Source: Caballeronia turbans
GTDB taxonomy: Bacteria; Pseudomonadota; Gammaproteobacteria; Burkholderiales; Burkholderiaceae
NCBI GenBank assembly: GCA_001544655.2
Contig: FCOD02000001.1
Span: 62,001 to 126,000 of the forward strand
Length of the DNA: 64,000 nucleotides
Reading direction: 5' to 3'
In this document: positions 1 through 64,000 of the stretch, in pieces
Numbering within the stretch: the stretch's first letter is position 1
How the letters are laid out: each line of letters begins with the position of its first letter
Notes under the pieces: generated by a model
Databases searched by the model: none
Seen by the model: only the letters and a program-made list of their open reading frames with translations
What the model was told of the DNA's origin: nothing
Translations under genes and position numbers: made by a program

Positions 1-1
1 G

Positions 2-454
2 CGCGGCGCGTTCGAAGATCGTTTCCCGATTCCGATGGCCACGCGCTCCGTCACGCTCGAACTGCGCGGCGTGCGCGACGTGTCGCACGACATGGCTGCG
101 CGCGATGCTCAGGCCATCGTCGATTATCTGACGCATATCGGCATGATCGCGGGCGAGGCGCAGGAACCGCCGCCGCTGCGTCATCGCGCGACCCCACTCG
201 CCGGATGCGAATACGTGCACGCGCCGGTGTCGGGCGTCATTCTGCATCGGCGGGATATCGGCGAGACGGTGCGCGCGGGCGACGTCATCGCCGACGTGCT
301 CGACCCGCTCGATGACCGGCTCGTGCCGCTCGTCGCGCAGACCGAGGGCGTGCTGTACGCGCGGCACTGGACACGTTTCGCGACGGCGGGAATGCTGGTC
401 GCGCGCATCGCGGGCGACGGCGCGGCGCGGCAGGGCGACTTGCTCGTGCCCTAG
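2..454 (+). CDS. Aspartoacylase/AstE-like protein, C-terminal part (cut by window edge)
   Basis: The reading frame is open from base 2, so the ATG at 35 is internal and the real start lies upstream of the window. The visible ~150 residues fit the C-terminal half of the succinylglutamate desuccinylase/aspartoacylase family: a stretch resembling FEDRFPIPMATRSVTLELRG, then a small beta-barrel-like domain with APVSGVILHRRDIGE and VRAGDVIADVLDP, as in lipoyl-like tails of this family. These are zinc amidohydrolases that deacylate amino acids; the metal-binding part is outside the window. The substrate cannot be told from this fragment. Confidence 0.65.
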   Translation, partial: RGAFEDRFPIPMATRSVTLELRGVRDVSHDMAARDAQAIVDYLTHIGMIAGEAQEPPPLRHRATPLAGCEYVHAPVSGVILHRRDIGETVRAGDVIADVLDPLDDRLVPLVAQTEGVLYARHWTRFATAGMLVARIAGDGAARQGDLLVP

Positions 455-513
455 CGGCGCGGCGGCGCGTACCATAAATCGACTGGGCCTAACGTCATGG
501 AGAACAAGAAAAC

Positions 514-975
514 ATGCTGAAGAATATCGATCCGCTGCTCAACGCCGACATCCTGCACGCGCTTTGCGCGATGGGCCACGGCGACGAGGTCGTGATCTGC
601 GACGCCAACTTTCCCGCCGATTCGGTCGCTCGTCAGACCGTGCTCGGCCGCGTGCTGCGGCTCGATGGCGTTGGCGCGCCGCGCGCGGTGCAGGCGGTGC
701 TCTCGGTGCTGCCGCTCGATACCTTCGTCGATCATCCCGCCGAGCGGATGGAAGTCGTCGGCGACGCGGCCGCGCTGCCCGCCGTGCAACGCGAGGCCCA
801 GCGCGAGATCGACGTCGCCGAAGGTCGCGCCGTGCCGTTTGCGTCGGTCGAGCGCTTCGCGTTTTACGAGCGCGCGAAGAAGGCGTATTGCGTGATCGCC
901 ACCGGCGAGACGCGCGGCTACGGCTGCTTCATTTTCAAGAAAGGCGTGCAACTCGCGCCGGACGTGCCGCAGTAA
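514..975 (+). CDS. RbsD/FucU family mutarotase-like protein
   Basis: A 153-residue protein, the usual length for FucU/RbsD. It opens with MLKNIDPLLNADILHALCAMGHGDEVVICDANFP in which the LxxxGHGDxxxxxDANFP pattern is the family signature; the conserved His and Asp catalyse anomer interconversion of sugars such as L-fucose in the cytoplasm. A Tyr-containing ERAKKAYCVIATGETRGYG segment near the C-terminus also fits FucU. It lies 59 bp after the aspartoacylase-like gene and may be cotranscribed with it. The exact sugar is unknown. Confidence 0.8.
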   Translation: MLKNIDPLLNADILHALCAMGHGDEVVICDANFPADSVARQTVLGRVLRLDGVGAPRAVQAVLSVLPLDTFVDHPAERMEVVGDAAALPAVQREAQREIDVAEGRAVPFASVERFAFYERAKKAYCVIATGETRGYGCFIFKKGVQLAPDVPQ

Positions 976-1089
976 GTCTGACCGGCGACCTAGGGGATAC
1001 CCTGTTGCATTTTTGTGAAATTGTTGCAATGCAGCGTAAACGGCGTATAGTTAGGGTTATTCCCTAGCTACTTACCCTGAGAGCCGCTC

Positions 1090-1239
1090 ATGAAAACCAC
1101 TGCACAACAATCCCTGCTCGTTTCGTTCGGTTCCTGGCTGCGCGCGTCGAAGGCTGCGGTGCGTCGCGAGTGGAACCGTGCGCTGCAACTGCATCTGCAA
1201 AACTGCGAGATTCTCGTCGAATCCTATCGCCGCAAGTAA
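1090..1239 (+). CDS. 49-residue small basic protein, unknown function
   Basis: A short ORF starting MKTTAQQSLLVSFGSWLRAS and ending ILVESYRRK. It is amphipathic, Arg/Lys rich and has no signal peptide or membrane segment. It is supported by codon usage like its neighbours, by its own upstream region with two AGGG...CCCT inverted repeats (992-1003 and 1052-1066), and by a strong hairpin 36 bp after the stop. The product is not recognised. Confidence 0.55.
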   Translation: MKTTAQQSLLVSFGSWLRASKAAVRREWNRALQLHLQNCEILVESYRRK

Positions 1240-1274
1240 GCACCGCGCGACTGCATCCCGGTCAGAGCATCGAA

Positions 1275-1309
1275 CAACGCCCCGGAAGCGCAAGGCTTCC
1301 GGGGCGTTG
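1275..1309 (+). terminator. Strong hairpin after the 49-residue gene
   Basis: A perfect 15-bp stem (1275-1289 with 1295-1309) closes a 5-base loop. The U-tract that follows is poor (TTGCATTC), but position and stem strength support an intrinsic terminator. Confidence 0.7.
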
Positions 1310-1345
1310 TTGCATTCGGGCCGCTGCTTTATCGAACGAAGCCGC

Positions 1346-1373
1346 TTGACATGCAACCAAATGGTTGCATAAT
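1346..1373 (+). promoter_or_regulatory. Sigma-70 promoter with embedded ArsR-type operator
   Basis: TTGACA at 1346-1351 and CATAAT at 1368-1373 are separated by 16 bp. The spacer is filled by the perfect inverted repeat ATGCAACC-AAAT-GGTTGCAT (1351-1370), a typical site for autorepression by an ArsR-fold repressor. Transcription would start near 1380, the A of the arsR-type start codon, so the message is probably leaderless. Confidence 0.75.
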
Positions 1374-1379
1374 GCGCTC

Positions 1380-1703
1380 ATGGATGACGATTCGGTTTTT
1401 CGCGCACTCGCGGACGCCAGCCGCAGGCAACTACTCGACAGGCTTCATCAAGCTAATGGGCAGACGCTCGGCGAACTATGCGATGGCCTTCGCATGACAC
1501 GACAGGCCGTGTCGAAGCATCTGGCGATACTCGAGGCCGCGAATCTTGTGTCGACGCAGCGTCACGGCCGCGAGAAGCATCATTTCCTCAATCCGGTGCC
1601 GATCCACGAGATCGCGCAACGCTGGATCAGCAAGTTCGAGCGTCCGCGCCTGGACGCTCTGTCCGACCTCAAACGCACGCTTGAAGGAGACGATCATGAG
1701 TAG
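1380..1703 (+). CDS. ArsR-family transcriptional repressor
   Basis: A 107-residue winged-helix protein. The segment TLGELCDGLRMTRQAVSKHLAILEAANL is the recognition helix region typical of ArsR regulators that precede SRPBCC genes. I chose the ATG at 1380 because the in-frame codon at 1365 lies inside the promoter -10 region. No metal-binding Cys pair is visible, so it probably does not sense a thiophilic metal. It overlaps the next gene by 8 bp, so repressor and SRPBCC protein are made together and likely autoregulated through the palindrome at 1351-1370. Confidence 0.85.
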   Translation: MDDDSVFRALADASRRQLLDRLHQANGQTLGELCDGLRMTRQAVSKHLAILEAANLVSTQRHGREKHHFLNPVPIHEIAQRWISKFERPRLDALSDLKRTLEGDDHE

Positions 1704-2133
1704 CGACACCTTTGTATATGTGACCTACATCCGCACGACGCCCGATAAATTATGGGAAGCATTGACGACGCCGGAACATATAAAACGTTATTGGTTCGGC
1801 ATGCACCAGGAATCCGACTGGCAGGCCGGTTCGTCATGGAAGATGCTGTTCTCCGACGGGCGCGTCGCGGACGCGGGCGAAGTGCTCGAAGCCGAGCCGG
1901 GCAAACGCCTCGTGCTCAAATGGCGCAACGAGTTTCGCGAGGATCTGAAGGACGCGGGCTATTCGCGCTGCACTTACGAACTGGAGCAGCAGGGCGATGC
2001 GGTCAAACTCACCATTACGCACGTGAGCGACAGCAAACCGTTCATCGAGGCCGTGTCGGGCGGGTGGCCAAAGATTCTGTCGAATCTCAAGTCGTTGCTG
2101 GAGACGGGGCAAGTGGCGCTCGTCGACAAGTAG
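1696..2133 (+). CDS. SRPBCC (AHSA1-like) domain protein
   Basis: A 145-residue protein with the START-like AHSA1 pattern: TYIRTTPDKLWEALTTPEHIKRYW at the N-terminus, FSDGRVADAGEVLEAEPGKRLVLKW in the middle and GGWPKILSNLKSLLETG in the C-terminal helix. The fold binds hydrophobic ligands; the natural ligand is unknown. The start at 1696 has GAAGGAGAC upstream and overlaps the repressor stop, which indicates translational coupling. A short hairpin (2153-2159/2168-2174) follows. Confidence 0.85.
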   Translation: MSSDTFVYVTYIRTTPDKLWEALTTPEHIKRYWFGMHQESDWQAGSSWKMLFSDGRVADAGEVLEAEPGKRLVLKWRNEFREDLKDAGYSRCTYELEQQGDAVKLTITHVSDSKPFIEAVSGGWPKILSNLKSLLETGQVALVDK

Positions 2134-2328
2134 AAGCGCCCGAGCAACGCGTGCTGGCGGCCCGTGTCGCCAGCGCGCAGGTAATTCGAAAATTTACAGA
2201 AAGCCTGGATCGTGAGGATTCCTCTCAGAGATAATCGTACCGGTTCGCGCGAGCGGACGGTCTCGACTCCATGCCGCCGCGCCACGTGGTCGGCATGACA
2301 AAAAATCTCGAATAAGAGGGCGCACACG

Positions 2329-3051
2329 ATGTACTTCATAAGCAAGCTGGAGAACGGCTATTTGCAACTCGTCAGAATCATCTTTCTGGTGCTCGCGACA
2401 CTGGCGTTGATCGTCGCGGTCGTGGCTGGCGTGCCGGCCGCGATGAATTACAAAGCGAAGGCAGTGGCCGTACCTTCGGATATCTCAGTCAGCGCGTCGG
2501 CGTTCCATCTGGAAAACGCAGAACCAGCCGCCGATCAGCATGAAACCGACGCCGCGCCGACAGACCCGGCGGAAAAGGAAAGAGCCGCGCTCGTCGACGG
2601 CGTGCATATCGTCCTGCTCAAGCATGGAAAGCGTCTCGTGGGGACCGGATTCGCCTTGGAGAAGAGCGACCTGCAAGGACTCGTCGGTTCATGGATGGAC
2701 AATCCCGATCGCGGCGCAAACTTCGGGAAAGCGGAAACGAAGTATCTGGACGACGTGCTGTCGCGGGCCGACGTGGGCAAGAAAGTCAACGGCTCGCAAG
2801 ACCAATTCTTCTCGGTGGTCAGTTCGGCCATCACGCAGTTCAGTTCCGAGTGGGAGACGCAACACGCCGCCATCGCGTTGAAAAAGACCGCGGCGGAGGA
2901 AGAGGCTTCCGAAAAGCGTATTTCGGCGCTTCAGTCGCTCAGCGTAGTCGCCGGTGCGACAGCCCTGTTCATTACGCTGGTGCTTTCGCTGATCATGTTC
3001 CGTGTCGATCGCAGCATTCGCAAGATGGCCGGCACGCGCGTCGCTGGCTGA
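2329..3051 (+). CDS. Two-TM membrane protein of unknown function
   Basis: A 240-residue protein with hydrophobic helices at about residues 15-37 and 210-230 and a ~170-residue polar domain between them, probably periplasmic. The N-terminal helix is followed by an Ala/Asp/Glu-rich linker (about 55-85). A short helix-rich part (SEWETQHAAIALKKTAAEEEASEKR) precedes the second TM. The start has AAGAGGG 8 bases upstream. I do not recognise the family. Confidence 0.7.
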   Translation: MYFISKLENGYLQLVRIIFLVLATLALIVAVVAGVPAAMNYKAKAVAVPSDISVSASAFHLENAEPAADQHETDAAPTDPAEKERAALVDGVHIVLLKHGKRLVGTGFALEKSDLQGLVGSWMDNPDRGANFGKAETKYLDDVLSRADVGKKVNGSQDQFFSVVSSAITQFSSEWETQHAAIALKKTAAEEEASEKRISALQSLSVVAGATALFITLVLSLIMFRVDRSIRKMAGTRVAG

Positions 3052-3074
3052 CGGGCCCGCGGGCTTCAGAGAAA

Positions 3075-3110
3075 AAACGGCGCGCTGTCCTTTCGGACAG
3101 CGCGCCGTTT
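3075..3110. terminator. Bidirectional intrinsic terminator
   Basis: A perfect 16-bp stem (3075-3090 with 3095-3110) around the loop TTTC, preceded by a run of six A on the + strand. It serves the convergent two-TM protein gene and the purine permease gene. Confidence 0.8.
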
Positions 3111-3135
3111 GCGTTTCAAACGATGCAGCCAGCGT

Positions 3136-4542
3136 TCAGATCGCCCAGCCGCCGAGATAGAACACCGCGAGCACGACCGCAATCGCCACGGTGCCGACAT
3201 TCAGCTTGCGCCACTCACCCGCGACGATGCGCCCGATCACGAGCGTGGTGAAGCCGAGCATGATGCCCGTCACGATATTCGCCGACAGCACGATGTACAC
3301 CGCGCAGACGAGGCCCGACATCGTGTCGACGGTATCCTCGAAATGCAGCTTGCTGACATTGCCGAGCATCAACAGACCGACGTACATGAGCGCGGGCGCC
3401 GTCGCATAGGAGGGCACGAGCGCGGCGAGCGGCGAGAGGAACATCACCACGAGGAACAACACGCCGACGACCGTGGCCGCGAGGCCCGTCTTCGCGCCTG
3501 CCGCGACGCCCACCGACGATTCGATGTATGCCGCCGCCGGCGCGCCGCCGAAGCACGCGGAGAAGATCGAGCTGAGCGAATCGGCGGTCAGCGCGCGGCC
3601 GCCGTTGACGATGCGACCGTTCTTGTCGATCTGGCCCGCCTGGCCGGCCACGGCGCGGATCGTGCCGGTCGCGTCGAACACGGCGGTCATCACGAGCGCC
3701 AGCACGCTCGGCAGCACGGCCATCGACAATGCACCCTTGATGTCCATCGCGCCGATCAGCGAGGCATGGCCCGGCGCCGACAGCGACGGCAGCGCGAAGA
3801 TGCCGTGAAAGCGCACGGACGGATCGAAGATCAGGCCGATTGCCGACAGACCGACCACGACGAGCAGGATGCCGCCCGGCACGCGCCGGCGCTCCAGACC
3901 GAAGATCGCGGCGAGACCGGCGACCGACATCAGCACCGGAAACGCCGTGATATGCCCGAGCGAAACCGGCATGCCGGGCGCGGGATTCTTGATGATCAGG
4001 CCGACATCGTTCGACGCGATCAGCAGCAGAAACAGGCCAATGCCGATGCCCGTGCCGTGCGCGACGCCCGTCGGCAGATTGCGCAGGATCCACGAGCGCA
4101 CGCCGGTGACGGAGATCGCCGTGAACACGACGCCCATCAGGAACACCGCGCCGAGCGCGATCGCCGGCGGGAGTCCCTTGCCGAGCACGAGGCCGAAGGC
4201 CGTGAACGCGGTCAGCGAGATCGCGCAGCCGATGGCGATCGGCAGGCGCGCCCAGACGCCCATCAGGAGCGAGCCGAATGCGGTGGTGAGACACACGGCG
4301 ACGAACACCGCGCTCGTGTCGAAACCCGCCTTGCCGAGCATGCCCGGCACGACGAACACGGAGTAGACCATCGCGAGGAACGTCGTGACGCCCGCCACGA
4401 CCTCACGCTTTTCCGTGCTGCCGGTTTGCGAAATGCCGAAGTAGCGATCGAGAAATCCGCCGCTCGCGGCCTGCTCGCTTTCGTCTCGTTCCGTGGAGGT
4501 GATATCGATGTCGCCAAGCTGCTGGGCGGGGGATTCCATCAT
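3136..4542 (-). CDS. NCS2/AzgA-type purine permease
   Basis: A 468-residue polytopic inner-membrane protein matching the AzgA branch of nucleobase:cation symporters (adenine/guanine/hypoxanthine). Family features seen are [27 protein letters not shown] near the N-terminus, [18 protein letters not shown] in the middle and the [23 protein letters not shown] segment later. I use the ATG at 4542 because AAAGGAG lies 6 bases before it; the longer frame to 4563 would translate the ribosome-binding site. It is monocistronic between a terminator and the hairpin after ggt. No purine riboswitch was recognised upstream. Confidence 0.85.
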
Positions 4543-4875
4543 GAGCTGCTCCTTTATCAGCACGCTGAAACGGCAACCGTGCGCCGCGCTCGTGGCGGGG
4601 CGGGCACTGCGGGGCCATCGTCAGGGTCGTCTCGTATGTAGTTCTGGATGATGCCGAGTGACGTGCGCTTGCGGCTGCACTCGGTCAGGACAGAGACTAG
4701 GGGAACAGAACGCGGGGTCCAATCCCATGAAAAACATGCCGGTCATGCCGAGGGGCTTATATGCCCGGAATCGCTCGCGGGGCGGGGCTTTGGCAAGACC
4801 GGCACTACGCCGGACTAGGGCAAACGCTAGTCCGGCGCGGTCCGCTATTTTACTTGCTCGCCGTTGTGCGGCGCA
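4543..4875. other. Intergenic region between purine permease and ggt
   Basis: No supported gene. It holds the permease leader and promoter region on the minus strand and, at 4808-4837, an 11-bp perfect hairpin (CGCCGGACTAG with CTAGTCCGGCG, 8-base loop) 39 bp past the ggt stop, the likely ggt terminator although it lacks a clear U-tract. Confidence 0.5.
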
Positions 4876-6609
4876 TTACTGGATGACGCGCGACACGCCG
4901 CGTCCGCGCGGGTCGGACATCGGCTCGGGCTTGTCGCCGTCTATGCGGATCGCCTGAATGTCGCCGTTGAAGCCTTGCATCGTGAACTTGTAGCCCTTCT
5001 CCTCGAGCTGCTTGATGACCTCCGGATCGAGCTGATGGAACGGCTCCTGAAAGATCGTGTTCGGCGGCAGCAGCTGATGATGGAAGCGCGTCGCGCCCAC
5101 GGCTTCGGCGAGCGGCATGTTGAAGTCGTAGACGTTGGTGATGACCTGGAAGATCGACGTGAAGATGCGCGATCCACCCGGCGTGCCGATCACCATCGCG
5201 ACCTTGTCGTCCTTCGTGAGGATGGTCGGCGTCATCGACGAAAGCGGGCGTTTCTTCGGCGCGATGGAGTTCGCATCGCTTCCGACGACACCGAACATGT
5301 TCGGCACGCCCGGCTTCGACGCGAAGTCGTCCATTTCGTCGTTGAGCACGACGCCCGTGCCTTCCGCGACCACGCCCGAGCCGAAGTAGCCGTTGATCGT
5401 GTAGGTGTTGGATACCGCGTTGCCCCACTTGTCGACCACCGAGAAGTGCGTCGTCTCCGCTTTCTCGGGCATCGACGTGCCGAGTCCCGGCTGGACGCTC
5501 TTCGTGTCCGAAGGCGTATCGGGATTCACTTCCTGCGCGCGCTTCAGGATGTAGTCGTCGTTGATGAGCTGCGCGACCGGCACCTTGTAGAAATCGGGAT
5601 CGCCGAGATATTGCGCGCGGTCCGCGAAGACGCGCTTTTCGATTTCGGAGACGAGGTGAATGTACTGCGCGGAATCGAGCGGCACGTCCTGAAACTTGTC
5701 CTTGATATCGGCCTTCATCTTCAGCAACTGCACGAGGCCGACGCCGCCCGAACTCGGCGGCGGCGCGGTGATCACGCGATAGCCGTTCCAGCTCGCGGTG
5801 ATCGGCTGACGCCACACGGCCTTGTAGTCCTTCAGGTCGCGCGCGGTGATGAGGCCGTGGCCTTCCATCGACCGGGCGATCAGGTTGGCGGTCTCGCCTT
5901 CGTAAAAGCCTTTCGCGCCTTTGTCGGAGATGCGCTGCAGCGTCTTCGCGAGGTCGGGCTGCTTGAACACCTGGCCCGCCTTCATGCCGCCGAAGTAGAG
6001 GTCGAAGTTGGTCTTGCCGGCGAAATCCTTCGAGGCGTCGTCGCGGCGCTTGATCAATTGATCGTCGACTTCGAAGCCGTCCTGCGCGTACCTGATGGCG
6101 GGCGCGAGCACCTGCTTCCACTTCAGCTTGCCGAAGCGCTTCTGCGCTTCCCACATGCCGTCGACCGTGCCGGGCACACCGACCGCGCGGTGCCCGTAGA
6201 GACTCATGCCCTTGATGACCTCGCCCTTGTCGTCGAGGTACATGTTGCGCGTGGCGGCAAGCGGCGCGCGCTCGCGGTAGTCGAGAAAGTACGGGCGATG
6301 ATCGACGTAGAGCGTCATGAAGCCGCCGCCGCCGATATTGCCCGCCTCCGGATACGTCACGGCGAGCGTGAAGGCGATGGCGACGGCTGCATCGACCGCA
6401 TTGCCGCCCTGCTTGAAGATCTGCTCGGCGGTGTCGGCGGCGTATTTGTCCGCGACGGCGACCGCCGACGCGGTCAGAACGGCCGGCTGGTTGTCGGCGG
6501 TTTTCGCATAGGCCGGCGCTGTCTCGACGAAACCCGCCGTCATGAGCGCCGACGCGACGATGGCGCCGAGCGCGAGGGACCGGATGCGCGGTTCTTTTTT
6601 CAAAAGCAT
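4876..6609 (-). CDS. ggt: Gamma-glutamyltranspeptidase precursor
   Basis: A 577-residue Ntn-hydrolase precursor. A signal peptide (about residues 1-35, ending in APAYA) sends it to the periplasm, where it removes gamma-glutamyl groups from glutathione and related peptides. The autoprocessing site is the Thr in ETTHFSVVD (about residue 385), giving large and small subunits; GGGGFM, SSGGVGLVQLL and the later PLSSMTPTIL segment match family motifs for substrate binding. Length is normal. AAAGGAG lies 11 bases before the ATG. Products could feed the peptide uptake system encoded further right. Confidence 0.93.
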   Translation of the reverse strand: MLLKKEPRIRSLALGAIVASALMTAGFVETAPAYAKTADNQPAVLTASAVAVADKYAADTAEQIFKQGGNAVDAAVAIAFTLAVTYPEAGNIGGGGFMTLYVDHRPYFLDYRERAPLAATRNMYLDDKGEVIKGMSLYGHRAVGVPGTVDGMWEAQKRFGKLKWKQVLAPAIRYAQDGFEVDDQLIKRRDDASKDFAGKTNFDLYFGGMKAGQVFKQPDLAKTLQRISDKGAKGFYEGETANLIARSMEGHGLITARDLKDYKAVWRQPITASWNGYRVITAPPPSSGGVGLVQLLKMKADIKDKFQDVPLDSAQYIHLVSEIEKRVFADRAQYLGDPDFYKVPVAQLINDDYILKRAQEVNPDTPSDTKSVQPGLGTSMPEKAETTHFSVVDKWGNAVSNTYTINGYFGSGVVAEGTGVVLNDEMDDFASKPGVPNMFGVVGSDANSIAPKKRPLSSMTPTILTKDDKVAMVIGTPGGSRIFTSIFQVITNVYDFNMPLAEAVGATRFHHQLLPPNTIFQEPFHQLDPEVIKQLEEKGYKFTMQGFNGDIQAIRIDGDKPEPMSDPRGRGVSRVIQ

Positions 6610-6684
6610 CTCCTGTATTTCTCCTTTATTGCATGCGACGAAAGAGCAGACGTTTTATATACCACGAGCGCCGCGGTGCGACGA

Positions 6685-7446
6685 TCAGGGCATCAGCTGC
6701 CCGCCGTTTACGTCGATGATCTGCCCCGTCACATAGCGCGACATCGCCTCGGACGCGAGGTAGAGGAACGCGCCGCTGCAATCGTCGGGCTCGCCGATGA
6801 AGCCCATCGGAATCGACTTGCGGAACGATTCGAGCTGCTCGGGCGTCGTGAAGCGTTCCTGGAACGGCGTCTGAATCACGCCCGGCGCCACCGCGTTCAC
6901 GCGGATGCGGTCAGGCATCAGTTCCTTCGCCATGCCTTTCGTGATCGTGCTGACAAAGCCTTTCGATGCCGCATAGAGCAGCGCGCCGGGGCCGCCGCCG
7001 TTGCGCGCCGCCACCGACGTCACGTTGATGATCGACCCGCCGCCGCCCGAGCGCAGCGACGGCAGCGCCGCGCGCGTGAACGCGACCACCGAGCGTGCGT
7101 TGATGTGCATGATCTCGTCGAAGAGTTCGTCGCTCGCGGATGCGATCGGCTCGCGCTTCACGAGGCTGCCCGCATTGTTGATGAGCACGTCGATCTTGCC
7201 GAAGGTATCGACGACTTGCGCGACGGCGGCGTCGATTGCCTTCGAGTCGCGTACGTCCGCGCCGACCGTGATGGCCGTGACGCCGAGCGCGCGCACGTCC
7301 TTCGCGACTTCCTCGGCCTTGTCCTTCGAACTGTTGTAGTGCACCGCGACATTCGCGCCATACTGCGCGAACGCCCTTGCTGCCGCCGCGCCGATGCCGG
7401 TGCTCGCGCCGGTAATGAGGATCGTTTTGCCTTTCAGATCGTGCAT
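6685..7446 (-). CDS. Short-chain dehydrogenase/reductase (SDR)
   Basis: A 253-residue classical SDR. The cofactor loop TGASTGIG is at residues 12-19, NNAG near residue 90, the catalytic Ser in INVTSVAAR and the YxxxK pair in LLYAASKGF. It oxidises or reduces a hydroxyl/carbonyl substrate with NAD(P); the substrate cannot be predicted. The C-terminal YVTGQIIDVNGGQLM is typical. The start has CGGAG 6 bases upstream. It lies 75 bp from ggt on the same strand and may share its transcript. Confidence 0.88.
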   Translation of the reverse strand: MHDLKGKTILITGASTGIGAAAARAFAQYGANVAVHYNSSKDKAEEVAKDVRALGVTAITVGADVRDSKAIDAAVAQVVDTFGKIDVLINNAGSLVKREPIASASDELFDEIMHINARSVVAFTRAALPSLRSGGGGSIINVTSVAARNGGGPGALLYAASKGFVSTITKGMAKELMPDRIRVNAVAPGVIQTPFQERFTTPEQLESFRKSIPMGFIGEPDDCSGAFLYLASEAMSRYVTGQIIDVNGGQLMP

Positions 7447-7652
7447 GAGTGCTCCGTGTGGATGGGGTTTGAAGCGACTACGACAAGCAAGAGTATGAAG
7501 CGAAGCGCGAATGCGCGTTCGAGGCGAGGCCGCCGGAATTGGCCCACAGCATGCCCGAGACGCGGAGCCGGATCAAGGCCGGGCACCATCGGCGGTGCAT
7601 GCGTGTCGAAGCAGACGCGGGCAGGGCGTCCGCGACATTCCAGGAGAGTGAC

Positions 7653-8120
7653 ATGGCCTCGCAAGTCGATCCGATTCCACATGACCGTCGTGGCGTGATT
7701 CCCTACATGGCGGTAGCGGGCTGCGCCAGCGCCATCGACTTCTACACGAAAGTGTTCGGCGCGACCGAAACGTTCAGGATCGAGCAGCCGGACGGACGTA
7801 TCGGACATGCGGAGTTGATAATCGGCGGCAACGTCATCTACCTGTGCGACGAGTTTCCCGATCACGGGACGATCGGGCCGCTCTCGGTCGGCGGCACGCC
7901 CGTGATGCTGCATCTCTACGTGACGGACGTCGACGCGGTCGCGCAACGCGCCACCGACGAAGGCGCGACGATCCTGCGCCCGGTCGAAGACCAGTTCTAC
8001 GGCGACCGCGGTGGCAAGCTGCGCGATCCGTTCGGGCACGTCTGGTGGATCGCGACTCACATCGAGGATGTCTCCGCCGGGCAGATGCGCGAGCGCGCGC
8101 GAAAACTGCTCGGCGGCTGA
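7653..8120 (+). CDS. VOC-family (PhnB/glyoxalase-like) protein
   Basis: A 155-residue vicinal-oxygen-chelate fold protein with two beta-alpha-beta-beta-beta halves: IPYMAVAGCASAIDFYTKVFGATE at the start and LRDPFGHVWWIATHIEDVS at the end. This resembles PhnB-like proteins; activity is unknown. The start at 7653 follows CCAGGAGAGTGAC; the longer frame upstream has no ribosome-binding site. Confidence 0.85.
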   Translation: MASQVDPIPHDRRGVIPYMAVAGCASAIDFYTKVFGATETFRIEQPDGRIGHAELIIGGNVIYLCDEFPDHGTIGPLSVGGTPVMLHLYVTDVDAVAQRATDEGATILRPVEDQFYGDRGGKLRDPFGHVWWIATHIEDVSAGQMRERARKLLGG

Positions 8121-8135
8121 ACGGCGCGCAGGGCG

Positions 8136-9146
8136 TCAGTCGGCGCTCGAAGAAACCGCGTCCGGTGTATCACTTGCGGCGTCATCGTGCGGCGCGTCGT
8201 TTTGGGGGACTCGCTTCGGGGCGTCCCCCGAGAGGACTTCCTGCGGGGCCTCGAACGAATAGTGCTCGACGACGCGCTTCACCGAATTGCGGAACGACGC
8301 GACAAGGTCCGAGCGAATTCCGCTGCTCGGATACGACAACACATATTCATACTCGATGTCGGTCTCGAACGGCCGCACGACGACACCATGCGCGCGCCAG
8401 ACCTTCGCCCCGAAGGGCTCGACGATCGAAATGCCAAGGCCGCCCGCGACCATCGCATAGCGGGTGTGGGCCGTGTCGGTGAAGACCGTATAACGCGGCC
8501 GGTCCTCGGTGGATGAAATGAGCGATTGCTCGGCTTCGTAAGGCTGGCGCGAATTCGGCAACCAGCCGATCAGCTTCTCGCCGCGCAAGTCGGATGGTCG
8601 AACGATCTTCTTTTTTGCGAGCTTGTGCGTGGCGGGCATCGCGCAGGAAGCGCGCGCCTTGAGCAGCGTCTCGACCTCGATGCCCGCGACCGCCGGAAAC
8701 GCGAGGCTCAGCGCGATATCGGCCTTGTGATTCTGCAGGTTCACGAGCACCTCGGGCACCTTCACCGAGTCCACCTTGATCGGCACGCCAGGGTGCCGCT
8801 CGGTGAAATCGGCGAGCACGGGCGGCAGGAGCGTCGTTGCGAGCACGGGCATGCACGCGACCGTGAGGCCATCGGACGCTTCCTCGCGGATCATGTCGGC
8901 GACCTGCTTCAGGCGCTCCAGGCCGAGAAAGTTCTCCTCGACGGATTTGTAGAAGCGCAGCCCTGCGGTCGTCGGATTCAGACGGCCGCCGATGCGCGAA
9001 AACAGGCTGAAACCGAGATCGGCTTCGAGGTCGGCAATCAGCCGGCTGATCGCGGGTTGCGTCACATGGAGTTTTTTTGCTGCACCGACACTGGTGCCGG
9101 TCATGATGAGGCTGCGAAAAGCCTCGATCTGGCGAAAACGGATCAT
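8136..9146 (-). CDS. LysR-family transcriptional regulator
   Basis: A 336-residue regulator. The N-terminal helix-turn-helix is MIRFRQIEAFRSLIMTGT followed by AAKKLHVTQPAISRLIADLEADLG; the periplasmic-binding-like effector domain follows (about 90-295). It diverges from the oligopeptide transporter operon and is the obvious candidate regulator of it. The start at 9146 (MIRFRQ) aligns with the usual LysR N-terminus; the frame extends 20 codons further without support. Unusual: a C-terminal tail of about 40 residues rich in Ala, Asp, Pro and Ser after the effector domain. Confidence 0.88.
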   Translation of the reverse strand: MIRFRQIEAFRSLIMTGTSVGAAKKLHVTQPAISRLIADLEADLGFSLFSRIGGRLNPTTAGLRFYKSVEENFLGLERLKQVADMIREEASDGLTVACMPVLATTLLPPVLADFTERHPGVPIKVDSVKVPEVLVNLQNHKADIALSLAFPAVAGIEVETLLKARASCAMPATHKLAKKKIVRPSDLRGEKLIGWLPNSRQPYEAEQSLISSTEDRPRYTVFTDTAHTRYAMVAGGLGISIVEPFGAKVWRAHGVVVRPFETDIEYEYVLSYPSSGIRSDLVASFRNSVKRVVEHYSFEAPQEVLSGDAPKRVPQNDAPHDDAASDTPDAVSSSAD

Positions 9147-9584
9147 CTTTCGGACGGCATTGAAGCGGCAGTTATACGGCGACGCAATCTTATAGGAAAC
9201 AAGCACTTGCTGCCTTAAGGCCAGCTATGCAGCAAAAACCGCAAAGTGCCTCGATTCAACAAATTGAACGACTATTCGAAAAATTTAGTGACTATAAGCA
9301 CATGTGAGTGGCATCTGACTTATTGATGCGAAATACTCGCCGCCAGCCTGAAGCGCGAATGAAAGCGTCCCGCAAAAGAATCGTCCGCCAGGCGCGTGAT
9401 CTGTACGTGACTTCGCCGCAGCGACGCGGTGGCATCAAGAAAGCTTTTCGTTAGATTTGCCAAGTTTGCGGTCAGCTTGTTTATCCTACTTGCGATAAAC
9501 ACCCCTTACACGAAGGACTGCGAACGTACGCAAGGAAAACGAAAGTCAACAACCAATAGTCGAGACAAAGAAAGAGGATTCCCC
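9147..9584. other. Divergent regulatory region, LysR gene / peptide transporter
   Basis: 438 bp with no supported gene. AT-rich around 9240-9310, as expected for divergent promoters and a LysR operator; no single T-N11-A site stands out. The oppA ribosome-binding site AAAGAGGA is at the right end. Confidence 0.5.
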
Positions 9585-11222
9585 ATGACGTTTTTTGCTG
9601 TTCCCCACGTATCGATCCGACGCACGAAGCTCGCCGCCGCCGCGACGCTGCTGGCCCTCTCCGCGCTGCACGCGACGGCCGCCATCGTGCCGACTGGCGT
9701 TACGCTCGCCGCGAAGCAGGAACTCGTGCGCAACAACGGCTCCGAGGTCGAAACGCTCGATCCCGCGCTGGTCGAAAGCGTGGTGGCGGCCAACGTTTCG
9801 CGTGACCTGTTCGAGAGCCTGACCGCCACCGACCCGGACGGCAAAGTTGTGCCGGGCGTCGCGGAAAAGTGGGAACAGAAGGACGCGACGACCTGGATCT
9901 TCCACTTGCGCAAGAACGCGCGCTGGTCCAATGGCGATCCCGTCACCGCAAACGATTTCGTGTACGGCTGCCAGCGCTTCGTCGATCCGAAAACGGCGTC
10001 GTCGTATGCGAGCGTGTTTGGCCCCTTCGTGCAAAACGGCGCGGATATCGTGGCGGGCAAGAAGCCGGCGAGCGCGCTCGGCGTGCGCGCCATCGACGCG
10101 AACACGATCGAAGTCAGGACTGACGGCCTCGTGCCGTTCCTGCCCGAACTGATGTCGAATCCGAACTTCGGGCCGGTTCATCGCGCGACGGTCGAAAAAT
10201 TCGGCAAGGACTGGACGAAGCCAGGCAATCTCGTCAGCAACGGCGCCTTTCAGCTCAAGGACTGGCAGGTCAACAGCAAGCTCGTGCTGACGAAGAACGC
10301 GAACTACTGGGACAAGAAGAACGTCCAGTTGACGCAGGTCACCTACCTGCCGGTCGAGGACGAGAACACCGACGTCAAGCTGTTCCAGTCCGGCGAGAAC
10401 GACATGACGTATCAGTTGCCGACGGGCACGTACGCGAAGTACAGCCAGCAATTTCCGAAGGACATCCGCAACTCGCTGATTCTCGGCACGCGCTACTACA
10501 GCTTCAACAATCGCGATCCGCTGCTGAAGGACGTGCGCGTGCGCAAGGCGCTCTCGATGGTCATCGACCGCGATCTGCTCGCGCAGCGCGTGACCGCCGA
10601 TGGCCAGACGCCGCTGTACGGCCTGCTGCCGAAGGGCGTGAGCGGCGCGGACGTCTCGAACTACGAATGGTCGGCCTGGCCGATGGCGAAGCGCGTCGAG
10701 GAAGCGAAGAAGCTGCTGGAACAGGCGGGCGTGAAGCCGGGCACGAAGCTGCGTTTCGCGATGAACACGAGCGACTACAACAAGAAGATGGCGATCTTCG
10801 TCGCGTCGGAATGGAAGACGAAGCTCGGCCTCACGATGGACATCGAGTCGATGGAGTTCAAGGTGCTGCTGAAGAAGCGCCATGAAGGCGACTATCAGAT
10901 CGCGCGCAATGGCTGGGTGGCCGACTACAACGACGCGACGACCTTCCTTACGCTCGTGCAATGCAAGTCGGAGCAGAACGATAACTTCAACTGCAACCCG
11001 AAGGCCGACGCACTCATCAAGAATGCGGCCGGAACCGCGGATCTCGCGAAGCGCGCGCAATTGCAGACTGAGGCCGCGAAGCTCGTGATGGACGACTACC
11101 CGATGCTGCCGCTGTTGCAATACGGCTTGCCGCGTCTCGTGAAGAGCTATGTCGGCGGCTACTCGCTGAAGAACCCGATGGATCACTACGGCAGCAAGGA
11201 TCTCTACATCGTCAAGCACTGA
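9585..11222 (+). CDS. oppA: Oligopeptide ABC transporter, periplasmic binding protein
   Basis: A 545-residue SBP family 5 protein. A signal peptide (about residues 1-35) precedes ELVRNNGSEVETLDPALVES, the OppA-type entry of the mature protein, followed by RDLFESLTATDPDGKVVPGVAEKW. It captures oligopeptides in the periplasm for the OppBCDF complex. The ATG at 9585 follows AAAGAGGATTCCCC; the frame to 9429 has no such support. OppA and MppA (murein tripeptide) paralogues cannot be separated here. Confidence 0.92.
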   Translation: MTFFAVPHVSIRRTKLAAAATLLALSALHATAAIVPTGVTLAAKQELVRNNGSEVETLDPALVESVVAANVSRDLFESLTATDPDGKVVPGVAEKWEQKDATTWIFHLRKNARWSNGDPVTANDFVYGCQRFVDPKTASSYASVFGPFVQNGADIVAGKKPASALGVRAIDANTIEVRTDGLVPFLPELMSNPNFGPVHRATVEKFGKDWTKPGNLVSNGAFQLKDWQVNSKLVLTKNANYWDKKNVQLTQVTYLPVEDENTDVKLFQSGENDMTYQLPTGTYAKYSQQFPKDIRNSLILGTRYYSFNNRDPLLKDVRVRKALSMVIDRDLLAQRVTADGQTPLYGLLPKGVSGADVSNYEWSAWPMAKRVEEAKKLLEQAGVKPGTKLRFAMNTSDYNKKMAIFVASEWKTKLGLTMDIESMEFKVLLKKRHEGDYQIARNGWVADYNDATTFLTLVQCKSEQNDNFNCNPKADALIKNAAGTADLAKRAQLQTEAAKLVMDDYPMLPLLQYGLPRLVKSYVGGYSLKNPMDHYGSKDLYIVKH

Positions 11223-11261
11223 CATCGCTGAATTCACTGCCATAGGCGAAGGGGAACGCTC

Positions 11262-12182
11262 ATGTGGTCCTACACGTTGCGGCGCGTGCTGCTCACGCTG
11301 CCGACGCTGCTGATCGTCGTGACGATCTGCTATCTGCTGCTGCATGCGACGCCCGGCGGACCGTTCGACGGCGAGCGCAAGGTATCCGCCGAAGTGCTTG
11401 CGAACCTGCAGGCGAAGTACCACCTCGGCGAGCCGCTGTGGAAGCAGTATCTGTTTTATCTCGACGGTCTCATGCACGGCGATCTCGGCGCGTCGTTCCG
11501 CTATGCCGACTGGAGCGTGAACGACCTCGTGCTGCGGGCGCTGCCGGTGTCGCTCACGATCGGGGGCGTGTCGATGCTCCTCGCGATCGTGATCGGCGTG
11601 GCGCTGGGCGTCGCGGCGGCGCTCTATCGCAACAGCATCGCGGACTATGCGCTCATGCTCGTCAGCAACGCGGGTAACGTGTTCCCGTCGTTCGTGCTCG
11701 GGCCGGTGCTGATCCTCGTTTTCGCGATCCTGCTGAAGTGGCTGCCCGCGGGCGGCTGGAACGACTTCCAGCTGCGCTACATGGCGCTGCCCGTCGCGCT
11801 GCTCGTGATGATCAACGTGGCGACAGTCGGCCGCGTGACGCGCGCGAGCCTGATCGAGGTGCTGAACACGAACTACATCCGCACCGCGCGCGCAAAGGGA
11901 CTGCCAATGCGCACCGTCGTGCTGCGTCATGCGCTGAAGCCGACGCTGATTCCGGTCGTTTCGGTGATCGGGCCGCTCGCCATTTCGTCGATTACGGCCG
12001 CGGTCGTCACGGAATCGGTGTTCTCGCTGCCGGGCATCGGCAAGCTGATCGTGAACGGCGCGGCCAATCGCGATTACACGCTCGTGCTCGGCCTCGTCGT
12101 GCTGGTCACGGTCGTGGCGGTGGTGCTCAACCTGCTGGTCGATCTCGCGTATGCGTGGCTCGATCCTAAGATCCGTTATTGA
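11262..12182 (+). CDS. oppB: Oligopeptide ABC transporter permease OppB
   Basis: A 306-residue inner-membrane permease with six predicted membrane segments. The N-terminus MWSYTLRRVLLTLPTLLIVV is standard for OppB/DppB. The EAA loop lies in VLNTNYIRTARAKGLPMRTVV, which docks on the ATPases. It pairs with OppC, whose gene starts 11 bp downstream. Confidence 0.93.
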   Translation: MWSYTLRRVLLTLPTLLIVVTICYLLLHATPGGPFDGERKVSAEVLANLQAKYHLGEPLWKQYLFYLDGLMHGDLGASFRYADWSVNDLVLRALPVSLTIGGVSMLLAIVIGVALGVAAALYRNSIADYALMLVSNAGNVFPSFVLGPVLILVFAILLKWLPAGGWNDFQLRYMALPVALLVMINVATVGRVTRASLIEVLNTNYIRTARAKGLPMRTVVLRHALKPTLIPVVSVIGPLAISSITAAVVTESVFSLPGIGKLIVNGAANRDYTLVLGLVVLVTVVAVVLNLLVDLAYAWLDPKIRY

Positions 12183-12193
12183 AAGGGCGCGCG

Positions 12194-13084
12194 ATGAAAT
12201 CTGCTTCTCTTGCACCCATGCTCGAAAAGGCCGTCGCGGGCCGCAGCCCGTGGCAGGACGCGCGCGCGCGTTTCCTGCGCAACAAGGCCGCCGTCGTGAG
12301 CCTGATCCTGCTCGTTCTGGTCACGCTCGCGTGCATCGTCGGGCCGTGGCTCCTGCCGAACGAATTCGACTCCACCGACTGGAACGCGACGAGCGCGGCG
12401 CCCACGCTCGCGAACTGGCACCTCTTCGGCACCGACGACACCGGCCGCGATCTGCTCGTGCGCTGCCTGATCGGCGGCCGCGTCTCGCTGATGATCGGCG
12501 CGCTCGCCACGCTCACGTCCGTCACGCTCGGCATCGTGTGGGGCGCGATCGCGGGCTTCGTCGGCGGACGCGTCGACAACGCGATGATGCGCATCGTCGA
12601 CATGATGTACGCCATCCCGTACCTGCTCATCGCGATCCTGATGGTGACGCTGCTCGGCCGCGAGTTCTATCTCGTCGTCGTCACCATCACCATTTTTTCG
12701 TGGATGGACATGGCGCGCGTCGTGCGCGGCCAGACGCTTTCGATCCGCTCGAAGGAGTATGTCGAGGCGGCGCGCGCGATCGGCGTGCCGACGCGACGCA
12801 TCATCGCGCGGCATGTGGTGCCGAATCTGCTCGGCATCGTCGCGATCTACACGACCGTCACCGTGCCCGCCGTCATCCTCACGGAATCGGTGCTGTCGTT
12901 TCTCGGACTCGGCGTGCAGGAGCCGATGACGAGCTGGGGCGTGCTGATTCAGGACGGCGTCGGCGTGATGGAATCGTCGCCGTGGATCTTGCTGTTCCCG
13001 GCGGCGCTGTTGTCGATCACGCTTTACTGCATCAATTTTGTCGGCGACGGGCTGCGCGACGCACTCGATCCGAAGGACAGGTGA
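12194..13084 (+). CDS. oppC: Oligopeptide ABC transporter permease OppC
   Basis: A 296-residue permease of the OppC/DppC type. SPWQDARARFLRNKAAVVSL before the first membrane helix is the family N-terminus; LFGTDDTGRDLLVR and the EAA-type EYVEAARAIGVPTRRII are characteristic. The ATG at 12194 follows GAAAGGG; the TTG at 12179 overlaps the oppB stop and is less likely. Confidence 0.93.
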   Translation: MKSASLAPMLEKAVAGRSPWQDARARFLRNKAAVVSLILLVLVTLACIVGPWLLPNEFDSTDWNATSAAPTLANWHLFGTDDTGRDLLVRCLIGGRVSLMIGALATLTSVTLGIVWGAIAGFVGGRVDNAMMRIVDMMYAIPYLLIAILMVTLLGREFYLVVVTITIFSWMDMARVVRGQTLSIRSKEYVEAARAIGVPTRRIIARHVVPNLLGIVAIYTTVTVPAVILTESVLSFLGLGVQEPMTSWGVLIQDGVGVMESSPWILLFPAALLSITLYCINFVGDGLRDALDPKDR

Positions 13085-13087
13085 GCC

Positions 13088-14066
<979 letters not shown>

Positions 14067-14074
<8 letters not shown>

Positions 14075-15050
14075 CGCGACGATCCTCTCCGTGCGCGACA
14101 TGCGCGTGCATTTTCAGGTGAAGTCGAAAAACCGCCTGCCGTGGGCGCCGCGCCGCACGCTGAAGGCCGTCGACGGCGTGAGCTTTGATTTAAAGGCGGG
14201 CGAGACGCTCGGCGTCGTCGGGGAATCGGGCTGCGGCAAATCCACGTTGTCGCGCGCGATCCTGAACCTCATTCCCGCGACGGCCGGCGACATCGTATGG
14301 ATGGGCGCCACGCTCTCGGGTGCATCGGCGCGCGAATGGCATCGCGTGCGCGGCGACGTGCAGATGATCTTCCAGGACCCGCTCGCATCGCTCGATCCGC
14401 GCATGACGATCGGACAGATCATCGCGGAGCCGCTCGTCGAGCATCGGCCTGGTATCGCAAAGCGGGACATGGACGAACGCGTGCGCGCGATGATGGCGAA
14501 GGTCGGCCTGCGCGAGCAGATGATCAACCGCTATCCGCATGAGTTTTCCGGCGGGCAGTGCCAGCGCATCGGCATCGCGCGCGCGCTGATCGTCGAGCCG
14601 AAGCTCGTCATCTGCGACGAACCCGTGTCGGCGCTCGATGTGTCGATTCAGGCGCAGATCGTGAATCTGCTCAAGTCGCTGCAAAAGGAGATGAAGCTCG
14701 CGCTCATCTTCATCGCGCACGATCTGGCCGTGGTGCGTCACATCTCCGATCGCGTGATGGTGATGTACCTCGGCCGCGTGATGGAGCTCGCGGAGAAACA
14801 TGCGCTCTACGGCACGCCGCGCCATCCGTACACGCGCGCGCTGTTGTCGGCGGTGCCGGTGCCCGATCCGTCGGTCGAGCGCGCCAAGACCGTGCAGATC
14901 CTGTCGGGCGACATTCCAAGCCCGATCGATCCGCCTTCGGGCTGCGTGTTCCATACGCGCTGCCCGATGGCACAGACGCGCTGCTCGCGCGAAGTGCCGG
15001 CGCTGCGCACGTTCGGGGCGGATTCATCGGCGGCGTGCCTGTTTGCTTGA
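14067..15050 (+). CDS. oppF: Oligopeptide ABC transporter ATPase OppF
   Basis: A 327-residue ATPase partner of OppD. Walker A GESGCGKST, signature FSGGQCQR, Walker B LVICDEPVSALD, H-loop IFIAHDLAVV and a C-terminal Cys cluster (GCVFHTRCPMAQTRC) are all present. It closes the inner-membrane part of the operon; the porin gene follows after 219 bp. Confidence 0.94.
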
Positions 15051-15269
15051 ATGGCGATTCGCGCCAATCCGCGCCAATCAGAAAATCAACGATATTCGAG
15101 GAAGACACACCCGCAATAAATAAAGTACACGCGTCGCCCGTCCTTTGCTCCGTTTGCTCATCCGCCTGTACGCCTCGACGCTTCTAGCGTCGCCGGGCGA
15201 GGTGTTTCGCAATCCTTCGTTTCGATCAAGCCGTCAGCAGTTGAATCAAAATAAGTGGAGATCTTTTTC

Positions 15270-15803
15270 GTGACAAAACAAAAACGTTCACTAGCGCTAT
15301 CGATTTTGTTGTTCAGCGGTTTCATGGCCGCGACAGTCGCCGCGCACGCCGATGAAGCCGAAACTCAGCCTGTTTCGCGTCACACCGAAGCGCCGCCGGA
15401 TTCGCCGCCCAACACCGAAGCGGACGCGCCGGTGAGCAGTCAGGCGAAGTCGAAGGGCTTCCTCGAGGATTCGCACTTCAACGTGCTGATGCGCTCCTTT
15501 ACCGAGCATGACGAATTCAAGGGCGCGGGCAAGAAGGACGCGTGGGTGCTCGGCGCGCAGGCCGTCTTCGAATCGGGCTATACCAAGGGCCTGATCGGGC
15601 TCGGCGGCGACGTGTCGCTCTTCGGCGCGTTCAAGCTGAACGGCGGCAACGGGGCGGGTAATCGCGTGCACGTGGGCACGGACGGCGGCGGATCGAATCA
15701 ATTGGCGTGGGCCTATCCGGGCGTGTGGGACGTCAAGGCGCGCGTGTCGAACACGGTGCTCAAGTACGGTCAGCATTTTCGCCCGGAAGCCCTTATCCAG
15801 TAA
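15270..15803 (+). pseudogene. OprD-family porin, 5' part, interrupted by the prophage
   Basis: It encodes the N-terminal ~168 residues of an OprD-type specific porin (signal peptide about 1-28, FLEDSHFNVLMRSFTEHD, GLIGLGGDVSLFGAFKLNGG, VSNTVLKYGQ), then nine phage-encoded residues and a stop at 15801-15803. The GTG at 15270 is preferred because GTGGAG lies nine bases before it; the frame also opens at GTG 15255. The rest of the gene is at 55305-56213 in the same frame. Position behind oppABCDF, as for peptide-specific OprD paralogues, suggests an outer-membrane peptide channel. The remaining product lacks most of the barrel and should be non-functional. Confidence 0.9.
15762..15775 (+). other. 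attL core
   Basis: AAGTACGGTCAGCA, identical to 55305-55318. It encodes Lys-Tyr-Gly-Gln of the porin; the first base is a codon first position in both porin halves, so recombination here keeps the frame. Confidence 0.9.
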
Positions 15804-15841
15804 GGCGTTTCTAATATTCAGGGTGGCCGTTTCTAATATTC
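15789..15841 (+). promoter_or_regulatory. Left attachment-arm repeats (integrase/accessory sites)
   Basis: A hairpin-like GCCCTTATCCAGTAAGGC (15789-15806), then two direct copies of CGTTTCTAATATTC (15806-15819 and 15828-15841) spaced 22 bp, about two helical turns. Related copies lie near attR at 55175-55188 and, inverted, 55240-55253. This arrangement fits arm-type integrase sites of an attP. Confidence 0.75.
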
Positions 15842-15846
15842 CTGGC

Positions 15847-16905
15847 CTATGCTGACTTCTTCGTGGCCATTTTCACCTCGCTTTTCCCGTTCTTTTTGCC
15901 CTTGAAATAGAACTGCGTCGTGGTCGTTTTCGTGTGCACGGCGGCAATGCGAAGCTGCTCAATCGTGTATCCACCGTCGGCCGCATCGGTGATCGCTTTC
16001 GCGCGGATGTCCTTGATCGTGTAGGCGTATTTTTGCAGCCCGGCGCGATCGCACGCGCGGCGCCACACCTGCAATGCAGTCGTATCGCCCCACGGCTTTC
16101 CGGTGCGCGTGTGCAGCACATACGGCGACTTCACCTTCCCGGTGCTGCGCGCCACCTCGAGCGCGGCTTCAATGTCGGGCGTGATCGTCACGTCGACCGA
16201 GAGGCCGCTCGTGTGCTGCGTCTTGCTCGGCTTGAAGTGGATCACGCCGTTCTCCCGGTCTATCCAGTTCACGTCGTCATCACTCGACTTGCGCCACTTC
16301 AGCGCGCGGATTTCCGTCGAACGTTGGAGCGTCAGATAGCAGAGATCGACCAGCGCGAGGATCATCGGATTGATGGCGAGCTCGGCGCGGATCATAGCGA
16401 AATGCTCGTCGGTGATGTAGACGTCGCGGTCCGGCTGTGCCTTCAGGCGGATGCCGGTGCACGGGTTCTCGCCGACAAAGTGCCGGTTCTCCCGGCACCA
16501 TTGAAAGAAGCCGCTCAGGAAGGCGCGCATCGTGCGCTGCATGGGGATCTTCATTTTCCAGTTCTTCAGGAATTCGGCGACGTAGGCTGGATCGACCAAT
16601 TGCACGTCGATGTCGAGAAACCCCTCTTTCACGTATTCGCCATAACGCCACCAGCCTTTCTCGCGGTGCTCGCCGCGCTTCTCCTTCACGTATTCGTCGA
16701 CGAGCGCCGGCGTGTTGCCGAGTCCTTTCTGTGATTCGGCCTTTTCCTTCTCAGCGGCCAGGCGCTTGAGCATCTTGGTCTCGCCTTCGTCCACGCGGCA
16801 CAGCTTGATCCAGCGACCGCCCTTGGGAAAGTAGTACCAGCTTCCGCTCTTCTCATAAACTCGGCTCGGCAAGCCATCCGGAACGGTTCTGCGGCGGGCG
16901 TTCAT
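15847..16905 (-). CDS. int: Phage tyrosine-recombinase integrase
   Basis: A 352-residue tyrosine recombinase. An N-terminal arm-binding region (about 1-65) is followed by a SAM-like core-binding domain (about 70-165) and the catalytic domain. The first catalytic Arg is in TLQRSTEIRALKW, the second in YTIKDIRAKAITDA (Lys/Asp where His is usual in H-x-x-R), a His in AAVHTKTTTTQFYFK, and the nucleophile is the Tyr of QFYFK. It recombines the 14-bp core next to its 3' end. Its ATG overlaps the stop of the DUF4224 gene. Confidence 0.93.
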   Translation of the reverse strand: MNARRRTVPDGLPSRVYEKSGSWYYFPKGGRWIKLCRVDEGETKMLKRLAAEKEKAESQKGLGNTPALVDEYVKEKRGEHREKGWWRYGEYVKEGFLDIDVQLVDPAYVAEFLKNWKMKIPMQRTMRAFLSGFFQWCRENRHFVGENPCTGIRLKAQPDRDVYITDEHFAMIRAELAINPMILALVDLCYLTLQRSTEIRALKWRKSSDDDVNWIDRENGVIHFKPSKTQHTSGLSVDVTITPDIEAALEVARSTGKVKSPYVLHTRTGKPWGDTTALQVWRRACDRAGLQKYAYTIKDIRAKAITDAADGGYTIEQLRIAAVHTKTTTTQFYFKGKKNGKSEVKMATKKSA

Positions 16906-17141
16906 CGTACGGTTCTCAATGGTCTAAGGGCGGGGCGCGGAGGCTCCGTGCTGTTGGATAATATACCGACGCGCTTCTGCATCAGCGCTTCGAAGGTCGC
17001 CCAGGTCATTACCGGGCTTCCGTCTGCGCAGCGCACGACGCGCACGCCGAATTCAGACTGGAACCATTCGGCCTGCTTCGTCGATGTTTTCTTACCCGTC
17101 ACGCGCGCGAGGTCTTCGGCTGACATCAGGCGGTCACTCAT
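16902..17141 (-). CDS. DUF4224 family protein, possible directionality factor
   Basis: A 79-residue protein starting MSDRLMSAEDLARVTGKKTS and including QAEWFQSEFGVRVVRCADGS, the pattern of DUF4224 proteins found beside phage integrases. A small DNA-binding protein at this place often acts as excisionase, but that role is inferred from position. ATG 17141 is preferred over the GTG at 17144. It overlaps int by 4 bp. Confidence 0.75.
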   Translation of the reverse strand: MSDRLMSAEDLARVTGKKTSTKQAEWFQSEFGVRVVRCADGSPVMTWATFEALMQKRVGILSNSTEPPRPALRPLRTVR

Positions 17142-17200
17142 CACTCTCTCTCCAGATACGCGCGGCTTACGCGCATGAATTCATCGATGTTGCTGGTCAC
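17141..17200 (-). CDS. 19-residue possible coupling peptide
   Basis: GTG start overlapping the stop of the Lar-like gene, stop overlapping the start of the DUF4224 gene: VTSNIDEFMRVSRAYLERE. It may only be a translation-coupling ORF. Confidence 0.3.
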   Translation of the reverse strand: MTSNIDEFMRVSRAYLERE

Positions 17201-17409
17201 TTCTGTTCCTCTTTGCTCGCCACGCTCGACTCAGGAGCGCGCTGATTCCATTTAGCGATGGCCGACTCAATCGAAGTGCGGCCGCCTACACTTGGGCTAA
17301 CGCAATTGATCGTGCGGCATTCAACAAACCACCAATCGTCGGGATCAAACTCCTCCGCGACATATGGCGGCTTTCCGCAGAACGGGCATGACTTTATTGG
17401 CTCAGTCAC
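17197..17409 (-). CDS. Lar-like restriction-alleviation zinc-ribbon protein
   Basis: A 70-residue protein. It begins with SCPFCGKPPYVAEEF, has a second Cys pair (VECRTINCVSP) and ends the fold with AIAKWNQRAP. The CPFCG...C..C...WN.R pattern is that of the Lar/restriction alleviation family; in Rac prophage, Lar modulates type I restriction-modification. Function here is inferred by family. Confidence 0.75.
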   Translation of the reverse strand: MTEPIKSCPFCGKPPYVAEEFDPDDWWFVECRTINCVSPSVGGRTSIESAIAKWNQRAPESSVASKEEQK

Positions 17410-17750
17410 GATCCCTCCTTGCTCTGCGCGTCTTGCATCGCTTTCGCTGCGATGGCGGAACCCTCAATCGCGTAGTTCCGGCCGCCCAAATGAATGAGGC
17501 GCGGCTTCTCCGGCTCGATCCAAATGCAGCGCCCGTTTTCGTCGACGCGCTCGCCTTGCTGACTCCATGCCGTAAAGGCGTGCCAGAAGGGGGATTTCTC
17601 TCCCGGCTGGCGCTTGGCGATGTCGCCGTTCTTCGTCAGAACGGACGGGCCGAAATAGCGGTGCATTTCGAACGTCCAGAGTTTCCCATTCGCGTCGGTG
17701 ATGAACCGGTCGGGGCCGCCCCACGATATGTGGATGATCTCCGCTCTCAC
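17406..17750 (-). CDS. Phage hypothetical protein
   Basis: About 114 residues from a GTG at 17750 that has GGAAGGG six bases upstream; a longer frame starts at ATG 17795 inside the upstream gene. The sequence has EIIHISWGGPDRFITDANGK and a hydrophilic C-terminus (AIAAKAMQDAQSKEGS). Not recognised. It overlaps the Lar-like gene by 4 bp. Confidence 0.6.
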   Translation of the reverse strand: MRAEIIHISWGGPDRFITDANGKLWTFEMHRYFGPSVLTKNGDIAKRQPGEKSPFWHAFTAWSQQGERVDENGRCIWIEPEKPRLIHLGGRNYAIEGSAIAAKAMQDAQSKEGS

Positions 17751-17778
17751 GATTTCCCTTCCTCCCCGGATTGCCGTG

Positions 17779-18081
17779 TCAGTTCCATGTGACATCCCCT
17801 CGCGGCTTCATCAGATCAGCCATCGTGGTGTACACCTCGCCGCAATCGCAGCGGCTGATTCCCTTATACGGTTTGTAGTCATGGCGGTGGATCAGGTCGC
17901 ACTCGTCGGCGTAATACAGGGTGCCGGGATGTTCTTCACCGGGCTTGAGCGTCCGGCATACACTGAACATTTGGCGCGGCTTACCCGACTTCATGCACAC
18001 GTAATGCGCGCTGTTCACGTACAAGTCCTCTCCGGTCGATCTGAGCCGCACGTGGTCCATTGGCAGAAAGTGTTCAGTCAC
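17779..18081 (-). CDS. Phage Cys-containing protein, unknown
   Basis: A 100-residue protein starting at a GTG behind GGAGGAGCAGCC. Segments VCRTLKPGEEHPGTLYYADECDLIHRHDY and SRCDCGEVYTTMADLM suggest a small metal-binding fold (Cys, His). Not recognised. Its start overlaps the stop of the upstream gene. Confidence 0.6.
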   Translation of the reverse strand: MTEHFLPMDHVRLRSTGEDLYVNSAHYVCMKSGKPRQMFSVCRTLKPGEEHPGTLYYADECDLIHRHDYKPYKGISRCDCGEVYTTMADLMKPRGDVTWN

Positions 18082-18548
18082 GGCTGCTCCTCCCCGGATT
18101 GCCTTGCTCGGTCGATGGCGGCGTCGAAATTGGCGCGCACGGTCTTGAGCGCCGCAATGATTCCATTGTGCTCACCTCTGGCGTAGCTTCCCGGAACCGG
18201 AGGATTGAGCGGATCGACCATTTCATAGGTTTGCTTCAGCGCTCTTTCGAATGCTTCACGGGTCTTTGCATCATCCGGCGTGGGGTGGGTGAACAAGGGC
18301 ACATATTCATGCCCCTGTTGCGCCAACCATTTCCGATCGTACTCAGAAGGTTCTTCGCCCGTTTCATCACTAAACACCAGTTTGTCGGGGAAATGTTTCT
18401 CTCGAATCGCCCATCCGACCGGCTTCCTCTCCGCCAATACACGGGATTCGAGGGCGGCTTGCCATCCTTCCCACGCCCATTCCTCACCATCTTTCGGATG
18501 GTCGCCAGCAGGAAGCGAGTTGAACCATTTTTTGAAATGTTCTTTCAT
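18078..18548 (-). CDS. Phage hypothetical protein
   Basis: A 156-residue soluble protein starting MKEHFKKWFNSLPAGDHPKD; the N-terminal EEWAWEGWQAALESR pattern recurs in many small phage proteins of leftward operons. GAGG lies seven bases upstream of ATG 18548. The C-terminal half (GIIAALKTVRANFDAAIDRA) is helical. Function unknown. Confidence 0.6.
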   Translation of the reverse strand: MKEHFKKWFNSLPAGDHPKDGEEWAWEGWQAALESRVLAERKPVGWAIREKHFPDKLVFSDETGEEPSEYDRKWLAQQGHEYVPLFTHPTPDDAKTREAFERALKQTYEMVDPLNPPVPGSYARGEHNGIIAALKTVRANFDAAIDRARQSGEEQP

Positions 18549-18557
18549 TTTCAAACC

Positions 18558-18653
18558 TCACGAATCAAGCATCTCGGTCGGACAAAGATTGATCGGATGC
18601 CACCGCGCGTAGAACTTGCGCGGCTTCCAGTTGTGCATCCGACGCCATTTCAT
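18558..18653 (-). CDS. 31-residue basic protein in the early operon
   Basis: MKWRRMHNWKPRKFYARWHP... Its ATG overlaps the upstream stop (ATGA) and it fills an otherwise empty 100-bp gap. Strongly basic and aromatic. Unknown. Confidence 0.45.
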   Translation of the reverse strand: MKWRRMHNWKPRKFYARWHPINLCPTEMLDS

Positions 18654-18967
18654 TTCTTGCTCAGACTTTTGCCGCATACGGCCTCGTCAATGGCGTCGTC
18701 TAGACGTTCACCATTCGGGCAGTCATAACCAAGCTTGATCGCCTCCTTCGGCCGACAAACAACCGCCATATCTGCTTCATTCCAGTTCTGCTTTCTCAGC
18801 CACCTGTACCGCTCCGCATCAATCCTGTCTTGCTCTGCGGACTGGGCGAGAGGTGCGGCGAGGATAGCCCGCACCGCGTCTAGAAATATCTCGCGCGTCG
18901 CGCCGGCACCCCAAGGAAAGGGTCTGCATGCCGTGCGCGCGATTTGGATAATCTGTTCGTCAGTCAT
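18650..18967 (-). CDS. Phage hypothetical protein
   Basis: A 105-residue protein beginning MTDEQIIQIARTACRPFPWG, with the AEQDRIDAERYRWLRKQNWNE segment that is common in small phage proteins of unknown role. The start overlaps the upstream gene by 8 bp. Confidence 0.6.
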   Translation of the reverse strand: MTDEQIIQIARTACRPFPWGAGATREIFLDAVRAILAAPLAQSAEQDRIDAERYRWLRKQNWNEADMAVVCRPKEAIKLGYDCPNGERLDDAIDEAVCGKSLSKK

Positions 18968-19589
18968 TTGGTTCCTCGTGCTTCGACGCGAATTCTTCAT
19001 GGTCTTTCAGGGATCGAACCATCCGCGCACACTCTTTTGCGGTCCATTCGAACCGGTCTGCTGACTCGTCGCCGACGAAGCCAAACGCCAGAATCGCCTC
19101 ACAGATACGCGCGGCTCGCTCATAAGCATGGTTTCGCAGCCAGCAATCGCGGCGAAACTTAATTACGAGAGGGCTATCGCTCATCCCGCCGTCCGCCTCT
19201 TGCTTGTCGCTCGGAGTGGCGAGAGGGGCGGCGTAGAGCGGCACGTTGTCAGTACCGTCATGCGTCAGCGCTTCACCCCACATGGTGTCAACGTGCGCCG
19301 GATTCTTCGCGATCTTTTCCAATCGCGCTGAACTCGTCCACGCCACCGGTTCATCTGAGAGAGGGGAGGGGGTGGCGAGAGCGCGGCGGTTCCATGCGGC
19401 TACGACTTCCTCGCGCGTTGCGTAGATCATCCCGCAGGAGCACGCGACGCATTCGATCGTCCAGCTTCCCGGATGCATCGCGGGAATGCCTGTGAGCGCC
19501 ACAAGACCGGGCGAGTGATCGTGCGGCTCTTGCTCGGTCAACACGGCTTCGGCGCCGCAGTGCGGGCACGGCTTCAGTTCTTGCGTCAT
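18960..19589 (-). CDS. Lar-like zinc-ribbon protein with C-terminal extension
   Basis: A 209-residue protein. Residues 1-70 form a Lar-like module: LKPCPHCGAEAVLTEQEP, then TIECVACSCGMIYATREEVVAAWNRRA. A proline/serine-rich linker follows and a helical C-terminal part (YERAARICEAILAFGF, CARMVRSLKDHEEF). A second Lar-type protein lies at 17197-17409. The extension has no recognised function. Confidence 0.65.
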   Translation of the reverse strand: MTQELKPCPHCGAEAVLTEQEPHDHSPGLVALTGIPAMHPGSWTIECVACSCGMIYATREEVVAAWNRRALATPSPLSDEPVAWTSSARLEKIAKNPAHVDTMWGEALTHDGTDNVPLYAAPLATPSDKQEADGGMSDSPLVIKFRRDCWLRNHAYERAARICEAILAFGFVGDESADRFEWTAKECARMVRSLKDHEEFASKHEEPND

Positions 19590-19627
19590 CTCAGTCTTCC
19601 AAAGTTAATCGCTAAAGGGCGGGGAGG

Positions 19628-20374
19628 TTAGGCGGTCAGCAAATCGACTTGCCGGGAGCGCTCGTCCAGCAGCCCGACGTACTGTGGGTTGAGCTCGCAG
19701 CCAACGAACTGGCGCCCGAGCTGGCGCGCCGCAATGCCAGTCGATCCGCTGCCAAAAAATGGATCGATTACGATGCCGCCCGGCGGGACCGAGTAGGCGA
19801 TTAGAGGCGCGATAATGCCGAGCGGCTTCTGCGTCGGATGCAACGCGCGTCCGTGCTCGTTCGCGATGTCGATCACGCTGCGCACGAGGCGCGGGCCGCC
19901 GTCCTCGCTTACGTAATGGCCTCGCTCAATGTGACCTGTATGCGTGGGTCGTGTTTTTCGGCGCGCTACCGTCTTGCGAGCGTCGTTCGTGAACTGCGGC
20001 TCCTTGTAGATCTGGCTCCAAGCGCCGCGGTAGAACTGGACGGCATGCTCATGCACACGGCGGAAGCGATCGGCGTGGAATCCCGAGCCGTTTTGCTTCT
20101 CCCACACGATGTCTTGCGCGTACTTAAAGCCGTGCGCGTCCATCTCGTCGAACAGCGTCGCGACGAATCGCATGCTGCCGAACACCCAGATCGAGGCGGA
20201 AGGCTTCAGCACGCGCGCGACTTGCACGAGCCATCCTTCGCACCGCCGATCCCATTCAAGGCTCGTGTCACCGTAGGGTGGATCGGTGATGCACGCATCG
20301 GCGAACGCTGCAGGCAATGACGCCAGGATCTGTCGGCAATCTCCAGCGTGTACCTTGTTGAGCCAGTCGCTCAT
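19628..20374 (-). CDS. Phage DNA N6-adenine methyltransferase, beta class
   Basis: A 248-residue enzyme. The catalytic DPPYGD motif is in DACITDPPYGDTSLEWDR (about residues 28-46), and the SAM-binding motif is C-terminal in GGIVIDPFFGSGSTGIAARQ (about 205-224). This order defines the beta class; DPPY fits N6-adenine. The target-recognition part lies in between (about 85-165). No restriction enzyme gene is beside it, so it probably protects phage DNA or acts as an orphan methyltransferase. It overlaps the upstream gene stop. Confidence 0.88.
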   Translation of the reverse strand: MSDWLNKVHAGDCRQILASLPAAFADACITDPPYGDTSLEWDRRCEGWLVQVARVLKPSASIWVFGSMRFVATLFDEMDAHGFKYAQDIVWEKQNGSGFHADRFRRVHEHAVQFYRGAWSQIYKEPQFTNDARKTVARRKTRPTHTGHIERGHYVSEDGGPRLVRSVIDIANEHGRALHPTQKPLGIIAPLIAYSVPPGGIVIDPFFGSGSTGIAARQLGRQFVGCELNPQYVGLLDERSRQVDLLTA

Positions 20375-20559
20375 TTCTCACCTCGTGCAATAACAGCATT
20401 CCCGACAATGACGCTGACTCTCTGCCCGGTTATGTGCGAGAGCACTTCCACGAAGGCCACGCAAGCGGCGTGAACAAGTGCGTCAGTGGCTTTCTTCGCG
20501 CGGCCCAGTTTGTCGAGTGCTTCGAGCAGCGCGAGGTAGGGGTGGGAAAGGCGGATCAT
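20371..20559 (-). CDS. Phage 62-residue helical protein
   Basis: MIRLSHPYLALLEALDKLGRAKKATDA...; a short helical protein between the zinc-ribbon protein and the methyltransferase. Start at 20559 is the first ATG after the upstream stop. Unknown. Confidence 0.5.
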   Translation of the reverse strand: MIRLSHPYLALLEALDKLGRAKKATDALVHAACVAFVEVLSHITGQRVSVIVGNAVIARGEK

Positions 20560-20561
20560 GG

Positions 20562-20939
20562 TCAATATCGGTTGTCGGTGCCGCAGTGTTTGCAGTCCAC
20601 CCACCGGTCGTATTCCTTGGTGAAGCGTCCGCAGCCGGCGCAATTGAACGTGTCGGCGCGCTTCCTTGGCGGCTTCGCTAGAACGATGCCGGTGTCGCGC
20701 AGCGCCTCTTCCTTCTTGATGTACTGAAAATCGACCGCGGGGCGCCACTTCTGATCGATGTATTCCTTCGGCCACGGAATGTCCGTAGCGCGCGCGTTAT
20801 GCTGCGCCTGCGCTTCTTCCTTCGTGAAGACATGAGCGCTTCGCAGATCGGTCGTGTAGCCGTTGCGGTTCTTCGCCCACCACATCACGTCATTGCCGAC
20901 GAAGCTGCGACTATCTTGCAGATAGAACTCGTCGCTCAT
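20562..20939 (-). CDS. Phage zinc-ribbon protein
   Basis: A 125-residue protein. The C-terminus has a treble-clef-like pair CAGCG...CKHCG separated by about 18 residues, preceded by a basic PPRKRADTF stretch. The N-terminal part (DEFYLQDSRSFVGNDVMWWAKNRNGYT) is recurrent in phage genomes. Possibly a DNA or protein adaptor; function unknown. Confidence 0.65.
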   Translation of the reverse strand: MSDEFYLQDSRSFVGNDVMWWAKNRNGYTTDLRSAHVFTKEEAQAQHNARATDIPWPKEYIDQKWRPAVDFQYIKKEEALRDTGIVLAKPPRKRADTFNCAGCGRFTKEYDRWVDCKHCGTDNRY

Positions 20940-21042
20940 GCTGTCCTCTTTAATCGTTATCCGGCGCAGGGCCGGGGGTGTGTCTGGCCGGTTTTAGCGC
21001 CCGTCTATGCGCACGCTACGGATCACCGGAAACCTCGGAAAC

Positions 21043-21633
21043 TCAGGCGTGCTCGACGGCGATCGTCTCGACAACCTCGTCGAAGTACTTCCGCGCCGCT
21101 TCGACCTTTTCCCTGATCTTGTCTTCCATCGCCTTGTCGCGGCTGTACGGCACGCGCGTGACTCGAAGCGCAGGGTCGATGTGATCGACGTAATGCAGCT
21201 CCACCTGTTCGAACCTGATGAGCTCGTCGGGCGTCGAAACCATGCAGTAGTCGATTTCCGATTCGTCGACGTCCCACAGCATCATGTAGCCGCGAAGCTG
21301 CCATTCGTAATCCCTGTCCCGGCCGGCGCGCACCGTGGCGGGGAAGGTTGCAAGTGACCAAGAAGATTTGATGTCGTGGATCCGAGAACCGGTGAAGATG
21401 TCGCATTCGCCGGTCAGCCAGTCGTTCTCGCGTCGTTCGGTGTTCTTCGCGTAACTCGTGAACAGGACTTCATTCAGCAGGGCGATCGACGTGTTCTCGA
21501 CGATGATCCCCTTGTCCATCTCCTTGCTGGAAACCACCTTTTTGAAGCCGTACACGAACTCGCTCGCCAGTTCATCGATGTACGTCTTCGCGCCGACCGA
21601 CAGGACTTCACCCTTGGCTTTCGGTTCCGTCAT
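21043..21633 (-). CDS. Phage PD-(D/E)XK exonuclease-like protein
   Basis: A 196-residue protein. The nuclease core is visible as LTGECDIFTGSRIHDIKSS, giving the E..D...(D)-x-K spacing of YqaJ/lambda-exo type enzymes; DYEWQLRGYMMLWDVDESEI supplies the following QL-x-x-Y motif. It likely processes double-stranded ends for recombination. ATG 21633 is chosen because the upstream extension overlaps its partner too far. It follows the 185-residue gene, overlapping by 26 bp. Confidence 0.75.
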   Translation of the reverse strand: MTEPKAKGEVLSVGAKTYIDELASEFVYGFKKVVSSKEMDKGIIVENTSIALLNEVLFTSYAKNTERRENDWLTGECDIFTGSRIHDIKSSWSLATFPATVRAGRDRDYEWQLRGYMMLWDVDESEIDYCMVSTPDELIRFEQVELHYVDHIDPALRVTRVPYSRDKAMEDKIREKVEAARKYFDEVVETIAVEHA

Positions 21634-22165
21634 GATCTTGCTCAGAGACGAGCATCGAATCCGCAGCATTGCTTTCCTCCATCGCGGCGCGAACCGCATC
21701 GTTGACTTTCGTTTCCTGCGCTTCAGTCAGTTGGAACTGAGCGCGCAGTTTTTCCGTGGTGTACTCGCCGGCGATGATCGACTTGATTGCGGCGGCCAGC
21801 CTGGAATCTCCGATCGGCCGTTTCGCGGGCTTAGCGACTGTCGGTCGGATCCGGAGACATTCGACCGTCTCACCGAAAGCCCGCGTCGTGCTGGCGAAGA
21901 GGGTGATGCGCTTGCCAGCCCATTCCTCGATGTACGGCCCATACAGTTTCTGGATCGACTTAGAGTTGGTGTTGTTCAAGATCAGCGGCTTCTGTCCGAC
22001 GAGATGCGCAACGGTGCATTCCTCCTTCTTACCGTCCGCGCCCGTGACCATCTCGCGCTGAACGTAGTCGATGGTCACGGTCAGATCTTCGTCCGGCGTC
22101 AGCGCATAGGCGCCGATGTAGTCCGGGTTGATCAGTTTCTTCCAGTGTGTAAGTTGCTTGTCCAT
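21608..22165 (-). CDS. Probable recombination partner of the exonuclease
   Basis: A 185-residue protein with DKQLTHWKKLINPDYIGAYAL and EWAGKRITLFASTTRAFG. Related proteins sit directly before phage exonucleases, so a single-strand binding or recombination-mediator role is a reasonable guess. No motif proves it. AAGGAG precedes ATG 22165 by eight bases. Confidence 0.55.
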   Translation of the reverse strand: MDKQLTHWKKLINPDYIGAYALTPDEDLTVTIDYVQREMVTGADGKKEECTVAHLVGQKPLILNNTNSKSIQKLYGPYIEEWAGKRITLFASTTRAFGETVECLRIRPTVAKPAKRPIGDSRLAAAIKSIIAGEYTTEKLRAQFQLTEAQETKVNDAVRAAMEESNAADSMLVSEQDHDGTESQG

Positions 22166-22278
22166 ATGCGGCGCTCCTTTTGGCCGAATTCCGACATGTA
22201 AAATTTGCACTCCTCAACGCAATGCACTGAATGCTGAGCACTATTGAAATGCTCACCTATCAGGACACTGCCTTCCTC

Positions 22279-22404
22279 TCACGCGCAGCGAATTACGCTG
22301 CACTGCTCCACGCGGGATTCATGTGCTTCCAGAACCCCGCAGATCGCCAGATAGACCAGAGCTGCAGCCGCCGCGCCGATCCAGACCTTCAACAGATCTT
22401 TCAT
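22279..22404 (-). CDS. 41-residue single-TM phage protein
   Basis: MKDLLKVWIGAAAAALVYLA... one membrane helix at about residues 6-24, then a short polar tail with two Cys. The ATG overlaps the stop of the preceding small TM gene (GGATGA). Unknown; see the overlapping partner. Confidence 0.5.
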   Translation of the reverse strand: MKDLLKVWIGAAAAALVYLAICGVLEAHESRVEQCSVIRCA

Positions 22405-22541
22405 CCTCCCACCCCGAGACCGAGAAACCACCACAGCCACGCGCCAAGTGCGGCGCCCGCGAAAATCGCTCCGGTCATCCCTGCGAACAGGTCGCTGAGC
22501 GTCAGAGCGCGATGCAGTTCGATTTCGCTGACTAGTTTCAC
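22401..22541 (-). CDS. 46-residue single-TM phage protein
   Basis: GTG start overlapping the upstream stop (GCGTGA). Residues 1-17 are polar, followed by a Gly/Ala/Trp-rich helix (GAIFAGAALGAWLWWFLGLG). Its end carries the ribosome-binding site GGGAGGATGA for the next small TM gene. Unknown. Confidence 0.5.
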   Translation of the reverse strand: MKLVSEIELHRALTLSDLFAGMTGAIFAGAALGAWLWWFLGLGVGG

Positions 22542-22705
22542 GCGGCCTCCAGCTTTGCATTGAAGATGTCCGATCGGAGCATCGCGATCCGAAGCGCCAG
22601 AACCGCCTTGGTCAGCCTGATCTCGCGCTTTCCCTGTTCTCCGTTGAGCGCTTCCAGAGCCATTTCCATCGCCTCCAGAAGCGATTCCATTTGTCGCTTG
22701 CTCAT
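22538..22705 (-). CDS. 55-residue helical phage protein
   Basis: MSKRQMESLLEAMEMALEAL..., a predicted helical hairpin ending in IAMLRSDIFNAKLEAA. Start overlaps the upstream stop (ATGA) and stop overlaps the next GTG. Unknown. Confidence 0.5.
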   Translation of the reverse strand: MSKRQMESLLEAMEMALEALNGEQGKREIRLTKAVLALRIAMLRSDIFNAKLEAA

Positions 22706-22929
22706 TCCGGTTTCTCCGTCAGGCCGCGCCAAGCGTGGAGCAGATCCGAGATAGCAGACACAAACGGGCAATCTTCAGCTTCTTGCGCGGTTTCGCACGT
22801 CGAAAACCATTCCCCATCCTCGTACCGCTGATAAGGCGGGTTATCAGCCTCTCTGAGACCAAGAATCGTCTGGTAGACGCCATTGCGAACCGGCTTAACG
22901 TTGATCGGAAACCATTCAGTCATCTTCAT
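22702..22929 (-). CDS. 75-residue phage protein
   Basis: Contains TEWFPINVKPVRNGVYQT and the aromatic YQRYEDGEWFSTCETAQEAE, a pattern recurrent in short phage proteins of unknown role. Start overlaps the stop of the acidic protein gene. Confidence 0.6.
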   Translation of the reverse strand: MKMTEWFPINVKPVRNGVYQTILGLREADNPPYQRYEDGEWFSTCETAQEAEDCPFVSAISDLLHAWRGLTEKPE

Positions 22930-23048
22930 GTGAGTTCTCGCTCTCTATCCCACCGGTCGAACTGTTCATCGCTCCGGTCGTCGTCTTCGTAATCGTTGCC
23001 CTCGTCGTCGGGCAAATCCTTCAGCAGCCAGTCGTCGTAGAAGCGCAT
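22926..23048 (-). CDS. 40-residue highly acidic phage protein
   Basis: MRFYDDWLLKDLPDDEGNDY... has 17 Asp/Glu among 40 residues and no membrane segment. Second gene of the PL operon, a usual place for anti-host functions. The charge pattern would suit a DNA mimic; this is inference only. Confidence 0.5.
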   Translation of the reverse strand: MRFYDDWLLKDLPDDEGNDYEDDDRSDEQFDRWDRERELT

Positions 23049-23049
23049 G

Positions 23050-23181
23050 TCAGCACCCCGATCCCCGCGGCTCGCACCCGAACTGAATCAGGTTGTTCGC
23101 GTATTCACGAATCAGCAGCTCGATCAGCGAACCATGCTGCTTCCGCATCCAAATCATGTCGCTCGCCATTTGGCTCATCAT
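23050..23181 (-). CDS. 43-residue phage protein, first gene of the PL operon
   Basis: MMSQMASDMIWMRKQHGSLI... starts after AAAGGAGACCGGAC, the strongest ribosome-binding site of the operon. Amphipathic helix-rich with two C-terminal Cys. It is separated from the PL start by a leader of about 180 nt. Unknown. Confidence 0.55.
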   Translation of the reverse strand: MMSQMASDMIWMRKQHGSLIELLIREYANNLIQFGCEPRGSGC

Positions 23182-23368
23182 GTCCGGTCTCCTTTGCCTT
23201 AGCGGTGCGCTCGATCGAGAACGCACTGGTAAAGCTATTCGGCTCTGTCGCGTCGCTGGCTCCGATTTCGCCAGGTCACCCGGTCGGCCCGATTGCAGTT
23301 CGGGCTAGACATTCCCGACTCACGTTGCCGGGCTATTCGATGCGCCGTTGGTGCAGCGCATGGGTTGT

Positions 23369-23408
23369 ATTAAACATCATGTTTACTCCGGTGTCAAACA
23401 GTTTGTTT
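23369..23408 (-). promoter_or_regulatory. PL early leftward promoter with two operators
   Basis: On the minus strand TTGACA (23397-23392), a 17-bp spacer and TTTAAT (23374-23369). Two sites of the form AAACA-N3-TGTTT cover it: 23372-23384 (spacer TCA) and 23396-23408 (spacer GTT). The same motif, degenerate, recurs three times at PR, so these are very probably CI/Cro operators. Confidence 0.85.
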
Positions 23409-23470
23409 AACGCCGGGCAAAATTTTTTTGAGGCATCTCTCGGTTGTGTTTAAAAAAAGACGCGCGGACG

Positions 23471-23496
23471 CAAAAAACCCCGCACTCGGCGGGGTT
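23471..23496 (-). terminator. Intrinsic terminator after cI and the coupled gene
   Basis: Read leftward: 8-bp stem AACCCCGC/GCGGGGTT (23496-23489 with 23483-23476), 5-base loop, then six T. It ends the cI transcript before PL. Confidence 0.85.
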
Positions 23497-23522
23497 GGCA
23501 TGGCACTGCGGGCTGCTTCTGG

Positions 23523-23741
23523 CTACTGCAGCTCTATGGACATCGGGCATATGGTTCCGAACTCGGACAGCTTCGTGTATTCCTGCCCGTTGTATTGGTA
23601 GTGACAGCGCACAGCGTTCTTGCCCGTCACGGTCTGAACGAACTCCTGCTGCCCGGTGAAGTTAGCAGTCACCGTGTAGCCGTAGGCATCCGCGCCACTG
23701 GATGCGCCGACGAGAAGAAGAAGGGCGAACTTAGCTTTCAT
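23523..23741 (-). CDS. Secreted 72-residue protein coupled to cI
   Basis: MKAKFALLLLVGASSGADAYG... A signal peptide with likely cleavage after GADA leaves a mature part of about 53 residues with two Cys (VRCHYQYN and TICPMS), probably one disulfide, and beta-rich sequence. The ATG lies 2 bp past the cI stop, so translation is coupled to the repressor and the gene should be on in the lysogen. Function unknown; a lysogenic-conversion or superinfection-exclusion factor is possible. Confidence 0.65.
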   Translation of the reverse strand: MKAKFALLLLVGASSGADAYGYTVTANFTGQQEFVQTVTGKNAVRCHYQYNGQEYTKLSEFGTICPMSIELQ

Positions 23742-23743
23742 GG

Positions 23744-24481
23744 TCACATCCTGTTCTTGATCTTGCGCGCCGGAACGGGGTGCGCAACGTAATACATCCA
23801 CGAGATTTCCTCAGGCCGGAATGTCTGCACGTCCTGCGCGTGGTAGCTGCCGAGCCGAATCCCGCCGCGACGCGCGAGAAGCCGTTTCAGCATTGTTTCT
23901 CCGGTCGTCAATCGAACGAGAACATCATCCTCCAGCTCCGGCTCGGTGGCAGGTTCGACCAGGGCGAACTCGCCAGGGTTGTATCGGGGAATCATCGTGT
24001 CATCGATGACAGGGACCAGAAATGATTGCGGGTCGCTGGTCGCTAGTTCTGCGTATTCTCTTGTTGCACCCACGGGGTATTCCTCACCCTTCCAAATTCT
24101 TTCAGGCAGGCCGGCACTTGGCATGCTCACCACGTACACGCGCCGGAACTTTGTTACGTCTAAAGAATACCGGATCGGGTCTAAAGCACTTGCAGAATTT
24201 TCCTTCTGTTGCACATTGGACAAATCCTCGAAAAAGGGACGCTTTTCGTCCGTATTCTCCAATTTGCCCGGCCTCATTGGGCCTTCGCCATTCAGCAACC
24301 AGATCGCGCTGATGCCGATCTGTTCCGCAGCCTTAAACATGCCGGTCTTCGACATGCCGCGGCGTTCCCAATTGTTTAGTACCTGTGGCGATTCATTAAG
24401 AAACTTGGCAAGGGGCGTCTGGCCGGTGATCCCGTGGATCTTCTCGGCGGCTTCGTAGAGGCGTGTCATGGTCGGGTGCAT
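23744..24481 (-). CDS. cI: CI-type phage repressor
   Basis: About 245 residues. The N-terminal DNA-binding helix-turn-helix is in TPLAKFLNESPQVLNNWERRGM, the C-terminal half is an S24/LexA-like dimerisation and self-cleavage domain: FLVPVIDDTMIPRYNPGEFALVEP, where Asp replaces the usual Ser of the D-S/D-M motif, then LEDDVLVRLTTGETMLKRL with the Lys. The missing Ser nucleophile suggests loss of RecA-stimulated self-cleavage. I use ATG 24481; 24469 is possible. The -10 of PRM (24504-24499) excludes starts further upstream. Confidence 0.85.
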   Translation of the reverse strand: MHPTMTRLYEAAEKIHGITGQTPLAKFLNESPQVLNNWERRGMSKTGMFKAAEQIGISAIWLLNGEGPMRPGKLENTDEKRPFFEDLSNVQQKENSASALDPIRYSLDVTKFRRVYVVSMPSAGLPERIWKGEEYPVGATREYAELATSDPQSFLVPVIDDTMIPRYNPGEFALVEPATEPELEDDVLVRLTTGETMLKRLLARRGGIRLGSYHAQDVQTFRPEEISWMYYVAHPVPARKIKNRM

Positions 24482-24498
24482 GCCCGTGATCTTCGCCG

Positions 24499-24557
24499 AA
24501 TTAAACATTTCGTTGTTCAACAAATCGTTTGACTTTTGTTTAAACGTGGTGTTTAAT
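24499..24557. promoter_or_regulatory. PR and PRM promoters with three operator-like sites
   Basis: Rightward PR: TTGACT 24529-24534, 17 bp, TTTAAT 24552-24557. Leftward PRM: TTTAAT at 24504-24499 with a poor -35 (CGATTT), as expected for an activator-dependent promoter. Operator-like 13-mers relative to AAACA-N3-TGTTT: 24542-24554 (one mismatch, on PR -10), 24518-24530 (two mismatches, on PR -35), 24503-24515 (two mismatches, on PRM -10). Confidence 0.8.
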
Positions 24558-24562
24558 GAGGC

Positions 24563-24760
24563 ATGGACAAAAAAACTCTCACCGCTATCGCTGACCGGGA
24601 GCTGATCGACAAGCTCGGTGGTCCCTCCCAGCTCGCTCGGATTCTCGGGTACTCCCGCGGGGGTGCTCAGCGTGTCCAGAACTGGAAGGAGAGGGGAATT
24701 CCCGCTGCTGTGAAGCTGGAGCACCCCGATCTCTTCCTGAACGAACGCGTTTCTTCGTAG
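24563..24760 (+). CDS. cro: Cro-type repressor
   Basis: A 65-residue protein. LIDKLGGPSQLARILGYSRGGAQRVQNWKERGIPAAVKLEHPD is the YdaS/Cro-like helix-turn-helix with the family's typical KLGG...VQNWK...IP order. It is divergent from cI. The PR -10 ends only five bases before the ATG, so the transcript is likely leaderless. It would turn down cI and early genes during lytic growth. Confidence 0.85.
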   Translation: MDKKTLTAIADRELIDKLGGPSQLARILGYSRGGAQRVQNWKERGIPAAVKLEHPDLFLNERVSS

Positions 24761-24897
24761 GCGACGACCTTCGATCATTTTCATTCGTACCCGTTTCTGC
24801 GTCAGCTTCATTGTTGTTCTGGACAAGGATTTCTTGTTGTTAATTTAACCGCGCTGCACTGCACCACAAACCAGCGCACATTGAGAGGAGGTGCTTC

Positions 24898-25176
24898 ATG
24901 TTGAGCAAGCCAGATATTTCGGAAGCGATCGGTGCGCTACTGCGCGGCCCGGAATCGAAACGTGTCGCTGAGAAGCTCGGTTGGGATTCTTCACAGGTTT
25001 CGCGCTTCCTGAACGGTCAGCAAGGCATCGGCCGTGAGCAACTGAACGTGATCATCGAGCTGTGCGATCTGGTTGTCGTGTCGCGCCGCTATCTGGACGC
25101 GATCAGTCTGCTGGCGAGCACCGGCGTTTCGTGCGAATGCGCGCGCAACGGCATGGGCGAATGCGGTCGTAGGTAA
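24898..25176 (+). CDS. CII-like transcription activator
   Basis: A 92-residue protein. SKRVAEKLGWDSSQVSRFLN with a second helical segment (REQLNVIIELCDLVVV) resembles phage CII, which in lambda promotes lysogeny by activating repressor synthesis. Position directly after cro supports this. The start has GAGAGGAGG seven bases upstream. A Cys-containing tail (SCECARNGMGEC) is unlike lambda CII. Confidence 0.7.
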   Translation: MLSKPDISEAIGALLRGPESKRVAEKLGWDSSQVSRFLNGQQGIGREQLNVIIELCDLVVVSRRYLDAISLLASTGVSCECARNGMGECGRR

Positions 25177-25311
25177 GCAGTAGAAGGGCGGCGGGGCCAA
25201 ATACATAGCGCCAAAGAGCGCACGAAGAAGCAAATAAAAGCTGCCTGCGAGGCACCTTCTATTTTCTCCTTTTAGTTGTCCTACGCAGCATGTGCTGCCG
25301 AGGGTAGGCCC

Positions 25312-25626
25312 ATGAATCAAGAGCATTACAGCGCGCGCTCCGGGCGCCGCGTCTCCGACACACAGTCGGAAGCATTCCATTCGCTGACGATCAAGCATCT
25401 CAGCGCGACTCAGCAAATGGTGGTCGACTGCTTCGACGGCGAGAACACGCTTCTCACGCGCGAGCAGATCGCCGCTCAGACCAATCTCAAGCTCTCCAGC
25501 GTGTGCGGCCGCGTCCGCGCGCTCATCGACGCGAACCGTCTGCGCGTGCGCGGCTCGGTGCGCGATCTCCATACCGGCAAGCGCCAGGAGTTGCTCGGGC
25601 TGTCGAAGGATTCCAGCAATGTCTAA
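25312..25626 (+). CDS. Winged-helix phage protein
   Basis: A 104-residue protein with a winged-helix pattern: LSATQQMVVDCFDGENTLLTREQIAAQTN followed by LSSVCGRVRALIDANRLRVRG. It may regulate replication or early expression. Position before the replication genes is typical in lambdoid phages. It overlaps the next gene by 8 bp. Confidence 0.65.
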   Translation: MNQEHYSARSGRRVSDTQSEAFHSLTIKHLSATQQMVVDCFDGENTLLTREQIAAQTNLKLSSVCGRVRALIDANRLRVRGSVRDLHTGKRQELLGLSKDSSNV

Positions 25627-26401
25627 ATCCGAACCGCGCGCCGACGTGTGGATGCCGCTCTATATAGGCGACTACCTCGCGGACACATCGCGCCTCACGA
25701 CCGAACAGCACGGCGCCTATCTGCTTTTGATCATGGACTACTGGCGCAACGGTGCGCCGCCAGATGACGACGAAGTTTTGAGAAACATCACGCGTTTTTC
25801 GAAATTTCTTTGGAAGAAAAATCGAGCAATTCTCGAAAATTTTTTCGCGGTGAAAGACGGTCGATGGACCCACTCTCGCATTGATGAAGAAATCGCCAAA
25901 GCCTTGTCCAGTAAGGCTGCGGCAGTCGAGAAGGCCTCGAATGCAGCCAAAGCAAGATGGGAAAAGAAGGATGCTCCAAGCATGAGCCAAGCAGTGCTTG
26001 AGCAATGCCCTTCACCTTCACCATCACCTACACCTTTAAAAACAAAGTCAAAAGCAGATGAACGCGCTTCGCGCCTTCCTGCCGACTGGCAGCCGTCCGA
26101 TGACGATGTGCTGTTCTGCCGAGAGCAGAGACCGGATTTGCACCCGGCTCATGTTGCAAGCCAGTTCCGGGATTACTGGATCGCGCAGCCGGGGGCGAAG
26201 GGAAGGAAGGTGGATTGGCCGGCTACATGGCGAAACTGGGTTCGAAATCAGCGCGCGGCGAACTCACCAAGGCAGATACGCAGCTACCACGACGAACGAG
26301 CAGAAACGATCGCAGCACTGACGGGGAGAAACAGGGGCTATGAACAGGATGACCGAACAATCGAACTTTCAACCTTCCGACTCGCATCCGTGGCCGGCTA
26401 A
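25619..26401 (+). CDS. Replication protein with DUF1376 (YdaU-like) domain
   Basis: A 260-residue protein. Residues 8-95 match DUF1376: WMPLYIGDYLADTSRLTTEQHGAYLLLIMDYW. A Ser/Pro/Lys linker (about 125-150) follows, and a C-terminal module with RPDLHPAHVASQFRDYWIAQ and WPATWRNWVRNQR, common at the end of phage O-like initiators. It probably recognises the phage origin and works with the P-like protein that overlaps its 3' end by 62 bp. Confidence 0.8.
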   Translation: MSKSEPRADVWMPLYIGDYLADTSRLTTEQHGAYLLLIMDYWRNGAPPDDDEVLRNITRFSKFLWKKNRAILENFFAVKDGRWTHSRIDEEIAKALSSKAAAVEKASNAAKARWEKKDAPSMSQAVLEQCPSPSPSPTPLKTKSKADERASRLPADWQPSDDDVLFCREQRPDLHPAHVASQFRDYWIAQPGAKGRKVDWPATWRNWVRNQRAANSPRQIRSYHDERAETIAALTGRNRGYEQDDRTIELSTFRLASVAG

Positions 26402-26870
26402 GGCGATTCCGCAGCACTGGATCGAGGCTCTGTTCGCAAAGATGAGCGCGTTCTACGGCGCGCGCTTCGCGGATCTGTGGCGAGGCACGAACACGATGGA
26501 AGTCCAGAAGGCATGGGCGGTCGAGCTCGGCAAGCTGTCCGCCGCGCAGATGAAAGCCGGCAGCGACAACCTGACGGCGTTTCCGAAGCCGCCTTCGCTG
26601 CCCGAGTTCATCGAGCACTGCAAGCGCATGCGCCTCGAAAGCGCCGCGCACACGGCACCGAAGCTGGAGCACGTAACGCGCGCCGATCAGAAGGTGATCG
26701 ATTCGAACCTGAAGAAGATCCAGACCATCGCCCGCGGAACACAACTGAAGTCCGCGAGCCGGGCCTGGGCGCACGAAATGATCGAGCGCGGCACGGCACG
26801 AAACGGCGCGCCGCTCACGGTCGAAGTGTTGCAGAGCTGCCGCGACGTGATCGAAGGAAAGACGTTTTGA
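26340..26870 (+). CDS. Lambda P-like replication protein (helicase loader)
   Basis: A 176-residue protein. WIEALFAKMSAFYGARFADLW with MEVQKAWAVELGKLSAAQMKAG and PPSLPEFIEHCK is the N-terminal pattern of the phage P family, which loads host DnaB helicase. The C-terminal part is helical. Its reading frame overlaps the O-like gene by 62 bp. Confidence 0.75.
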   Translation: MNRMTEQSNFQPSDSHPWPAKAIPQHWIEALFAKMSAFYGARFADLWRGTNTMEVQKAWAVELGKLSAAQMKAGSDNLTAFPKPPSLPEFIEHCKRMRLESAAHTAPKLEHVTRADQKVIDSNLKKIQTIARGTQLKSASRAWAHEMIERGTARNGAPLTVEVLQSCRDVIEGKTF

Positions 26871-27187
26871 AGCGCAGCCCATCAGCTCTGACGGCCGAAA
26901 TGCTGCAGCGAGACGGATGGCTTGTTTGGACCGTTGAGCGCTGGATTCCCGGCGCGCGAATCAGGGTTGATCTGTTCGGGATCCTCGACCAGATCGCCAT
27001 CAAGGACGGCGAAGTGATCGGGTTGCAGCCGACCAGTTGGAGCAACGTTCCCGCCCGCGTGAAGAAGATCGCCGAGTCGGAGCACATCGGAGAAGTTCGG
27101 AAGTTGGGCTGGACGCTGCTGGTGTACGGGTGGAAGTGGGACGCGAAAGCGAAGGAATGGCGCCACAGGGTAGTGGACGTCAGTTGA
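26867..27187 (+). CDS. VRR-NUC/PD-(D/E)XK-like small nuclease (tentative)
   Basis: 106 residues from a TTG at 26867 that overlaps the P-like stop and has AAGGA upstream; ATG 26900 is the alternative. RIRVDLFGILDQIAIKDGEVIGLQPTS resembles the D...(E)-x-x-x-Q core of small PD-(D/E)XK nucleases, and WSNVPARVKKIAESEH fits the following helix. Gln at the usual Lys position makes activity uncertain. A Holliday-junction or repair nuclease is a possible role. Confidence 0.5.
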   Translation: MKRSPSALTAEMLQRDGWLVWTVERWIPGARIRVDLFGILDQIAIKDGEVIGLQPTSWSNVPARVKKIAESEHIGEVRKLGWTLLVYGWKWDAKAKEWRHRVVDVS

Positions 27188-27205
27188 CCGGGTGAGAGGA
27201 AAAAC

Positions 27206-27493
27206 ATGGAACGAACAAAACATGAAGAGGCGCTGATGAGCCAAGTGGCCAACTTGGAAGATCAGCTCAGGAAGAAGCGGAAGGAATTGTTGGACTGTCG
27301 CGCCGCAAAAGCGGGGGTTAAGGTTGGTGATGTGGTTGTGACTGACAAGGGCCGCTTTCGGGTCGCGCATATTCAGCCGTGGTCTCTTGGTGTGGATTTG
27401 AAAGTGAACTCGCTGAAGAAGGATGGAACTTGGGGCGAACGAGTGACGCGTCTTTTCGATAAGTGGACGGTGGAGAAAAGCGATGCCAGCTAA
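27206..27493 (+). CDS. Phage hypothetical protein with N-terminal coiled coil
   Basis: A 95-residue protein: a short coiled coil (ALMSQVANLEDQLRKKRKEL) and a beta-rich SH3-like part (GVKVGDVVVTDKGRFRVAHI). AGAGGAAAAAC precedes the ATG. Unknown. Confidence 0.6.
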   Translation: MERTKHEEALMSQVANLEDQLRKKRKELLDCRAAKAGVKVGDVVVTDKGRFRVAHIQPWSLGVDLKVNSLKKDGTWGERVTRLFDKWTVEKSDAS

Positions 27494-27995
27494 TCGAAAG
27501 CCGCGTAAGAAGTACATGCCGAAAGTTGGAACGAAAGACACGATCTCGACGCTTTTCGAAGGTGACGAACCGTTGAAAGGAGAACTGAAAGACAAGGTGC
27601 TGCTGACAGTCCACATGGCCGCTCGATCGTTGTCGATGGGTGACGCGATTCAGGACGATTGGGGCGCACTGGTGAGCGCCATGAACATCAGCCTGATCCT
27701 CTGCGAGCGTGCCGGCAACAAGGAAATCGGACTGAAGGCGATCTACGACGCCAGCAACGCGCTTATTTCGGTGCAGGAGCGGTTCTTCGAGAAGGGCCGA
27801 AGGGTAGCGACCGGCGCGGAACTGACGGCCATCAACGGCGGGATTCACGTCTTCGAAGAGATGGTCGAGACGGTGAGCAAACGGCAGTACGTCTGGGCGT
27901 CGGACCAGATTGAGAAGCGGATGAAAGAAGGTAGGTCAGTAGGGGTGGCACCGGGACAGAAAACGGCACGTTACGAACTCAGGGTGGCAGCATGA
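27483..27995 (+). CDS. Phage hypothetical protein
   Basis: A 170-residue protein with a basic N-terminus (ANRKPRKKYMPK) and a helical core (ALVSAMNISLILCERAGN, AIYDASNALISVQERFFE). It overlaps both neighbours. Unknown, but its length and clean overlaps support a real gene. Confidence 0.6.
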   Translation: MPANRKPRKKYMPKVGTKDTISTLFEGDEPLKGELKDKVLLTVHMAARSLSMGDAIQDDWGALVSAMNISLILCERAGNKEIGLKAIYDASNALISVQERFFEKGRRVATGAELTAINGGIHVFEEMVETVSKRQYVWASDQIEKRMKEGRSVGVAPGQKTARYELRVAA

Positions 27996-28570
27996 AAAAT
28001 CATCGTTGGACTGAACAGGAAGATTCGATCCTCCGCGGAATTTGGAAAAGCTCGCGCCCGGTAAAGGAGCAGATGCACCTGCTGCCGCGGCGCAGTGAGC
28101 GCGCGATGCTGGTTCGAGCGCAGGCCCTCGGCATCACGGGCGGCCGCAACGTCGAGATCCACGCTCGTTCGGCGCTCCTGGCGTTAATTCAGCGCGATCT
28201 GAAGGCTGGCGATTGCCTCTCGTCGCCCGACGTCGCTGTGAGGTTTTCATGCACGACGACGCATGCCGGCGTACTGCTTGGTGCCGCGCACGACCGGAAG
28301 GAAATACACGTCGTCGAATGGCGCCGCACGCGCCCGGTTGGTCCGTATGTGGCGGTCTATGCATGGGGTAACAAGCCCGATGCCATCAAGCCACAGCCGA
28401 AGACCAAGCAGGAATACAACCGCCGACGCTACATCAACAAGCGCGCCAAGCAGGGCAAGCTCGTGCGCAATGTGTTCGGCGTGGCGATGGCGCAGGTTGC
28501 GGGCTTCGAGCTCCCGGCAGTCAAGCAGAGTCACTTCCAAAGCCGTGTCTACATGATGGAGGCCGCATGA
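27992..28570 (+). CDS. Phage protein with N-terminal Myb/SANT-like helix-turn-helix
   Basis: A 192-residue protein. HRWTEQEDSILRGIWKSSRP and ERAMLVRAQALGITGG resemble a Myb-like DNA-binding unit. A second domain contains VAVRFSCTTTHAGVLLGAA, a possible winged helix. The C-terminus is basic (YNRRRYINKRAKQGK). It may be a regulator of later genes; this phage has no recognisable Q antiterminator. Confidence 0.6.
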   Translation: MKNHRWTEQEDSILRGIWKSSRPVKEQMHLLPRRSERAMLVRAQALGITGGRNVEIHARSALLALIQRDLKAGDCLSSPDVAVRFSCTTTHAGVLLGAAHDRKEIHVVEWRRTRPVGPYVAVYAWGNKPDAIKPQPKTKQEYNRRRYINKRAKQGKLVRNVFGVAMAQVAGFELPAVKQSHFQSRVYMMEAA

Positions 28571-28650
28571 TCCCCGCAGACTTCGATCCTATCTGGGTGG
28601 CGCTCGGAATCAAGCGCCGCGACTGGACCAAACCCGTGGAGCAGAAATGA
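28567..28650 (+). CDS. 27-residue phage peptide
   Basis: MIPADFDPIWVALGIKRRDW..., tied by ATGA overlaps to both neighbours. Unknown. Confidence 0.4.
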   Translation: MIPADFDPIWVALGIKRRDWTKPVEQK

Positions 28651-28754
28651 TGACGTGGGACATCTTCAACACGGGCATGACGTTCCTGTTCATCTTTGGT
28701 TTCGGTCTATTTGTGGGCTGGATGCTTAGAACCGAAAAGGAGATCAGGAAATGA
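28647..28754 (+). CDS. 35-residue single-TM phage protein
   Basis: MMTWDIFNTGMTFLFIFGFG... One membrane helix followed by a basic tail (MLRTEKEIRK). Ends with AAAAGGAGATCAGGAAATGA, the ribosome-binding site of the next small gene. Unknown. Confidence 0.5.
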   Translation: MMTWDIFNTGMTFLFIFGFGLFVGWMLRTEKEIRK

Positions 28755-28849
28755 CGCCCGACGCCCAAGGAATCGTATTCGTGTTCGTGCTGGTCGTCAT
28801 ATGCGGAATGTTGACATCGGCCTACTCAAACTCCGGATGGCTGCAATGA
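28751..28849 (+). CDS. 32-residue single-TM phage protein
   Basis: MTPDAQGIVFVFVLVVICGM..., a single hydrophobic helix. Overlaps the preceding TM gene and the next gene by ATGA. Possibly a pair with its neighbour. Unknown. Confidence 0.5.
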   Translation: MTPDAQGIVFVFVLVVICGMLTSAYSNSGWLQ

Positions 28850-29049
28850 GCCGCGAACAGTTCGAGAAACACTACGAGGAGGCAGGCGGCTGTCTCCTCG
28901 CCACGGTGAAAGAGAAGCACTGGGAAACGTGGAAGGCCGCTCAGGCGGCTTTGCTCGCGGCAAACGGCCCGGCAGTCGAAATGCGGTATCTGCACGAAAC
29001 GGGACCGATCGACGACGAGGCATGGCATAGGTTGCGGAGGAAGGGATGA
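28846..29049 (+). CDS. Phage hypothetical protein
   Basis: A 67-residue helical protein starting MSREQFEKHYEEAGGCLLAT; overlaps ninB by 4 bp. Related short proteins with REQFE...W..AW.A patterns occur widely in phages; role unknown. Confidence 0.6.
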   Translation: MSREQFEKHYEEAGGCLLATVKEKHWETWKAAQAALLAANGPAVEMRYLHETGPIDDEAWHRLRRKG

Positions 29050-29453
29050 GCGACAGGCAGCTTTTCAAATTGGTTCACAGCACCGCGCGCCAGATGGCTG
29101 TTCGCGCTGTGACGCTCGCACCGGAAGGCATGGTCGTCGAGATCAAGCCGAAGACGCGCAGCTTGGAACAAAACGCCAAGCTCCATGCGCTTTTCGGGGA
29201 CATCGCCCGTCAAGCTAGATGGCACGGCCGTCTTTTGACGGCTGCGCAGTGGAAGACGCTCTTTATATCGGCGCATTCGACGGCGACCGGTGAAGGGTCC
29301 GATGTCGTTGCGGGGCTGGAGGGGGAATTCGTGAACATTCGCGAGTCCTCTGCCGGAATGAGCGTGCGAAGAATGAACAGCCTGCTCGAATATGTGACCG
29401 CATGGTGTGCGGAGAACGAAATTGCAACGATGGGGGAAGAATGCGCGCAATAG
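29046..29453 (+). CDS. ninB: NinB/Orf-family recombination mediator
   Basis: A 135-residue protein with the NinB pattern: VEIKPKTRSLEQNAKLHALFGDIARQ, WHGRLLTAAQWKTLFISAH and RRMNSLLEYVTAWCAENEI. In lambda the homologue (Orf) binds single-stranded DNA and replaces RecFOR. It places this segment as the nin region. Confidence 0.88.
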   Translation: MSDRQLFKLVHSTARQMAVRAVTLAPEGMVVEIKPKTRSLEQNAKLHALFGDIARQARWHGRLLTAAQWKTLFISAHSTATGEGSDVVAGLEGEFVNIRESSAGMSVRRMNSLLEYVTAWCAENEIATMGEECAQ

Positions 29454-29941
29454 ACATCGCTGGTTGCAAATTCGGGAGGCTGACCGCGTTGGTGCGCCAT
29501 CCGAGCCCGAGAATGTGGGAGTGCGTGTGCGAGTGCGGAACGCGAAAGCTTGTCCGGCAGGATCATCTGAGGGGCGGGAAGGTTGTTTCGTGCGGATGTT
29601 ATATCCGCGAGGTCATGCGTGACCACGGGAAGACGCACGGTCGCTCCAAGACACGGATCTATCGGATTTGGCGAAACATGATAAATCGATGCCATAACGA
29701 AAAATGGCCAGAGCGTCATCTCTACGGTGGTCGCGGCATAGCTGTCTGCGATCGTTGGAGAAGTTCATTCGAGGACTTTCTAGCCGATATGGGCGATCCC
29801 GAATCTCATCTCAGCATCGATAGGATCGACACGAACGGGAACTATGAGCCCGGAAATTGCCGGTGGGCAACAGCCACTGTGCAGGCTCAGAACCGTCGCA
29901 AGCCGCAACGTGGGGTGAGATTTTCCGGGAGCGATGCGTGA
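29441..29941 (+). CDS. HNH-type phage endonuclease-like protein
   Basis: A 166-residue protein. The N-terminal GCKFGRLTALVRHPSPRMWECVCECG and VVSCGCYIREV hold paired Cys, and the core RIYRIWRNMINRCHNE...YGGRGIAVCDRW is the family pattern of phage HNH-like proteins often acting as homing endonucleases. LSIDRIDTNGNYEPGNCRWAT completes the fold. ATG 29441 follows GGGGAAGA. It sits between nin genes and may be a mobile intruder. Confidence 0.75.
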   Translation: MRAIDIAGCKFGRLTALVRHPSPRMWECVCECGTRKLVRQDHLRGGKVVSCGCYIREVMRDHGKTHGRSKTRIYRIWRNMINRCHNEKWPERHLYGGRGIAVCDRWRSSFEDFLADMGDPESHLSIDRIDTNGNYEPGNCRWATATVQAQNRRKPQRGVRFSGSDA

Positions 29942-30216
29942 GCACGGTCGCAGAGAAGCGCCACATTGAGCGCGTCAAGAATCTGGACTGCGCCGTGTGC
30001 GGCCAGTCCGGACCGAGCGACGCGCATCACATTCTCGAAGGCCGCACGCCGGGGCGCAAAAGTCCGAACTTCTGTGTGATTCCGCTGTGCAAAGACTGTC
30101 ACCAGGGAAGTTTCAACGGCATCCACGGCCAGCGCCGCATGTGGGAAGTCTGCAAGGTGAGCGAGCTCGACTGTCTCGCCGCAACGATTGAACGACTCTA
30201 CGGGGGAAGAAAATGA
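29938..30216 (+). CDS. Ref-like HNH nuclease (nin region)
   Basis: 92 residues from a GTG at 29938 that overlaps the upstream stop and has GGGAG upstream. LDCAVCGQSGPSDAHHILEGR and VIPLCKDCHQGSFNGIHGQRR show the Cys pairs and catalytic His of the Ref (RecA-dependent nuclease) HNH family. Role: cutting at RecA-made D-loops, by family. Confidence 0.75.
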   Translation: MSTVAEKRHIERVKNLDCAVCGQSGPSDAHHILEGRTPGRKSPNFCVIPLCKDCHQGSFNGIHGQRRMWEVCKVSELDCLAATIERLYGGRK

Positions 30217-30572
30217 TTGAAGAACTCGGCATGAAAGGCAGCATGGGATTCAATCCGGGCAACACGATCGGAAATCCGATCAGCAACGCTCCGGTTCCGA
30301 TGCCTATGCCGAAGACCGCGGAAGGCGCGCGACGCGAGAAGATTCTCAAAGGTGGTCAGCGCGTCTGCGCTGAATGCAAGTTCTCGCGAGAAGTCGTTGT
30401 CGGCAACATGGAATGTCACGTGAAGGCGTTCGAATCTCGGGACCGCGTAACGGGCGAGCCGGTCACTGTCGGTTGGATGCTCTGCTCCATTCAACGCTCG
30501 GAAGAACTCGATTTCTATCTCGACTATTGCGGCATCGCCGGCCGCTTTTTCGAACCTAAGGAGCCGAAATGA
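30213..30572 (+). CDS. Phage Cys-rich protein
   Basis: A 119-residue protein. A Gly/Pro/Met-rich N-terminus precedes a possible zinc site: RVCAECKFSREVVVGNMECHV with a later LDYCG. Unknown. Confidence 0.55.
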   Translation: MIEELGMKGSMGFNPGNTIGNPISNAPVPMPMPKTAEGARREKILKGGQRVCAECKFSREVVVGNMECHVKAFESRDRVTGEPVTVGWMLCSIQRSEELDFYLDYCGIAGRFFEPKEPK

Positions 30573-30748
30573 TCCTGAAAGAATCCAACAGCGCGGAATG
30601 GTTCAAGGAAGTGAAGAAGCGCGTAGACCGACTCCAGGCGGCGCTCGCTGTCGGGAAGATGGAAGCGGCTCAGGCTGAGGCGCGCGAACTCGTCGCGGCG
30701 TCGCAGATCCTTTACGGTGAAGTGGTGAGCGAACAGGGGGCTGTGTGA
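30569..30748 (+). CDS. Phage hypothetical 59-residue protein
   Basis: MILKESNSAEWFKEVKKRVD..., two amphipathic helices. Overlaps both neighbours. Unknown. Confidence 0.5.
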   Translation: MILKESNSAEWFKEVKKRVDRLQAALAVGKMEAAQAEARELVAASQILYGEVVSEQGAV

Positions 30749-31053
30749 TGCTGACGAAAGAGGAAGTTGAACTGTTGGTAGCGCGGCTCGAATCGTTCGG
30801 TGCTGGCGTGTGGGAAATCCGATCAATCCGGCAAGCGCTGGCTACGGCAGAGGTGTTTTGCTATGCGAAGCCGCATGCCGATGTCTTTCCGCTTTGTGTA
30901 ACGAAAGAGGAAGCCGTGGGCTGCATGAAATCCGTGCTGGAAGGCTTGCGCGGCTGGCAAGGCGATACGGCGAAGGAATGCAAAAAGGAAGTGCGCAACT
31001 GGATTCGGCGAGCATCGCGAACCACGATTGCAAAATCTACAATGGATTGCTAA
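30748..31053 (+). CDS. Phage hypothetical protein
   Basis: A 101-residue protein starting MLTKEEVELLVARLESFGAG. Last of the run of overlapping early genes. Unknown. Confidence 0.55.
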   Translation: MLTKEEVELLVARLESFGAGVWEIRSIRQALATAEVFCYAKPHADVFPLCVTKEEAVGCMKSVLEGLRGWQGDTAKECKKEVRNWIRRASRTTIAKSTMDC

Positions 31054-31057
31054 AGAA

Positions 31058-31324
31058 ATGGCAGGACGACCGAAAGGATTACCAAAGACGGGCGGTCGGC
31101 AGAAGGGAACGCCCAACAAAGCGACCGTCGCGGTGAAGGAGGCGTTCCGCGCTGCATTCGACGATCTCGGCGGAACGGCTGCGCTCGTCGAATGGGCGAA
31201 GGAGAATCCGACGCAGTTCTATCAACTGTTCTCGAAGCTGATCCCGACAGAGGTAGACGCGACGATCAGCGGGAAAGCGGGCGCACCGGCTGTTCAGGTG
31301 CAGATTGTTAAATCGGAGGGGTGA
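31058..31324 (+). CDS. Possible small terminase-like or DNA-binding protein
   Basis: An 88-residue protein. The basic N-terminus AGRPKGLPKTGGRQKGTPNK is found on phage packaging-associated proteins, and the rest is helical (VKEAFRAAFDDLGGTAALVEWAKENP) with a beta tail. It is 12.6 kb from the large terminase, which is unusual, but no other small terminase candidate is seen. The assignment is tentative. Confidence 0.45.
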   Translation: MAGRPKGLPKTGGRQKGTPNKATVAVKEAFRAAFDDLGGTAALVEWAKENPTQFYQLFSKLIPTEVDATISGKAGAPAVQVQIVKSEG

Positions 31325-31533
31325 TGCGCGGCTTCATCTTGGTTTATAACGGGCGCGCCCTCCCTGATACGTTCCGATTCAGTCGCGAGGCGTGCAAGGC
31401 ATGCACCTTGGGCTGGAAGGATGAAGAAACGGGTCGATTTCATGACTTCAAGCATTGGAATCGAAAGGATACAAAGTGCGCGGCGCGTGGCTGGAGGTGG
31501 ATCGATGACCTACAGACGCATATATCGGGTTAG
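31324..31533 (+). CDS. Phage hypothetical 69-residue protein
   Basis: MRGFILVYNGRALPDTFRFS..., with REACKACTLGWKDEE and HWNRKDTKCAARGW; two Cys-containing segments. Overlaps the preceding gene by one base. Unknown. Confidence 0.5.
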   Translation: MRGFILVYNGRALPDTFRFSREACKACTLGWKDEETGRFHDFKHWNRKDTKCAARGWRWIDDLQTHISG

Positions 31534-31588
31534 TTACGCGCTGCACGGCGCAGCTATCGCGACGGTCTACGAATGTTTCCAGCGCTGA
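31505..31588 (+). CDS. 27-residue possible peptide
   Basis: MTYRRIYRVSYALHGAAIAT..., overlapping the end of the preceding gene. Weak support. Confidence 0.25.
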   Translation: MTYRRIYRVSYALHGAAIATVYECFQR

Positions 31589-31653
31589 TTCCTCGCTCTT
31601 AATAACCAATTTCATATAAAATGCTACGAAATCCTAACGATTCGGAGTAAGCC
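31589..31653 (+). promoter_or_regulatory. AT-rich candidate late promoter region
   Basis: The only AT-rich gap between early and late genes. TATAAA at 31615-31620 could be a -10; no good -35 is seen. GGAGTAAGCC is the ribosome-binding site of the next gene. Confidence 0.35.
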
Positions 31654-31947
31654 ATGTCGATCGCCGTATTCAAGCCGCTTCTGACCGCTGCCGGTGAGGG
31701 CGAAAAGGTGTGGGATAAGCTGGTTCAGCGCGTGATCGACGAGGCGGAACTCGCCGAACACACGGCGGCCGGCTGGCTGACCGACGCGAACGAGGCGCTG
31801 ACTGCTGCTGATCTGGCTCAGACCGAGCAGGATAACGCCGCGCTTCAGGCTCAGATCGATGCGGCGACGCAGAAGCTGGACGGTCGGACGAAGGCAGGCC
31901 GCGAGGCGAAGGCTGCAGCGGAACAATCCACCGGAGATCAAGCATGA
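31654..31947 (+). CDS. First late gene, hypothetical
   Basis: A 97-residue helical protein: EKVWDKLVQRVIDEAELAEH, then a coiled segment QTEQDNAALQAQIDAATQKL. Could be a minor head or regulatory protein. Unknown. Confidence 0.55.
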   Translation: MSIAVFKPLLTAAGEGEKVWDKLVQRVIDEAELAEHTAAGWLTDANEALTAADLAQTEQDNAALQAQIDAATQKLDGRTKAGREAKAAAEQSTGDQA

Positions 31948-32132
31948 CGAAGCAAGTTCAGCTTACGCAGGTGCAATGTGACTGGGCCGTAGCAGAAGCA
32001 ATTTCTGTCGCCGGAAAGGTTGCAGAGGTTGGCGGAGATGCGGTATCGGCTGCAGTGGCTGTCGTCGAGGCGGCGAAAGCTGCGGCGGCGGCGCTGTGGC
32101 AAGGCGGCGACGGTCGCGACGCTGGGCAGTGA
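31944..32132 (+). CDS. Phage hypothetical Ala-rich protein
   Basis: A 62-residue Ala/Val-rich helix protein (SAAVAVVEAAKAAAAALW). Overlaps the upstream gene by 4 bp. Unknown. Confidence 0.45.
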   Translation: MTKQVQLTQVQCDWAVAEAISVAGKVAEVGGDAVSAAVAVVEAAKAAAAALWQGGDGRDAGQ

Positions 32133-32138
32133 CGCATC

Positions 32139-32660
32139 GTGAAGGCGCCCAAAAGCTTCTTCGTAGAGAATGGCCTCGCAGAGCTTGGGCTCTCCGGGGC
32201 TGTGTTCGATTTCCCGCCCGAGGAGATGGAGCGAATCTGCAACCGTCTCGACGCGAACCTAGCTGAACTGGAGACGAAGGGCGCGCGCATCAGCGGATGG
32301 ACATTCGCTGACTCGCCCGACGTCGCCAACGCCGCAACCATCGTGAACGTCCCGATGGGGCTCGTGAACCTCATCATTCTCTCCGCTGCGATCGTCGCGG
32401 CGCCGAGCATCGGCAAGAACCTGAGTTCGGTCACGGTCGCGCAGCTCAAGCTCGCTCGAGACAACCTGCTGTTCTTCAACAAGAAGATTCCCCAGTATCA
32501 GCGCAACACGAACATGCCGGTCGGGAGCGGGAATCAGGTTTGGGCTGATGGCGTGCAGTTCTACACGAATCGCCCGCCGCGCCTCGATGCAGGCCCGGAT
32601 TCGCACGTCGATCCGGACATGGATCTCTGGTCGGGCGACAACAACATTCAAGGGTTCTGA
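32139..32660 (+). CDS. P22 gp4-like head-tail adaptor
   Basis: About 173 residues from a GTG. The end of the fold, NKKIPQYQRNTNMPVGSGN, matches the RMPTGSGN region of P22 gp4, and MERICNRLDANLAELETKG corresponds to its first helices. In P22 gp4 binds the portal after DNA packaging and starts the tail hub. An extended C-terminus with acidic HVDPDMDLWSGDNN follows. Confidence 0.75.
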   Translation: MKAPKSFFVENGLAELGLSGAVFDFPPEEMERICNRLDANLAELETKGARISGWTFADSPDVANAATIVNVPMGLVNLIILSAAIVAAPSIGKNLSSVTVAQLKLARDNLLFFNKKIPQYQRNTNMPVGSGNQVWADGVQFYTNRPPRLDAGPDSHVDPDMDLWSGDNNIQGF

Positions 32661-32661
32661 A

Positions 32662-32874
32662 ATGGCGACGATCAACAATCTGTGCTTCGACCAGACGCCT
32701 CAACTTTCGGACTCCGTACCGATCTACGTCACTTCTTCAGGTGTGACGCAGCGCACATCGATCAATCTGCTGCTCCAAGTGCTGGCGCAGCTTCCCACCG
32801 TTCAGCCCGTGGCCGGCTCTGGCGAGCTCTGGATCGACACTGCTAACGGAAACGTGGTTAAAGTCGCACTCTAA
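32662..32874 (+). CDS. Small virion-type protein sharing the tailspike N-terminal motif
   Basis: A 70-residue protein: MATINNLCFDQTPQLSDSVP, then IYVTSSGVTQRTSINLLLQ. The N-terminus aligns with the tailspike at 49948 (M-x-TIN-x-LC ... P ... G-x-T). The motif is typical of phage fibre N-termini that dock on the tail. The C-terminal GSGELWIDTANGNVVKVAL resembles fibre tip repeats. Confidence 0.6.
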   Translation: MATINNLCFDQTPQLSDSVPIYVTSSGVTQRTSINLLLQVLAQLPTVQPVAGSGELWIDTANGNVVKVAL

Positions 32875-32883
32875 GGAGCGAGC

Positions 32884-33111
32884 ATGGCCGCAACGAAGAA
32901 GAACCCGCATTTCTCAGAGTTGGCGACTGCGCCGACGACGCTGCCCGATCCGTTCGGCTTCCGTCGTGATGTGTCGGTTGCCCTGTCGCAGATCGCCGCA
33001 ACGAGCAACGTGCTCCAGGCGAAGGCTTTGCGCGACTGGTTTATCGCCGTGGCGAATCAGGCTGATTTGATCGCTGGCGGAACTGGCTCCGGCGTGTCGG
33101 GAGGTATTTAA
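32884..33111 (+). CDS. Phage hypothetical structural protein
   Basis: A 75-residue protein (PDPFGFRRDVSVALSQIAAT). Located between adaptor and gp10-like genes. Unknown. Confidence 0.5.
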   Translation: MAATKKNPHFSELATAPTTLPDPFGFRRDVSVALSQIAATSNVLQAKALRDWFIAVANQADLIAGGTGSGVSGGI

Positions 33112-33480
33112 ATGAACGTTACCGCGATCAGTTCGCTGAAGAAGTTTCACCTCGTCACGGCGGCATCGACGAATATTAATTCGCTCGCAGCCGTTCCGAC
33201 CGGCTTTGACGGCTTCTCGGGATGGGCTACGGTCACTTGCTACCTGAAGGTGTTCGATAAGGCGAGCGCGCCTGTTCTCGGCACTGATGTCCCGGCGATG
33301 ACGTTCATGTTGCCGGCCAACGTCCCGCAGCGCATAGACTTCGGCGTCGAGACCTGCGCGATGAAGAACGGCCTGCAGATCGCCGTCACGCTGAACCCGG
33401 CTGACAATGACACGACGGTGCTCGCGGCGGCGAATACGTCGGGCGTCGACGTCTTCTACTCGCCGCAATCGGGCGTCTAA
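33112..33480 (+). CDS. Phage hypothetical beta-rich protein
   Basis: A 122-residue protein, beta-rich (FSGWATVTCYLKVFDKASAP, NGLQIAVTLNPADNDTTVL). Possibly a minor capsid or tail component. It overlaps the gp10-like gene by one base. Confidence 0.5.
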   Translation: MNVTAISSLKKFHLVTAASTNINSLAAVPTGFDGFSGWATVTCYLKVFDKASAPVLGTDVPAMTFMLPANVPQRIDFGVETCAMKNGLQIAVTLNPADNDTTVLAAANTSGVDVFYSPQSGV

Positions 33481-35186
33481 TGGCTCAGGTTCCGCTCGCG
33501 AACGTTCAGTATCTTCCCGTGCCTTTGATGACCGGGGGAACCGTCACGACTGATTCTGGATCGGTAGAGGGCGATTTCGCCGTCAATCTGCGTCTGCGCC
33601 AGATCCCGACGAAGGATAAGCCCGGCACGTGTACGTCGCACGGCGGTCTGACGCAATGGGTAGCGTCGTCGCAGACGGGCGAGTCTGACCGCGGCGGAAT
33701 TCTCTGGAACGGGCTGATGTATCGCGTGCAGGGCTCGTCGGTCTACTCGTACGACGCGAACGGCGTGCGGACTGGCATTGGCACCGTGGCGAATGATGGG
33801 CTGAAGGTGCGGCTCGATTACACGTTCGACAACCTCATTATCGTCAGCGCGGGCAAGCTCTATTACTACGCGCCCGATGGTTACGGTCAGATTACGTCTG
33901 TTGCGATAGCGAGCGGCGGCACCGGATATGCGGTGAACGACACGATCACGCTCGGCGCGCTTGGTCTCTACGCGACGCTGAAGGTAACGGCCGTGTCGGG
34001 CGGTGCGATCACGTCGGCTCAGGTTGTCACGAGCTTTCCGTACCTGAACAAGTTCCGGCCGGTCAATCCGATCCCGCAGACGCTTTCGAGCGGCGGCGGA
34101 ACGGGCGCGACGTTCAATGCGACGTGGACGAGCCTTACGAACTTCATCGTGGTCGACCTGTCGTCGATTGGCATCACGAATGTGGTCGATGCGGCGTTCA
34201 TCGCCGGCTATGTGATGGTGACGGATGGCGCGAGCGTCTATAACAGTTCGCTCGTCAATACGGCGTTCTTCCCTGGCTACTTCGGCAGCGCGGAATACGA
34301 TCCAGACGGCATCTCGGCGATCTACAAGTTGAACAATCAGCTTTACGCGCTCGGGAAGAACACGACGCAGACGCTCGCGAACACGGGCGGCAACAACTTC
34401 CCGTTCACGGCGCAGCAGTCGTACACGTTCGACATCGGCTGTGTGTCGCGTCAGACGATGTGCTATTTCAATCGCACGCTCGCGTGGATTGGTGGCGGCC
34501 GGAACATGCCCAATGGCGTATGGATGCTGAACGGGAATCAGCCGGCGAAGATCAGTTCCGCGGCGGTCGATTACGAGCTCGCGCAGCTCAGCACGGATCA
34601 GATCGCGGTCGTGACGCTCGAATCGATCTCGTTCGAAGACTCGGAACTGCTCTACGTGCATCTGCCGAACAAGACGCTGGTGTTCGATGCGACGGCCTCG
34701 ACCGGCCTCGGGCTGAAGTTCTGGACGCAACTTAACAGCGGCGCGACGAATGACGTGTTCTACCGCGCGCGCAACTTCGTTCGGTTCGCGGGCAAATGGC
34801 TGTGCGGCGATCTCGCAGACAATCGCGTCGGCTTCCTCGATGGCACGACTGGCGGTCATTACGGCTCGCCGATCATGAACCGATCGACAAGCCCGATGGT
34901 CATGCTGCCGCTCGCGTCTGCGGGCCTCCGATCGGCGGAACTGAAGTGCATTACCGGTCAGGCGGGCGACACGTCGCGCATCGCGTTCCGATACTCGCCG
35001 GATGGGATTCGCTGGTCTCCGGTTCGATACGCTTCTGCCGCGCCGCGCGGTGCTTACGATCATCGCGTCCGCTGGCTGCCGGGCGGTCTGACACGGAACA
35101 AGCTTCAGGTGCGCGTTGAGCATGTGACGACGCAGCATTGCACTTGGTTCGGTCTGGATCTCGAACTCGAGCCTTTGGCGACCTGA
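33480..35186 (+). CDS. P22 gp10-like tail hub (packaged DNA stabilisation) protein
   Basis: A 568-residue beta-propeller-like protein. The segment FEDSELLYVHLPNKTLVFDAT, DVFYRARNFVRFAGKWLCGD and the end RVRWLPGGLTRNKLQVRVEH follow P22 gp10. It would bind the gp4 ring and stabilise packaged DNA. It is about 100 residues longer than P22 gp10; residues 138-218 look inserted, with YxxND-type beta repeats (GGTGYAVNDTITL). Confidence 0.8.
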   Translation: MAQVPLANVQYLPVPLMTGGTVTTDSGSVEGDFAVNLRLRQIPTKDKPGTCTSHGGLTQWVASSQTGESDRGGILWNGLMYRVQGSSVYSYDANGVRTGIGTVANDGLKVRLDYTFDNLIIVSAGKLYYYAPDGYGQITSVAIASGGTGYAVNDTITLGALGLYATLKVTAVSGGAITSAQVVTSFPYLNKFRPVNPIPQTLSSGGGTGATFNATWTSLTNFIVVDLSSIGITNVVDAAFIAGYVMVTDGASVYNSSLVNTAFFPGYFGSAEYDPDGISAIYKLNNQLYALGKNTTQTLANTGGNNFPFTAQQSYTFDIGCVSRQTMCYFNRTLAWIGGGRNMPNGVWMLNGNQPAKISSAAVDYELAQLSTDQIAVVTLESISFEDSELLYVHLPNKTLVFDATASTGLGLKFWTQLNSGATNDVFYRARNFVRFAGKWLCGDLADNRVGFLDGTTGGHYGSPIMNRSTSPMVMLPLASAGLRSAELKCITGQAGDTSRIAFRYSPDGIRWSPVRYASAAPRGAYDHRVRWLPGGLTRNKLQVRVEHVTTQHCTWFGLDLELEPLAT

Positions 35187-35187
35187 C

Positions 35188-35601
35188 ATGGCGAATCTCA
35201 CGCGCGTTCCGCAGATGTTCCTGACCGCTGCTCTGAACGGCGATTCGGGCGTTGCGGACGCAATCGGAAACGTCGTGAACGGCTCGGCGATGAACGGTTA
35301 CGATCCGCAGCCGTCAATCGGGACGGCTTCGGGCGTGTGGGCGTCGATCGGGACATTGATCTATGTCGAAATTACCCTGACAATTACGGTATCTGCAAAA
35401 CCTTCAGTACAACTTCCGTTTATCCACCAAGGGCTAAGCGACCAGAGAGCAGTGATTCCTGGCGCATCGACCGCGGGTGTCATGGTTTCAGGTGTTGTCG
35501 GCCCGGAATCGTCGGTATTGACATTGAGCCGTTACGACGGCGCTGCGTTGGGTGCAGGAACCTACTTTCTATCTGGATGCTATGAATCTTCGGTGGGGTG
35601 A
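35188..35601 (+). CDS. Phage hypothetical, possible minor virion protein
   Basis: A 137-residue beta-rich protein (TLIYVEITLTITVSAKPSVQ, VVGPESSVLTLSRYDGAAL). It occupies the place where P22 has tail needle and gp14 genes, but no similarity is seen. Unknown. Confidence 0.5.
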   Translation: MANLTRVPQMFLTAALNGDSGVADAIGNVVNGSAMNGYDPQPSIGTASGVWASIGTLIYVEITLTITVSAKPSVQLPFIHQGLSDQRAVIPGASTAGVMVSGVVGPESSVLTLSRYDGAALGAGTYFLSGCYESSVG

Positions 35602-35604
35602 CCT

Positions 35605-36288
35605 ATGGTAGCAGCAGCAATCGGGGCGACCGCTGTTGCAGGCGTGGCAAGCTCTGCCATGTCGGCGAGTGCAGCAAGCGACGCGGCCGACGCTCAGTCG
35701 CAGGCCGCACAAAACAATCTCGAACTCGCTCAGCAGCAATACAACACGCTTCAGGGGCAGATTCAGCCCTATCTCGCGGCCGGTCAGACTGGGCTTCAGG
35801 GATACGGCGATCTGCTCGGCGCGAATGGCACTGACGCCCAAGGCGCGGCGATCAATCAGATCAAGTCTGGTCCGCAGTATCAGGGCGACATTCAGACGGC
35901 CAACGAGAACATTTTGGCGAACGCATCGGCAACGGGCGGATTGCGCGGCTCTAACACGAGCAACATTCTCGGCAACACAGCGATTTCGACGCTGAATGGC
36001 CTCATCAGCAGCAAGCTCGCGGGCTACGGGAACCTGATCGGCGCCGGCCAGAGCGCGCTCGCGACGTCTAACGGCGTCAGCAGCAACTTCCAGAATGCGG
36101 CGACTGCGGCGAACAACCAGACGGCCAACGCCGCAACGTCTCAGGCTGGCTCCCTCGCGAACTCGTTCAATTCCGGGCTCGGCGCGATCACGCAGGGCAT
36201 CAATGCCTACTCGACCAATAGCGCGGCGAATCAGCCCGTGTACGGTCAGACCGCAAGCGGAAATCCAATCATGTTCACGGGGACGTAA
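35605..36288 (+). CDS. DNA ejection protein, P22 gp7-like
   Basis: A 227-residue Ala/Gln/Asn-rich protein. The hydrophobic N-terminus AAIGATAVAGVASSAMSASA and the coil NNLELAQQQYNTLQGQIQ are characteristic of phage DNA-transfer proteins. It is released into the cell envelope with the genome. Confidence 0.75.
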   Translation: MVAAAIGATAVAGVASSAMSASAASDAADAQSQAAQNNLELAQQQYNTLQGQIQPYLAAGQTGLQGYGDLLGANGTDAQGAAINQIKSGPQYQGDIQTANENILANASATGGLRGSNTSNILGNTAISTLNGLISSKLAGYGNLIGAGQSALATSNGVSSNFQNAATAANNQTANAATSQAGSLANSFNSGLGAITQGINAYSTNSAANQPVYGQTASGNPIMFTGT

Positions 36289-37650
36289 ATGGCCGATCTC
36301 ATCGACTTCTCGAACATCGGCAAGGGCATCGACCAGCAGATGGCTACCGCAGCCTTCAACGGTCAGAAGCTCGGCTACAACTACGCCACGCTGCCCGGCA
36401 CCGCGCAGGCTGCGCAAGCACAGAACGCCGCAACCGTCTCGAACGCCGGGCTCCAGATCAACAACAACAACCGCCAGCAAGCATTCCAGATGGAATCGGC
36501 CGCGCTGTCGGCGAATCCGAACGCATCGACGGCTGATTGGCAAGCGCTCGCGCAGAAGTATCCCGAATATGCGCAGCAGGTGAACCAGAACACGAACCAG
36601 CAGCAAACGAACTGGGTGAACCTGCGCCAGCGCATGTCGTCCGATGCTGTGGCGACCGTGGCAGGTATGCAGGCGCGGCTGCTGGCGAACGATGTGCCGG
36701 GCGCGCTCGATCTGCTCGAGCAGCGCGCGGTGCGTCAGGAGAACGCTGGCGACACGGCCGGCGCGGCGCAGACTCGATCGTTCGAAAACCTGATCAAGAC
36801 GCAGCCCGAGCAAGCGAAGCAAGTCGCATCGAGCATTCTGAACGCAGGCAGCGCGAACAGTGCGGGGGATTTGTATGCGAACCAAGCCAATCAGGCCGCT
36901 GCGACAGTTGCGCAGAACACTGTCCCGGCAAGCATCGCAAAAGCGAATGCAGGTGCTTCTGTGGCTGGAACGCAAGCCCAATACGCCCCGGCGCAGGCCC
37001 AAGCGGGAATCAATGCGACTCAGGCTGGAACCGCGCTGACGCAGGCGCAAACTGGCCTGACGAATCAGCAGATCACGGCGCCGCCCGCTGCGATCGCGGC
37101 TGCTCAGCCTGAATACACGGCAGGCCAATCCAACCAGCAACTCTCCGACCAGTCCGGCGAGCTCGCGAACGCATTTAGCACGATCGAGAACGGCGGCACG
37201 AGCGGCGTGCTCGGCGCCACATGGGATCAGGCGCAGCGTCGCTGGACTGGCGATACGTCACGCTTGCAGCAGCTCCGACAAGAAGCGGCGTCGCTCGTCA
37301 CGCAGGCTGAGACCGCGAGCATGGTCAACGGCAACTTCACGGATGCTGCGACCGCGCGCGCTGTGCAGAACGTTCCGGCGATCACCGACAGCCCGCAAGC
37401 CTGGGCCTCGTATCTGCAAGCGCGCCAGAAGTTCCTCGCATCCAAAGCGGCATGGTCGAATGCTCGCGGCGATTGGGCGCGAAGCAACAACGGTTCGTTC
37501 GGTCCTGCGTATCGCGACTTCACGGTGCAGCTTCCGAACGGTCAATCGGCGTTCGTAAAGTCAGGTGACAGCTTCACGCAGTTCTCGAAAAAGGCGGCTC
37601 CGAGCTACTACACGGAACCCGGCGCACAATCTTTCGACCCGACGAAATGA
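36289..37650 (+). CDS. DNA ejection protein, P22 gp20-like
   Basis: A 453-residue Ala/Gln-rich, mostly helical protein: MADLIDFSNIGKGIDQQMAT at the start, low-complexity helices (QAGTALTQAQTGLTNQQIT) in the middle. Position between the gp7-like and the transglycosylase ejection protein supports this call. No enzymatic motif. Confidence 0.65.
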   Translation: MADLIDFSNIGKGIDQQMATAAFNGQKLGYNYATLPGTAQAAQAQNAATVSNAGLQINNNNRQQAFQMESAALSANPNASTADWQALAQKYPEYAQQVNQNTNQQQTNWVNLRQRMSSDAVATVAGMQARLLANDVPGALDLLEQRAVRQENAGDTAGAAQTRSFENLIKTQPEQAKQVASSILNAGSANSAGDLYANQANQAAATVAQNTVPASIAKANAGASVAGTQAQYAPAQAQAGINATQAGTALTQAQTGLTNQQITAPPAAIAAAQPEYTAGQSNQQLSDQSGELANAFSTIENGGTSGVLGATWDQAQRRWTGDTSRLQQLRQEAASLVTQAETASMVNGNFTDAATARAVQNVPAITDSPQAWASYLQARQKFLASKAAWSNARGDWARSNNGSFGPAYRDFTVQLPNGQSAFVKSGDSFTQFSKKAAPSYYTEPGAQSFDPTK

Positions 37651-40600
37651 GCCAATACGACGCAACGAAGTTTCCGACCAGCTACAAGGATCCGGTCTAC
37701 GCGGCGGCCGATGAGGCTGCGTCGGCGGCGGCTGGCATTCCTCCCGGCTTACTGACGAGCATTCGTGTCGCCGGCGAGAAGTCGAACGCCAATCAGATCA
37801 GTTCGGCCCAAGCCGCCACGCCCTATCAGGTGACGCCAGCGACGCGCGATCTGTTGATCAAGAAATACAAAATCGATCCGTATTCGTCGCCCGAAGCCGC
37901 GGCGCTCGGCGCTGCGTATCTGCTGAAAGAGGGCATCCAGCGCACGGGCAGCGCGGCCGGCGCGGTGACTCAGTACATTGGCGGCACCGATCCGTCGAAC
38001 TGGGGCGGACAGACGCGCGCGTACACGAACCGTGTCATGTCGCACTTCACTAAGGGCGGCGGAACTGACACGCCCGATGCGCAGCCGATGCAACCGCAGA
38101 CGTTGCCGAGCGCGGCATCGTATGGCCTCGATCCGACTGTTGCAGGCGTGAATCGATCCTCTACGACGCAGCCGGTGAATGTGAGCCTGCCGCAGCCTGC
38201 TGCCGCTCCTGGCGCTGGTCCGAATGCGCAGATCGTCGCCGATTACAACGCCGGCCGTCTGTCGCCTGAAGACATGAAAGCCGTCGAGCAGCGCGCGGCG
38301 CAGATAGGCATCGATTCGAGTCAGTTGCAAGCGCCCGGCGCGCAAGGTGCTCCGAGCGGCACTGGTGCGCCGATAGGCTTCGATTCGGCCAAAGGTGCGG
38401 CGCCGCAGACGAAGACGATCGGCCCGCAAACGCTCGCCGCGATGCAGAACGGCTCGCTGACACCCGATCAACTCGCCGTGGTAAAGAAGGGCCTCGCGGA
38501 TGGCTCGCTCACGATGCCCGCGAACGCTCCGGCACCGCAGCCGCAGCAAGACAATAGCTGGTCCCCGCTCGGTGGCGTGGCGGATAGTTCAATGCCGACC
38601 AAGCCGATGACGCCGACGACAGCGGCGCAGAATGGTTCCACGTGGTCCGACATCGCCGAAAAGGGCGTCGGTGGCGTGGCTTCCGGGCTTCTGAACATCG
38701 CCGCGGCCGGTGGTCGTCTGGTTGGTGCGAACGATTTCGCCGATCAGGCCGTGAACGCGCGCAAGCAGGTCGAAGCGCAGGTAGAGCGCGACACGAATCA
38801 CTCTCTCGCGGGCAAGGTGGCAGGCGTCGTCGGCGAGGCGCTGCCGTATGTATCGGCTGGTGGCGCATCGCTTCCGACCGCTGTCGCCGGGGGTGCTGTG
38901 GCCGGCGCGGTGCCTGCCATCGCTGAGAACAAATCGGGCGCCGAAATCGCCCGTGATGCTGCTGTAGGCGGTGCGGCCGGTGCAGCTGGCTTGGGCCTCG
39001 GTAAAGTGGCCGGAACGGCTGTGTCGTCGCTCGCTGAGAATCCGACCATCGCTAAGGCAATCGCCAAGGCGCAGGGCTGGTTCGGCAAGTCTCCATCCGC
39101 CGCGACTGCCACGTCTGCCGCTGGCAATGCGACCGATGCGCATGTCGCAGCCGACATCGCGCATGCGTCCGGACAGACTCCTGATCAACTGGCGACGAAG
39201 CTCGAAACGGCGCCGGCACCGCAGACGCCCGGCTACACGCCGACAGCCGCCGAAATGGCGAATGATGCGAATGTTACGGCAGTTCAGAAGCTCAGTACCA
39301 ATCATGCCGGCACGCCATACGCAAAGGTGAATGCGCAGAATGACGCCGCTATCCTGAGCGAACTCGAGCAGAAGGGCGCGACGAACAATCCAGGAACCCC
39401 TGCAAATCCGCAAGCAGCAGAGCAAGCAGCAGAGACGGCCGCACAAAGGAGCGACGCACTCGCCGCGCAAGGTCAGGGCGAAGTGCAGCCGGTCTCGACG
39501 GCGCTCGCGCAGAAGTTGCAGACGCCGCAGTTCGAAGCACCGGTGAAGCTCGCGCAACGCATGGCTCGAGATGAAGGCTCGAGCGTCTTCGATGACTTGC
39601 AGCGAGCGCGGCAAGCGGACGCCGCGAGCACGCTCGAGCAGATCATCGGAACGCCTGAGCAGCTCGAAGCGATGAAAGCCGCTCGAGGTGCGCAGGCTGC
39701 GGATGACTTCCTGTCCACAAACATAGGCGTTCCGGCGGATGATCCTGCGCTGAAATCGTTACTCGAGCGGCCGGCAATCAAGAAGGCGCTCGCGCAGGCT
39801 CAGGCCGACGCGCAGAACCAAGGGCAGACGGGCATTTTCACGACCGCCAATCCGCGCGGCAACGCGAACATGGGCGGTTCGAAGGGTGCGCCTCAGCAAT
39901 ACGTTTCTGGTCGCGGTCTCGTCGGGATCAAGACAGCGCTCGACGACCAGATCGGCGCGGCTGCTGCTGCGAACGAGCAAGGGCAGGTCAAGACGCTTCA
40001 GGGTTTGAAGTCTCAACTCCTGTCGTTCATGGACAACGCCATTCCCGAATATGGAACGGCTCGAGCCAACTATGCAAAGGCGTCCGGTCCGATCGACGCA
40101 ATGCAATCCGTGCAGCAGCGCCTATACAGCGCCGTCGATCCTGTTTCGAAGGAAGTCGATCCGGGCAAGCTCGTTTCCGCGATCAACAGCATCAAGGCAG
40201 AGCAGATGAAGCCCGGCATCCGTCCTGCCGATAAGGTCGATCCGACCACGCTTGACGCGCTGACGCAACTCGCGGGCCATTTGCAGAACAAGAACGATCT
40301 CACCGGATTGTCTGGCGAAGGTCAGGAATACATTCGCCGCGCGCTGGCGTCGAGCGAGAAGCACGCGGGCGCGCAGGCTGAGTTTCACAAGATCCTCGAC
40401 GCTCAGTCTCCTGCATACAAGGAACTGCACGGCTCGCACGCGCAGCAGGTCGGCGCGATTGAATCGCAGAAAGCCAGTCAGACGGCACTCGCACAGGCTG
40501 AAGAAGCGATCCAAAACGCGGATTCCCCCGGTGGATTGAAGGCGCTCGACAAGTTGCTGCCGAACATGGAAGCGGCAGACCGCGCGAAGGCAATCGCGCT

Positions 40601-41186
40601 GCGGCAAGAGCGCGCTCGAGAACTCGCATTGGACGCAGTTAAAGGCGCGAGGAAGAACGCTGAAGGTGGCGTAGAGGTCAACCGTGAGCCGTTCCAAAAG
40701 GTGAAGGACCAATACTCGCCGTACATGTCGACTGAAGATGTCGCGCGGTTCGGTAAAGTGGCCGACGATCTCCATCAGCAGACAGTGAGTTACTCGAGAC
40801 TCGGCAAGATCGCGGGCAGCGACACGGCGCAGAACCAGAACGCCGTGAAGCGCTTCGGTGCGAACCTCGGCGCGGCGCTGAAGGATTCGGCGGTGCAAGC
40901 AATGATTGCCGGTGGCGTCGGGACCGCATTCGGCCCGGTCGGCACTATCGGCGGCATGGCAGCAGGCGCAATCACTGGCGCTCTGTCGCGCACGATCACG
41001 CAGAAGGTCTCGTCGATCACAACCGAGAACGCCGCAAAGCTTCTTTCGAACGGTAAACTCTTGGCAGCCGCGCTGCGCAATTACGAGTCTCTCGCCGCTC
41101 GACGCGCGTTCATCCAAGGGCTTGCTGCGAAAGTGGGCTTCGTCGGTGGCGCAACCGCAGCGAATCAGTTTAACCAGAGCCGGTAG
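37647..41186 (+). CDS. Large ejection protein with N-terminal lytic transglycosylase domain (P22 gp16-like)
   Basis: A 1179-residue protein. Residues 20-135 are an SLT-type domain: catalytic Glu44 in VAGEKSNANQISS, PYQVTPATRDLL and YLLKEGIQRTGSAAGAVTQYIGG. Then low-complexity linkers (about 140-330), a hydrophobic glycine-rich stretch (VGEALPYVSAGGASLPTAVA and AVGGAAGAAGLGLGKVAG, about 400-455), and helical repeats to a second glycine-rich hydrophobic region near the end (MIAGGVGTAFGPVGTIGG, about 1088-1120). It would open murein and form part of the DNA conduit. It is nearly twice P22 gp16. Confidence 0.8.
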   Translation: MSQYDATKFPTSYKDPVYAAADEAASAAAGIPPGLLTSIRVAGEKSNANQISSAQAATPYQVTPATRDLLIKKYKIDPYSSPEAAALGAAYLLKEGIQRTGSAAGAVTQYIGGTDPSNWGGQTRAYTNRVMSHFTKGGGTDTPDAQPMQPQTLPSAASYGLDPTVAGVNRSSTTQPVNVSLPQPAAAPGAGPNAQIVADYNAGRLSPEDMKAVEQRAAQIGIDSSQLQAPGAQGAPSGTGAPIGFDSAKGAAPQTKTIGPQTLAAMQNGSLTPDQLAVVKKGLADGSLTMPANAPAPQPQQDNSWSPLGGVADSSMPTKPMTPTTAAQNGSTWSDIAEKGVGGVASGLLNIAAAGGRLVGANDFADQAVNARKQVEAQVERDTNHSLAGKVAGVVGEALPYVSAGGASLPTAVAGGAVAGAVPAIAENKSGAEIARDAAVGGAAGAAGLGLGKVAGTAVSSLAENPTIAKAIAKAQGWFGKSPSAATATSAAGNATDAHVAADIAHASGQTPDQLATKLETAPAPQTPGYTPTAAEMANDANVTAVQKLSTNHAGTPYAKVNAQNDAAILSELEQKGATNNPGTPANPQAAEQAAETAAQRSDALAAQGQGEVQPVSTALAQKLQTPQFEAPVKLAQRMARDEGSSVFDDLQRARQADAASTLEQIIGTPEQLEAMKAARGAQAADDFLSTNIGVPADDPALKSLLERPAIKKALAQAQADAQNQGQTGIFTTANPRGNANMGGSKGAPQQYVSGRGLVGIKTALDDQIGAAAAANEQGQVKTLQGLKSQLLSFMDNAIPEYGTARANYAKASGPIDAMQSVQQRLYSAVDPVSKEVDPGKLVSAINSIKAEQMKPGIRPADKVDPTTLDALTQLAGHLQNKNDLTGLSGEGQEYIRRALASSEKHAGAQAEFHKILDAQSPAYKELHGSHAQQVGAIESQKASQTALAQAEEAIQNADSPGGLKALDKLLPNMEAADRAKAIALRQERARELALDAVKGARKNAEGGVEVNREPFQKVKDQYSPYMSTEDVARFGKVADDLHQQTVSYSRLGKIAGSDTAQNQNAVKRFGANLGAALKDSAVQAMIAGGVGTAFGPVGTIGGMAAGAITGALSRTITQKVSSITTENAAKLLSNGKLLAAALRNYESLAARRAFIQGLAAKVGFVGGATAANQFNQSR

Positions 41187-41194
41187 GACTGCGA

Positions 41195-41656
41195 ATGGAC
41201 ATCAAGCCCGTTTTTACTGTCGAGCGATTCCAGGACGTCTACGACGAACTGCTGCCGCTTCTTCATGAGCACTACGACGAAATCAGCCTGCACAAGAAGA
41301 AGGGCTATCCGCTGGTTCCTGCCGTCTCGCTCTATCGCGCAATGCAGGATGCCGACCAGCTCGTAATGATGATTGGGCGTCTGCAAGGGAAGATCGTCGC
41401 CTACTTCGTCGTGTTCGTCCGTCCCGGCATCCACTATCAGACCTGTCTTGAGGCGGTCGGGGACATATTTTTCGTCGAGCAATCACGGCGCGGCGCCGCG
41501 ATCGGCCTGCAACTCTTCGAAGCGACCGAGCGCGAGCTGAAGCGCCGCGGCGTGAACCTCTTCATGGCCGGCGAAAAGCTGGCATTCCCGGCAACGGCTC
41601 TGTTCAAGCGCCGCGGCTTCGAACCCATTGAACGGAAATTTGCCAAATGGCTGTGA
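41195..41656 (+). CDS. GNAT-family acetyltransferase in the late operon
   Basis: A 153-residue protein. The acetyl-CoA loop is in FFVEQSRRGAAIGLQLFEATE (Q/R-x-x-G-x-A) and the C-terminal ATALFKRRGFEPIERKFAKW is typical of GNAT. The N-terminus (HEHYDEISLHKKKGYPLVP) is like phage acyltransferases next to portal genes. It could modify a virion protein or a host target. It overlaps the portal gene by 10 bp. Confidence 0.75.
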   Translation: MDIKPVFTVERFQDVYDELLPLLHEHYDEISLHKKKGYPLVPAVSLYRAMQDADQLVMMIGRLQGKIVAYFVVFVRPGIHYQTCLEAVGDIFFVEQSRRGAAIGLQLFEATERELKRRGVNLFMAGEKLAFPATALFKRRGFEPIERKFAKWL

Positions 41657-43950
41657 CCAAACAAGAACGACTCGACAAGGTCTGGGAGCGCGCGACCAAT
41701 CGGTTCGATCGCTGCTACGCGACGCAGCAACAGGTGCGCCTCGCCTCATTGGAGGACCGGCGATTTGCGTTCGTAGACGGCGCTATGTGGGAAGGCGGCC
41801 TCGGCGCACAGTTCGAGAACCGGCCGCGCTTCGTCGTGAACAAGGTTCAGAAAGCCGTCCGGCGCATCGTGTCGGAATACCGCGCGAATGCGATGACGGT
41901 CAATTTCCGCGCCAGCGACGACGACAGCCGCGCCGATGACCTCGACGCGCTGCGCATCGTCTATCGTGCCGACGAGCAATACAGCGGCGCGCAGGACGTC
42001 TACGTGCAGGCATTCGAGGAAGCGTGCTCAGGCGGTATCGGCGCATGGCGTCTGACGAACGATTACGACCAGCGCGCGGAGACGGAATACGACGACGACG
42101 CGCCGCAGCGCATCCTGTTCGAACCGATTCCGGATGCGGACATTTCCGTCTTCTTCGATCCGGATAGCCGCAAGCTCGACAAGTCGGACGCCAAATGGTG
42201 TACGGTGCTGAACCCGATCAGTTGGGACACGTACACGGACGAATACCTGAACGATGCCGTCACGCTGGCGGAACGCCCGTCGAGCTTCAAACAGGTGAGA
42301 TCGCTCAAACAGTTCGACTGGTTCACGAACGATGCCGTCTACATCGGTGAGTACTACGAAGTCGAGCAGAAGACAGAAGACTTTTCCGTGTGGCGCGAGC
42401 CACATTCGGGCGTCGAGCAGAAGGTGTACGCTGGGCTCGACGCGGAGTCGCGCGAAGACGCCGCCGAGCAGGCTGAACATTGGAAGTCGATTGGCTACGT
42501 GAAGGTGCGCAGCGGCAAGCGCAACCGCAAGCGAGTGCGCAAATACTTCATGGACGGCTGCGGCGTGATCAAGGATTGCGGCTACATCGCCGGGACGGAA
42601 ATCCCGATCGTCGTCGTGTACGGCATCCGTCAGATCATCGACGGCATCGAGCGATTCCAAGGCGCGGTACGGCTCGCGAAGGATTCGCAGCGCCTGTACA
42701 ACATGCAGATCAGCACGCTCGCGGACATTACCGCATTCACGCCGCGCGAGAAGCCGATTCTGACGCCGGAACAGATCGCGGGGCACGAACTGACGTGGGC
42801 TGGAGATCTCGTCGCGAATAATCCGTATCTGCTGATCAACCCGGTAACGGGTGCGGACGGCTCTGCCACGGCAACGGGCCCGGTCGGCTATATCAAGCAG
42901 CCTGACGTTCCGCCCGCGCTGGCTGGTCTCGTGCAGATCACCGCAGCCGACATGCTCGATGTGACGGGTGGCGATCTGGCGGCCGGACAGGTGACGTCCG
43001 GAACGTCTGACGCGCTCGTGAGCCGTGTTCAGGCGCACCAGGACATGCAGGTCTACATTTTCATCGACCAGATGGCGCGCGCGATGGAGCGCTGCGGGAA
43101 GATCTACCTGTCTATGGCGTGTGACGTCTACACGGAAGAAAGCCGCCAGTTTGCGGCGATCGGCGAGGACAACACGACCGAGACGACGCAGATCAACATT
43201 CCTTCGCTCAATCAGAAGGGCGAGCCGACGATCACGCGCTCATTCACGCCCGGCCTCGATGTGTTCGTCGACGTGGGCCCGGCATTCAACAGCCGGCGCG
43301 ACGCCACGGTGAACGCACTGGCGAAGATCATTCCGGTAATCGGAGATCCGCAGACGCAGCAGTTGATGATTATGACGCTCGTCAAGAATCTCGACGGCGA
43401 GGGCATGGAAGATCTCGCGCAGTTCGCGCGCAAGCAACTCGTGCAGGCCGGCGTGGTCAAGCCGACGCAGGAAGAAGAAGAGGAAATGCAGCAGGCGCAG
43501 GAAGAAGCCGCGAACCAGCCGCCCGACGCCGCAACGCTCGCGCTTATCGCGCAGGCCCGCGAATCGTCGGCGAACGCGACGAAGGCGCAGGCTTCTGCAG
43601 TTCAATCGCTCTCTACTGCTGAACTCAATCAGGCGAAGGCAGCGGAATCCGTTTCGAACACGAACGCATCTCAGCTCGGGACGATTATGCAGATGCTCGC
43701 GCACATTCAGGAGCGTGTCGGCGGGCAAGCGAATCAGATCAGCGATAGTCAGCCGAAAAGCCCGGCCGATGCGAAGGCGAACGCGGCAATTGCTGCGAAC
43801 GTCGCCGCGCCGGCTCCCGGCGTGAATCCGCTGCATGGCGCGCAGGTTGTTCCGCAGGATCCGAACGCGCAGCAATTGACCGCGGGGAACGTGGCGGCTC
43901 CGGTGCAGGCTCCGGTGCATCAGTCGAATCGGCCCGCTGTCGGTAAATGA
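41647..43950 (+). CDS. Portal protein, P22 gp1 family
   Basis: A 767-residue portal, close to the 725 residues of P22 gp1. The N-terminal DKVWERATNRFDRCYATQQQ, ENRPRFVVNKVQKAVRRIVSEYRANAM and IDGIERFQGAVRLAKDSQRLYNMQIST segments match the P22-like portal fold; the C-terminal ~130 residues are a coiled, Gln/Ala-rich barrel extension. It forms the dodecameric DNA gate. It overlaps terL by 4 bp. Confidence 0.85.
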   Translation: MAVTKQERLDKVWERATNRFDRCYATQQQVRLASLEDRRFAFVDGAMWEGGLGAQFENRPRFVVNKVQKAVRRIVSEYRANAMTVNFRASDDDSRADDLDALRIVYRADEQYSGAQDVYVQAFEEACSGGIGAWRLTNDYDQRAETEYDDDAPQRILFEPIPDADISVFFDPDSRKLDKSDAKWCTVLNPISWDTYTDEYLNDAVTLAERPSSFKQVRSLKQFDWFTNDAVYIGEYYEVEQKTEDFSVWREPHSGVEQKVYAGLDAESREDAAEQAEHWKSIGYVKVRSGKRNRKRVRKYFMDGCGVIKDCGYIAGTEIPIVVVYGIRQIIDGIERFQGAVRLAKDSQRLYNMQISTLADITAFTPREKPILTPEQIAGHELTWAGDLVANNPYLLINPVTGADGSATATGPVGYIKQPDVPPALAGLVQITAADMLDVTGGDLAAGQVTSGTSDALVSRVQAHQDMQVYIFIDQMARAMERCGKIYLSMACDVYTEESRQFAAIGEDNTTETTQINIPSLNQKGEPTITRSFTPGLDVFVDVGPAFNSRRDATVNALAKIIPVIGDPQTQQLMIMTLVKNLDGEGMEDLAQFARKQLVQAGVVKPTQEEEEEMQQAQEEAANQPPDAATLALIAQARESSANATKAQASAVQSLSTAELNQAKAAESVSNTNASQLGTIMQMLAHIQERVGGQANQISDSQPKSPADAKANAAIAANVAAPAPGVNPLHGAQVVPQDPNAQQLTAGNVAAPVQAPVHQSNRPAVGK

Positions 43951-45218
43951 ACGTCTCGCTTCCTGACTGGGCAGAATGCCTTCTGACGCAGGGGCCGCGC
44001 TACACCATTTATCACGGTGGGCGCGGCTCCGGTAAGTCGATGTCGGTCGGGACGGCGCTCCCGATCCGCGCCGCTGCCGAGCCGCTCCGGATTCTCTGCT
44101 GTCGAGAGATTCAGCAATCGATTCAGGAGTCGGTGAAGTCGATGCTCGAATCGCGCATCAATGCGATGGGGCTGAACGGCTCGTTCTACGACATTCAGAA
44201 AACCGAGATCAACGGCGCGAACGGCAGCAAGTTCATCTTCCGCGGTCTCTCGGACGTCACTGCCGATTCGATCAAGTCGCTCGCCGACATCGATATTGTC
44301 TGGGTCGAAGAGGCACAGGCGCTGTCGCAGCGCTCGCTCGATCTGCTGCTGCCGACAATCCGAAAAGAGACGTCAGAGATCTGGATGACGATGAATCCGG
44401 AACTCGACACCGATCCGGTCTATACGACGTTCATCGAGAAGCCGCCCGCGAATGCGCGCGTGATTCAGGTCAATTGGAACCGGAACCCGTTCTGGAACAC
44501 TGCGCTCGAAGCCGAACGGCTACGCTCGAAGGCTGACGATCCGGAGCGCTACGATCATATCTGGGAAGGCGTGCCGCTGTCGGCCGCATCCGGCGCGATC
44601 TACCGCAAGGAGATGCACGCGCTGTCGGTCAACAATCGCATCCGGCCGCTGTCGGAAGATCCGGCTCTGACGACGCATGCCGTTTTCGACTTGGGCGTTG
44701 CCGATCTGACGTCTATCACCATCGCGCAGGCGGACATTTCCGGGCTGCGTGTCCTGGCGTTCTACGAGGATCACGGACTGTCGCTGAAGGATTACAGCGA
44801 CTGGCTGCGTCAGAACGGATGGGGGCATTGCACGATCTGGCTTCCTCACGACGGCCGCGCTCGCTCGCTGCATACCGGCATGTCGTCGGAATCGCTGATG
44901 AAGTCCTACGGGTGGGAAGTGAACATCGTTCCGTCGCTGCCGGTCGAGACGGGCATCCAGAACACGCGCGCGGCGCTGAAGAATGCGTTCTTCTCCGATG
45001 GTGACGACGTGTCGAAGCTGCTCGAACACCTGCGCCGCTACACACGAAACAAGGCAGGTCATCCGCAGCACGACGAGCATTCACACGCGGCCGACAGTTT
45101 CCGCTACACCTGCCTGTCGATGGGTCAGTTCAAGGCGGCGGCAGAACGCAAGGCGAAGCAGGCCGATCTGGCTTCTCGCGTACGCGTCGTGCCGACTGTG
45201 AATCACTGGAATCGGTAA
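43947..45218 (+). CDS. Terminase large subunit
   Basis: A 423-residue packaging motor. Walker A is HGGRGSGKS (about residues 26-34), Walker B IDIVWVEEAQA (about 112-122), coupling motif in SEIWMTMNPE. The RNaseH-like nuclease begins at TTHAVFDLGVADLTS with its first catalytic Asp and ends around HDEHSHAADSFRYTC with later acidic residues. Type: P22/Sf6-like headful terminase. Confidence 0.9.
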   Translation: MNVSLPDWAECLLTQGPRYTIYHGGRGSGKSMSVGTALPIRAAAEPLRILCCREIQQSIQESVKSMLESRINAMGLNGSFYDIQKTEINGANGSKFIFRGLSDVTADSIKSLADIDIVWVEEAQALSQRSLDLLLPTIRKETSEIWMTMNPELDTDPVYTTFIEKPPANARVIQVNWNRNPFWNTALEAERLRSKADDPERYDHIWEGVPLSAASGAIYRKEMHALSVNNRIRPLSEDPALTTHAVFDLGVADLTSITIAQADISGLRVLAFYEDHGLSLKDYSDWLRQNGWGHCTIWLPHDGRARSLHTGMSSESLMKSYGWEVNIVPSLPVETGIQNTRAALKNAFFSDGDDVSKLLEHLRRYTRNKAGHPQHDEHSHAADSFRYTCLSMGQFKAAAERKAKQADLASRVRVVPTVNHWNR

Positions 45219-45224
45219 GAAAAA

Positions 45225-45242
45225 AGCCACCCGAAGGTGGCT
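45225..45242 (-). terminator. Terminator of the hydroxylase cassette
   Basis: Read leftward: 7-bp stem AGCCACC/GGTGGCT with loop TTCG, then six T. On the + strand the same hairpin after terL lacks a T-run, so it acts mainly leftward. Confidence 0.75.
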
Positions 45243-45281
45243 TAACCCTGAGAGGAGAACAGGGGAGAGGAGGACTCCAGT

Positions 45282-45881
45282 CTACTTCACTTGCAGATCA
45301 ATAACCATCGAGATTCGGTCTGCTGACGACTCATTCCGAACTTCATGGAATAGATCGTTGCGAAACCAGAACAAACGCCCGGTCAGCATCTGCATCGTTT
45401 CATCCTTCGATCCGTCCTCTTCCGAGCCGCACATGATGACCGCGCCGGGTTGACCCTGAATCACCAAGTGGAATCGCTTCCAATACCGGCAATGCTCGGG
45501 CGTGTCGGCGTGGCGGAAGATCCGGCCACCCGGGCGAACGCGGTTGATCATTACCCTGCCAACCCGCGTCGCGCGCGTGAACCGTGCCAAGTCGTACACG
45601 AAATCATGCGCCTGCGGCAGCGCATCCCACGCCGGCCAGAAGATCGACTCGTGCTGGTCGTATCCGGGCAGTTCGTTCGCCTTGTAGAGCGCGATCTGTT
45701 CGTCCGTCAGTCCAACGGCGATCTCCGGGAAGCGCAGCATGATCGTGTCGGTATCGCCGAACGGACCTTGCGGGTACTTGCGGAGATACGTGTCGGCTTC
45801 CCACCGCGCCGCGTCCATCGACACAGCCAGAGCCAGAGCGCGGACGTCCATGCCGTCGCGGAGGATATTGAAATTGCGCAT
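45282..45881 (-). CDS. Asp/Asn beta-hydroxylase-like 2-oxoglutarate Fe(II) dioxygenase
   Basis: A 199-residue protein. The metal site is His124-x-Asp126 (IFRHADTPEH) and His179 (NDLFHEVRN), with Arg189 (SADRISMVID) placed to bind 2-oxoglutarate. VRPGGRIFRHAD and the later FWFRNDLFHEV are typical of the aspartyl/asparaginyl hydroxylase family. Substrate unknown; could be a virion or host protein. Encoded against the late genes, downstream of a small membrane protein gene and with its own terminator. Confidence 0.8.
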   Translation of the reverse strand: MRNFNILRDGMDVRALALAVSMDAARWEADTYLRKYPQGPFGDTDTIMLRFPEIAVGLTDEQIALYKANELPGYDQHESIFWPAWDALPQAHDFVYDLARFTRATRVGRVMINRVRPGGRIFRHADTPEHCRYWKRFHLVIQGQPGAVIMCGSEEDGSKDETMQMLTGRLFWFRNDLFHEVRNESSADRISMVIDLQVK

Positions 45882-45883
45882 AG

Positions 45884-46162
45884 TCAGAAGGGGATTTTGA
45901 AGAACCAGACGAGCGCGAGCCAAGCGGAGATGGCAGCAGCCCACCAAAGCACGACGCGAAGCACAGAAATGCCATTGCGGCGCCAATCCGCGATGATCTC
46001 GCCCGGCATTCTCGCGACTTCAGCCGCTGCGTCGATCGCAGACTCGCGCGTAACGTACAGGATTCGGAGCGCTGCCGCACAGAGCAGAACGACACAGGCA
46101 ACTTTCTGGGGCAGCACGAAGATGCAGAAGGCCGCGAACCACGCGAATAGGATGATGCTCAT
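45884..46162 (-). CDS. Small membrane protein next to the hydroxylase
   Basis: A 92-residue protein with hydrophobic helices at about 2-18, 22-36 and 66-88; a polar loop with RESAIDAAAEVARMPGE lies between. AGAGGGGGAATAATAAA precedes the ATG. The hydroxylase start lies 2 bp past its stop, so the two form one cassette. Unknown function. Confidence 0.65.
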   Translation of the reverse strand: MSIILFAWFAAFCIFVLPQKVACVVLLCAAALRILYVTRESAIDAAAEVARMPGEIIADWRRNGISVLRVVLWWAAAISAWLALVWFFKIPF

Positions 46163-46260
46163 TTTATTATTCCCCCTCTCTTTTCAATTAGTTATAGCCT
46201 CTCAATCATAATCACATCCCGTATACTTGTGGGAGTTTCCACCAACGAAAAGGTGAGTCA
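46163..46260. promoter_or_regulatory. Divergent promoter region, hydroxylase cassette / scaffold gene
   Basis: AT-rich. A -10 like TATACT at 46222-46227 faces the scaffold gene (AAAGGTGA ribosome-binding site). Leftward, TATAAC or TATACG could serve the cassette. Individual boxes are uncertain. Confidence 0.45.
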
Positions 46261-47127
46261 ATGCAAGAAGAAATCATCGAGCAACCCGACCTCGGCGCTC
46301 AGGACAACGAAGGGCAGCAAGGCGAGCAGACGCAGCCGGAAAACACCGGCCCCGCACTGTTCGATGACGTCGAAGAAATCGTCGACAACGGCGGCGAAGG
46401 CCAGCAGGAAGGCGAAGGTGCTCAAGGCGCAGACCAACCGCAGCGCGAAAGCCTCACGTTCCGAAAGCTCCGCGAAATCAGCAATGCAGCGCTGAAGGAT
46501 AAGCGCCGCCTGGAACGCGAACTCGAAGAGATCCGCGCGAAACTCCCGCAGGAAAAGCCGCAACTCGGCGCAAAGCCGACGCTCGATCAGTTCGACTATG
46601 ACGAGTCTCGCTTCTCGGAAGCCTACGACAAGTGGATGGAGCAGAAGGTCGCGCAGGACCGCGCCGACCAGGAAAAGCTCAACGCGCAGCGCCGCGAGCA
46701 AGAAGAACTCGAGAACTTCAAGAAATCGTACAAGGCGCGTGCCGATGCGCTCGGCGTCGACGACTTTCAAGAAGCCGAAGCCGAAGTCGGCGGCATTCTC
46801 AACCAGACGCAGAGCGGGCTGCTCATGCGCGGGGCTGATGACCCTGCGACGCTCGTCTACGCGCTGTCGAAGTCGCCCGAGCGCCTCATCGAACTGTCGA
46901 AGATCTCCGATCCGGTGAAATTCACCGTCGCCATTGCCAAACTGGAGTTGAACTTGACCACTCGCAAACAGAGCCGTCCCGCGCCGGAACCGCGCGTGTC
47001 CTCGGAACGCAGCTCATCGGCCGGAATCGGCGGAAGCTCGCAACTCGATCGCCTGCGCGACGAAGCCGCCCGCACCGGCGATTACAGCAAGGTCGTTGCC
47101 TACAAGAAGCAACACAATATTCGCTGA
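46261..47127 (+). CDS. Capsid scaffolding protein
   Basis: A 288-residue acidic, Glu/Gln-rich, largely helical protein with a long coiled coil (LKDKRRLERELEEIRAKLPQE; ADQEKLNAQRREQEELENFK) and a basic C-terminal end (YSKVVAYKKQHNIR), as in P22 gp8 where the C-terminus binds coat. It directly precedes the coat gene. Confidence 0.8.
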   Translation: MQEEIIEQPDLGAQDNEGQQGEQTQPENTGPALFDDVEEIVDNGGEGQQEGEGAQGADQPQRESLTFRKLREISNAALKDKRRLERELEEIRAKLPQEKPQLGAKPTLDQFDYDESRFSEAYDKWMEQKVAQDRADQEKLNAQRREQEELENFKKSYKARADALGVDDFQEAEAEVGGILNQTQSGLLMRGADDPATLVYALSKSPERLIELSKISDPVKFTVAIAKLELNLTTRKQSRPAPEPRVSSERSSSAGIGGSSQLDRLRDEAARTGDYSKVVAYKKQHNIR

Positions 47128-47284
47128 CTGCTTAGGTATCCTTGATTCACATAACTTAAAGTAGTAACATTCGGTGAAACGCTGCCTGACGCACATAAGA
47201 GACATTCCTTCTGTGCTGCCGGCAGCCACCGTATCTCAGCCCATCGGCGCGTAGGCGTTAGTTCTAGCTGGATGCGAAATCTGT

Positions 47285-47308
47285 GGCGTTTCGACGCCTT
47301 TCATTTTT
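47285..47308 (+). terminator. UUCG hairpin upstream of the coat gene
   Basis: GGCGT-TTCG-ACGCC followed by TTTCATTTTT, 37 bp before the coat start. Either a partial terminator, a stabiliser of the coat message, or a processing site. Confidence 0.5.
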
Positions 47309-47334
47309 CGTCTCTTATTTAGGACTACACGTCA

Positions 47335-48650
47335 TGAGCAATCCTCCGTCCGCTCCTTTTTTGTCGACCGCGAACTCCTTTTCGAAGGAAGAGCGCGTCG
47401 CTTTCGAACGACTCCTCGAAGGCTTCAATGACCAACTGGTCATGTCGAAGGCCGTCACCGTGTTCCAAAACGATCAAACGATGATGGCTCGCGCCGGCGA
47501 CATCATCCGCCGCCCGATGCCCTACATCGCGCGCTCGTTCTCGGGCCTCGATCAAACGGCCAACTTCGTCGGCAAGACGCAGCTCACCATCCCGGCAGCG
47601 ATCGACACGATCAAGAGCTCGCCGTGGACGATGGACGCAACCGAACTGCGCGACGCGCTGCAAGAAAATCGCCTGGGCACGGCTGCGAAGCAAAAGATCG
47701 CATCGGACATCAATCTGTCGGTCGTGAATGCGGTTTCGACGCTCGGCTCGCTCGTCGTTAAGCGTACCGTCGCCGCGACCGGCTTCGACGATCTCGCGCA
47801 AGCTGATTCGTTGATGAACGAATCGGGCATCGATTATGACGGCCGCTATGCGGTCTTCGGCTCGCGTGACTACAACGCGATGGCCGGCAACCTCGCATCG
47901 CGTGCGTATCTGGTCGAAGGCCAGAAGGCCGCGGACGCATTCGAAATGGCAACGGTCGGCCGTCAGGTCGCCGGCTTCGAGCGCGTTCTGAAGGCTGATT
48001 ACATCGCGCGTCTGACGGCTGCGGCCGGCGTGACGGTGACGGTCAACGGCGCGAACCAGTTCACCACGCCGAAGGCGTTGGCAGCAAGCCCGAGCGGCCC
48101 GCTGCAATCGAACGTCGACAACCGCATTCAAGCGCTGGCGATCACCGTCACGTCGGGCACGGTCAAGGTGGGTGACGCCTTCACGATCGCGGGCGTGAAT
48201 AACGTCCACCCGATCACGAAGGTTGACACCGGTCAGCCGAAGACCTTCCGCGTCGTCAGCATCGTCTCGGGCGCGGGTGGCACCGGCACGATCCAGATCA
48301 CCCCGGCGATCATTTCCGGTCAGGGCGGCACCGACGCGGAACTCGCGTATCAAAACGTGACGGCGACCCCGGCATCGGGTGCGGCGATCACGTGGCTCAA
48401 CACGGTTTCGACCGGCGTGAACTGCTTCTGGAAGAAGGAAGCGGTCGAAATCCTGCCGGGTCGTCTCGCAGTGCCGGCCGATCAAGGTCTCGCAGTGATG
48501 CGCGGCACGACCGATCAGGGCATCGAGATCGTGATGACCAAGCAGGCGCACATCGAGACGTACAAATCGCTGTATCGCGTCGACGCATTCTGGGGGACTT
48601 CGGTAACGAACCCTGAGATGTGCGGGGTCATCCTCTTCAACCAGACGTAA
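47335..48650 (+). CDS. Major capsid (coat) protein, P22 gp5 family
   Basis: A 438-residue protein with the P22-coat pattern: MARAGDIIRRPMPYIARSFSG, IASDINLSVVNAVSTLGSLV, FGSRDYNAMAGNLASRA, GRQVAGFERVLKADYIARL, and an I-domain-like beta insertion (about 235-345: ITVTSGTVKVGDAFTIAGVN, FRVVSIVSGAGGTGTIQITP). ATG 47335 follows TAGGACTACACGTC; the longer frame is unsupported. It builds the T=7-type shell. Confidence 0.85.
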
Positions 48651-48665
48651 GCAAGCAGCACAGGA

Positions 48666-48690
48666 AAGCGCCCTTCGGGGCGCTTCGCTT
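48666..48690 (+). terminator. Hairpin after the coat gene
   Basis: AAGCGCCC-TTCG-GGGCGCTT (48666-48685), 16 bp past the coat stop. The T-tract is weak, so it may be a stability element or partial terminator. Confidence 0.6.
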
Positions 48691-48707
48691 ACCACTGGGA
48701 GAATGCT

Positions 48708-49754
48708 ATGGCTACAAGCGAGGCGCGTGCGCTTCCTTACTTCTCGGATTTGTACGGGCTTCCGCTCGAATCCGGCTCGATCTATATCGGTCAGCCTGGG
48801 CTCGATCCTGTCGCCTATCCGCAGATCGTCTATTCCGACGCCGCACAGACGACCGTCATTGCTCAGCCGGTGCGCACCGTTCACGGTCGCGCAGTGTCTG
48901 CCGGCGCGCAGGTTCATCTTTACTGTCAAGTCCCGTACTCGATTACGGTTCTCGATTCCGCGGGCCGCACTGTCTATGCGTCCCTGAACGAGATCGACCC
49001 CACTCTGACGACGCAGGTCACGACGACCGTGCAGAGCGTCAGCAGCCTGACCGAACTCCGCGCGCGATCTGGCGCATCCACAAATCAGGCGTATGTGCCG
49101 AATTTCGGCATGTACGTGAAGAACGCGTCGGACAACACTTCGCCGGAATCGGTCCCGTTTGTCATCGTCGGTAACGACGGGACGCGTTATTACCTCGATC
49201 TTCAAGACGGAAATTTCGGCTGGCTGCGTGCGTCGCGCCCGTCTGCCAATCCTGCGCTCGGCGCTGGCGGAGGTTGGCTGAGTTGGAACGATGCGAGCGA
49301 CGGAACAACGTGGCTGACGAATAACAAAGGGTTAGGAGTTGGCGGCTTCGTCCTTCGCAACATCAACGCTGATAACACGGCCGAAATCGGTCGCGTCGCT
49401 ATCACTTCGACCGGTGGCATCAACGCAGGCGCGAAGATCAAGACGCTTTCTGGAGACATTGAAGCATCCGGGAACTTGATTGCTGACGGCGGAACAGTGG
49501 CGGTCACTTCTGACGGCGCGCGCAATCTTCACTGGGATCCGGTCAATCAGCAATACGTCTTCCCGTCGTCGCCGGTCCTGATTAATAACTCGCTGGCTGT
49601 CACGGTCGCGAGCCTCGTCACGATTATGCAGAACCAGCAGGTTGGCGCGCTGATGAATACGGTCGGCGCAGCCCCCGCATTCCCGGGTACATGGCAAGCG
49701 CTCGCGACCGGTCTCGGGCCGAACGACATACGCCTATACGTGAGAACTGCATGA
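48708..49754 (+). CDS. Tail appendage with P22 tailspike head-binding domain
   Basis: A 348-residue protein. Residues 10-95 match the head-binding N-domain of P22 gp9 (LPYFSDLYGLPLESGSIYIGQP, HGRAVSAGAQVHLYCQVPYS). The remainder is a fibre-like body (GWLSWNDASDGTTWLTNN, INAGAKIKTLSGDIEASGN) without a recognisable endoglycosidase. It would attach to the gp10/gp4 tail hub. The small gene at 49751 overlaps its end. Confidence 0.78.
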   Translation: MATSEARALPYFSDLYGLPLESGSIYIGQPGLDPVAYPQIVYSDAAQTTVIAQPVRTVHGRAVSAGAQVHLYCQVPYSITVLDSAGRTVYASLNEIDPTLTTQVTTTVQSVSSLTELRARSGASTNQAYVPNFGMYVKNASDNTSPESVPFVIVGNDGTRYYLDLQDGNFGWLRASRPSANPALGAGGGWLSWNDASDGTTWLTNNKGLGVGGFVLRNINADNTAEIGRVAITSTGGINAGAKIKTLSGDIEASGNLIADGGTVAVTSDGARNLHWDPVNQQYVFPSSPVLINNSLAVTVASLVTIMQNQQVGALMNTVGAAPAFPGTWQALATGLGPNDIRLYVRTA

Positions 49755-49945
49755 TGGAATACACCTCCGTTGCTAATCCGGTCTGGTTCGACGCGTCACA
49801 CAGCATGATCGTCGTCGACGTCGTTTTCCCGGCGCTCAGCGATACGCCGGTCAAGTTCAATGCGTCGCCTAAAGACTCGATGGCTTACGGGCGCGAGATC
49901 TACGCAGACATCATCGCCGGCAAGTACGGCGCCATCTCGGGCTAG
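49751..49945 (+). CDS. Small tail-fibre-associated protein
   Basis: A 64-residue protein: MMEYTSVANPVWFDASHSMI..., ending YGREIYADIIAGKYGAISG. Related short proteins accompany fibre genes; a chaperone or tip role is possible. ATG overlaps the preceding stop. Confidence 0.6.
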   Translation: MMEYTSVANPVWFDASHSMIVVDVVFPALSDTPVKFNASPKDSMAYGREIYADIIAGKYGAISG

Positions 49946-49947
49946 AA

Positions 49948-51522
49948 ATGACAACGATAAATGATCTTTGCGTCGCAAGTTCCTTTTCGGACGACGACAA
50001 GCTGCCGATGTGGCAGACCGCCAACGGCATCACGCGCGCGCTGCCGCTGTCTGTTCTGACGGCGCAATTTCTCACGAACGAGTCTATCAACCAGTTAGCA
50101 GCTAGCCCGACTGTAGAAAAGTTTGCGGCTGGCCCGGACTTCACGCCCGGCACGACGATCGCACTTACGCTGGCGAACTCGTATCTTTCCGGAAATAACA
50201 TCGAAGTTTTCTTCGACGCCGCGTTCCAAGGTCCGGACCAATACGCTCTTTCGAACAATGCGCTGGCTTTCATTTCTCCTATTCCCGTAGGAGTGCAGAA
50301 TGTGTACGTCCGCGGTGGAGCGGCTCGTCTGACGGACGCCCCGTCTGATGGAACAGTGACCGACGCCAAGGTCGCGAACGGTTCAAAGCTCCTGAATCGC
50401 ATCAAAGATACGATCGACGTCAAGGATTTTGGCGCGGTAGGCGACGGCGTGACCGATGACACGGCGGCGTTTTCGGCGGCTTTTGCATATGCTCGCACGT
50501 TTAAATCATCCAACATTTTCATCCCGCCTGGGACATTCGTTCTGAGTTCGCAGCTTGTGTACAACATGCCGAGCGCGACGGCGGCGATTTCGCTTTTTGG
50601 TTCAGGCTCTGATGTCACCGAACTGACGTGGGCGGCCGGCGCCGGTATGGTCTTCAACTTCAACGGGAACTTCAATTCCGTTCATATCCGCGACATGTCG
50701 ATCACGACCGGAACGGCCGGGATTGGCAATCCAGCAATCTCTCTGATCGGGCCGTCGTCGCCGTTTCAGCCGCAACTGCCCGCGCAGTCCGACATCACGA
50801 ACGTTACGTTCCGTGGTTCGGATGGCTATCAGATGACGAACTACTGGAGCACTGATGTCCTCGTGCAGTGCGCCCACAACGTGAATTGCTACAACACGCA
50901 GTTCGTCGGCCCTTCCGGCGTTGGCGGTTATGGCTTCCACGTCTTCGGCACGCCGATCAACCCCGCGTATCCGTTCAACTTCACGAGTTGCTCGTTCAAT
51001 CACAGGTTCGCCGGGATCTACATCGGTACGCAGGTGCAGGGGATCACGGTCAACCAGTGCAACTTTACGGCGGCGGTCGGCGTTGGGAGTTCGTACGGAA
51101 TTCTGTCGGACGCAACCGCGCAAGCGAGCAGCCTTGTTCAATTGAGTGTCACAGGAAGCCAGTTCACGGTGAATAGTGCGGCGGTGTTCCTCCCCGTTGG
51201 CGTCACCGGAACGAACATCAACGACAACTTCATCTTTGTTCCTCCAGGTGCATTCGGCATCGACATTCAAGGCGCGCTTTTCACGATTACCGGCAACAAC
51301 ATCATCGGTCAATCCACGAGCGGGACAACGGGCATCACCATCGGCGGCCAAAGTCTTGGCCCTGGCGTGATCACCGGTAATCAGATGAACAGTCTTGGTC
51401 TGGCTGTTTTCCTTGGCCCGCAAAGCTCGAACGTCAACGTGCAGTCGAACATCTATGGCAGCAACACGACCAACGTCAACAACGGCGGAACTGGCAACAC
51501 AGTTGGTGGCGGCTCCGCATAA
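49948..51522 (+). CDS. Tailspike with pectate-lyase-like beta-helix
   Basis: A 524-residue protein. The N-terminal ~35 residues (TINDLCVASSFSDDDKLPMW) form a docking motif shared with the 70-residue protein at 32662. After a beta linker, DTIDVKDFGAVGDGVTDDTAAF starts a pectate-lyase-3-type right-handed beta-helix (about 150-510), the fold of capsule- or O-antigen-cleaving tailspikes. The catalytic residues cannot be assigned from sequence. Confidence 0.8.
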   Translation: MTTINDLCVASSFSDDDKLPMWQTANGITRALPLSVLTAQFLTNESINQLAASPTVEKFAAGPDFTPGTTIALTLANSYLSGNNIEVFFDAAFQGPDQYALSNNALAFISPIPVGVQNVYVRGGAARLTDAPSDGTVTDAKVANGSKLLNRIKDTIDVKDFGAVGDGVTDDTAAFSAAFAYARTFKSSNIFIPPGTFVLSSQLVYNMPSATAAISLFGSGSDVTELTWAAGAGMVFNFNGNFNSVHIRDMSITTGTAGIGNPAISLIGPSSPFQPQLPAQSDITNVTFRGSDGYQMTNYWSTDVLVQCAHNVNCYNTQFVGPSGVGGYGFHVFGTPINPAYPFNFTSCSFNHRFAGIYIGTQVQGITVNQCNFTAAVGVGSSYGILSDATAQASSLVQLSVTGSQFTVNSAAVFLPVGVTGTNINDNFIFVPPGAFGIDIQGALFTITGNNIIGQSTSGTTGITIGGQSLGPGVITGNQMNSLGLAVFLGPQSSNVNVQSNIYGSNTTNVNNGGTGNTVGGGSA

Positions 51523-51530
51523 GGATCGAT

Positions 51531-51866
51531 ATGGCTGACATCCAACAGAACGCGCGCTGGTTCGATACGACCGTGAACGTGCAAACACTGGTGACCGGGA
51601 TCATCGGCGCCGGTATCGCGCTGGTCACGGTCTATATCGCTCTGCTCGGACGTGTCTCAACTCTCGAAGAGCACGACAAGCAACAGGAAGCGCATTTCAC
51701 GCGCATTGAGACCGCGATGCAGGAACAGCGATCGGACATGCGCGACCAGCTTCGCGACATCAGCCAGAGCGTGAAGGACACGAACGCGAAGATCGATCTG
51801 CTGAAAGATCAACTGATGGCAAACAGCGCGGGCAACCGGCCCGGCATCAAAGGGTGGACGAAATGA
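51531..51866 (+). CDS. Single-TM coiled-coil protein, lysis region
   Basis: A 111-residue protein with a membrane helix at about 18-40 (VTGIIGAGIALVTVYIALLG) and a coiled coil after it (RVSTLEEHDKQQEAHFTRIE). Position before the holin suggests a holin/antiholin-type role. It overlaps the next gene by 4 bp. Confidence 0.6.
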   Translation: MADIQQNARWFDTTVNVQTLVTGIIGAGIALVTVYIALLGRVSTLEEHDKQQEAHFTRIETAMQEQRSDMRDQLRDISQSVKDTNAKIDLLKDQLMANSAGNRPGIKGWTK

Positions 51867-52114
51867 AACAGGTATTGATTGACGACTGGCGCAAGGCGTA
51901 CAAGTTCGCGTCGATTCGTCTCGCGGCGTTTCTCGCGCTGGTGTACTCGCTGATTCCGCTCGCCGCGGACCAGTGGCCGAACGTGATGCCGTCGTTCATC
52001 TCGTGGTTTCCGAAGAATGGCCAGCAATGGGCGCCGATCGTCGGGAGCGTTCTGTTCATCCTCGCGCGCGTCGTTCAGCGCCCACCTCGGGAGCACAGAG
52101 ATGGCGCGAATTGA
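51863..52114 (+). CDS. Putative holin
   Basis: An 83-residue protein with two hydrophobic segments (about 18-36 and 58-72), a charged N-terminus (KQVLIDDWRKAYK) and a basic tail (ARVVQRPPREHRDG). Location directly before the endolysin supports a holin. ATGA overlap with the preceding gene. Confidence 0.75.
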   Translation: MKQVLIDDWRKAYKFASIRLAAFLALVYSLIPLAADQWPNVMPSFISWFPKNGQQWAPIVGSVLFILARVVQRPPREHRDGAN

Positions 52115-52589
52115 CGTAGGCACGGCGGGCGGCGAAAACCGTCTCGCCTTCCTCGACATGATTGCTGTAAGCGAGATCGGCGCGCCGCTGCTCGCCGTGA
52201 GTGACGATGGTTACAACGTGCTTGTCGGCGCGACGGCTGCGAAGCCTCTTCTGTTCAAGAGCTATGCGGACCATCCGAACATCTTGAATTCGGCGCTGCG
52301 ATCGACAGCCGCAGGGCGCTATCAGATCCTGAATCGCTGGTGGCGGCTGTACAAGGCGCAGATGTATTTGCGTGACTTCTCGCCGATCTCTCAGGACCGG
52401 TATGCACTCCAGCAACTGAAGGAGCATGGCGCGCTGCCACTGATCGACGCAGGCCGGTTTGATGAAGCGGTCGCGAAGGTCGCGAACGTCTGGGCGAGTC
52501 TTCCGGGTGCCGGCTATGGTCAGCATGAGAACCAACTTGAGCATCTGCGCGACGCGTATCTGTCCGCAGGCGGGAGCGTATCGAAATGA
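52101..52589 (+). CDS. Endolysin, lambda R-like lytic transglycosylase
   Basis: A 162-residue enzyme. RLAFLDMIAVSE carries the catalytic Glu, followed by DDGYNVLVGA, SYADHPN, STAAGRYQILNRWW and DFSPISQDRYALQQLKEHGALPLI, which follow lambda R closely. It cleaves murein between MurNAc and GlcNAc after holin release. No signal peptide, so export depends on the holin. Confidence 0.92.
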   Translation: MARIDVGTAGGENRLAFLDMIAVSEIGAPLLAVSDDGYNVLVGATAAKPLLFKSYADHPNILNSALRSTAAGRYQILNRWWRLYKAQMYLRDFSPISQDRYALQQLKEHGALPLIDAGRFDEAVAKVANVWASLPGAGYGQHENQLEHLRDAYLSAGGSVSK

Positions 52590-52900
52590 TCAGTCTTCTT
52601 CTCCAGTTCGGCCCGTGGATCGCCGGCGCGCTCGGCCTGCTCGGCGGATTCCTCCTTCATCTGAATGCCAAGACGAAGGTCGCGGAAGCGAATCAGAAAG
52701 TCTCCGAAGCGCAAACGGTCGCAGCGCAGGCGCAGACACAAGCGGCACAGGTTCAGGATGCCGCGTCGCAGGCGAACGCGACCGCCGCTCAAGCTGGCGC
52801 TCAAGCGCTAAAGGAACGTGAGAATGTGGAAACGACTATTGCCGCTCAGCCTGTCGGTGGCGCTGCTCAGCAGTTGCGCGACGGATGGTCAAGAGATTAA
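52586..52900 (+). CDS. Rz-like inner-membrane spanin
   Basis: A 104-residue protein with one N-terminal membrane helix (PWIAGALGLLGGFLLHL) and a long Ala/Gln-rich coiled periplasmic part. It pairs with the lipoprotein spanin encoded in another frame at 52824-53078 to fuse inner and outer membranes at lysis. Confidence 0.85.
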   Translation: MISLLLQFGPWIAGALGLLGGFLLHLNAKTKVAEANQKVSEAQTVAAQAQTQAAQVQDAASQANATAAQAGAQALKERENVETTIAAQPVGGAAQQLRDGWSRD

Positions 52901-53078
52901 GCCCGCACCGGAAGTGAAGGTCGTCACGCAAACAAAGATCGTCGACACCGGCTGCGATTGGACGAAGCCGATTTTCGTCAGCAAGAGCGACGTGCTCAGC
53001 GACGAGACAGCGCGCGCGATCCTCGCTCATAACGTGGCCGGCGCGAAGAACTGCAACTGGAAACCGAACTCAAAATGA
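52824..53078 (+). CDS. Rz1-like outer-membrane lipoprotein spanin
   Basis: An 84-residue lipoprotein: signal peptide and lipobox LLSSC (Cys20), then a Pro-containing stretch (IKPAPEVKVV). The first 77 bp overlap Rz in a different frame, the classic Rz/Rz1 layout, but this o-spanin continues past Rz. ATG 52824 has AAGGA eight bases before it. Confidence 0.85.
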   Translation: MWKRLLPLSLSVALLSSCATDGQEIKPAPEVKVVTQTKIVDTGCDWTKPIFVSKSDVLSDETARAILAHNVAGAKNCNWKPNSK

Positions 53079-54082
53079 AAAGACTTCTGACGCTCTCTCT
53101 GCTTCTGCTTTCGGCGTTCGCGTTCGGCGCGACGACAACGCCTGTTCAGCTCCTGAATCCGACTGGATCGACGGCAGGACAGGTAATCCTCTCGACGGGC
53201 GCCACGACGGCGCCGGCGTGGGGAAACGTCAGTCTTAGCGGGCTTTCTGCAATTGCAGCGAACACCGTCCTCGCAAACGCCACGGCGGCCAGCGCCAAAC
53301 CAACCGCGTTCGCGATGCCATCGTGTTCCACGACATCAAGCGCGCTGACGTGGACGACGAATACAGGCTTTGGATGCAACACGTCGGTCGCGACAACTTC
53401 TTTCGTCTCCTCGGCGATCACCGCCGCGACTGGGCGATTGCTCAATGTGCAGGTATTCAGCGCGAGCGGCACTTACACGCCAACGAGCGGCACGACAAGC
53501 ATTGTGGTCACAGTGCAGGCTCCGGGCGGCGGTAGCGGCGGGGTAGCGGCGACGTCAACTAGCCAATCTGCAGTCAGCGTCGCGGGCGGCTCCGGATCGT
53601 ATGCGAAGGTTCGCTATACGTCCGGCTTCTCTGGCGCGACAGTGACCATCGGCGCAGTCGGTGCAGCAGGCACGGCGGGGAATAATTCGGGCGGCGCAGG
53701 CGGGACTACGAGCTTCGGATCGCTCGTCTCCTGTCCTGGCGGCGTTGGCGGGGCAGGAAGCGCCGCGCTGACGGGCGTTTTTCTGCCGGGTGCGCCTTCG
53801 GCGGCGTCGGCCTGCACGATCACAGGCGGCACGACTGAAGTATCGATCGCCGGCACGGGCGGAAGCACCGGTATCGTGATTTCACCGGGCTTCGCTCAGA
53901 CTGGCGGAACTGGCGGAAATAGTCCGTTGGGGCATGGCGGCCAAAGCGGCAGCAACACATCGGGGCGTTCTGGCACCGGCTACGGTTCCGGGCCCAGTGG
54001 TATTCCAATCGGTCAATCGACCGCGGCGACGGCCGGACTTGCAGGGCAGCCCGGCCTAATCATCGTCGAAGAATACAACTGA
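53075..54082 (+). CDS. Exported glycine-rich fibre-like protein
   Basis: A 335-residue protein. MKRLLTLSLLLLSAFAFGAT is a cleavable signal peptide. The mature part starts with a tail-fibre-like PTGSTAGQVILSTGATTAPA motif and carries a glycine-rich sheet domain (about 140-330: VTVQAPGGGSGGVAATSTS, NNSGGAGGTTSFGS). A Sec signal on a phage fibre domain is odd. It overlaps Rz1 by 4 bp. Function unknown. Confidence 0.65.
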   Translation: MKRLLTLSLLLLSAFAFGATTTPVQLLNPTGSTAGQVILSTGATTAPAWGNVSLSGLSAIAANTVLANATAASAKPTAFAMPSCSTTSSALTWTTNTGFGCNTSVATTSFVSSAITAATGRLLNVQVFSASGTYTPTSGTTSIVVTVQAPGGGSGGVAATSTSQSAVSVAGGSGSYAKVRYTSGFSGATVTIGAVGAAGTAGNNSGGAGGTTSFGSLVSCPGGVGGAGSAALTGVFLPGAPSAASACTITGGTTEVSIAGTGGSTGIVISPGFAQTGGTGGNSPLGHGGQSGSNTSGRSGTGYGSGPSGIPIGQSTAATAGLAGQPGLIIVEEYN

Positions 54083-55117
54083 TCACGGCTTACGCTTGGT
54101 CCCGGTCATAGCGACATTGAAAGCGATGTCGTCGTTGACGTTCTTCGGGATCTCGCGCAACCATGTTCGATCCTGAAGCAGATAGTAAGGGTCCGAGTAT
54201 GAGAGCAGCTCTCGGATCGTCATATCTGAAAACTTGTCGCGATGTTGGGGCGGAAGGCCATCCCTGTAGATTCGCGACACCCAATACAAAGAGTACGCGG
54301 CGTGTCCGAAAATGGATGCGCCGCTACTCTCGACGTCGATCTGGCTGAAGAGGTTCGTGAGTCCCTCTACCGTCATGTTGTAGTAGTGGTTGGGATACCC
54401 GTGGCGCGCGGCCATGAATGCCGTATCGATTCTCAGCGTGCCGCCCGGCTTCAGAACCCGCTCGATTTCCTTCGCGACGTCCCACGGACGCATCACGTGC
54501 TCTAGCACCGCGAGCGAAAAGATGCAGTCGACGGAATTGTCCCTGAATGGAAGTTTCTCGGCGAACGATCGGACGTCCGTCGTTACGAAGTTACCGAGTT
54601 CAAGATTGATGATGTCGGGGTAGTACTCCGGCCGGAACCCTGCTCCGAGATCGACGATAACGCCGCCACGGTGCTTTTCGATCGCCTCGAACAGGTCGGG
54701 ATTGTAGCCCCATGCCGAAATCGGCAGTTCGTCGGGCACGGCGTCGCCGACCGTATCGAGCGCGAGTGTGCGTTCGTTGACGGGCAGTCCAGGCAGGAAC
54801 ACATCCTTGAAGCGCTCCAGCTTCTTGCGCTTTTCCTCGCGGATCAGATCGATACGGTGAAACACCATCTTCCGGTTCTGCGTGTGGCCGATCTTGCAGA
54901 AGTGATCGAGGCCGCTTCGGAAATTACGTTCCTCCACGTCGCTCCGCACGTCAGGATTGAACGCGAGATAGCCTTCCTCATTGAACCGATCCGGTGTCGC
55001 TTTCTCGATCAGCCTGACGCAATCCCATCCGTTCGTGGACGTCCTCTCGCTCGTCGGCTCGTATATTTTGACGGATGCCGGGTCAAGGGTGCCGGGCGGA
55101 AAAGTCTTGGCGTTCAT
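54083..55117 (-). CDS. SAM methyltransferase with glycan-type N-terminal repeat, cargo gene
   Basis: A 344-residue protein. Residues 45-85 carry YLAFNPDVRSDVEERNF and SGLDHFCKIGH, a repeat usual in polysaccharide-modifying enzymes. The class I methyltransferase core follows: motif I VIVDLGAGFRP (153-163), FVTTDVRSF, SVDCIFSLAVLEHVMRPWDV and RVLKPGGTLRID. A role in methylating surface glycan is inferred. Leftward, beside attR and against the late genes, a typical place for lysogenic-conversion genes. ATG 55117 is the first Met; the longer frame overlaps arm sites. Confidence 0.7.
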   Translation of the reverse strand: MNAKTFPPGTLDPASVKIYEPTSERTSTNGWDCVRLIEKATPDRFNEEGYLAFNPDVRSDVEERNFRSGLDHFCKIGHTQNRKMVFHRIDLIREEKRKKLERFKDVFLPGLPVNERTLALDTVGDAVPDELPISAWGYNPDLFEAIEKHRGGVIVDLGAGFRPEYYPDIINLELGNFVTTDVRSFAEKLPFRDNSVDCIFSLAVLEHVMRPWDVAKEIERVLKPGGTLRIDTAFMAARHGYPNHYYNMTVEGLTNLFSQIDVESSGASIFGHAAYSLYWVSRIYRDGLPPQHRDKFSDMTIRELLSYSDPYYLLQDRTWLREIPKNVNDDIAFNVAMTGTKRKP

Positions 55118-55174
55118 AGTTTGGAATCTCGTGTTGTCTGCGGGACCGACGCGCAGGATTTTATCAGGCTGCTT

Positions 55175-55282
55175 CGTTTCTAATATCCAGCGCGCAACCG
55201 GGCGCAAAGGCGCACCGGCGCTTGATCAAAATCTGCGCAAAATATTAGAAGCGATTCGGCGTAAAGCCTTATGCAGCAAGGC
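55175..55282. promoter_or_regulatory. Right attachment-arm repeats
   Basis: CGTTTCTAATATCC (55175-55188; one change from the left copies), an inverted copy AAATATTAGAAGCG (55240-55253; two changes), and GCCTTATGCAGCAAGGC (55266-55282), a hairpin similar to 15789-15806. Together with the left arm these frame the attP. Confidence 0.7.
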
Positions 55283-55304
55283 TCAGCGGTTGATTTCAAT
55301 CTTG

Positions 55305-55318
55305 AAGTACGGTCAGCA
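55305..55318 (+). other. attR core
   Basis: AAGTACGGTCAGCA, identical to 15762-15775, continuing into the porin reading frame as LKYGQQLFDNPF. Confidence 0.9.
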
Positions 55319-56213
55319 ACTCTTCGACAACCCGTTTCTCGTACCGCACGACAACCGCGCGTTGCCGCCGACTTATCGCGGCTTCTCGCTTGCGAGCGAT
55401 GAAATCAAGAACCTGACGCTCAAGGCCGGCACGGTGGATGGCGTGCTCGCGCGCGGCATGACGACCGTCACCGGCCTGACGACCGAATACGGCGGCACGC
55501 ACGTCTCGCAGTTCACGTACTTCGGCGGCGACTGGACGCACGGTGACGATACGTCGGTGTCGCTGTATGGCAGCGTCGCGAACAACGTGTGGCAACAGTA
55601 CTACCTGACGGCGACGCAGAGCATCGGCGATCCCAAGACCGTGCGCTGGACCGGCTCGCTGAACTACTACTACACGGGCGCGATCGGCGACAAGCGGCAA
55701 GGCGCGATCAACAACAACGCGTATTCGCTGGCACTTGCCGGCACGCACGGCGCGCATACGGTGCAGGTCGCGTTCCAGCAGATCGTGAGCGATCAGACGT
55801 TCGACTACATGGGCCAGTCGGCGGGCGACTATCTCTCGAACTCGCTCGACGTGGACTACAACCAGCCGCATGAAAAGTCGTTGAGCCTGTCCTACACGCT
55901 CAACATGAAGCAGTACGGCGTGCCGGGACTCAAGTTCACGATGTGGGGTGCATATGGCTGGGACGCCGATGGCAGTGCGATGGCCAACAGCGGCACGGCT
56001 CAGGCGGCCAACTATCTCGTCAACGGTGAACCGATCCACGGCACGCACTATGAAATCGGCGTGATTCCGAGCTATACGATTCCGGATGGCAAGTTCAAGA
56101 ACACGTCGGTCAAGTTCTACTACATGCACCATCACAGCAATAGCGCCTACTACCCGGACGGCACCAGCGATGTGTACCGGCTGATGGTCAACGTGCCCGT
56201 CAACATCTTCTGA
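55305..56213 (+). pseudogene. OprD-family porin, 3' part
   Basis: 302 codons plus stop encoding the remaining barrel: KYGQQLFDNPFLVPHDNRAL, EIKNLTLKAGTVDGVLARGM, LSLSYTLNMKQYGVPGLKFT, ending LMVNVPVNIF, all typical of OprD porins. It has no start of its own; the open frame upstream to 54981 runs through prophage DNA. Joined to 15270-15761 across the core it gives a 466-residue porin precursor of normal length. Confidence 0.9.
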
Positions 56214-56330
56214 AATTGTCGAAACGCGGTAAAGCGTAAACCCTACAGAAATACCCGTTTACATTACGTTTAACTTTCATTTATAAAGGAAGGGCGTGCT
56301 GCGGATTGCCATGTCTCGCCCACGCTCATC

Positions 56331-56364
56331 GCCCGGCAGGCCTGTTTCTGCCGGGCTTTTTTTT
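56331..56364 (+). terminator. Intrinsic terminator of the transporter/porin operon
   Basis: GCCCGGCAG/CTGCCGGGC stem (56331-56339 with 56348-56356) and eight T. Located 117 bp past the porin stop. Confidence 0.9.
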
Positions 56365-56447
56365 GTCTGCGCGGTTGTTCCTCACTGCAGCTTTCATGCG
56401 CTTTCGAAGCAAGATCCGCTTAGTGAAAACCCCGCCATTTCTTTCGC

Positions 56448-56482
56448 TTGACTTACTTGATATATCACATACTGTGTATATG
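56448..56482 (+). promoter_or_regulatory. Candidate promoter and inverted-repeat operator of the MFS gene
   Basis: TTGACT at 56448-56453 and an imperfect inverted repeat ATATCACA-TAC-TGTGTATAT around 56462-56481 where the -10 would lie. This would suit repression by a GntR-type regulator; no regulator gene is adjacent. Confidence 0.4.
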
Positions 56483-56559
56483 CGATGCGACATGAAATGC
56501 GTCGCGTGAGGCGCCGTTCGGCGTCCGAATACACAAGGCAATTTGCCAAGGAGACAGGC

Positions 56560-57873
56560 ATGGGAATGAACCAGATGGACCGCGACGACAAGGCGTCGCG
56601 CCTGGCGTCGCCGTGGGTGCAATTGGTTTTCGGCGTGATTTGCATGGCGATGATCGCGAACATGCAGTATGGCTGGACGCTCTTCGTCAACCCGATCGAC
56701 GAGAAATATCACTGGGGCCGCGCGGCCATTCAGGTGGCGTTCACGATCTTCGTCGTGACGGAAACATGGCTCGTGCCCGTGGAAGGTTATCTCGTCGACA
56801 AGTACGGGCCGCGGCCGGTCGTGGTCGGCGGCGGCCTGCTGTGCGCGATCGCATGGGCGATCAACTCGGTGGCGTCGTCGCTGCCGCTTCTGTACTTCGC
56901 GGCCGCTGTCGGCGGCGTCGGCGCGGGCGCGGTGTACGGCACGTGCGTCGGCAATGCGCTCAAGTGGTTCCCGGCGCGACGCGGACTGGCTGCGGGCATC
57001 ACGGCGGCGGGTTTCGGGATGGGCTCCGCCGCGACGGTCGTGCCGATCGCGCACATGATCAAGTCGAGCGGCTACGAAGCGACGTTCCTCTGGTTCGGTC
57101 TGGGGCAGGGACTCGTGGTGTTCCTGCTCGGCATGGCGCTCTACGCGCCGCCCGCGCAGATGATCGCGTCGGTGAAGAGCGCGGTCAAGGCGGCGGTCTA
57201 CAACGCGAGTCCGAAACAGGTGCTGGCATCGCCGATCTTCTGGGTCATGTATCTGATGTTCGTCATGATGGCAGCCGGCGGACTGATGGCGACGGCCCAG
57301 CTCGGGCCGATCGCGAAGGACTTCGGGCTGCACGATTCGCCCGTGTCGATACTCGGTCTGACGCTGCCCGCGTTGACCTTCGCGCTCACCATCGACCGCG
57401 TGCTCAACGGCCTGACGCGACCGTTTTTCGGCTGGGTGTCGGATCGCATCGGGCGGGAAAACACGATGTTCGTCGCGTTTGCAATCGAAGCGGTGGGCAT
57501 CGTCGCGCTGTCGAAGTACGGGCACAATCCGACGGCGTTCGTCGTGCTGACCGGCATCGTGTTCTTCGCGTGGGGCGAAATCTACAGCCTTTTCCCGGCG
57601 ACGTGCGGCGACACGTTCGGTCCGAAGTTCGCGGCGACCAACGCGGGTCTGCTTTATACGGCGAAGGGCACGGCTGCGTTGCTCGTGCCATTCTCGAGCG
57701 TGATCACGACGACGACCGGAAGCTGGCACGCGGTGTTCATGCTCGCGGCGGGCATGGCGGCGATATCGGCGCTGCTCGCGCTCTTCGTGCTGAAGCCGAT
57801 GCGTAACGCGCATTCGCAGAAGCACGCGCGCGCGGCGTCGCTGGACATGTCCTACACGGCGGTGAAGGAGTGA
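56560..57873 (+). CDS. OFA-family MFS transporter (oxalate/formate antiporter-like)
   Basis: A 437-residue protein with 12 predicted membrane segments. WVQLVFGVICMAMIANMQYGWTLFVNPI and the loop 2-3 VEGYLVDKYGPRPVVVGGGLL are family features, as is GAGAVYGTCVGNALKWFPARRGLAAGI. It exchanges small carboxylates; which ones is unknown. ATG 56560 follows AAGGAGACAGGC; earlier Met codons lack such a site. Confidence 0.85.
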   Translation: MGMNQMDRDDKASRLASPWVQLVFGVICMAMIANMQYGWTLFVNPIDEKYHWGRAAIQVAFTIFVVTETWLVPVEGYLVDKYGPRPVVVGGGLLCAIAWAINSVASSLPLLYFAAAVGGVGAGAVYGTCVGNALKWFPARRGLAAGITAAGFGMGSAATVVPIAHMIKSSGYEATFLWFGLGQGLVVFLLGMALYAPPAQMIASVKSAVKAAVYNASPKQVLASPIFWVMYLMFVMMAAGGLMATAQLGPIAKDFGLHDSPVSILGLTLPALTFALTIDRVLNGLTRPFFGWVSDRIGRENTMFVAFAIEAVGIVALSKYGHNPTAFVVLTGIVFFAWGEIYSLFPATCGDTFGPKFAATNAGLLYTAKGTAALLVPFSSVITTTTGSWHAVFMLAAGMAAISALLALFVLKPMRNAHSQKHARAASLDMSYTAVKE

Positions 57874-58430
57874 TGCGTACGGCGTGAGGTCGGCTGGGCG
57901 GGCGACCCGGCGTGTCGCCCGTTTCTAGTTATCGAGCTCGCGCTTTCCGCGGCTTGCGACTGATGATGCGGCGCTCGAGGCCGCGTTGCGGATGCGCGTT
58001 TCGTCTTGCCGCCGGCAGGTGGTCTCCTCGCTCCCTTATCCCCGTGATTCGAGCGATCCTGCGGCAGCAGGATGGGCGTTCAGCGCCGTCGCGGGCTACG
58101 GCGACGCGCGAAACGAAAGCAGATGACGCCGCGGATTCGACACGCCTCGAAGCGCGGCGCAGAACGCCAGGCGGGGCACGCGTGTATCGATGCTGGCGAT
58201 CCCCGCCCGCAATGCCAGCGCGCACGCCGGCGACACGAGAGCGAGAAGAACCAGACTTACGTGAGCGCTCATGCTGTCTCCAGTCGATGTCGGCGCTAGA
58301 TGTCGCCGACGGTTGTCCAATGAACGTAGTGTCGTCGCGAAGGGCGCGCGGGCCAACCCGGCTCGCGCGGGGAACGCACGATTATTCAGGAGACGGATGA
58401 AGCGAGCCCCGCATATGGAGGGACGGTGAA
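57874..58430. other. Mostly empty region after the MFS gene
   Basis: Nothing convincing except one weak small ORF on the minus strand (58096-58272). No clear terminator or repeat seen. Confidence 0.4.
58096..58272 (-). CDS. 58-residue possible exported small protein
   Basis: MSAHVSLVLLALVSPACALAL... looks like a signal-peptide-like N-terminus, with GGAGACAGC before the ATG. Otherwise low support. Confidence 0.3.
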   Translation of the reverse strand: MSAHVSLVLLALVSPACALALRAGIASIDTRVPRLAFCAALRGVSNPRRHLLSFRASP

Positions 58431-58571
58431 TCAGAACCGCGTGCCGACGCTACAGCCGCCGAAGCCGCCGCCATTGGTGGCGAAGGCGCTGCAACCGAGA
58501 AGGCCGCAGCCGGAAAGCGTGAGCGCAGCGACGGCGAGCGCCACGGCGCAAATATGACGAAGGTGCTTCAT
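58431..58571 (-). CDS. Small Gly/Cys-containing lipoprotein
   Basis: 46 residues: MKHLRHICAVALAVAALTLSGC is a lipoprotein signal with lipobox TLSGC, followed by a short Gly/Phe/Cys tail (GFGGCSVGTRF). Similar very small lipoproteins are frequent in Burkholderiaceae. Role unknown. It lies upstream of no partner on the same strand within 100 bp except nnrS behind it. Confidence 0.55.
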   Translation of the reverse strand: MKHLRHICAVALAVAALTLSGCGLLGCSAFATNGGGFGGCSVGTRF

Positions 58572-58646
58572 GGTGACATCGGAATGGGAAAGCGGGATGC
58601 GATTCTCGCGGAACCGGCGCATCCCGATGTCAAAACGTGTTGCCTC

Positions 58647-59876
58647 TCAACCCGGCTTGCCATCCGCACGCGGTCTGAATAGCGGCGCAGCGTACGCCGC
58701 GACGTACAGCGCGAACGCGAGCACCCAGCAGATGCCCGCGGCGAAGATCCACGTCGAATGCCATGCAGGCGCGGCGAGCGGCCCGAGCACGCGCAGCGCG
58801 CCTGCCGCGATCACGAGCGCATAGCACGCGATATCGCGCTTGTCCGCGACGAGCGGGCGTCCCGTATGTCCGCGTGCGGTGCGTGTGATCATCGCGATGA
58901 TCGCGCCGCCGATCGCGCCGGCCGCGAACGCGTGCATCGCGAGGCCATGGGGCACGCGCGTCCATCCTCGCGAGGACGCAGCGAGCAGCGCGAAGCCGAG
59001 CGGCAACCACGCATAAGCCAGATGCAGAATCGCGAGAATGGGCCGTCCGCGCACGGCGTACGAGCGCCAGCCGATCATCCGCGCGAGATGCACCCCGCAC
59101 GCCAGCAAGGCGAGCGGCGCGACGATCGCGCCATCGAGCGCGAGGGCATCGGCGAAAAACGCCGCGAGCGTGAGCGGCGCGACCGTCGCCTCGACGATGC
59201 GCCGGCGCCGCGCGACGAAGCCGGGGATCGCGTTGGCGGTAAACATCGGGATCACGCGTCCACCGATCACGCTGACGAGCAATACGACGATGCCCGCGGA
59301 TGCATACACGGCGCGCATCGAGAGATCGGCGCGCGTATCGATCGCGAAGCCGTGAAACAGGGCGTTCAGCGCGCCGAACGCAAGCAGCACGACGGCGAGG
59401 AAATAGTTGCGCCGGTTGCCCGCCTTCATGAGCACGCGGAGCAGCAGGAGTGCGGCGAGGGGCAAGAACGCGCTATCGACGATCGCAGCCGGCAGCGCGG
59501 GACCGCTCCACACGAGCACGCGCCCGGCAAGCCACAGCAGCGTGAGCGCTGCGAGCACCGCGCCTTTGGCCGTGTCGCGTCCGGTCCAGGCGCGCACGGC
59601 CGTCAGCAGAAAACCGGCGATGATCGCCGCCGCGAAGCCGAACACCATTTCATGCGCGTGCCAGCCGATCGGGTCCGCACGCAGCAGATAGCCGCCGGAA
59701 AGCGGCACGCCCGACAGCACGAGCAACCACACCGTCAACGCGACTGCGCCGAACGCCGCGCCGCACAAATAGAACGGCCGGAAGCCGAGATTGAATAGCG
59801 CGCCGCGCTGATAATGGCTCGGCTCGCGCTTTTGCGACGCCGCGACAAAAACGGTGCTGGGTTCTGCGATCTTCAT
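58647..59876 (-). CDS. nnrS: NnrS family haem-copper membrane protein
   Basis: A 409-residue polytopic membrane protein. GWHAHEMVFGFAAAIIAGFLLTAV and GGRVIPMFTANAIPG hold the His residues and loops typical of NnrS, which protects cells against nitric oxide stress. Twelve hydrophobic segments are visible. ATG 59876 follows GAGGATGTC; the longer frame has no support. Last of the NO-related leftward genes. Confidence 0.88.
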   Translation of the reverse strand: MKIAEPSTVFVAASQKREPSHYQRGALFNLGFRPFYLCGAAFGAVALTVWLLVLSGVPLSGGYLLRADPIGWHAHEMVFGFAAAIIAGFLLTAVRAWTGRDTAKGAVLAALTLLWLAGRVLVWSGPALPAAIVDSAFLPLAALLLLRVLMKAGNRRNYFLAVVLLAFGALNALFHGFAIDTRADLSMRAVYASAGIVVLLVSVIGGRVIPMFTANAIPGFVARRRRIVEATVAPLTLAAFFADALALDGAIVAPLALLACGVHLARMIGWRSYAVRGRPILAILHLAYAWLPLGFALLAASSRGWTRVPHGLAMHAFAAGAIGGAIIAMITRTARGHTGRPLVADKRDIACYALVIAAGALRVLGPLAAPAWHSTWIFAAGICWVLAFALYVAAYAAPLFRPRADGKPG

Positions 59877-60131
59877 GACATCCTCACGATGGAACCGCCG
59901 TGCGCGCGAGTGCGCGCACGGGTAACCGATGAACAGGTTCGCGCCGGCGAACATCGGCAACGCGAGCGCTAGCTTCACGCATGCGAGCGTCCCCAAGGCC
60001 AGGCCGAAGCTGCACCGGCGCGTCACAGCCGCGCCGGGACACACCACGCTTGCCCGAGCCCGCAGAGCCCGGGCACGATGCTCAAGAGCCAAGCGGCAAC
60101 GCGCGGACGGTTCACGATGTCATCGCCTCGA

Positions 60132-60542
60132 TCAGTGCGGAATCGGCTGCTTGACCGGATCGTTGTCGCCGACGATCGCGAACACGAGCAGCTTCGCCGG
60201 CTTCGTCGCGCTCGCATTTTTCGACACGATGTGATGCGCGCCCGGCGGCTCGTACCATGATTGCCCAGGACCATACGTCTTCGCGGCGGAACCTTCGAGC
60301 TGCGATGTGACGTGGCCTGCGAGCACGTAAGCGAAGATCGACCCCGGATGCATGTGCGCTTCCGATGCCTGTCCCGGCTTGTACGAGACGGTCGCCATGA
60401 GCACGTTCTTGCCGGCTGCCTCGGGAATGGCCTGCTTCATCACCGGCGCGACGACCTCCGCGCCCTTCGTATCGTGCGCGCCGGCATTCGCCGCACCGAT
60501 CATCAGCGCAGCGGCCAGAACGAAAGATTTGCGCATGCTCAT
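60132..60542 (-). CDS. Exported cupin-domain protein
   Basis: About 136 residues: signal peptide (KSFVLAAALMIGAANAGA), then a small cupin with AHMHPGSIFAYVLAGHVTSQ (motif 1) and YEPPGAHHIVSKN (motif 2); His residues could bind a metal. ATG 60542 is preferred by spacing from GAGG, 60548 is possible. It lies 10 bp after the AhpD-like gene. Confidence 0.8.
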   Translation of the reverse strand: MSMRKSFVLAAALMIGAANAGAHDTKGAEVVAPVMKQAIPEAAGKNVLMATVSYKPGQASEAHMHPGSIFAYVLAGHVTSQLEGSAAKTYGPGQSWYEPPGAHHIVSKNASATKPAKLLVFAIVGDNDPVKQPIPH

Positions 60543-60552
60543 GTCCATGTCC

Positions 60553-60990
60553 TCATGCAGGCGTCTTGCGGAACGCGATGGCGAAGCGGTTCCAGCTATT
60601 GATCGCGGAGATGAGAAGTGTCAGGTCCACGATTTCCTCGTCGCTGAAGTGCGGCTTCACGGCTTCCCACACGCTGTCGGGTACGTGATCCTGCGACACC
60701 AGCGTCAACGCTTCTGTCCATGCGAGGGCGGCGCGTTCGCGATCGGTGAAGAACGGCGTCTCGCGCCACACGACGACCGTCGCCAGACGCCGGTCCGTTT
60801 CGCCGCCCTTGCGCGCATCGGTCGTGTGCATGTCGACGCAGAACGCGCAGCCGTTGATCTGCGATGCGCGCAGGCGCACCAGTTCGGTCAGCGATTTTTC
60901 GAGCGCCGACTTGGCGATGCGCTCTTCGACACCGACGAGCGCCTTGATCGCGGCGGGGCTGGCCTTGTAGAAGTCGAGACGGGGTTCCAT
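60553..60990 (-). CDS. AhpD-like carboxymuconolactone decarboxylase family protein
   Basis: A 145-residue protein. CAFCVDMHTTDARKGG is the redox CxxC-x3-H motif of AhpD-like proteins; LTLVSQDHVPDSVWEAVKPHFSDEEIVDLTLLISAINSWNRFA completes the all-helical fold. It likely reduces peroxides or acts as a thiol oxidoreductase. ATG 60990 follows AGAGGATACGTCA. Probably cotranscribed with the cupin gene. Confidence 0.88.
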   Translation of the reverse strand: MEPRLDFYKASPAAIKALVGVEERIAKSALEKSLTELVRLRASQINGCAFCVDMHTTDARKGGETDRRLATVVVWRETPFFTDRERAALAWTEALTLVSQDHVPDSVWEAVKPHFSDEEIVDLTLLISAINSWNRFAIAFRKTPA

Positions 60991-61145
60991 TGACGTATCC
61001 TCTTTGCTTGGTTCGGAAAGCGCGCCAGAGCGGCGCGGCAAGAGAAGATTAGGCCTCGGAGTGGCTGTTTGAAATGACCGGTTTTATGGAATTTCAGGTA
61101 GCCACCGCATCGGCGCCGGACTGCTTTCCGCTCGAATCAGGACGC

Positions 61146-61176
61146 AAAAAAACCCACGGCGGCACGCGCCGCGGGT
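61146..61176 (-). terminator. Intrinsic terminator of hmp
   Basis: Read leftward: a 10-bp stem with one G-U pair (61176-61167 with 61161-61152), loop CGTGC, then seven T. Confidence 0.85.
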
Positions 61177-61202
61177 CCACAGGCGCAGCCTCGCGCGCGG
61201 AA

Positions 61203-62384
61203 TCAGTCGAGCGCGGCGGCGGGGCCGAAGAACTCGTAGCGGCTCTGCGCCTCGGGCACCCCGAGCACCTTCAGATGCTTCTTCACCGCCTTCATGAACG
61301 CCTTCGGGCCGAGGAAGTACGCATCGACATCACGGTTCTTCGGTAGCCACGCGTCGAGCAGCTTTTCGTTGACGAAGCCGATGCCATGCGCTTCGTGATC
61401 GCCGTCGCGCTTGTGCTCGTAACAGTAGAAGCGCTCGAGCTGCGGGTGACGCGCCGCCAGCTCTTCGATGACCGCGCGGAACGCATGGACGCCGCCGTGC
61501 CGCGCCGAGTGGATGAAGTGCACCGGGCGCCTGGTTTCGAGCGCGGCCTGAAGCATCGCGAGCGTCGGCGTGATGCCGACACCGCCGCTGATCAGCACGA
61601 GCGGCTTCTCGCTCTTTTCCAGCCTGAAGTCGCCTGCGGGCGGATAAAGCTCGAGCACGTCGTTTTCGCGGACGTTCGCATGCAGAAAGTTCGACACCTT
61701 GCCGTTCGCCTCGCGCTTCACGCTGATGCGATAGTCGCGGCCGTTGGGCGCCGCCGAGAGCGAATAGTTGCGACGCAGTTCCTCGCCGTCGATGACAAGG
61801 CGCAGGCCGATGTACTGGCCCGGATGGAAGTCGAGCAGGGCGCCGCCGTCCTCGGGCACGAGATAGAACGACGTGATTTCGTCGCTTTCCTGCTCCTTGC
61901 GAGCGACGACGAACCGCCGCGTGCCGCGCCATCCGCCCGGCGCCTTTTCGCGCTCGCTATAGATGCCTTCCTCGAGCCCGATCAACAGATCGGCGAGTTG
62001 CCCGTAGGCGGCGGCCCATGCCTCGATGACGGCGTCGGTGGCGATTTCCTCGCCGAGCACTTCTCGGATCGACGCGAGCAGGCAGCGCCCGACGATCGGA
62101 TAATGCTCCGGCAGGATGTTCAGCGCGACGTGCTTGTTGATGATCTGACCGACCAGGCCGCCGAGCTTCTCCAGTTCGTCGATATGCCGCGCATACATCA
62201 GCACGCCGTTGGCGAGCGCGCGCTGCTGCGCGCCGCTTGCCTGGTGCGCCTGATTGAACATCGGGCGAACTTCGGGGTATTCGGTGAGCATCTTGTTGTA
62301 GAAGTGCCTGGTGAGCGCCTCGCCGCCGCTTTCCAGCAGGGGGACGGTTGCCTTGACGATGGCTCGGTGTTCGGCTGACAGCAT
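61203..62384 (-). CDS. hmp: Flavohaemoglobin (nitric oxide dioxygenase)
   Basis: A 393-residue protein of normal length. Globin domain (1-136) with proximal His in IINKHVALNILPEHY; FAD domain with RRNYSLSAAPNG; NAD domain with LISGGVGITPTLAML and YFLGPKAFM near the end. It converts NO and O2 to nitrate in the cytoplasm. ATG 62384 follows GAGGAACCGAAGA; the longer frame runs into the promoter. A sigma-54-like promoter and NorR sites lie upstream. Confidence 0.95.
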   Translation of the reverse strand: MLSAEHRAIVKATVPLLESGGEALTRHFYNKMLTEYPEVRPMFNQAHQASGAQQRALANGVLMYARHIDELEKLGGLVGQIINKHVALNILPEHYPIVGRCLLASIREVLGEEIATDAVIEAWAAAYGQLADLLIGLEEGIYSEREKAPGGWRGTRRFVVARKEQESDEITSFYLVPEDGGALLDFHPGQYIGLRLVIDGEELRRNYSLSAAPNGRDYRISVKREANGKVSNFLHANVRENDVLELYPPAGDFRLEKSEKPLVLISGGVGITPTLAMLQAALETRRPVHFIHSARHGGVHAFRAVIEELAARHPQLERFYCYEHKRDGDHEAHGIGFVNEKLLDAWLPKNRDVDAYFLGPKAFMKAVKKHLKVLGVPEAQSRYEFFGPAAALD

Positions 62385-62451
62385 TCTTCGGTTCCTCATG
62401 ATGAAAGGCGGAAGCGGGCGCTTCCGCGTCGAAATCCTCGGGCAAGACCAA

Positions 62452-62468
62452 TACACGTTCCGTGCCAG
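62452..62468 (-). promoter_or_regulatory. Sigma-54-type promoter of hmp
   Basis: Minus strand CTGGCACG-GAAC-GTGTA: a perfect -24 box and a -12 box matching TTGCA at three of five positions. Start of transcription would be near 62440, 55 nt before the hmp ATG. Confidence 0.6.
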
Positions 62469-62509
62469 AGTAGAATTGGCGTTAAATCAATCGTTTATCG
62501 AAATTCATG

Positions 62510-62556
62510 GTCGATTCGACTCTGGTCCAAAAGACTACAGAAGTAGTCGCAATGAC
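62510..62556. promoter_or_regulatory. Three GT-N7-AC NorR enhancer sites
   Basis: GTCGATTCGAC (62510-62520), GTCCAAAAGAC (62525-62535), GTCGCAATGAC (62546-62556). All also fit GTC-N5-GAC. The third covers the norR start codon, which would allow autoregulation. Confidence 0.75.
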
Positions 62557-64000
62557 TTCAAGGGTGCTGCTCGACGCCCTCGTGCCGCTGATCGAGGACC
62601 TGTCGAGCGAGATGCCCGACACCGAGCGCTACCGTCGTTTGCTGCACACGCTGCGCGCGCTCTTTCCGGGGGACGCCACTGCGCTTTTGCGGCTCGATGG
62701 CGACACACTCGTGCCGCTTGCCATCGACGGTCTGTCGAGCGATACGCTCGGCCGGCGGTTTCGCGTCAGCGAGCATCCGCGATTCGCGCGCATCCTCGCG
62801 CGCGAGGCGCCGACGCGGTTTGCCGCCGGCTCCGACCTGCCGGATCCGTACGATGGCCTCGTGAAGGGCGTAAGCGGCCATCTCGAAGTGCACGATTGCC
62901 TCGGTTGTCCGCTCATCATCGACGGGCGCGCGTGGGGTCTGCTGACGCTCGACGCGCTCGATCCTGCGCGCTTCGACGGTATCGACATGGCATCGCTCCA
63001 GGCGTTTCTCAGTCTCGCGGCGGCGACCGTGCGCGTGGCCGAGCGCATCGACACGCTCGCGAGACGAGGCGAGGCGGAGCGTCAGCGCGCGGAGGTGTAT
63101 CGGCAGGCGAACGGGCCGCGGCGGCGAGAAATGATCGGCAGCAGCGGGCCGCATAACCGCTTGCTGGAGGAAATCGCGATCGTCGCGTCGAGCGATCTGA
63201 CCGTGCTGATCACCGGCGAGACGGGCGTCGGCAAGGAGCTCGTTGCGAGCGAGATCCACGCGCTGTCGCCGCGCGCGGACAAGCCGCTCGTCAGCCTCAA
63301 TTGCGCGGCGCTGCCGGATACGCTCGTCGAGAGCGAGCTCTTCGGGCACGTGCGCGGCGCTTTCTCGGGGGCGTCGTCGGATCGGCGCGGCAAGTTCGAG
63401 CTCGCCGATGGCGGCACGCTCTTTCTCGACGAAGTGGGCGAACTGCCGCTGCCCGTCCAGGCGAAGCTGCTGCGCGTGCTGCAGAACGGGCAGTTGCAGC
63501 GCATCGGCTCGGACAACGAGCACAAGGTCGACGTGCGGCTCATCGCCGCAACCAATCGCGATCTCGCCGAGGAAGTGCGCGAAGGGCGCTTTCGGGCGGA
63601 TTTCTATCATCGCCTGTCGGTGTATCCGCTCGTGGTGCCGCCGCTGCGCGAGCGCGGGCGCGACGTATTGCTGCTCGCGGGTTACTTCCTCGAAGAGAAC
63701 CGCTCGCGCCTCGGCCTCCTGAGTCTGCGTCTTTCCGCCGACGCGCAGGCCGCGCTGCTCGCGTATCGCTGGCCCGGCAACGTGCGCGAACTGGAGCATC
63801 TGATCGGGCGCAGCGCGTTGAAGGCGCTCGCGGCGCATCGGGAGCGTCCGCGCATCCTCACGCTCACCGCCGCCGATCTGACGCTCAACGGCGATGGCGC
63901 GACAGCCACGGTTAGCGCGCCGCGGGCGGAGGCATCGCCGTTGCCCGCGCCGGGCACGGACTTCCGCGACGCGGTGACCGCCTACGAACGCACGCTCATT
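62552..64000 (+). CDS. norR: NorR nitric-oxide-responsive sigma-54 activator (3' end outside window)
   Basis: 483 codons are visible, open to the window end. An N-terminal GAF domain (about 1-165) senses NO through non-haem iron; HDCLGC (residues 114-119) includes the Cys corresponding to the iron ligand of E. coli NorR. The AAA+ domain has Walker A GETGVGKE (222-229), GAFSGA (269-274; Ser in place of the usual Thr of the sigma-54 contact loop), Walker B GTLFLDEVGE and NRDLAEEVREGRFRADFYHR. The DNA-binding helix-turn-helix is beyond the edge. Divergent from hmp. Confidence 0.93.
   Translation, partial: MTSRVLLDALVPLIEDLSSEMPDTERYRRLLHTLRALFPGDATALLRLDGDTLVPLAIDGLSSDTLGRRFRVSEHPRFARILAREAPTRFAAGSDLPDPYDGLVKGVSGHLEVHDCLGCPLIIDGRAWGLLTLDALDPARFDGIDMASLQAFLSLAAATVRVAERIDTLARRGEAERQRAEVYRQANGPRRREMIGSSGPHNRLLEEIAIVASSDLTVLITGETGVGKELVASEIHALSPRADKPLVSLNCAALPDTLVESELFGHVRGAFSGASSDRRGKFELADGGTLFLDEVGELPLPVQAKLLRVLQNGQLQRIGSDNEHKVDVRLIAATNRDLAEEVREGRFRADFYHRLSVYPLVVPPLRERGRDVLLLAGYFLEENRSRLGLLSLRLSADAQAALLAYRWPGNVRELEHLIGRSALKALAAHRERPRILTLTAADLTLNGDGATATVSAPRAEASPLPAPGTDFRDAVTAYERTLI

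What the first reader, a model, noticed from the sequence alone, without database searches (positions are those of the whole stretch)
15270..56213. Prophage sits inside an OprD porin gene and exact excision would restore it
The 14-bp core AAGTACGGTCAGCA at 15762-15775 and 55305-55318 lies in the same codon phase of the two porin halves (KYGQ). Joining them gives an uninterrupted 466-residue OprD-type porin following an oligopeptide ABC operon. Lysogens would lose the presumed outer-membrane peptide channel while keeping the inner-membrane transporter. A tyrosine integrase targeting the middle of a porin gene rather than a tRNA is uncommon and could act as a reversible genetic switch.
Basis: partly seen in the sequence, partly recalled or inferred. 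Interest (0 to 1): 0.85.

Follow-up and report, generated by a model that had tools for sequence, protein, structure and literature searches.

The report
Prophage splitting an outer-membrane porin gene
In this soil bacterium a dormant virus has inserted itself cleanly into the middle of the gene for its only channel of one peptide-porin type, at a short sequence that resembles part of a transfer-RNA gene; this is a well-documented example of a known kind of virus insertion, not evidence of a new genetic switch.

Summary
A 39.5-kb prophage lies between the genome's only two copies of AAGTACGGTCAGCA (15762-15775, 55305-55318), which split one OprD-family porin gene in phase. 44 of 58 genomes of the genus (Caballeronia) have one long open porin frame; close relatives show the reconstructed attB, behind the same peptide ABC operon. 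It is the genome's only OprD-family gene; the nearest solved structure is the dipeptide porin OpdP. Integrase, probable excisionase, S24-type repressor and virion genes are present, so exact excision is plausible, but it was not observed.

New here: most integrase relatives use tRNA-Pro, with the anticodon arm CTGA-TCCCAAA-TCAG in the core. The porin attB (CTGA-CCGTACT-TGAG) has nearly the same dyad and 7-bp spacing. In attP it starts exactly 43 bp from an arm-type repeat, as in four related phages with different cores. The porin is best read as a tRNA-like attB reached by retargeting.

The switch idea is unsupported: 1 of 58 genomes has the insertion, three others lost the porin by IS-like inserts or deletion, and insertion into protein genes is common. 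Ordinary in kind, with a useful retargeting series.

The parts
9429..11222 (+). substrate-binding protein of peptide ABC transporter (SBP_bac_5)
   Evidence: Pfam PF00496 E 1.2e-87
11262..12182 (+). ABC permease B
   Evidence: Pfam PF00528 E 1.6e-34
12179..13084 (+). ABC permease C (OppC/DppC-like); the overlapping ORF 12151-13110 is taken as a shadow frame
   Evidence: Pfam PF00528 E 3.1e-31 and PF12911; the other frame had no Pfam match
13088..14074 (+). ABC ATPase D
   Evidence: PF00005, PF08352
14067..15050 (+). ABC ATPase F
   Evidence: PF00005, PF08352; homologue upstream of the porin in 38 of 38 named loci
15270..15775 (+). 5' part of the OprD-family porin gene; the frame runs on into the prophage and stops at 15803
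   Evidence: PF03573 profile 1-112
15759..15773 (.). attL core dyad CTCA-AGTACGG-TCAG (half-site, 7-bp putative overlap, half-site)
15762..15775 (+). 14-bp identity core, attL copy
15809..15816 (-). arm-type repeat (TTCTAATA on +)
15831..15838 (-). arm-type repeat (TTCTAATA on +)
15847..16905 (-). tyrosine integrase, 352 aa
   Evidence: PF00589 E 1.7e-8; PHROG 1 integrase E 9.9e-36
16902..17144 (-). probable excisionase, 80 aa, overlapping the integrase start
   Evidence: PHROG 1266 excisionase E 6.8e-9; Pfam DUF4224 E 4e-12
23744..24826 (-). CI-like repressor with S24 peptidase domain
   Evidence: PHROG 4 repressor E 6.2e-23; PF00717 E 1.3e-7
33480..35186 (+). head closure protein
   Evidence: PHROG 578 E 6.4e-72
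41647..43950 (+). portal protein
   Evidence: PHROG 156 E 1.3e-122
43947..45218 (+). terminase large subunit
   Evidence: PHROG 3717 E 5.2e-53
46261..47127 (+). scaffolding protein
   Evidence: PHROG 648 E 1.9e-35
47283..48650 (+). major head protein
   Evidence: PHROG 283 E 5.9e-74
49948..51522 (+). tail spike with pectate-lyase-like domain
   Evidence: PHROG 2234 E 4.1e-10; PF12708 E 1.8e-14
52017..52589 (+). endolysin
   Evidence: PHROG 90 E 2.8e-48
54083..55117 (-). methyltransferase-domain gene at the attR end of the prophage
   Evidence: PF08241 E 1.1e-13
55178..55185 (-). arm-type repeat (TTCTAATA on +)
55243..55250 (+). arm-type repeat (TATTAGAA on +)
55302..55316 (.). attR core dyad TTGA-AGTACGG-TCAG
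55305..55318 (+). 14-bp identity core, attR copy
55305..56213 (+). 3' part of the OprD-family porin gene, cut off from its own start
   Evidence: PF03573 profile 107-394

Best explanation
A temperate phage (podovirus-like by my reading of its gene content) integrated by its own tyrosine integrase at one site inside the genome's only OprD-family porin gene. The integrase belongs to a group whose members mostly sit at tRNA-Pro. It appears to recognise an imperfect dyad CTGA-N7-T(C/G)AG placed at a fixed distance from arm-type repeats. The porin codons around LKYGQ happen to offer that dyad, and the phage attP carries the same 7-bp overlap. Recombination split the gene exactly, in phase. The lysogen keeps the peptide ABC operon but can make only a truncated N-terminal piece of the porin. 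With integrase, probable excisionase and an S24-type (SOS-type) repressor present, induction should excise the phage exactly and restore the gene. Shown: the split, the att sites, empty sites in relatives, dyad and arm geometry. Inferred: crossover position, excision, loss of channel function, peptide as substrate, and the evolutionary order tRNA to porin.
For: Core unique in the genome; exact reconstruction of attB as seen in relatives. One open porin frame of at least 471 aa in 44 of 58 genus genomes. No second OprD gene in the genome. Integrase, excisionase, repressor and virion genes. Direct repeats at both ends of relatives' elements give tRNA-Pro cores for G002, G086, G167, G072, G190 (TGG) and G146, G022 (GGG type), and non-tRNA cores for G380 and G052 (14 relatives tried, 9 resolved). 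The dyad is in attB of own, G380, G052 (there ATGA) and the five TGG-type sites (8 of 10 attB). Arm-to-core distance is 43 bp in 5 of 5 attP regions measured (own, L050, L051, L052, G380). The arm 8-mers occur four times in 64 kb, all beside the att sites. Shuffles of the attP spacer held the full motif in 32 (L050) and 24 (L051) of 5000. The own integrase groups with L050-L052 and G380, 100/100. G001 holds the uninterrupted G052-type site over 191 bases at 94%. Nearest solved porin is OpdP.
Against: No excised phage or empty site of this same strain was found; the only exact match to the attP/attL pattern in viral contigs is the prophage's own record. The motif occurs 200 times forward and 215 reverse in the genome (backward-read control 63 and 71), so it alone cannot explain target choice. 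The motif search allowed one relaxed position: the attP right half-site is only TCAA in own, TCAC in G002, TCAT in G190. L052 has only CTG-N9-CAG at the place, and the GGG-type sites G146 and G022 lack the motif. The arm distance was not measured for G052 or the tRNA-type elements. Which target is ancestral is not resolved: the tree has open forks, the G052 row is a long branch of unsure place, and shuffled labels do as well in 103 (tRNA-Pro) and 89 (non-tRNA) of 500 shuffles.
Confidence: 0.88

Rival explanations
1. Active lysogeny: the prophage works as a regulated, reversible switch of the porin, excising without killing the cell to turn peptide uptake back on.
For: Integrase, probable excisionase and S24-type repressor present; joined frame open. 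Precedent: phiSa3 in another gene (PMC6597384, abstract and section list).
Against: Only 1 of 58 genus genomes has the insertion, so the arrangement is not seen to be kept; lysis and virion genes are present, which suits ordinary induction; no excision data.
Confidence: 0.05
2. Neutral insertion into a dispensable gene: the porin is expendable in this lineage and the phage has no stake in it. (Compatible with the best explanation.)
For: The porin is broken in G040 (IS256-like insert), G019 (IS-like sequence 29 codons after the core, rest of the gene not found) and G001 (internal deletion) (IS names are my reading). No match in 9 of 58 genomes, 7 of them 4.2 Mb or smaller.
Against: 44 of 58 keep a full frame. 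Codon differences from three relatives are mostly synonymous (98, 78, 83 synonymous against 18, 19, 28 non-synonymous), which fits selection before a recent insertion.
Confidence: 0.6
3. Receptor removal: the porin is a phage receptor, and integration protects the lysogen from superinfection.
For: Porins can serve as phage receptors (said in PMC10449497, passage); nothing in the sequence excludes it.
Against: The phage encodes a pectate-lyase-like tail spike, which points to a polysaccharide receptor (inference); no recurrence in other genus genomes.
Confidence: 0.03
4. The split is an assembly or transposition artefact rather than site-specific integration.
For: Draft genome of 120 contigs.
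Against: Both junctions lie inside one 530-kb contig; fixed arm geometry; exact core and matching attB in relatives.
Confidence: 0.01

Closest known systems
Prophages and islands integrated in protein-coding genes: dusA family (PMC4482086, start of abstract in the listing), rimO phage JC1 (PMC9144972, passages), glyoxylate carboligase prophage vB_PaeS-D14F (PMC10449497, passage)
   Same: Element inserted within a protein gene; JC1 uses a short (18-bp) shared core
   Different: Here the middle of a porin gene is cut and not rebuilt; JC1's recombinase is a predicted serine type
tRNA anticodon-arm integrases (PMC8371274, passages: 7-bp anticodon loop as overlap, flanking stem as core sites)
   Same: Dyad with 7-bp spacer; related integrases sit at tRNA-Pro
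   Different: The target is a run of porin codons, not a tRNA
Lambda off-site integration (PMC5605937, abstract and one passage: over 300 sites, ompF among the examples)
   Same: Porin gene hit by a tyrosine integrase
   Different: Here the core identity is exact and attP matches the porin, so it looks like a primary site (inference)
phiSa3 in hlb (PMC6597384, abstract)
   Same: Insertion inactivates a gene, exact excision restores it
   Different: Conditional excision is reported there and unknown here
OpdP dipeptide porin near the dpp genes of Pseudomonas aeruginosa (PMC4206461, passages; 3syb)
   Same: OprD family next to peptide ABC genes; best solved match
   Different: Distant relative; substrate untested here

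Membership tests
Temperate prophage with lambda-type tyrosine integrase | tyrosine integrase domain | tested here: met
   PF00589, PHROG 1
Temperate prophage with lambda-type tyrosine integrase | direct-repeat att core at both ends and an empty site in relatives | tested here: met
Temperate prophage with lambda-type tyrosine integrase | core dyad with about 7-bp overlap and separate arm-type sites | tested here: met
   by sequence and fixed geometry only; own attP right half-site is imperfect; binding not tested
Temperate prophage with lambda-type tyrosine integrase | excision and infectious particles | not testable with these tools
   no reads or culture
tRNA-targeting integrase | att core in a tRNA gene | tested here: not met
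   own core is in a porin gene; relatives are at tRNA-Pro
OprD/Occ porin family | PF03573 over the cut-off across the profile | tested here: met
   the halves cover profile 1-112 and 107-394; OpdP is the best solved match of the intact homologue L053
OprD/Occ porin family | peptide transport (OpdP-type function) | not testable with these tools
   inferred from synteny and OpdP similarity
Active lysogeny / phage regulatory switch | regulated, reversible excision without lysis that restores the gene | not testable with these tools
   no expression or excision data
Active lysogeny / phage regulatory switch | same gene occupied in related lysogens (my criterion) | tested here: not met
   1 of 58 genus genomes; a viral-contig scan with the porin right half confirmed no relative; the own record L049 carries the left half

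The most novel reading that the evidence does not exclude
The integrase lineage moves between target genes by exchanging only the 7-bp overlap while the half-site dyad and the 43-bp arm spacing stay fixed, and the porin insertion is kept as a reversible, damage-inducible switch of peptide uptake.
Probability: 0.05. Interest if true: 0.7.

Novelty: new member of a known kind. Interest (0 to 1): 0.36.

Why it matters
The insertion itself is an ordinary consequence of lysogeny: probable loss of a peptide channel. The useful part is the set of related integrases whose attP architecture stays constant while the 7-bp overlap and the target (tRNA-Pro, GST-like start codon, intergenic, porin) change. 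It makes the question of how integrases leave tRNA sites testable with cloned att pairs.

Tried and rejected
Rejected: a chance repeat; a second OprD gene that compensates (only the two halves); prophages in the porin of other genus members (G040 and G019 have IS-like sequence, G001 a deletion); the same attP in other phages (only the own record). Led nowhere: the integrase scan of named genomes confirmed no relative, so the allowed second scan went to the porin; the porin right half in viral contigs gave no confirmed relative. One search tried 14 relatives; no convincing far core was found for G105, G008, G095, G091 and G258 (G258's contig ends first); G107 was not tried, as only 197 bases follow its integrase. 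A search for a prophage inserted in a porin gene found no paper with all five terms. The permC row came from a shadow frame and is not used. The first tree merged three rows under one label and was redone; it holds 18 of 19 integrases, G167 being left out because its gene has a stop.

Labels from my own reading and no tool: the tRNA-Pro fragment at the end of G107's contig, the GGG type of the G146 and G022 cores, the GST-like name of the G052 target, the IS names, the signal peptide of the porin, and 'podovirus-like'.

Full report
WHAT IS THERE. The window is C30:62001-126000 of a 7.35-Mb, 120-contig genome. Its relatives in the named scan are Caballeronia: 38 loci, a few filed under Burkholderia or Paraburkholderia names. 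A peptide ABC operon (9429-15050: binding protein, two permeases, two ATPases) is followed by an OprD-family porin gene cut at the codons for KYGQ. The 14-bp core AAGTACGGTCAGCA is at 15762 and 55305 in the same phase and occurs nowhere else in the genome. The two halves are the only OprD-family matches in the genome.

EMPTY SITES. Of 58 genus genomes (own included), 49 match the right half. 44 have one open frame of at least 471 aa; G015 has a shorter one (312 aa); own, G040, G001 and G019 are broken; 9 have no match, 7 of these being genomes of 4.2 Mb or less. G040 is split by an IS256-like transposase frame. In G019 only 29 codons follow the core before IS-like sequence, and the rest of the gene was not found. 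G001 has an internal deletion (IS names are my reading). One search kept loci of 19 relatives; all 19 hold the core site with at most two mismatches, 8 of them exactly, and L005, L014 and L020 read GTGCTCAAGTACGGTCAGCAACTCTTCGAC, which is what the window's two flanks give together. Of 38 named loci, 36 frames are at least 440 aa, 8 have the exact core, and 38 have the ATPase F homologue upstream; the window's MFS gene has a match in 23, some loci being too short to show it.

THE PROPHAGE. 39,543 bp from core to core. Integrase 15847-16905, probable excisionase 16902-17144, S24-type repressor, and matches to primosomal protein, portal, terminase, scaffold, head, tail spike, endolysin and spanins (29 ORFs chosen by me were scanned, 7 had no match). 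The same prophage is a record in the viral collection (L049, 100%). The best-scoring integrase relative in named phages is only 31.6% identical (KS5).

HOW THE SITE IS CHOSEN. Family search: 13 of 398 genomes have an integrase relative at E<=1e-50, own included. Genus search: 5 of 58 at E<=1e-20, own included. Of the 12 others, 7 have tRNA-Pro(TGG) beside the integrase by ARAGORN; G107 shows part of it at a contig end (my reading); G146 has a 48-bp core in a GGG-type tRNA-Pro; G380 is intergenic; G091 lies 1.1 kb from tRNA-Pro(GGG); G105 is unresolved. The three others that are not in this list: G052 sits at the start codon of a GST-like gene, and the empty site is uninterrupted in G001 over 191 bases at 94%; G022 has a GGG-type core; G008 is unresolved.

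In integrase orientation the attB sites are CTGA-CCGTACT-TGAG (own), CTGA-ATCCATA-TCAG (G380), ATGA-TGGACAG-TGAG (G052) and CTGA-TCCCAAA-TCAG (five tRNA-Pro(TGG) sites, the anticodon arm); the two GGG-type sites lack the motif. In attP the right half-site is looser: TCAA in own, TCAC in G002, TCAT in G190. The attP core begins 43 bp from the start of the second TATTAGAA repeat in own, L050, L051, L052 and G380 (5 of 5 measured), and 66-67 bp before the third; L052 keeps only CTG-N9-CAG there. Cores differ among the five; the host sites of L050-L052 are unknown. The motif is frequent in the genome (200 forward, 215 reverse; backward control 63, 71), so overlap identity and the rest of the half-sites must add specificity. 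The own integrase groups with L050-L052 and G380 (100/100). G052 falls elsewhere, though as a long branch of unsure place, so non-tRNA targets may have arisen more than once; direction is not resolved, and label clustering is no better than in 103 and 89 of 500 shuffles. The genome's tRNA-Pro(TGG) gene is present and whole at C35, and no second integrase relative at E<=1e-20 was found in the genome.

CONSEQUENCE. The left half encodes about the N-terminal third plus 9 phage-derived residues before a stop; the right half is cut off from its start. A working barrel is therefore unlikely (inference). The intact homologue L053 is closest to OpdP among solved structures (E 2e-68), and P. aeruginosa opdP lies near dpp genes (PMC4206461, passages), so a peptide channel is the best guess.

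KNOWN OR NEW. Anticodon arms used as 7-bp overlap plus dyad are described (PMC8371274, passages). Insertion into protein genes is common (PMC12884075, passages; PMC9144972, passages; PMC10449497, passage; PMC4482086, start of abstract in the listing). Lambda off-target insertions include ompF (PMC5605937, abstract and passage). Conditional excision is reported for phiSa3 (PMC6597384, abstract and section list). Among the papers listed in my searches (15 of 29; 40: 15 of 16; 41: 4 of 4; 59: none; 60: 12 of 91) I saw no title or abstract start about this insertion; lists were capped and subscription journals are mostly not held. Verdict: real, well supported, a new member of a known kind; the switch is unproven.

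Noticed in passing
54083-55117 (-): A methyltransferase-domain gene sits at the attR end of the prophage, a likely cargo gene.
   Followed up: partly
18960-20374 (-): A Lar-like restriction alleviation protein next to a DNA methyltransferase: possible anti-restriction genes of the prophage.
   Followed up: no
L033, L034, L035: The porin orthologue is broken in three other genus members by IS-like sequence or deletion.
   Followed up: yes
L030 and L115 (G052): A related prophage has its core on the start codon of a GST-like gene, so the coding part stays whole but gets phage DNA upstream, possibly changing its expression.
   Followed up: partly
L050, L051, L052: Viral contigs carry an unbroken attP-like region with four arm repeats beside an integrase 63-66% identical to the window's; their host sites are unknown.
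   Followed up: partly
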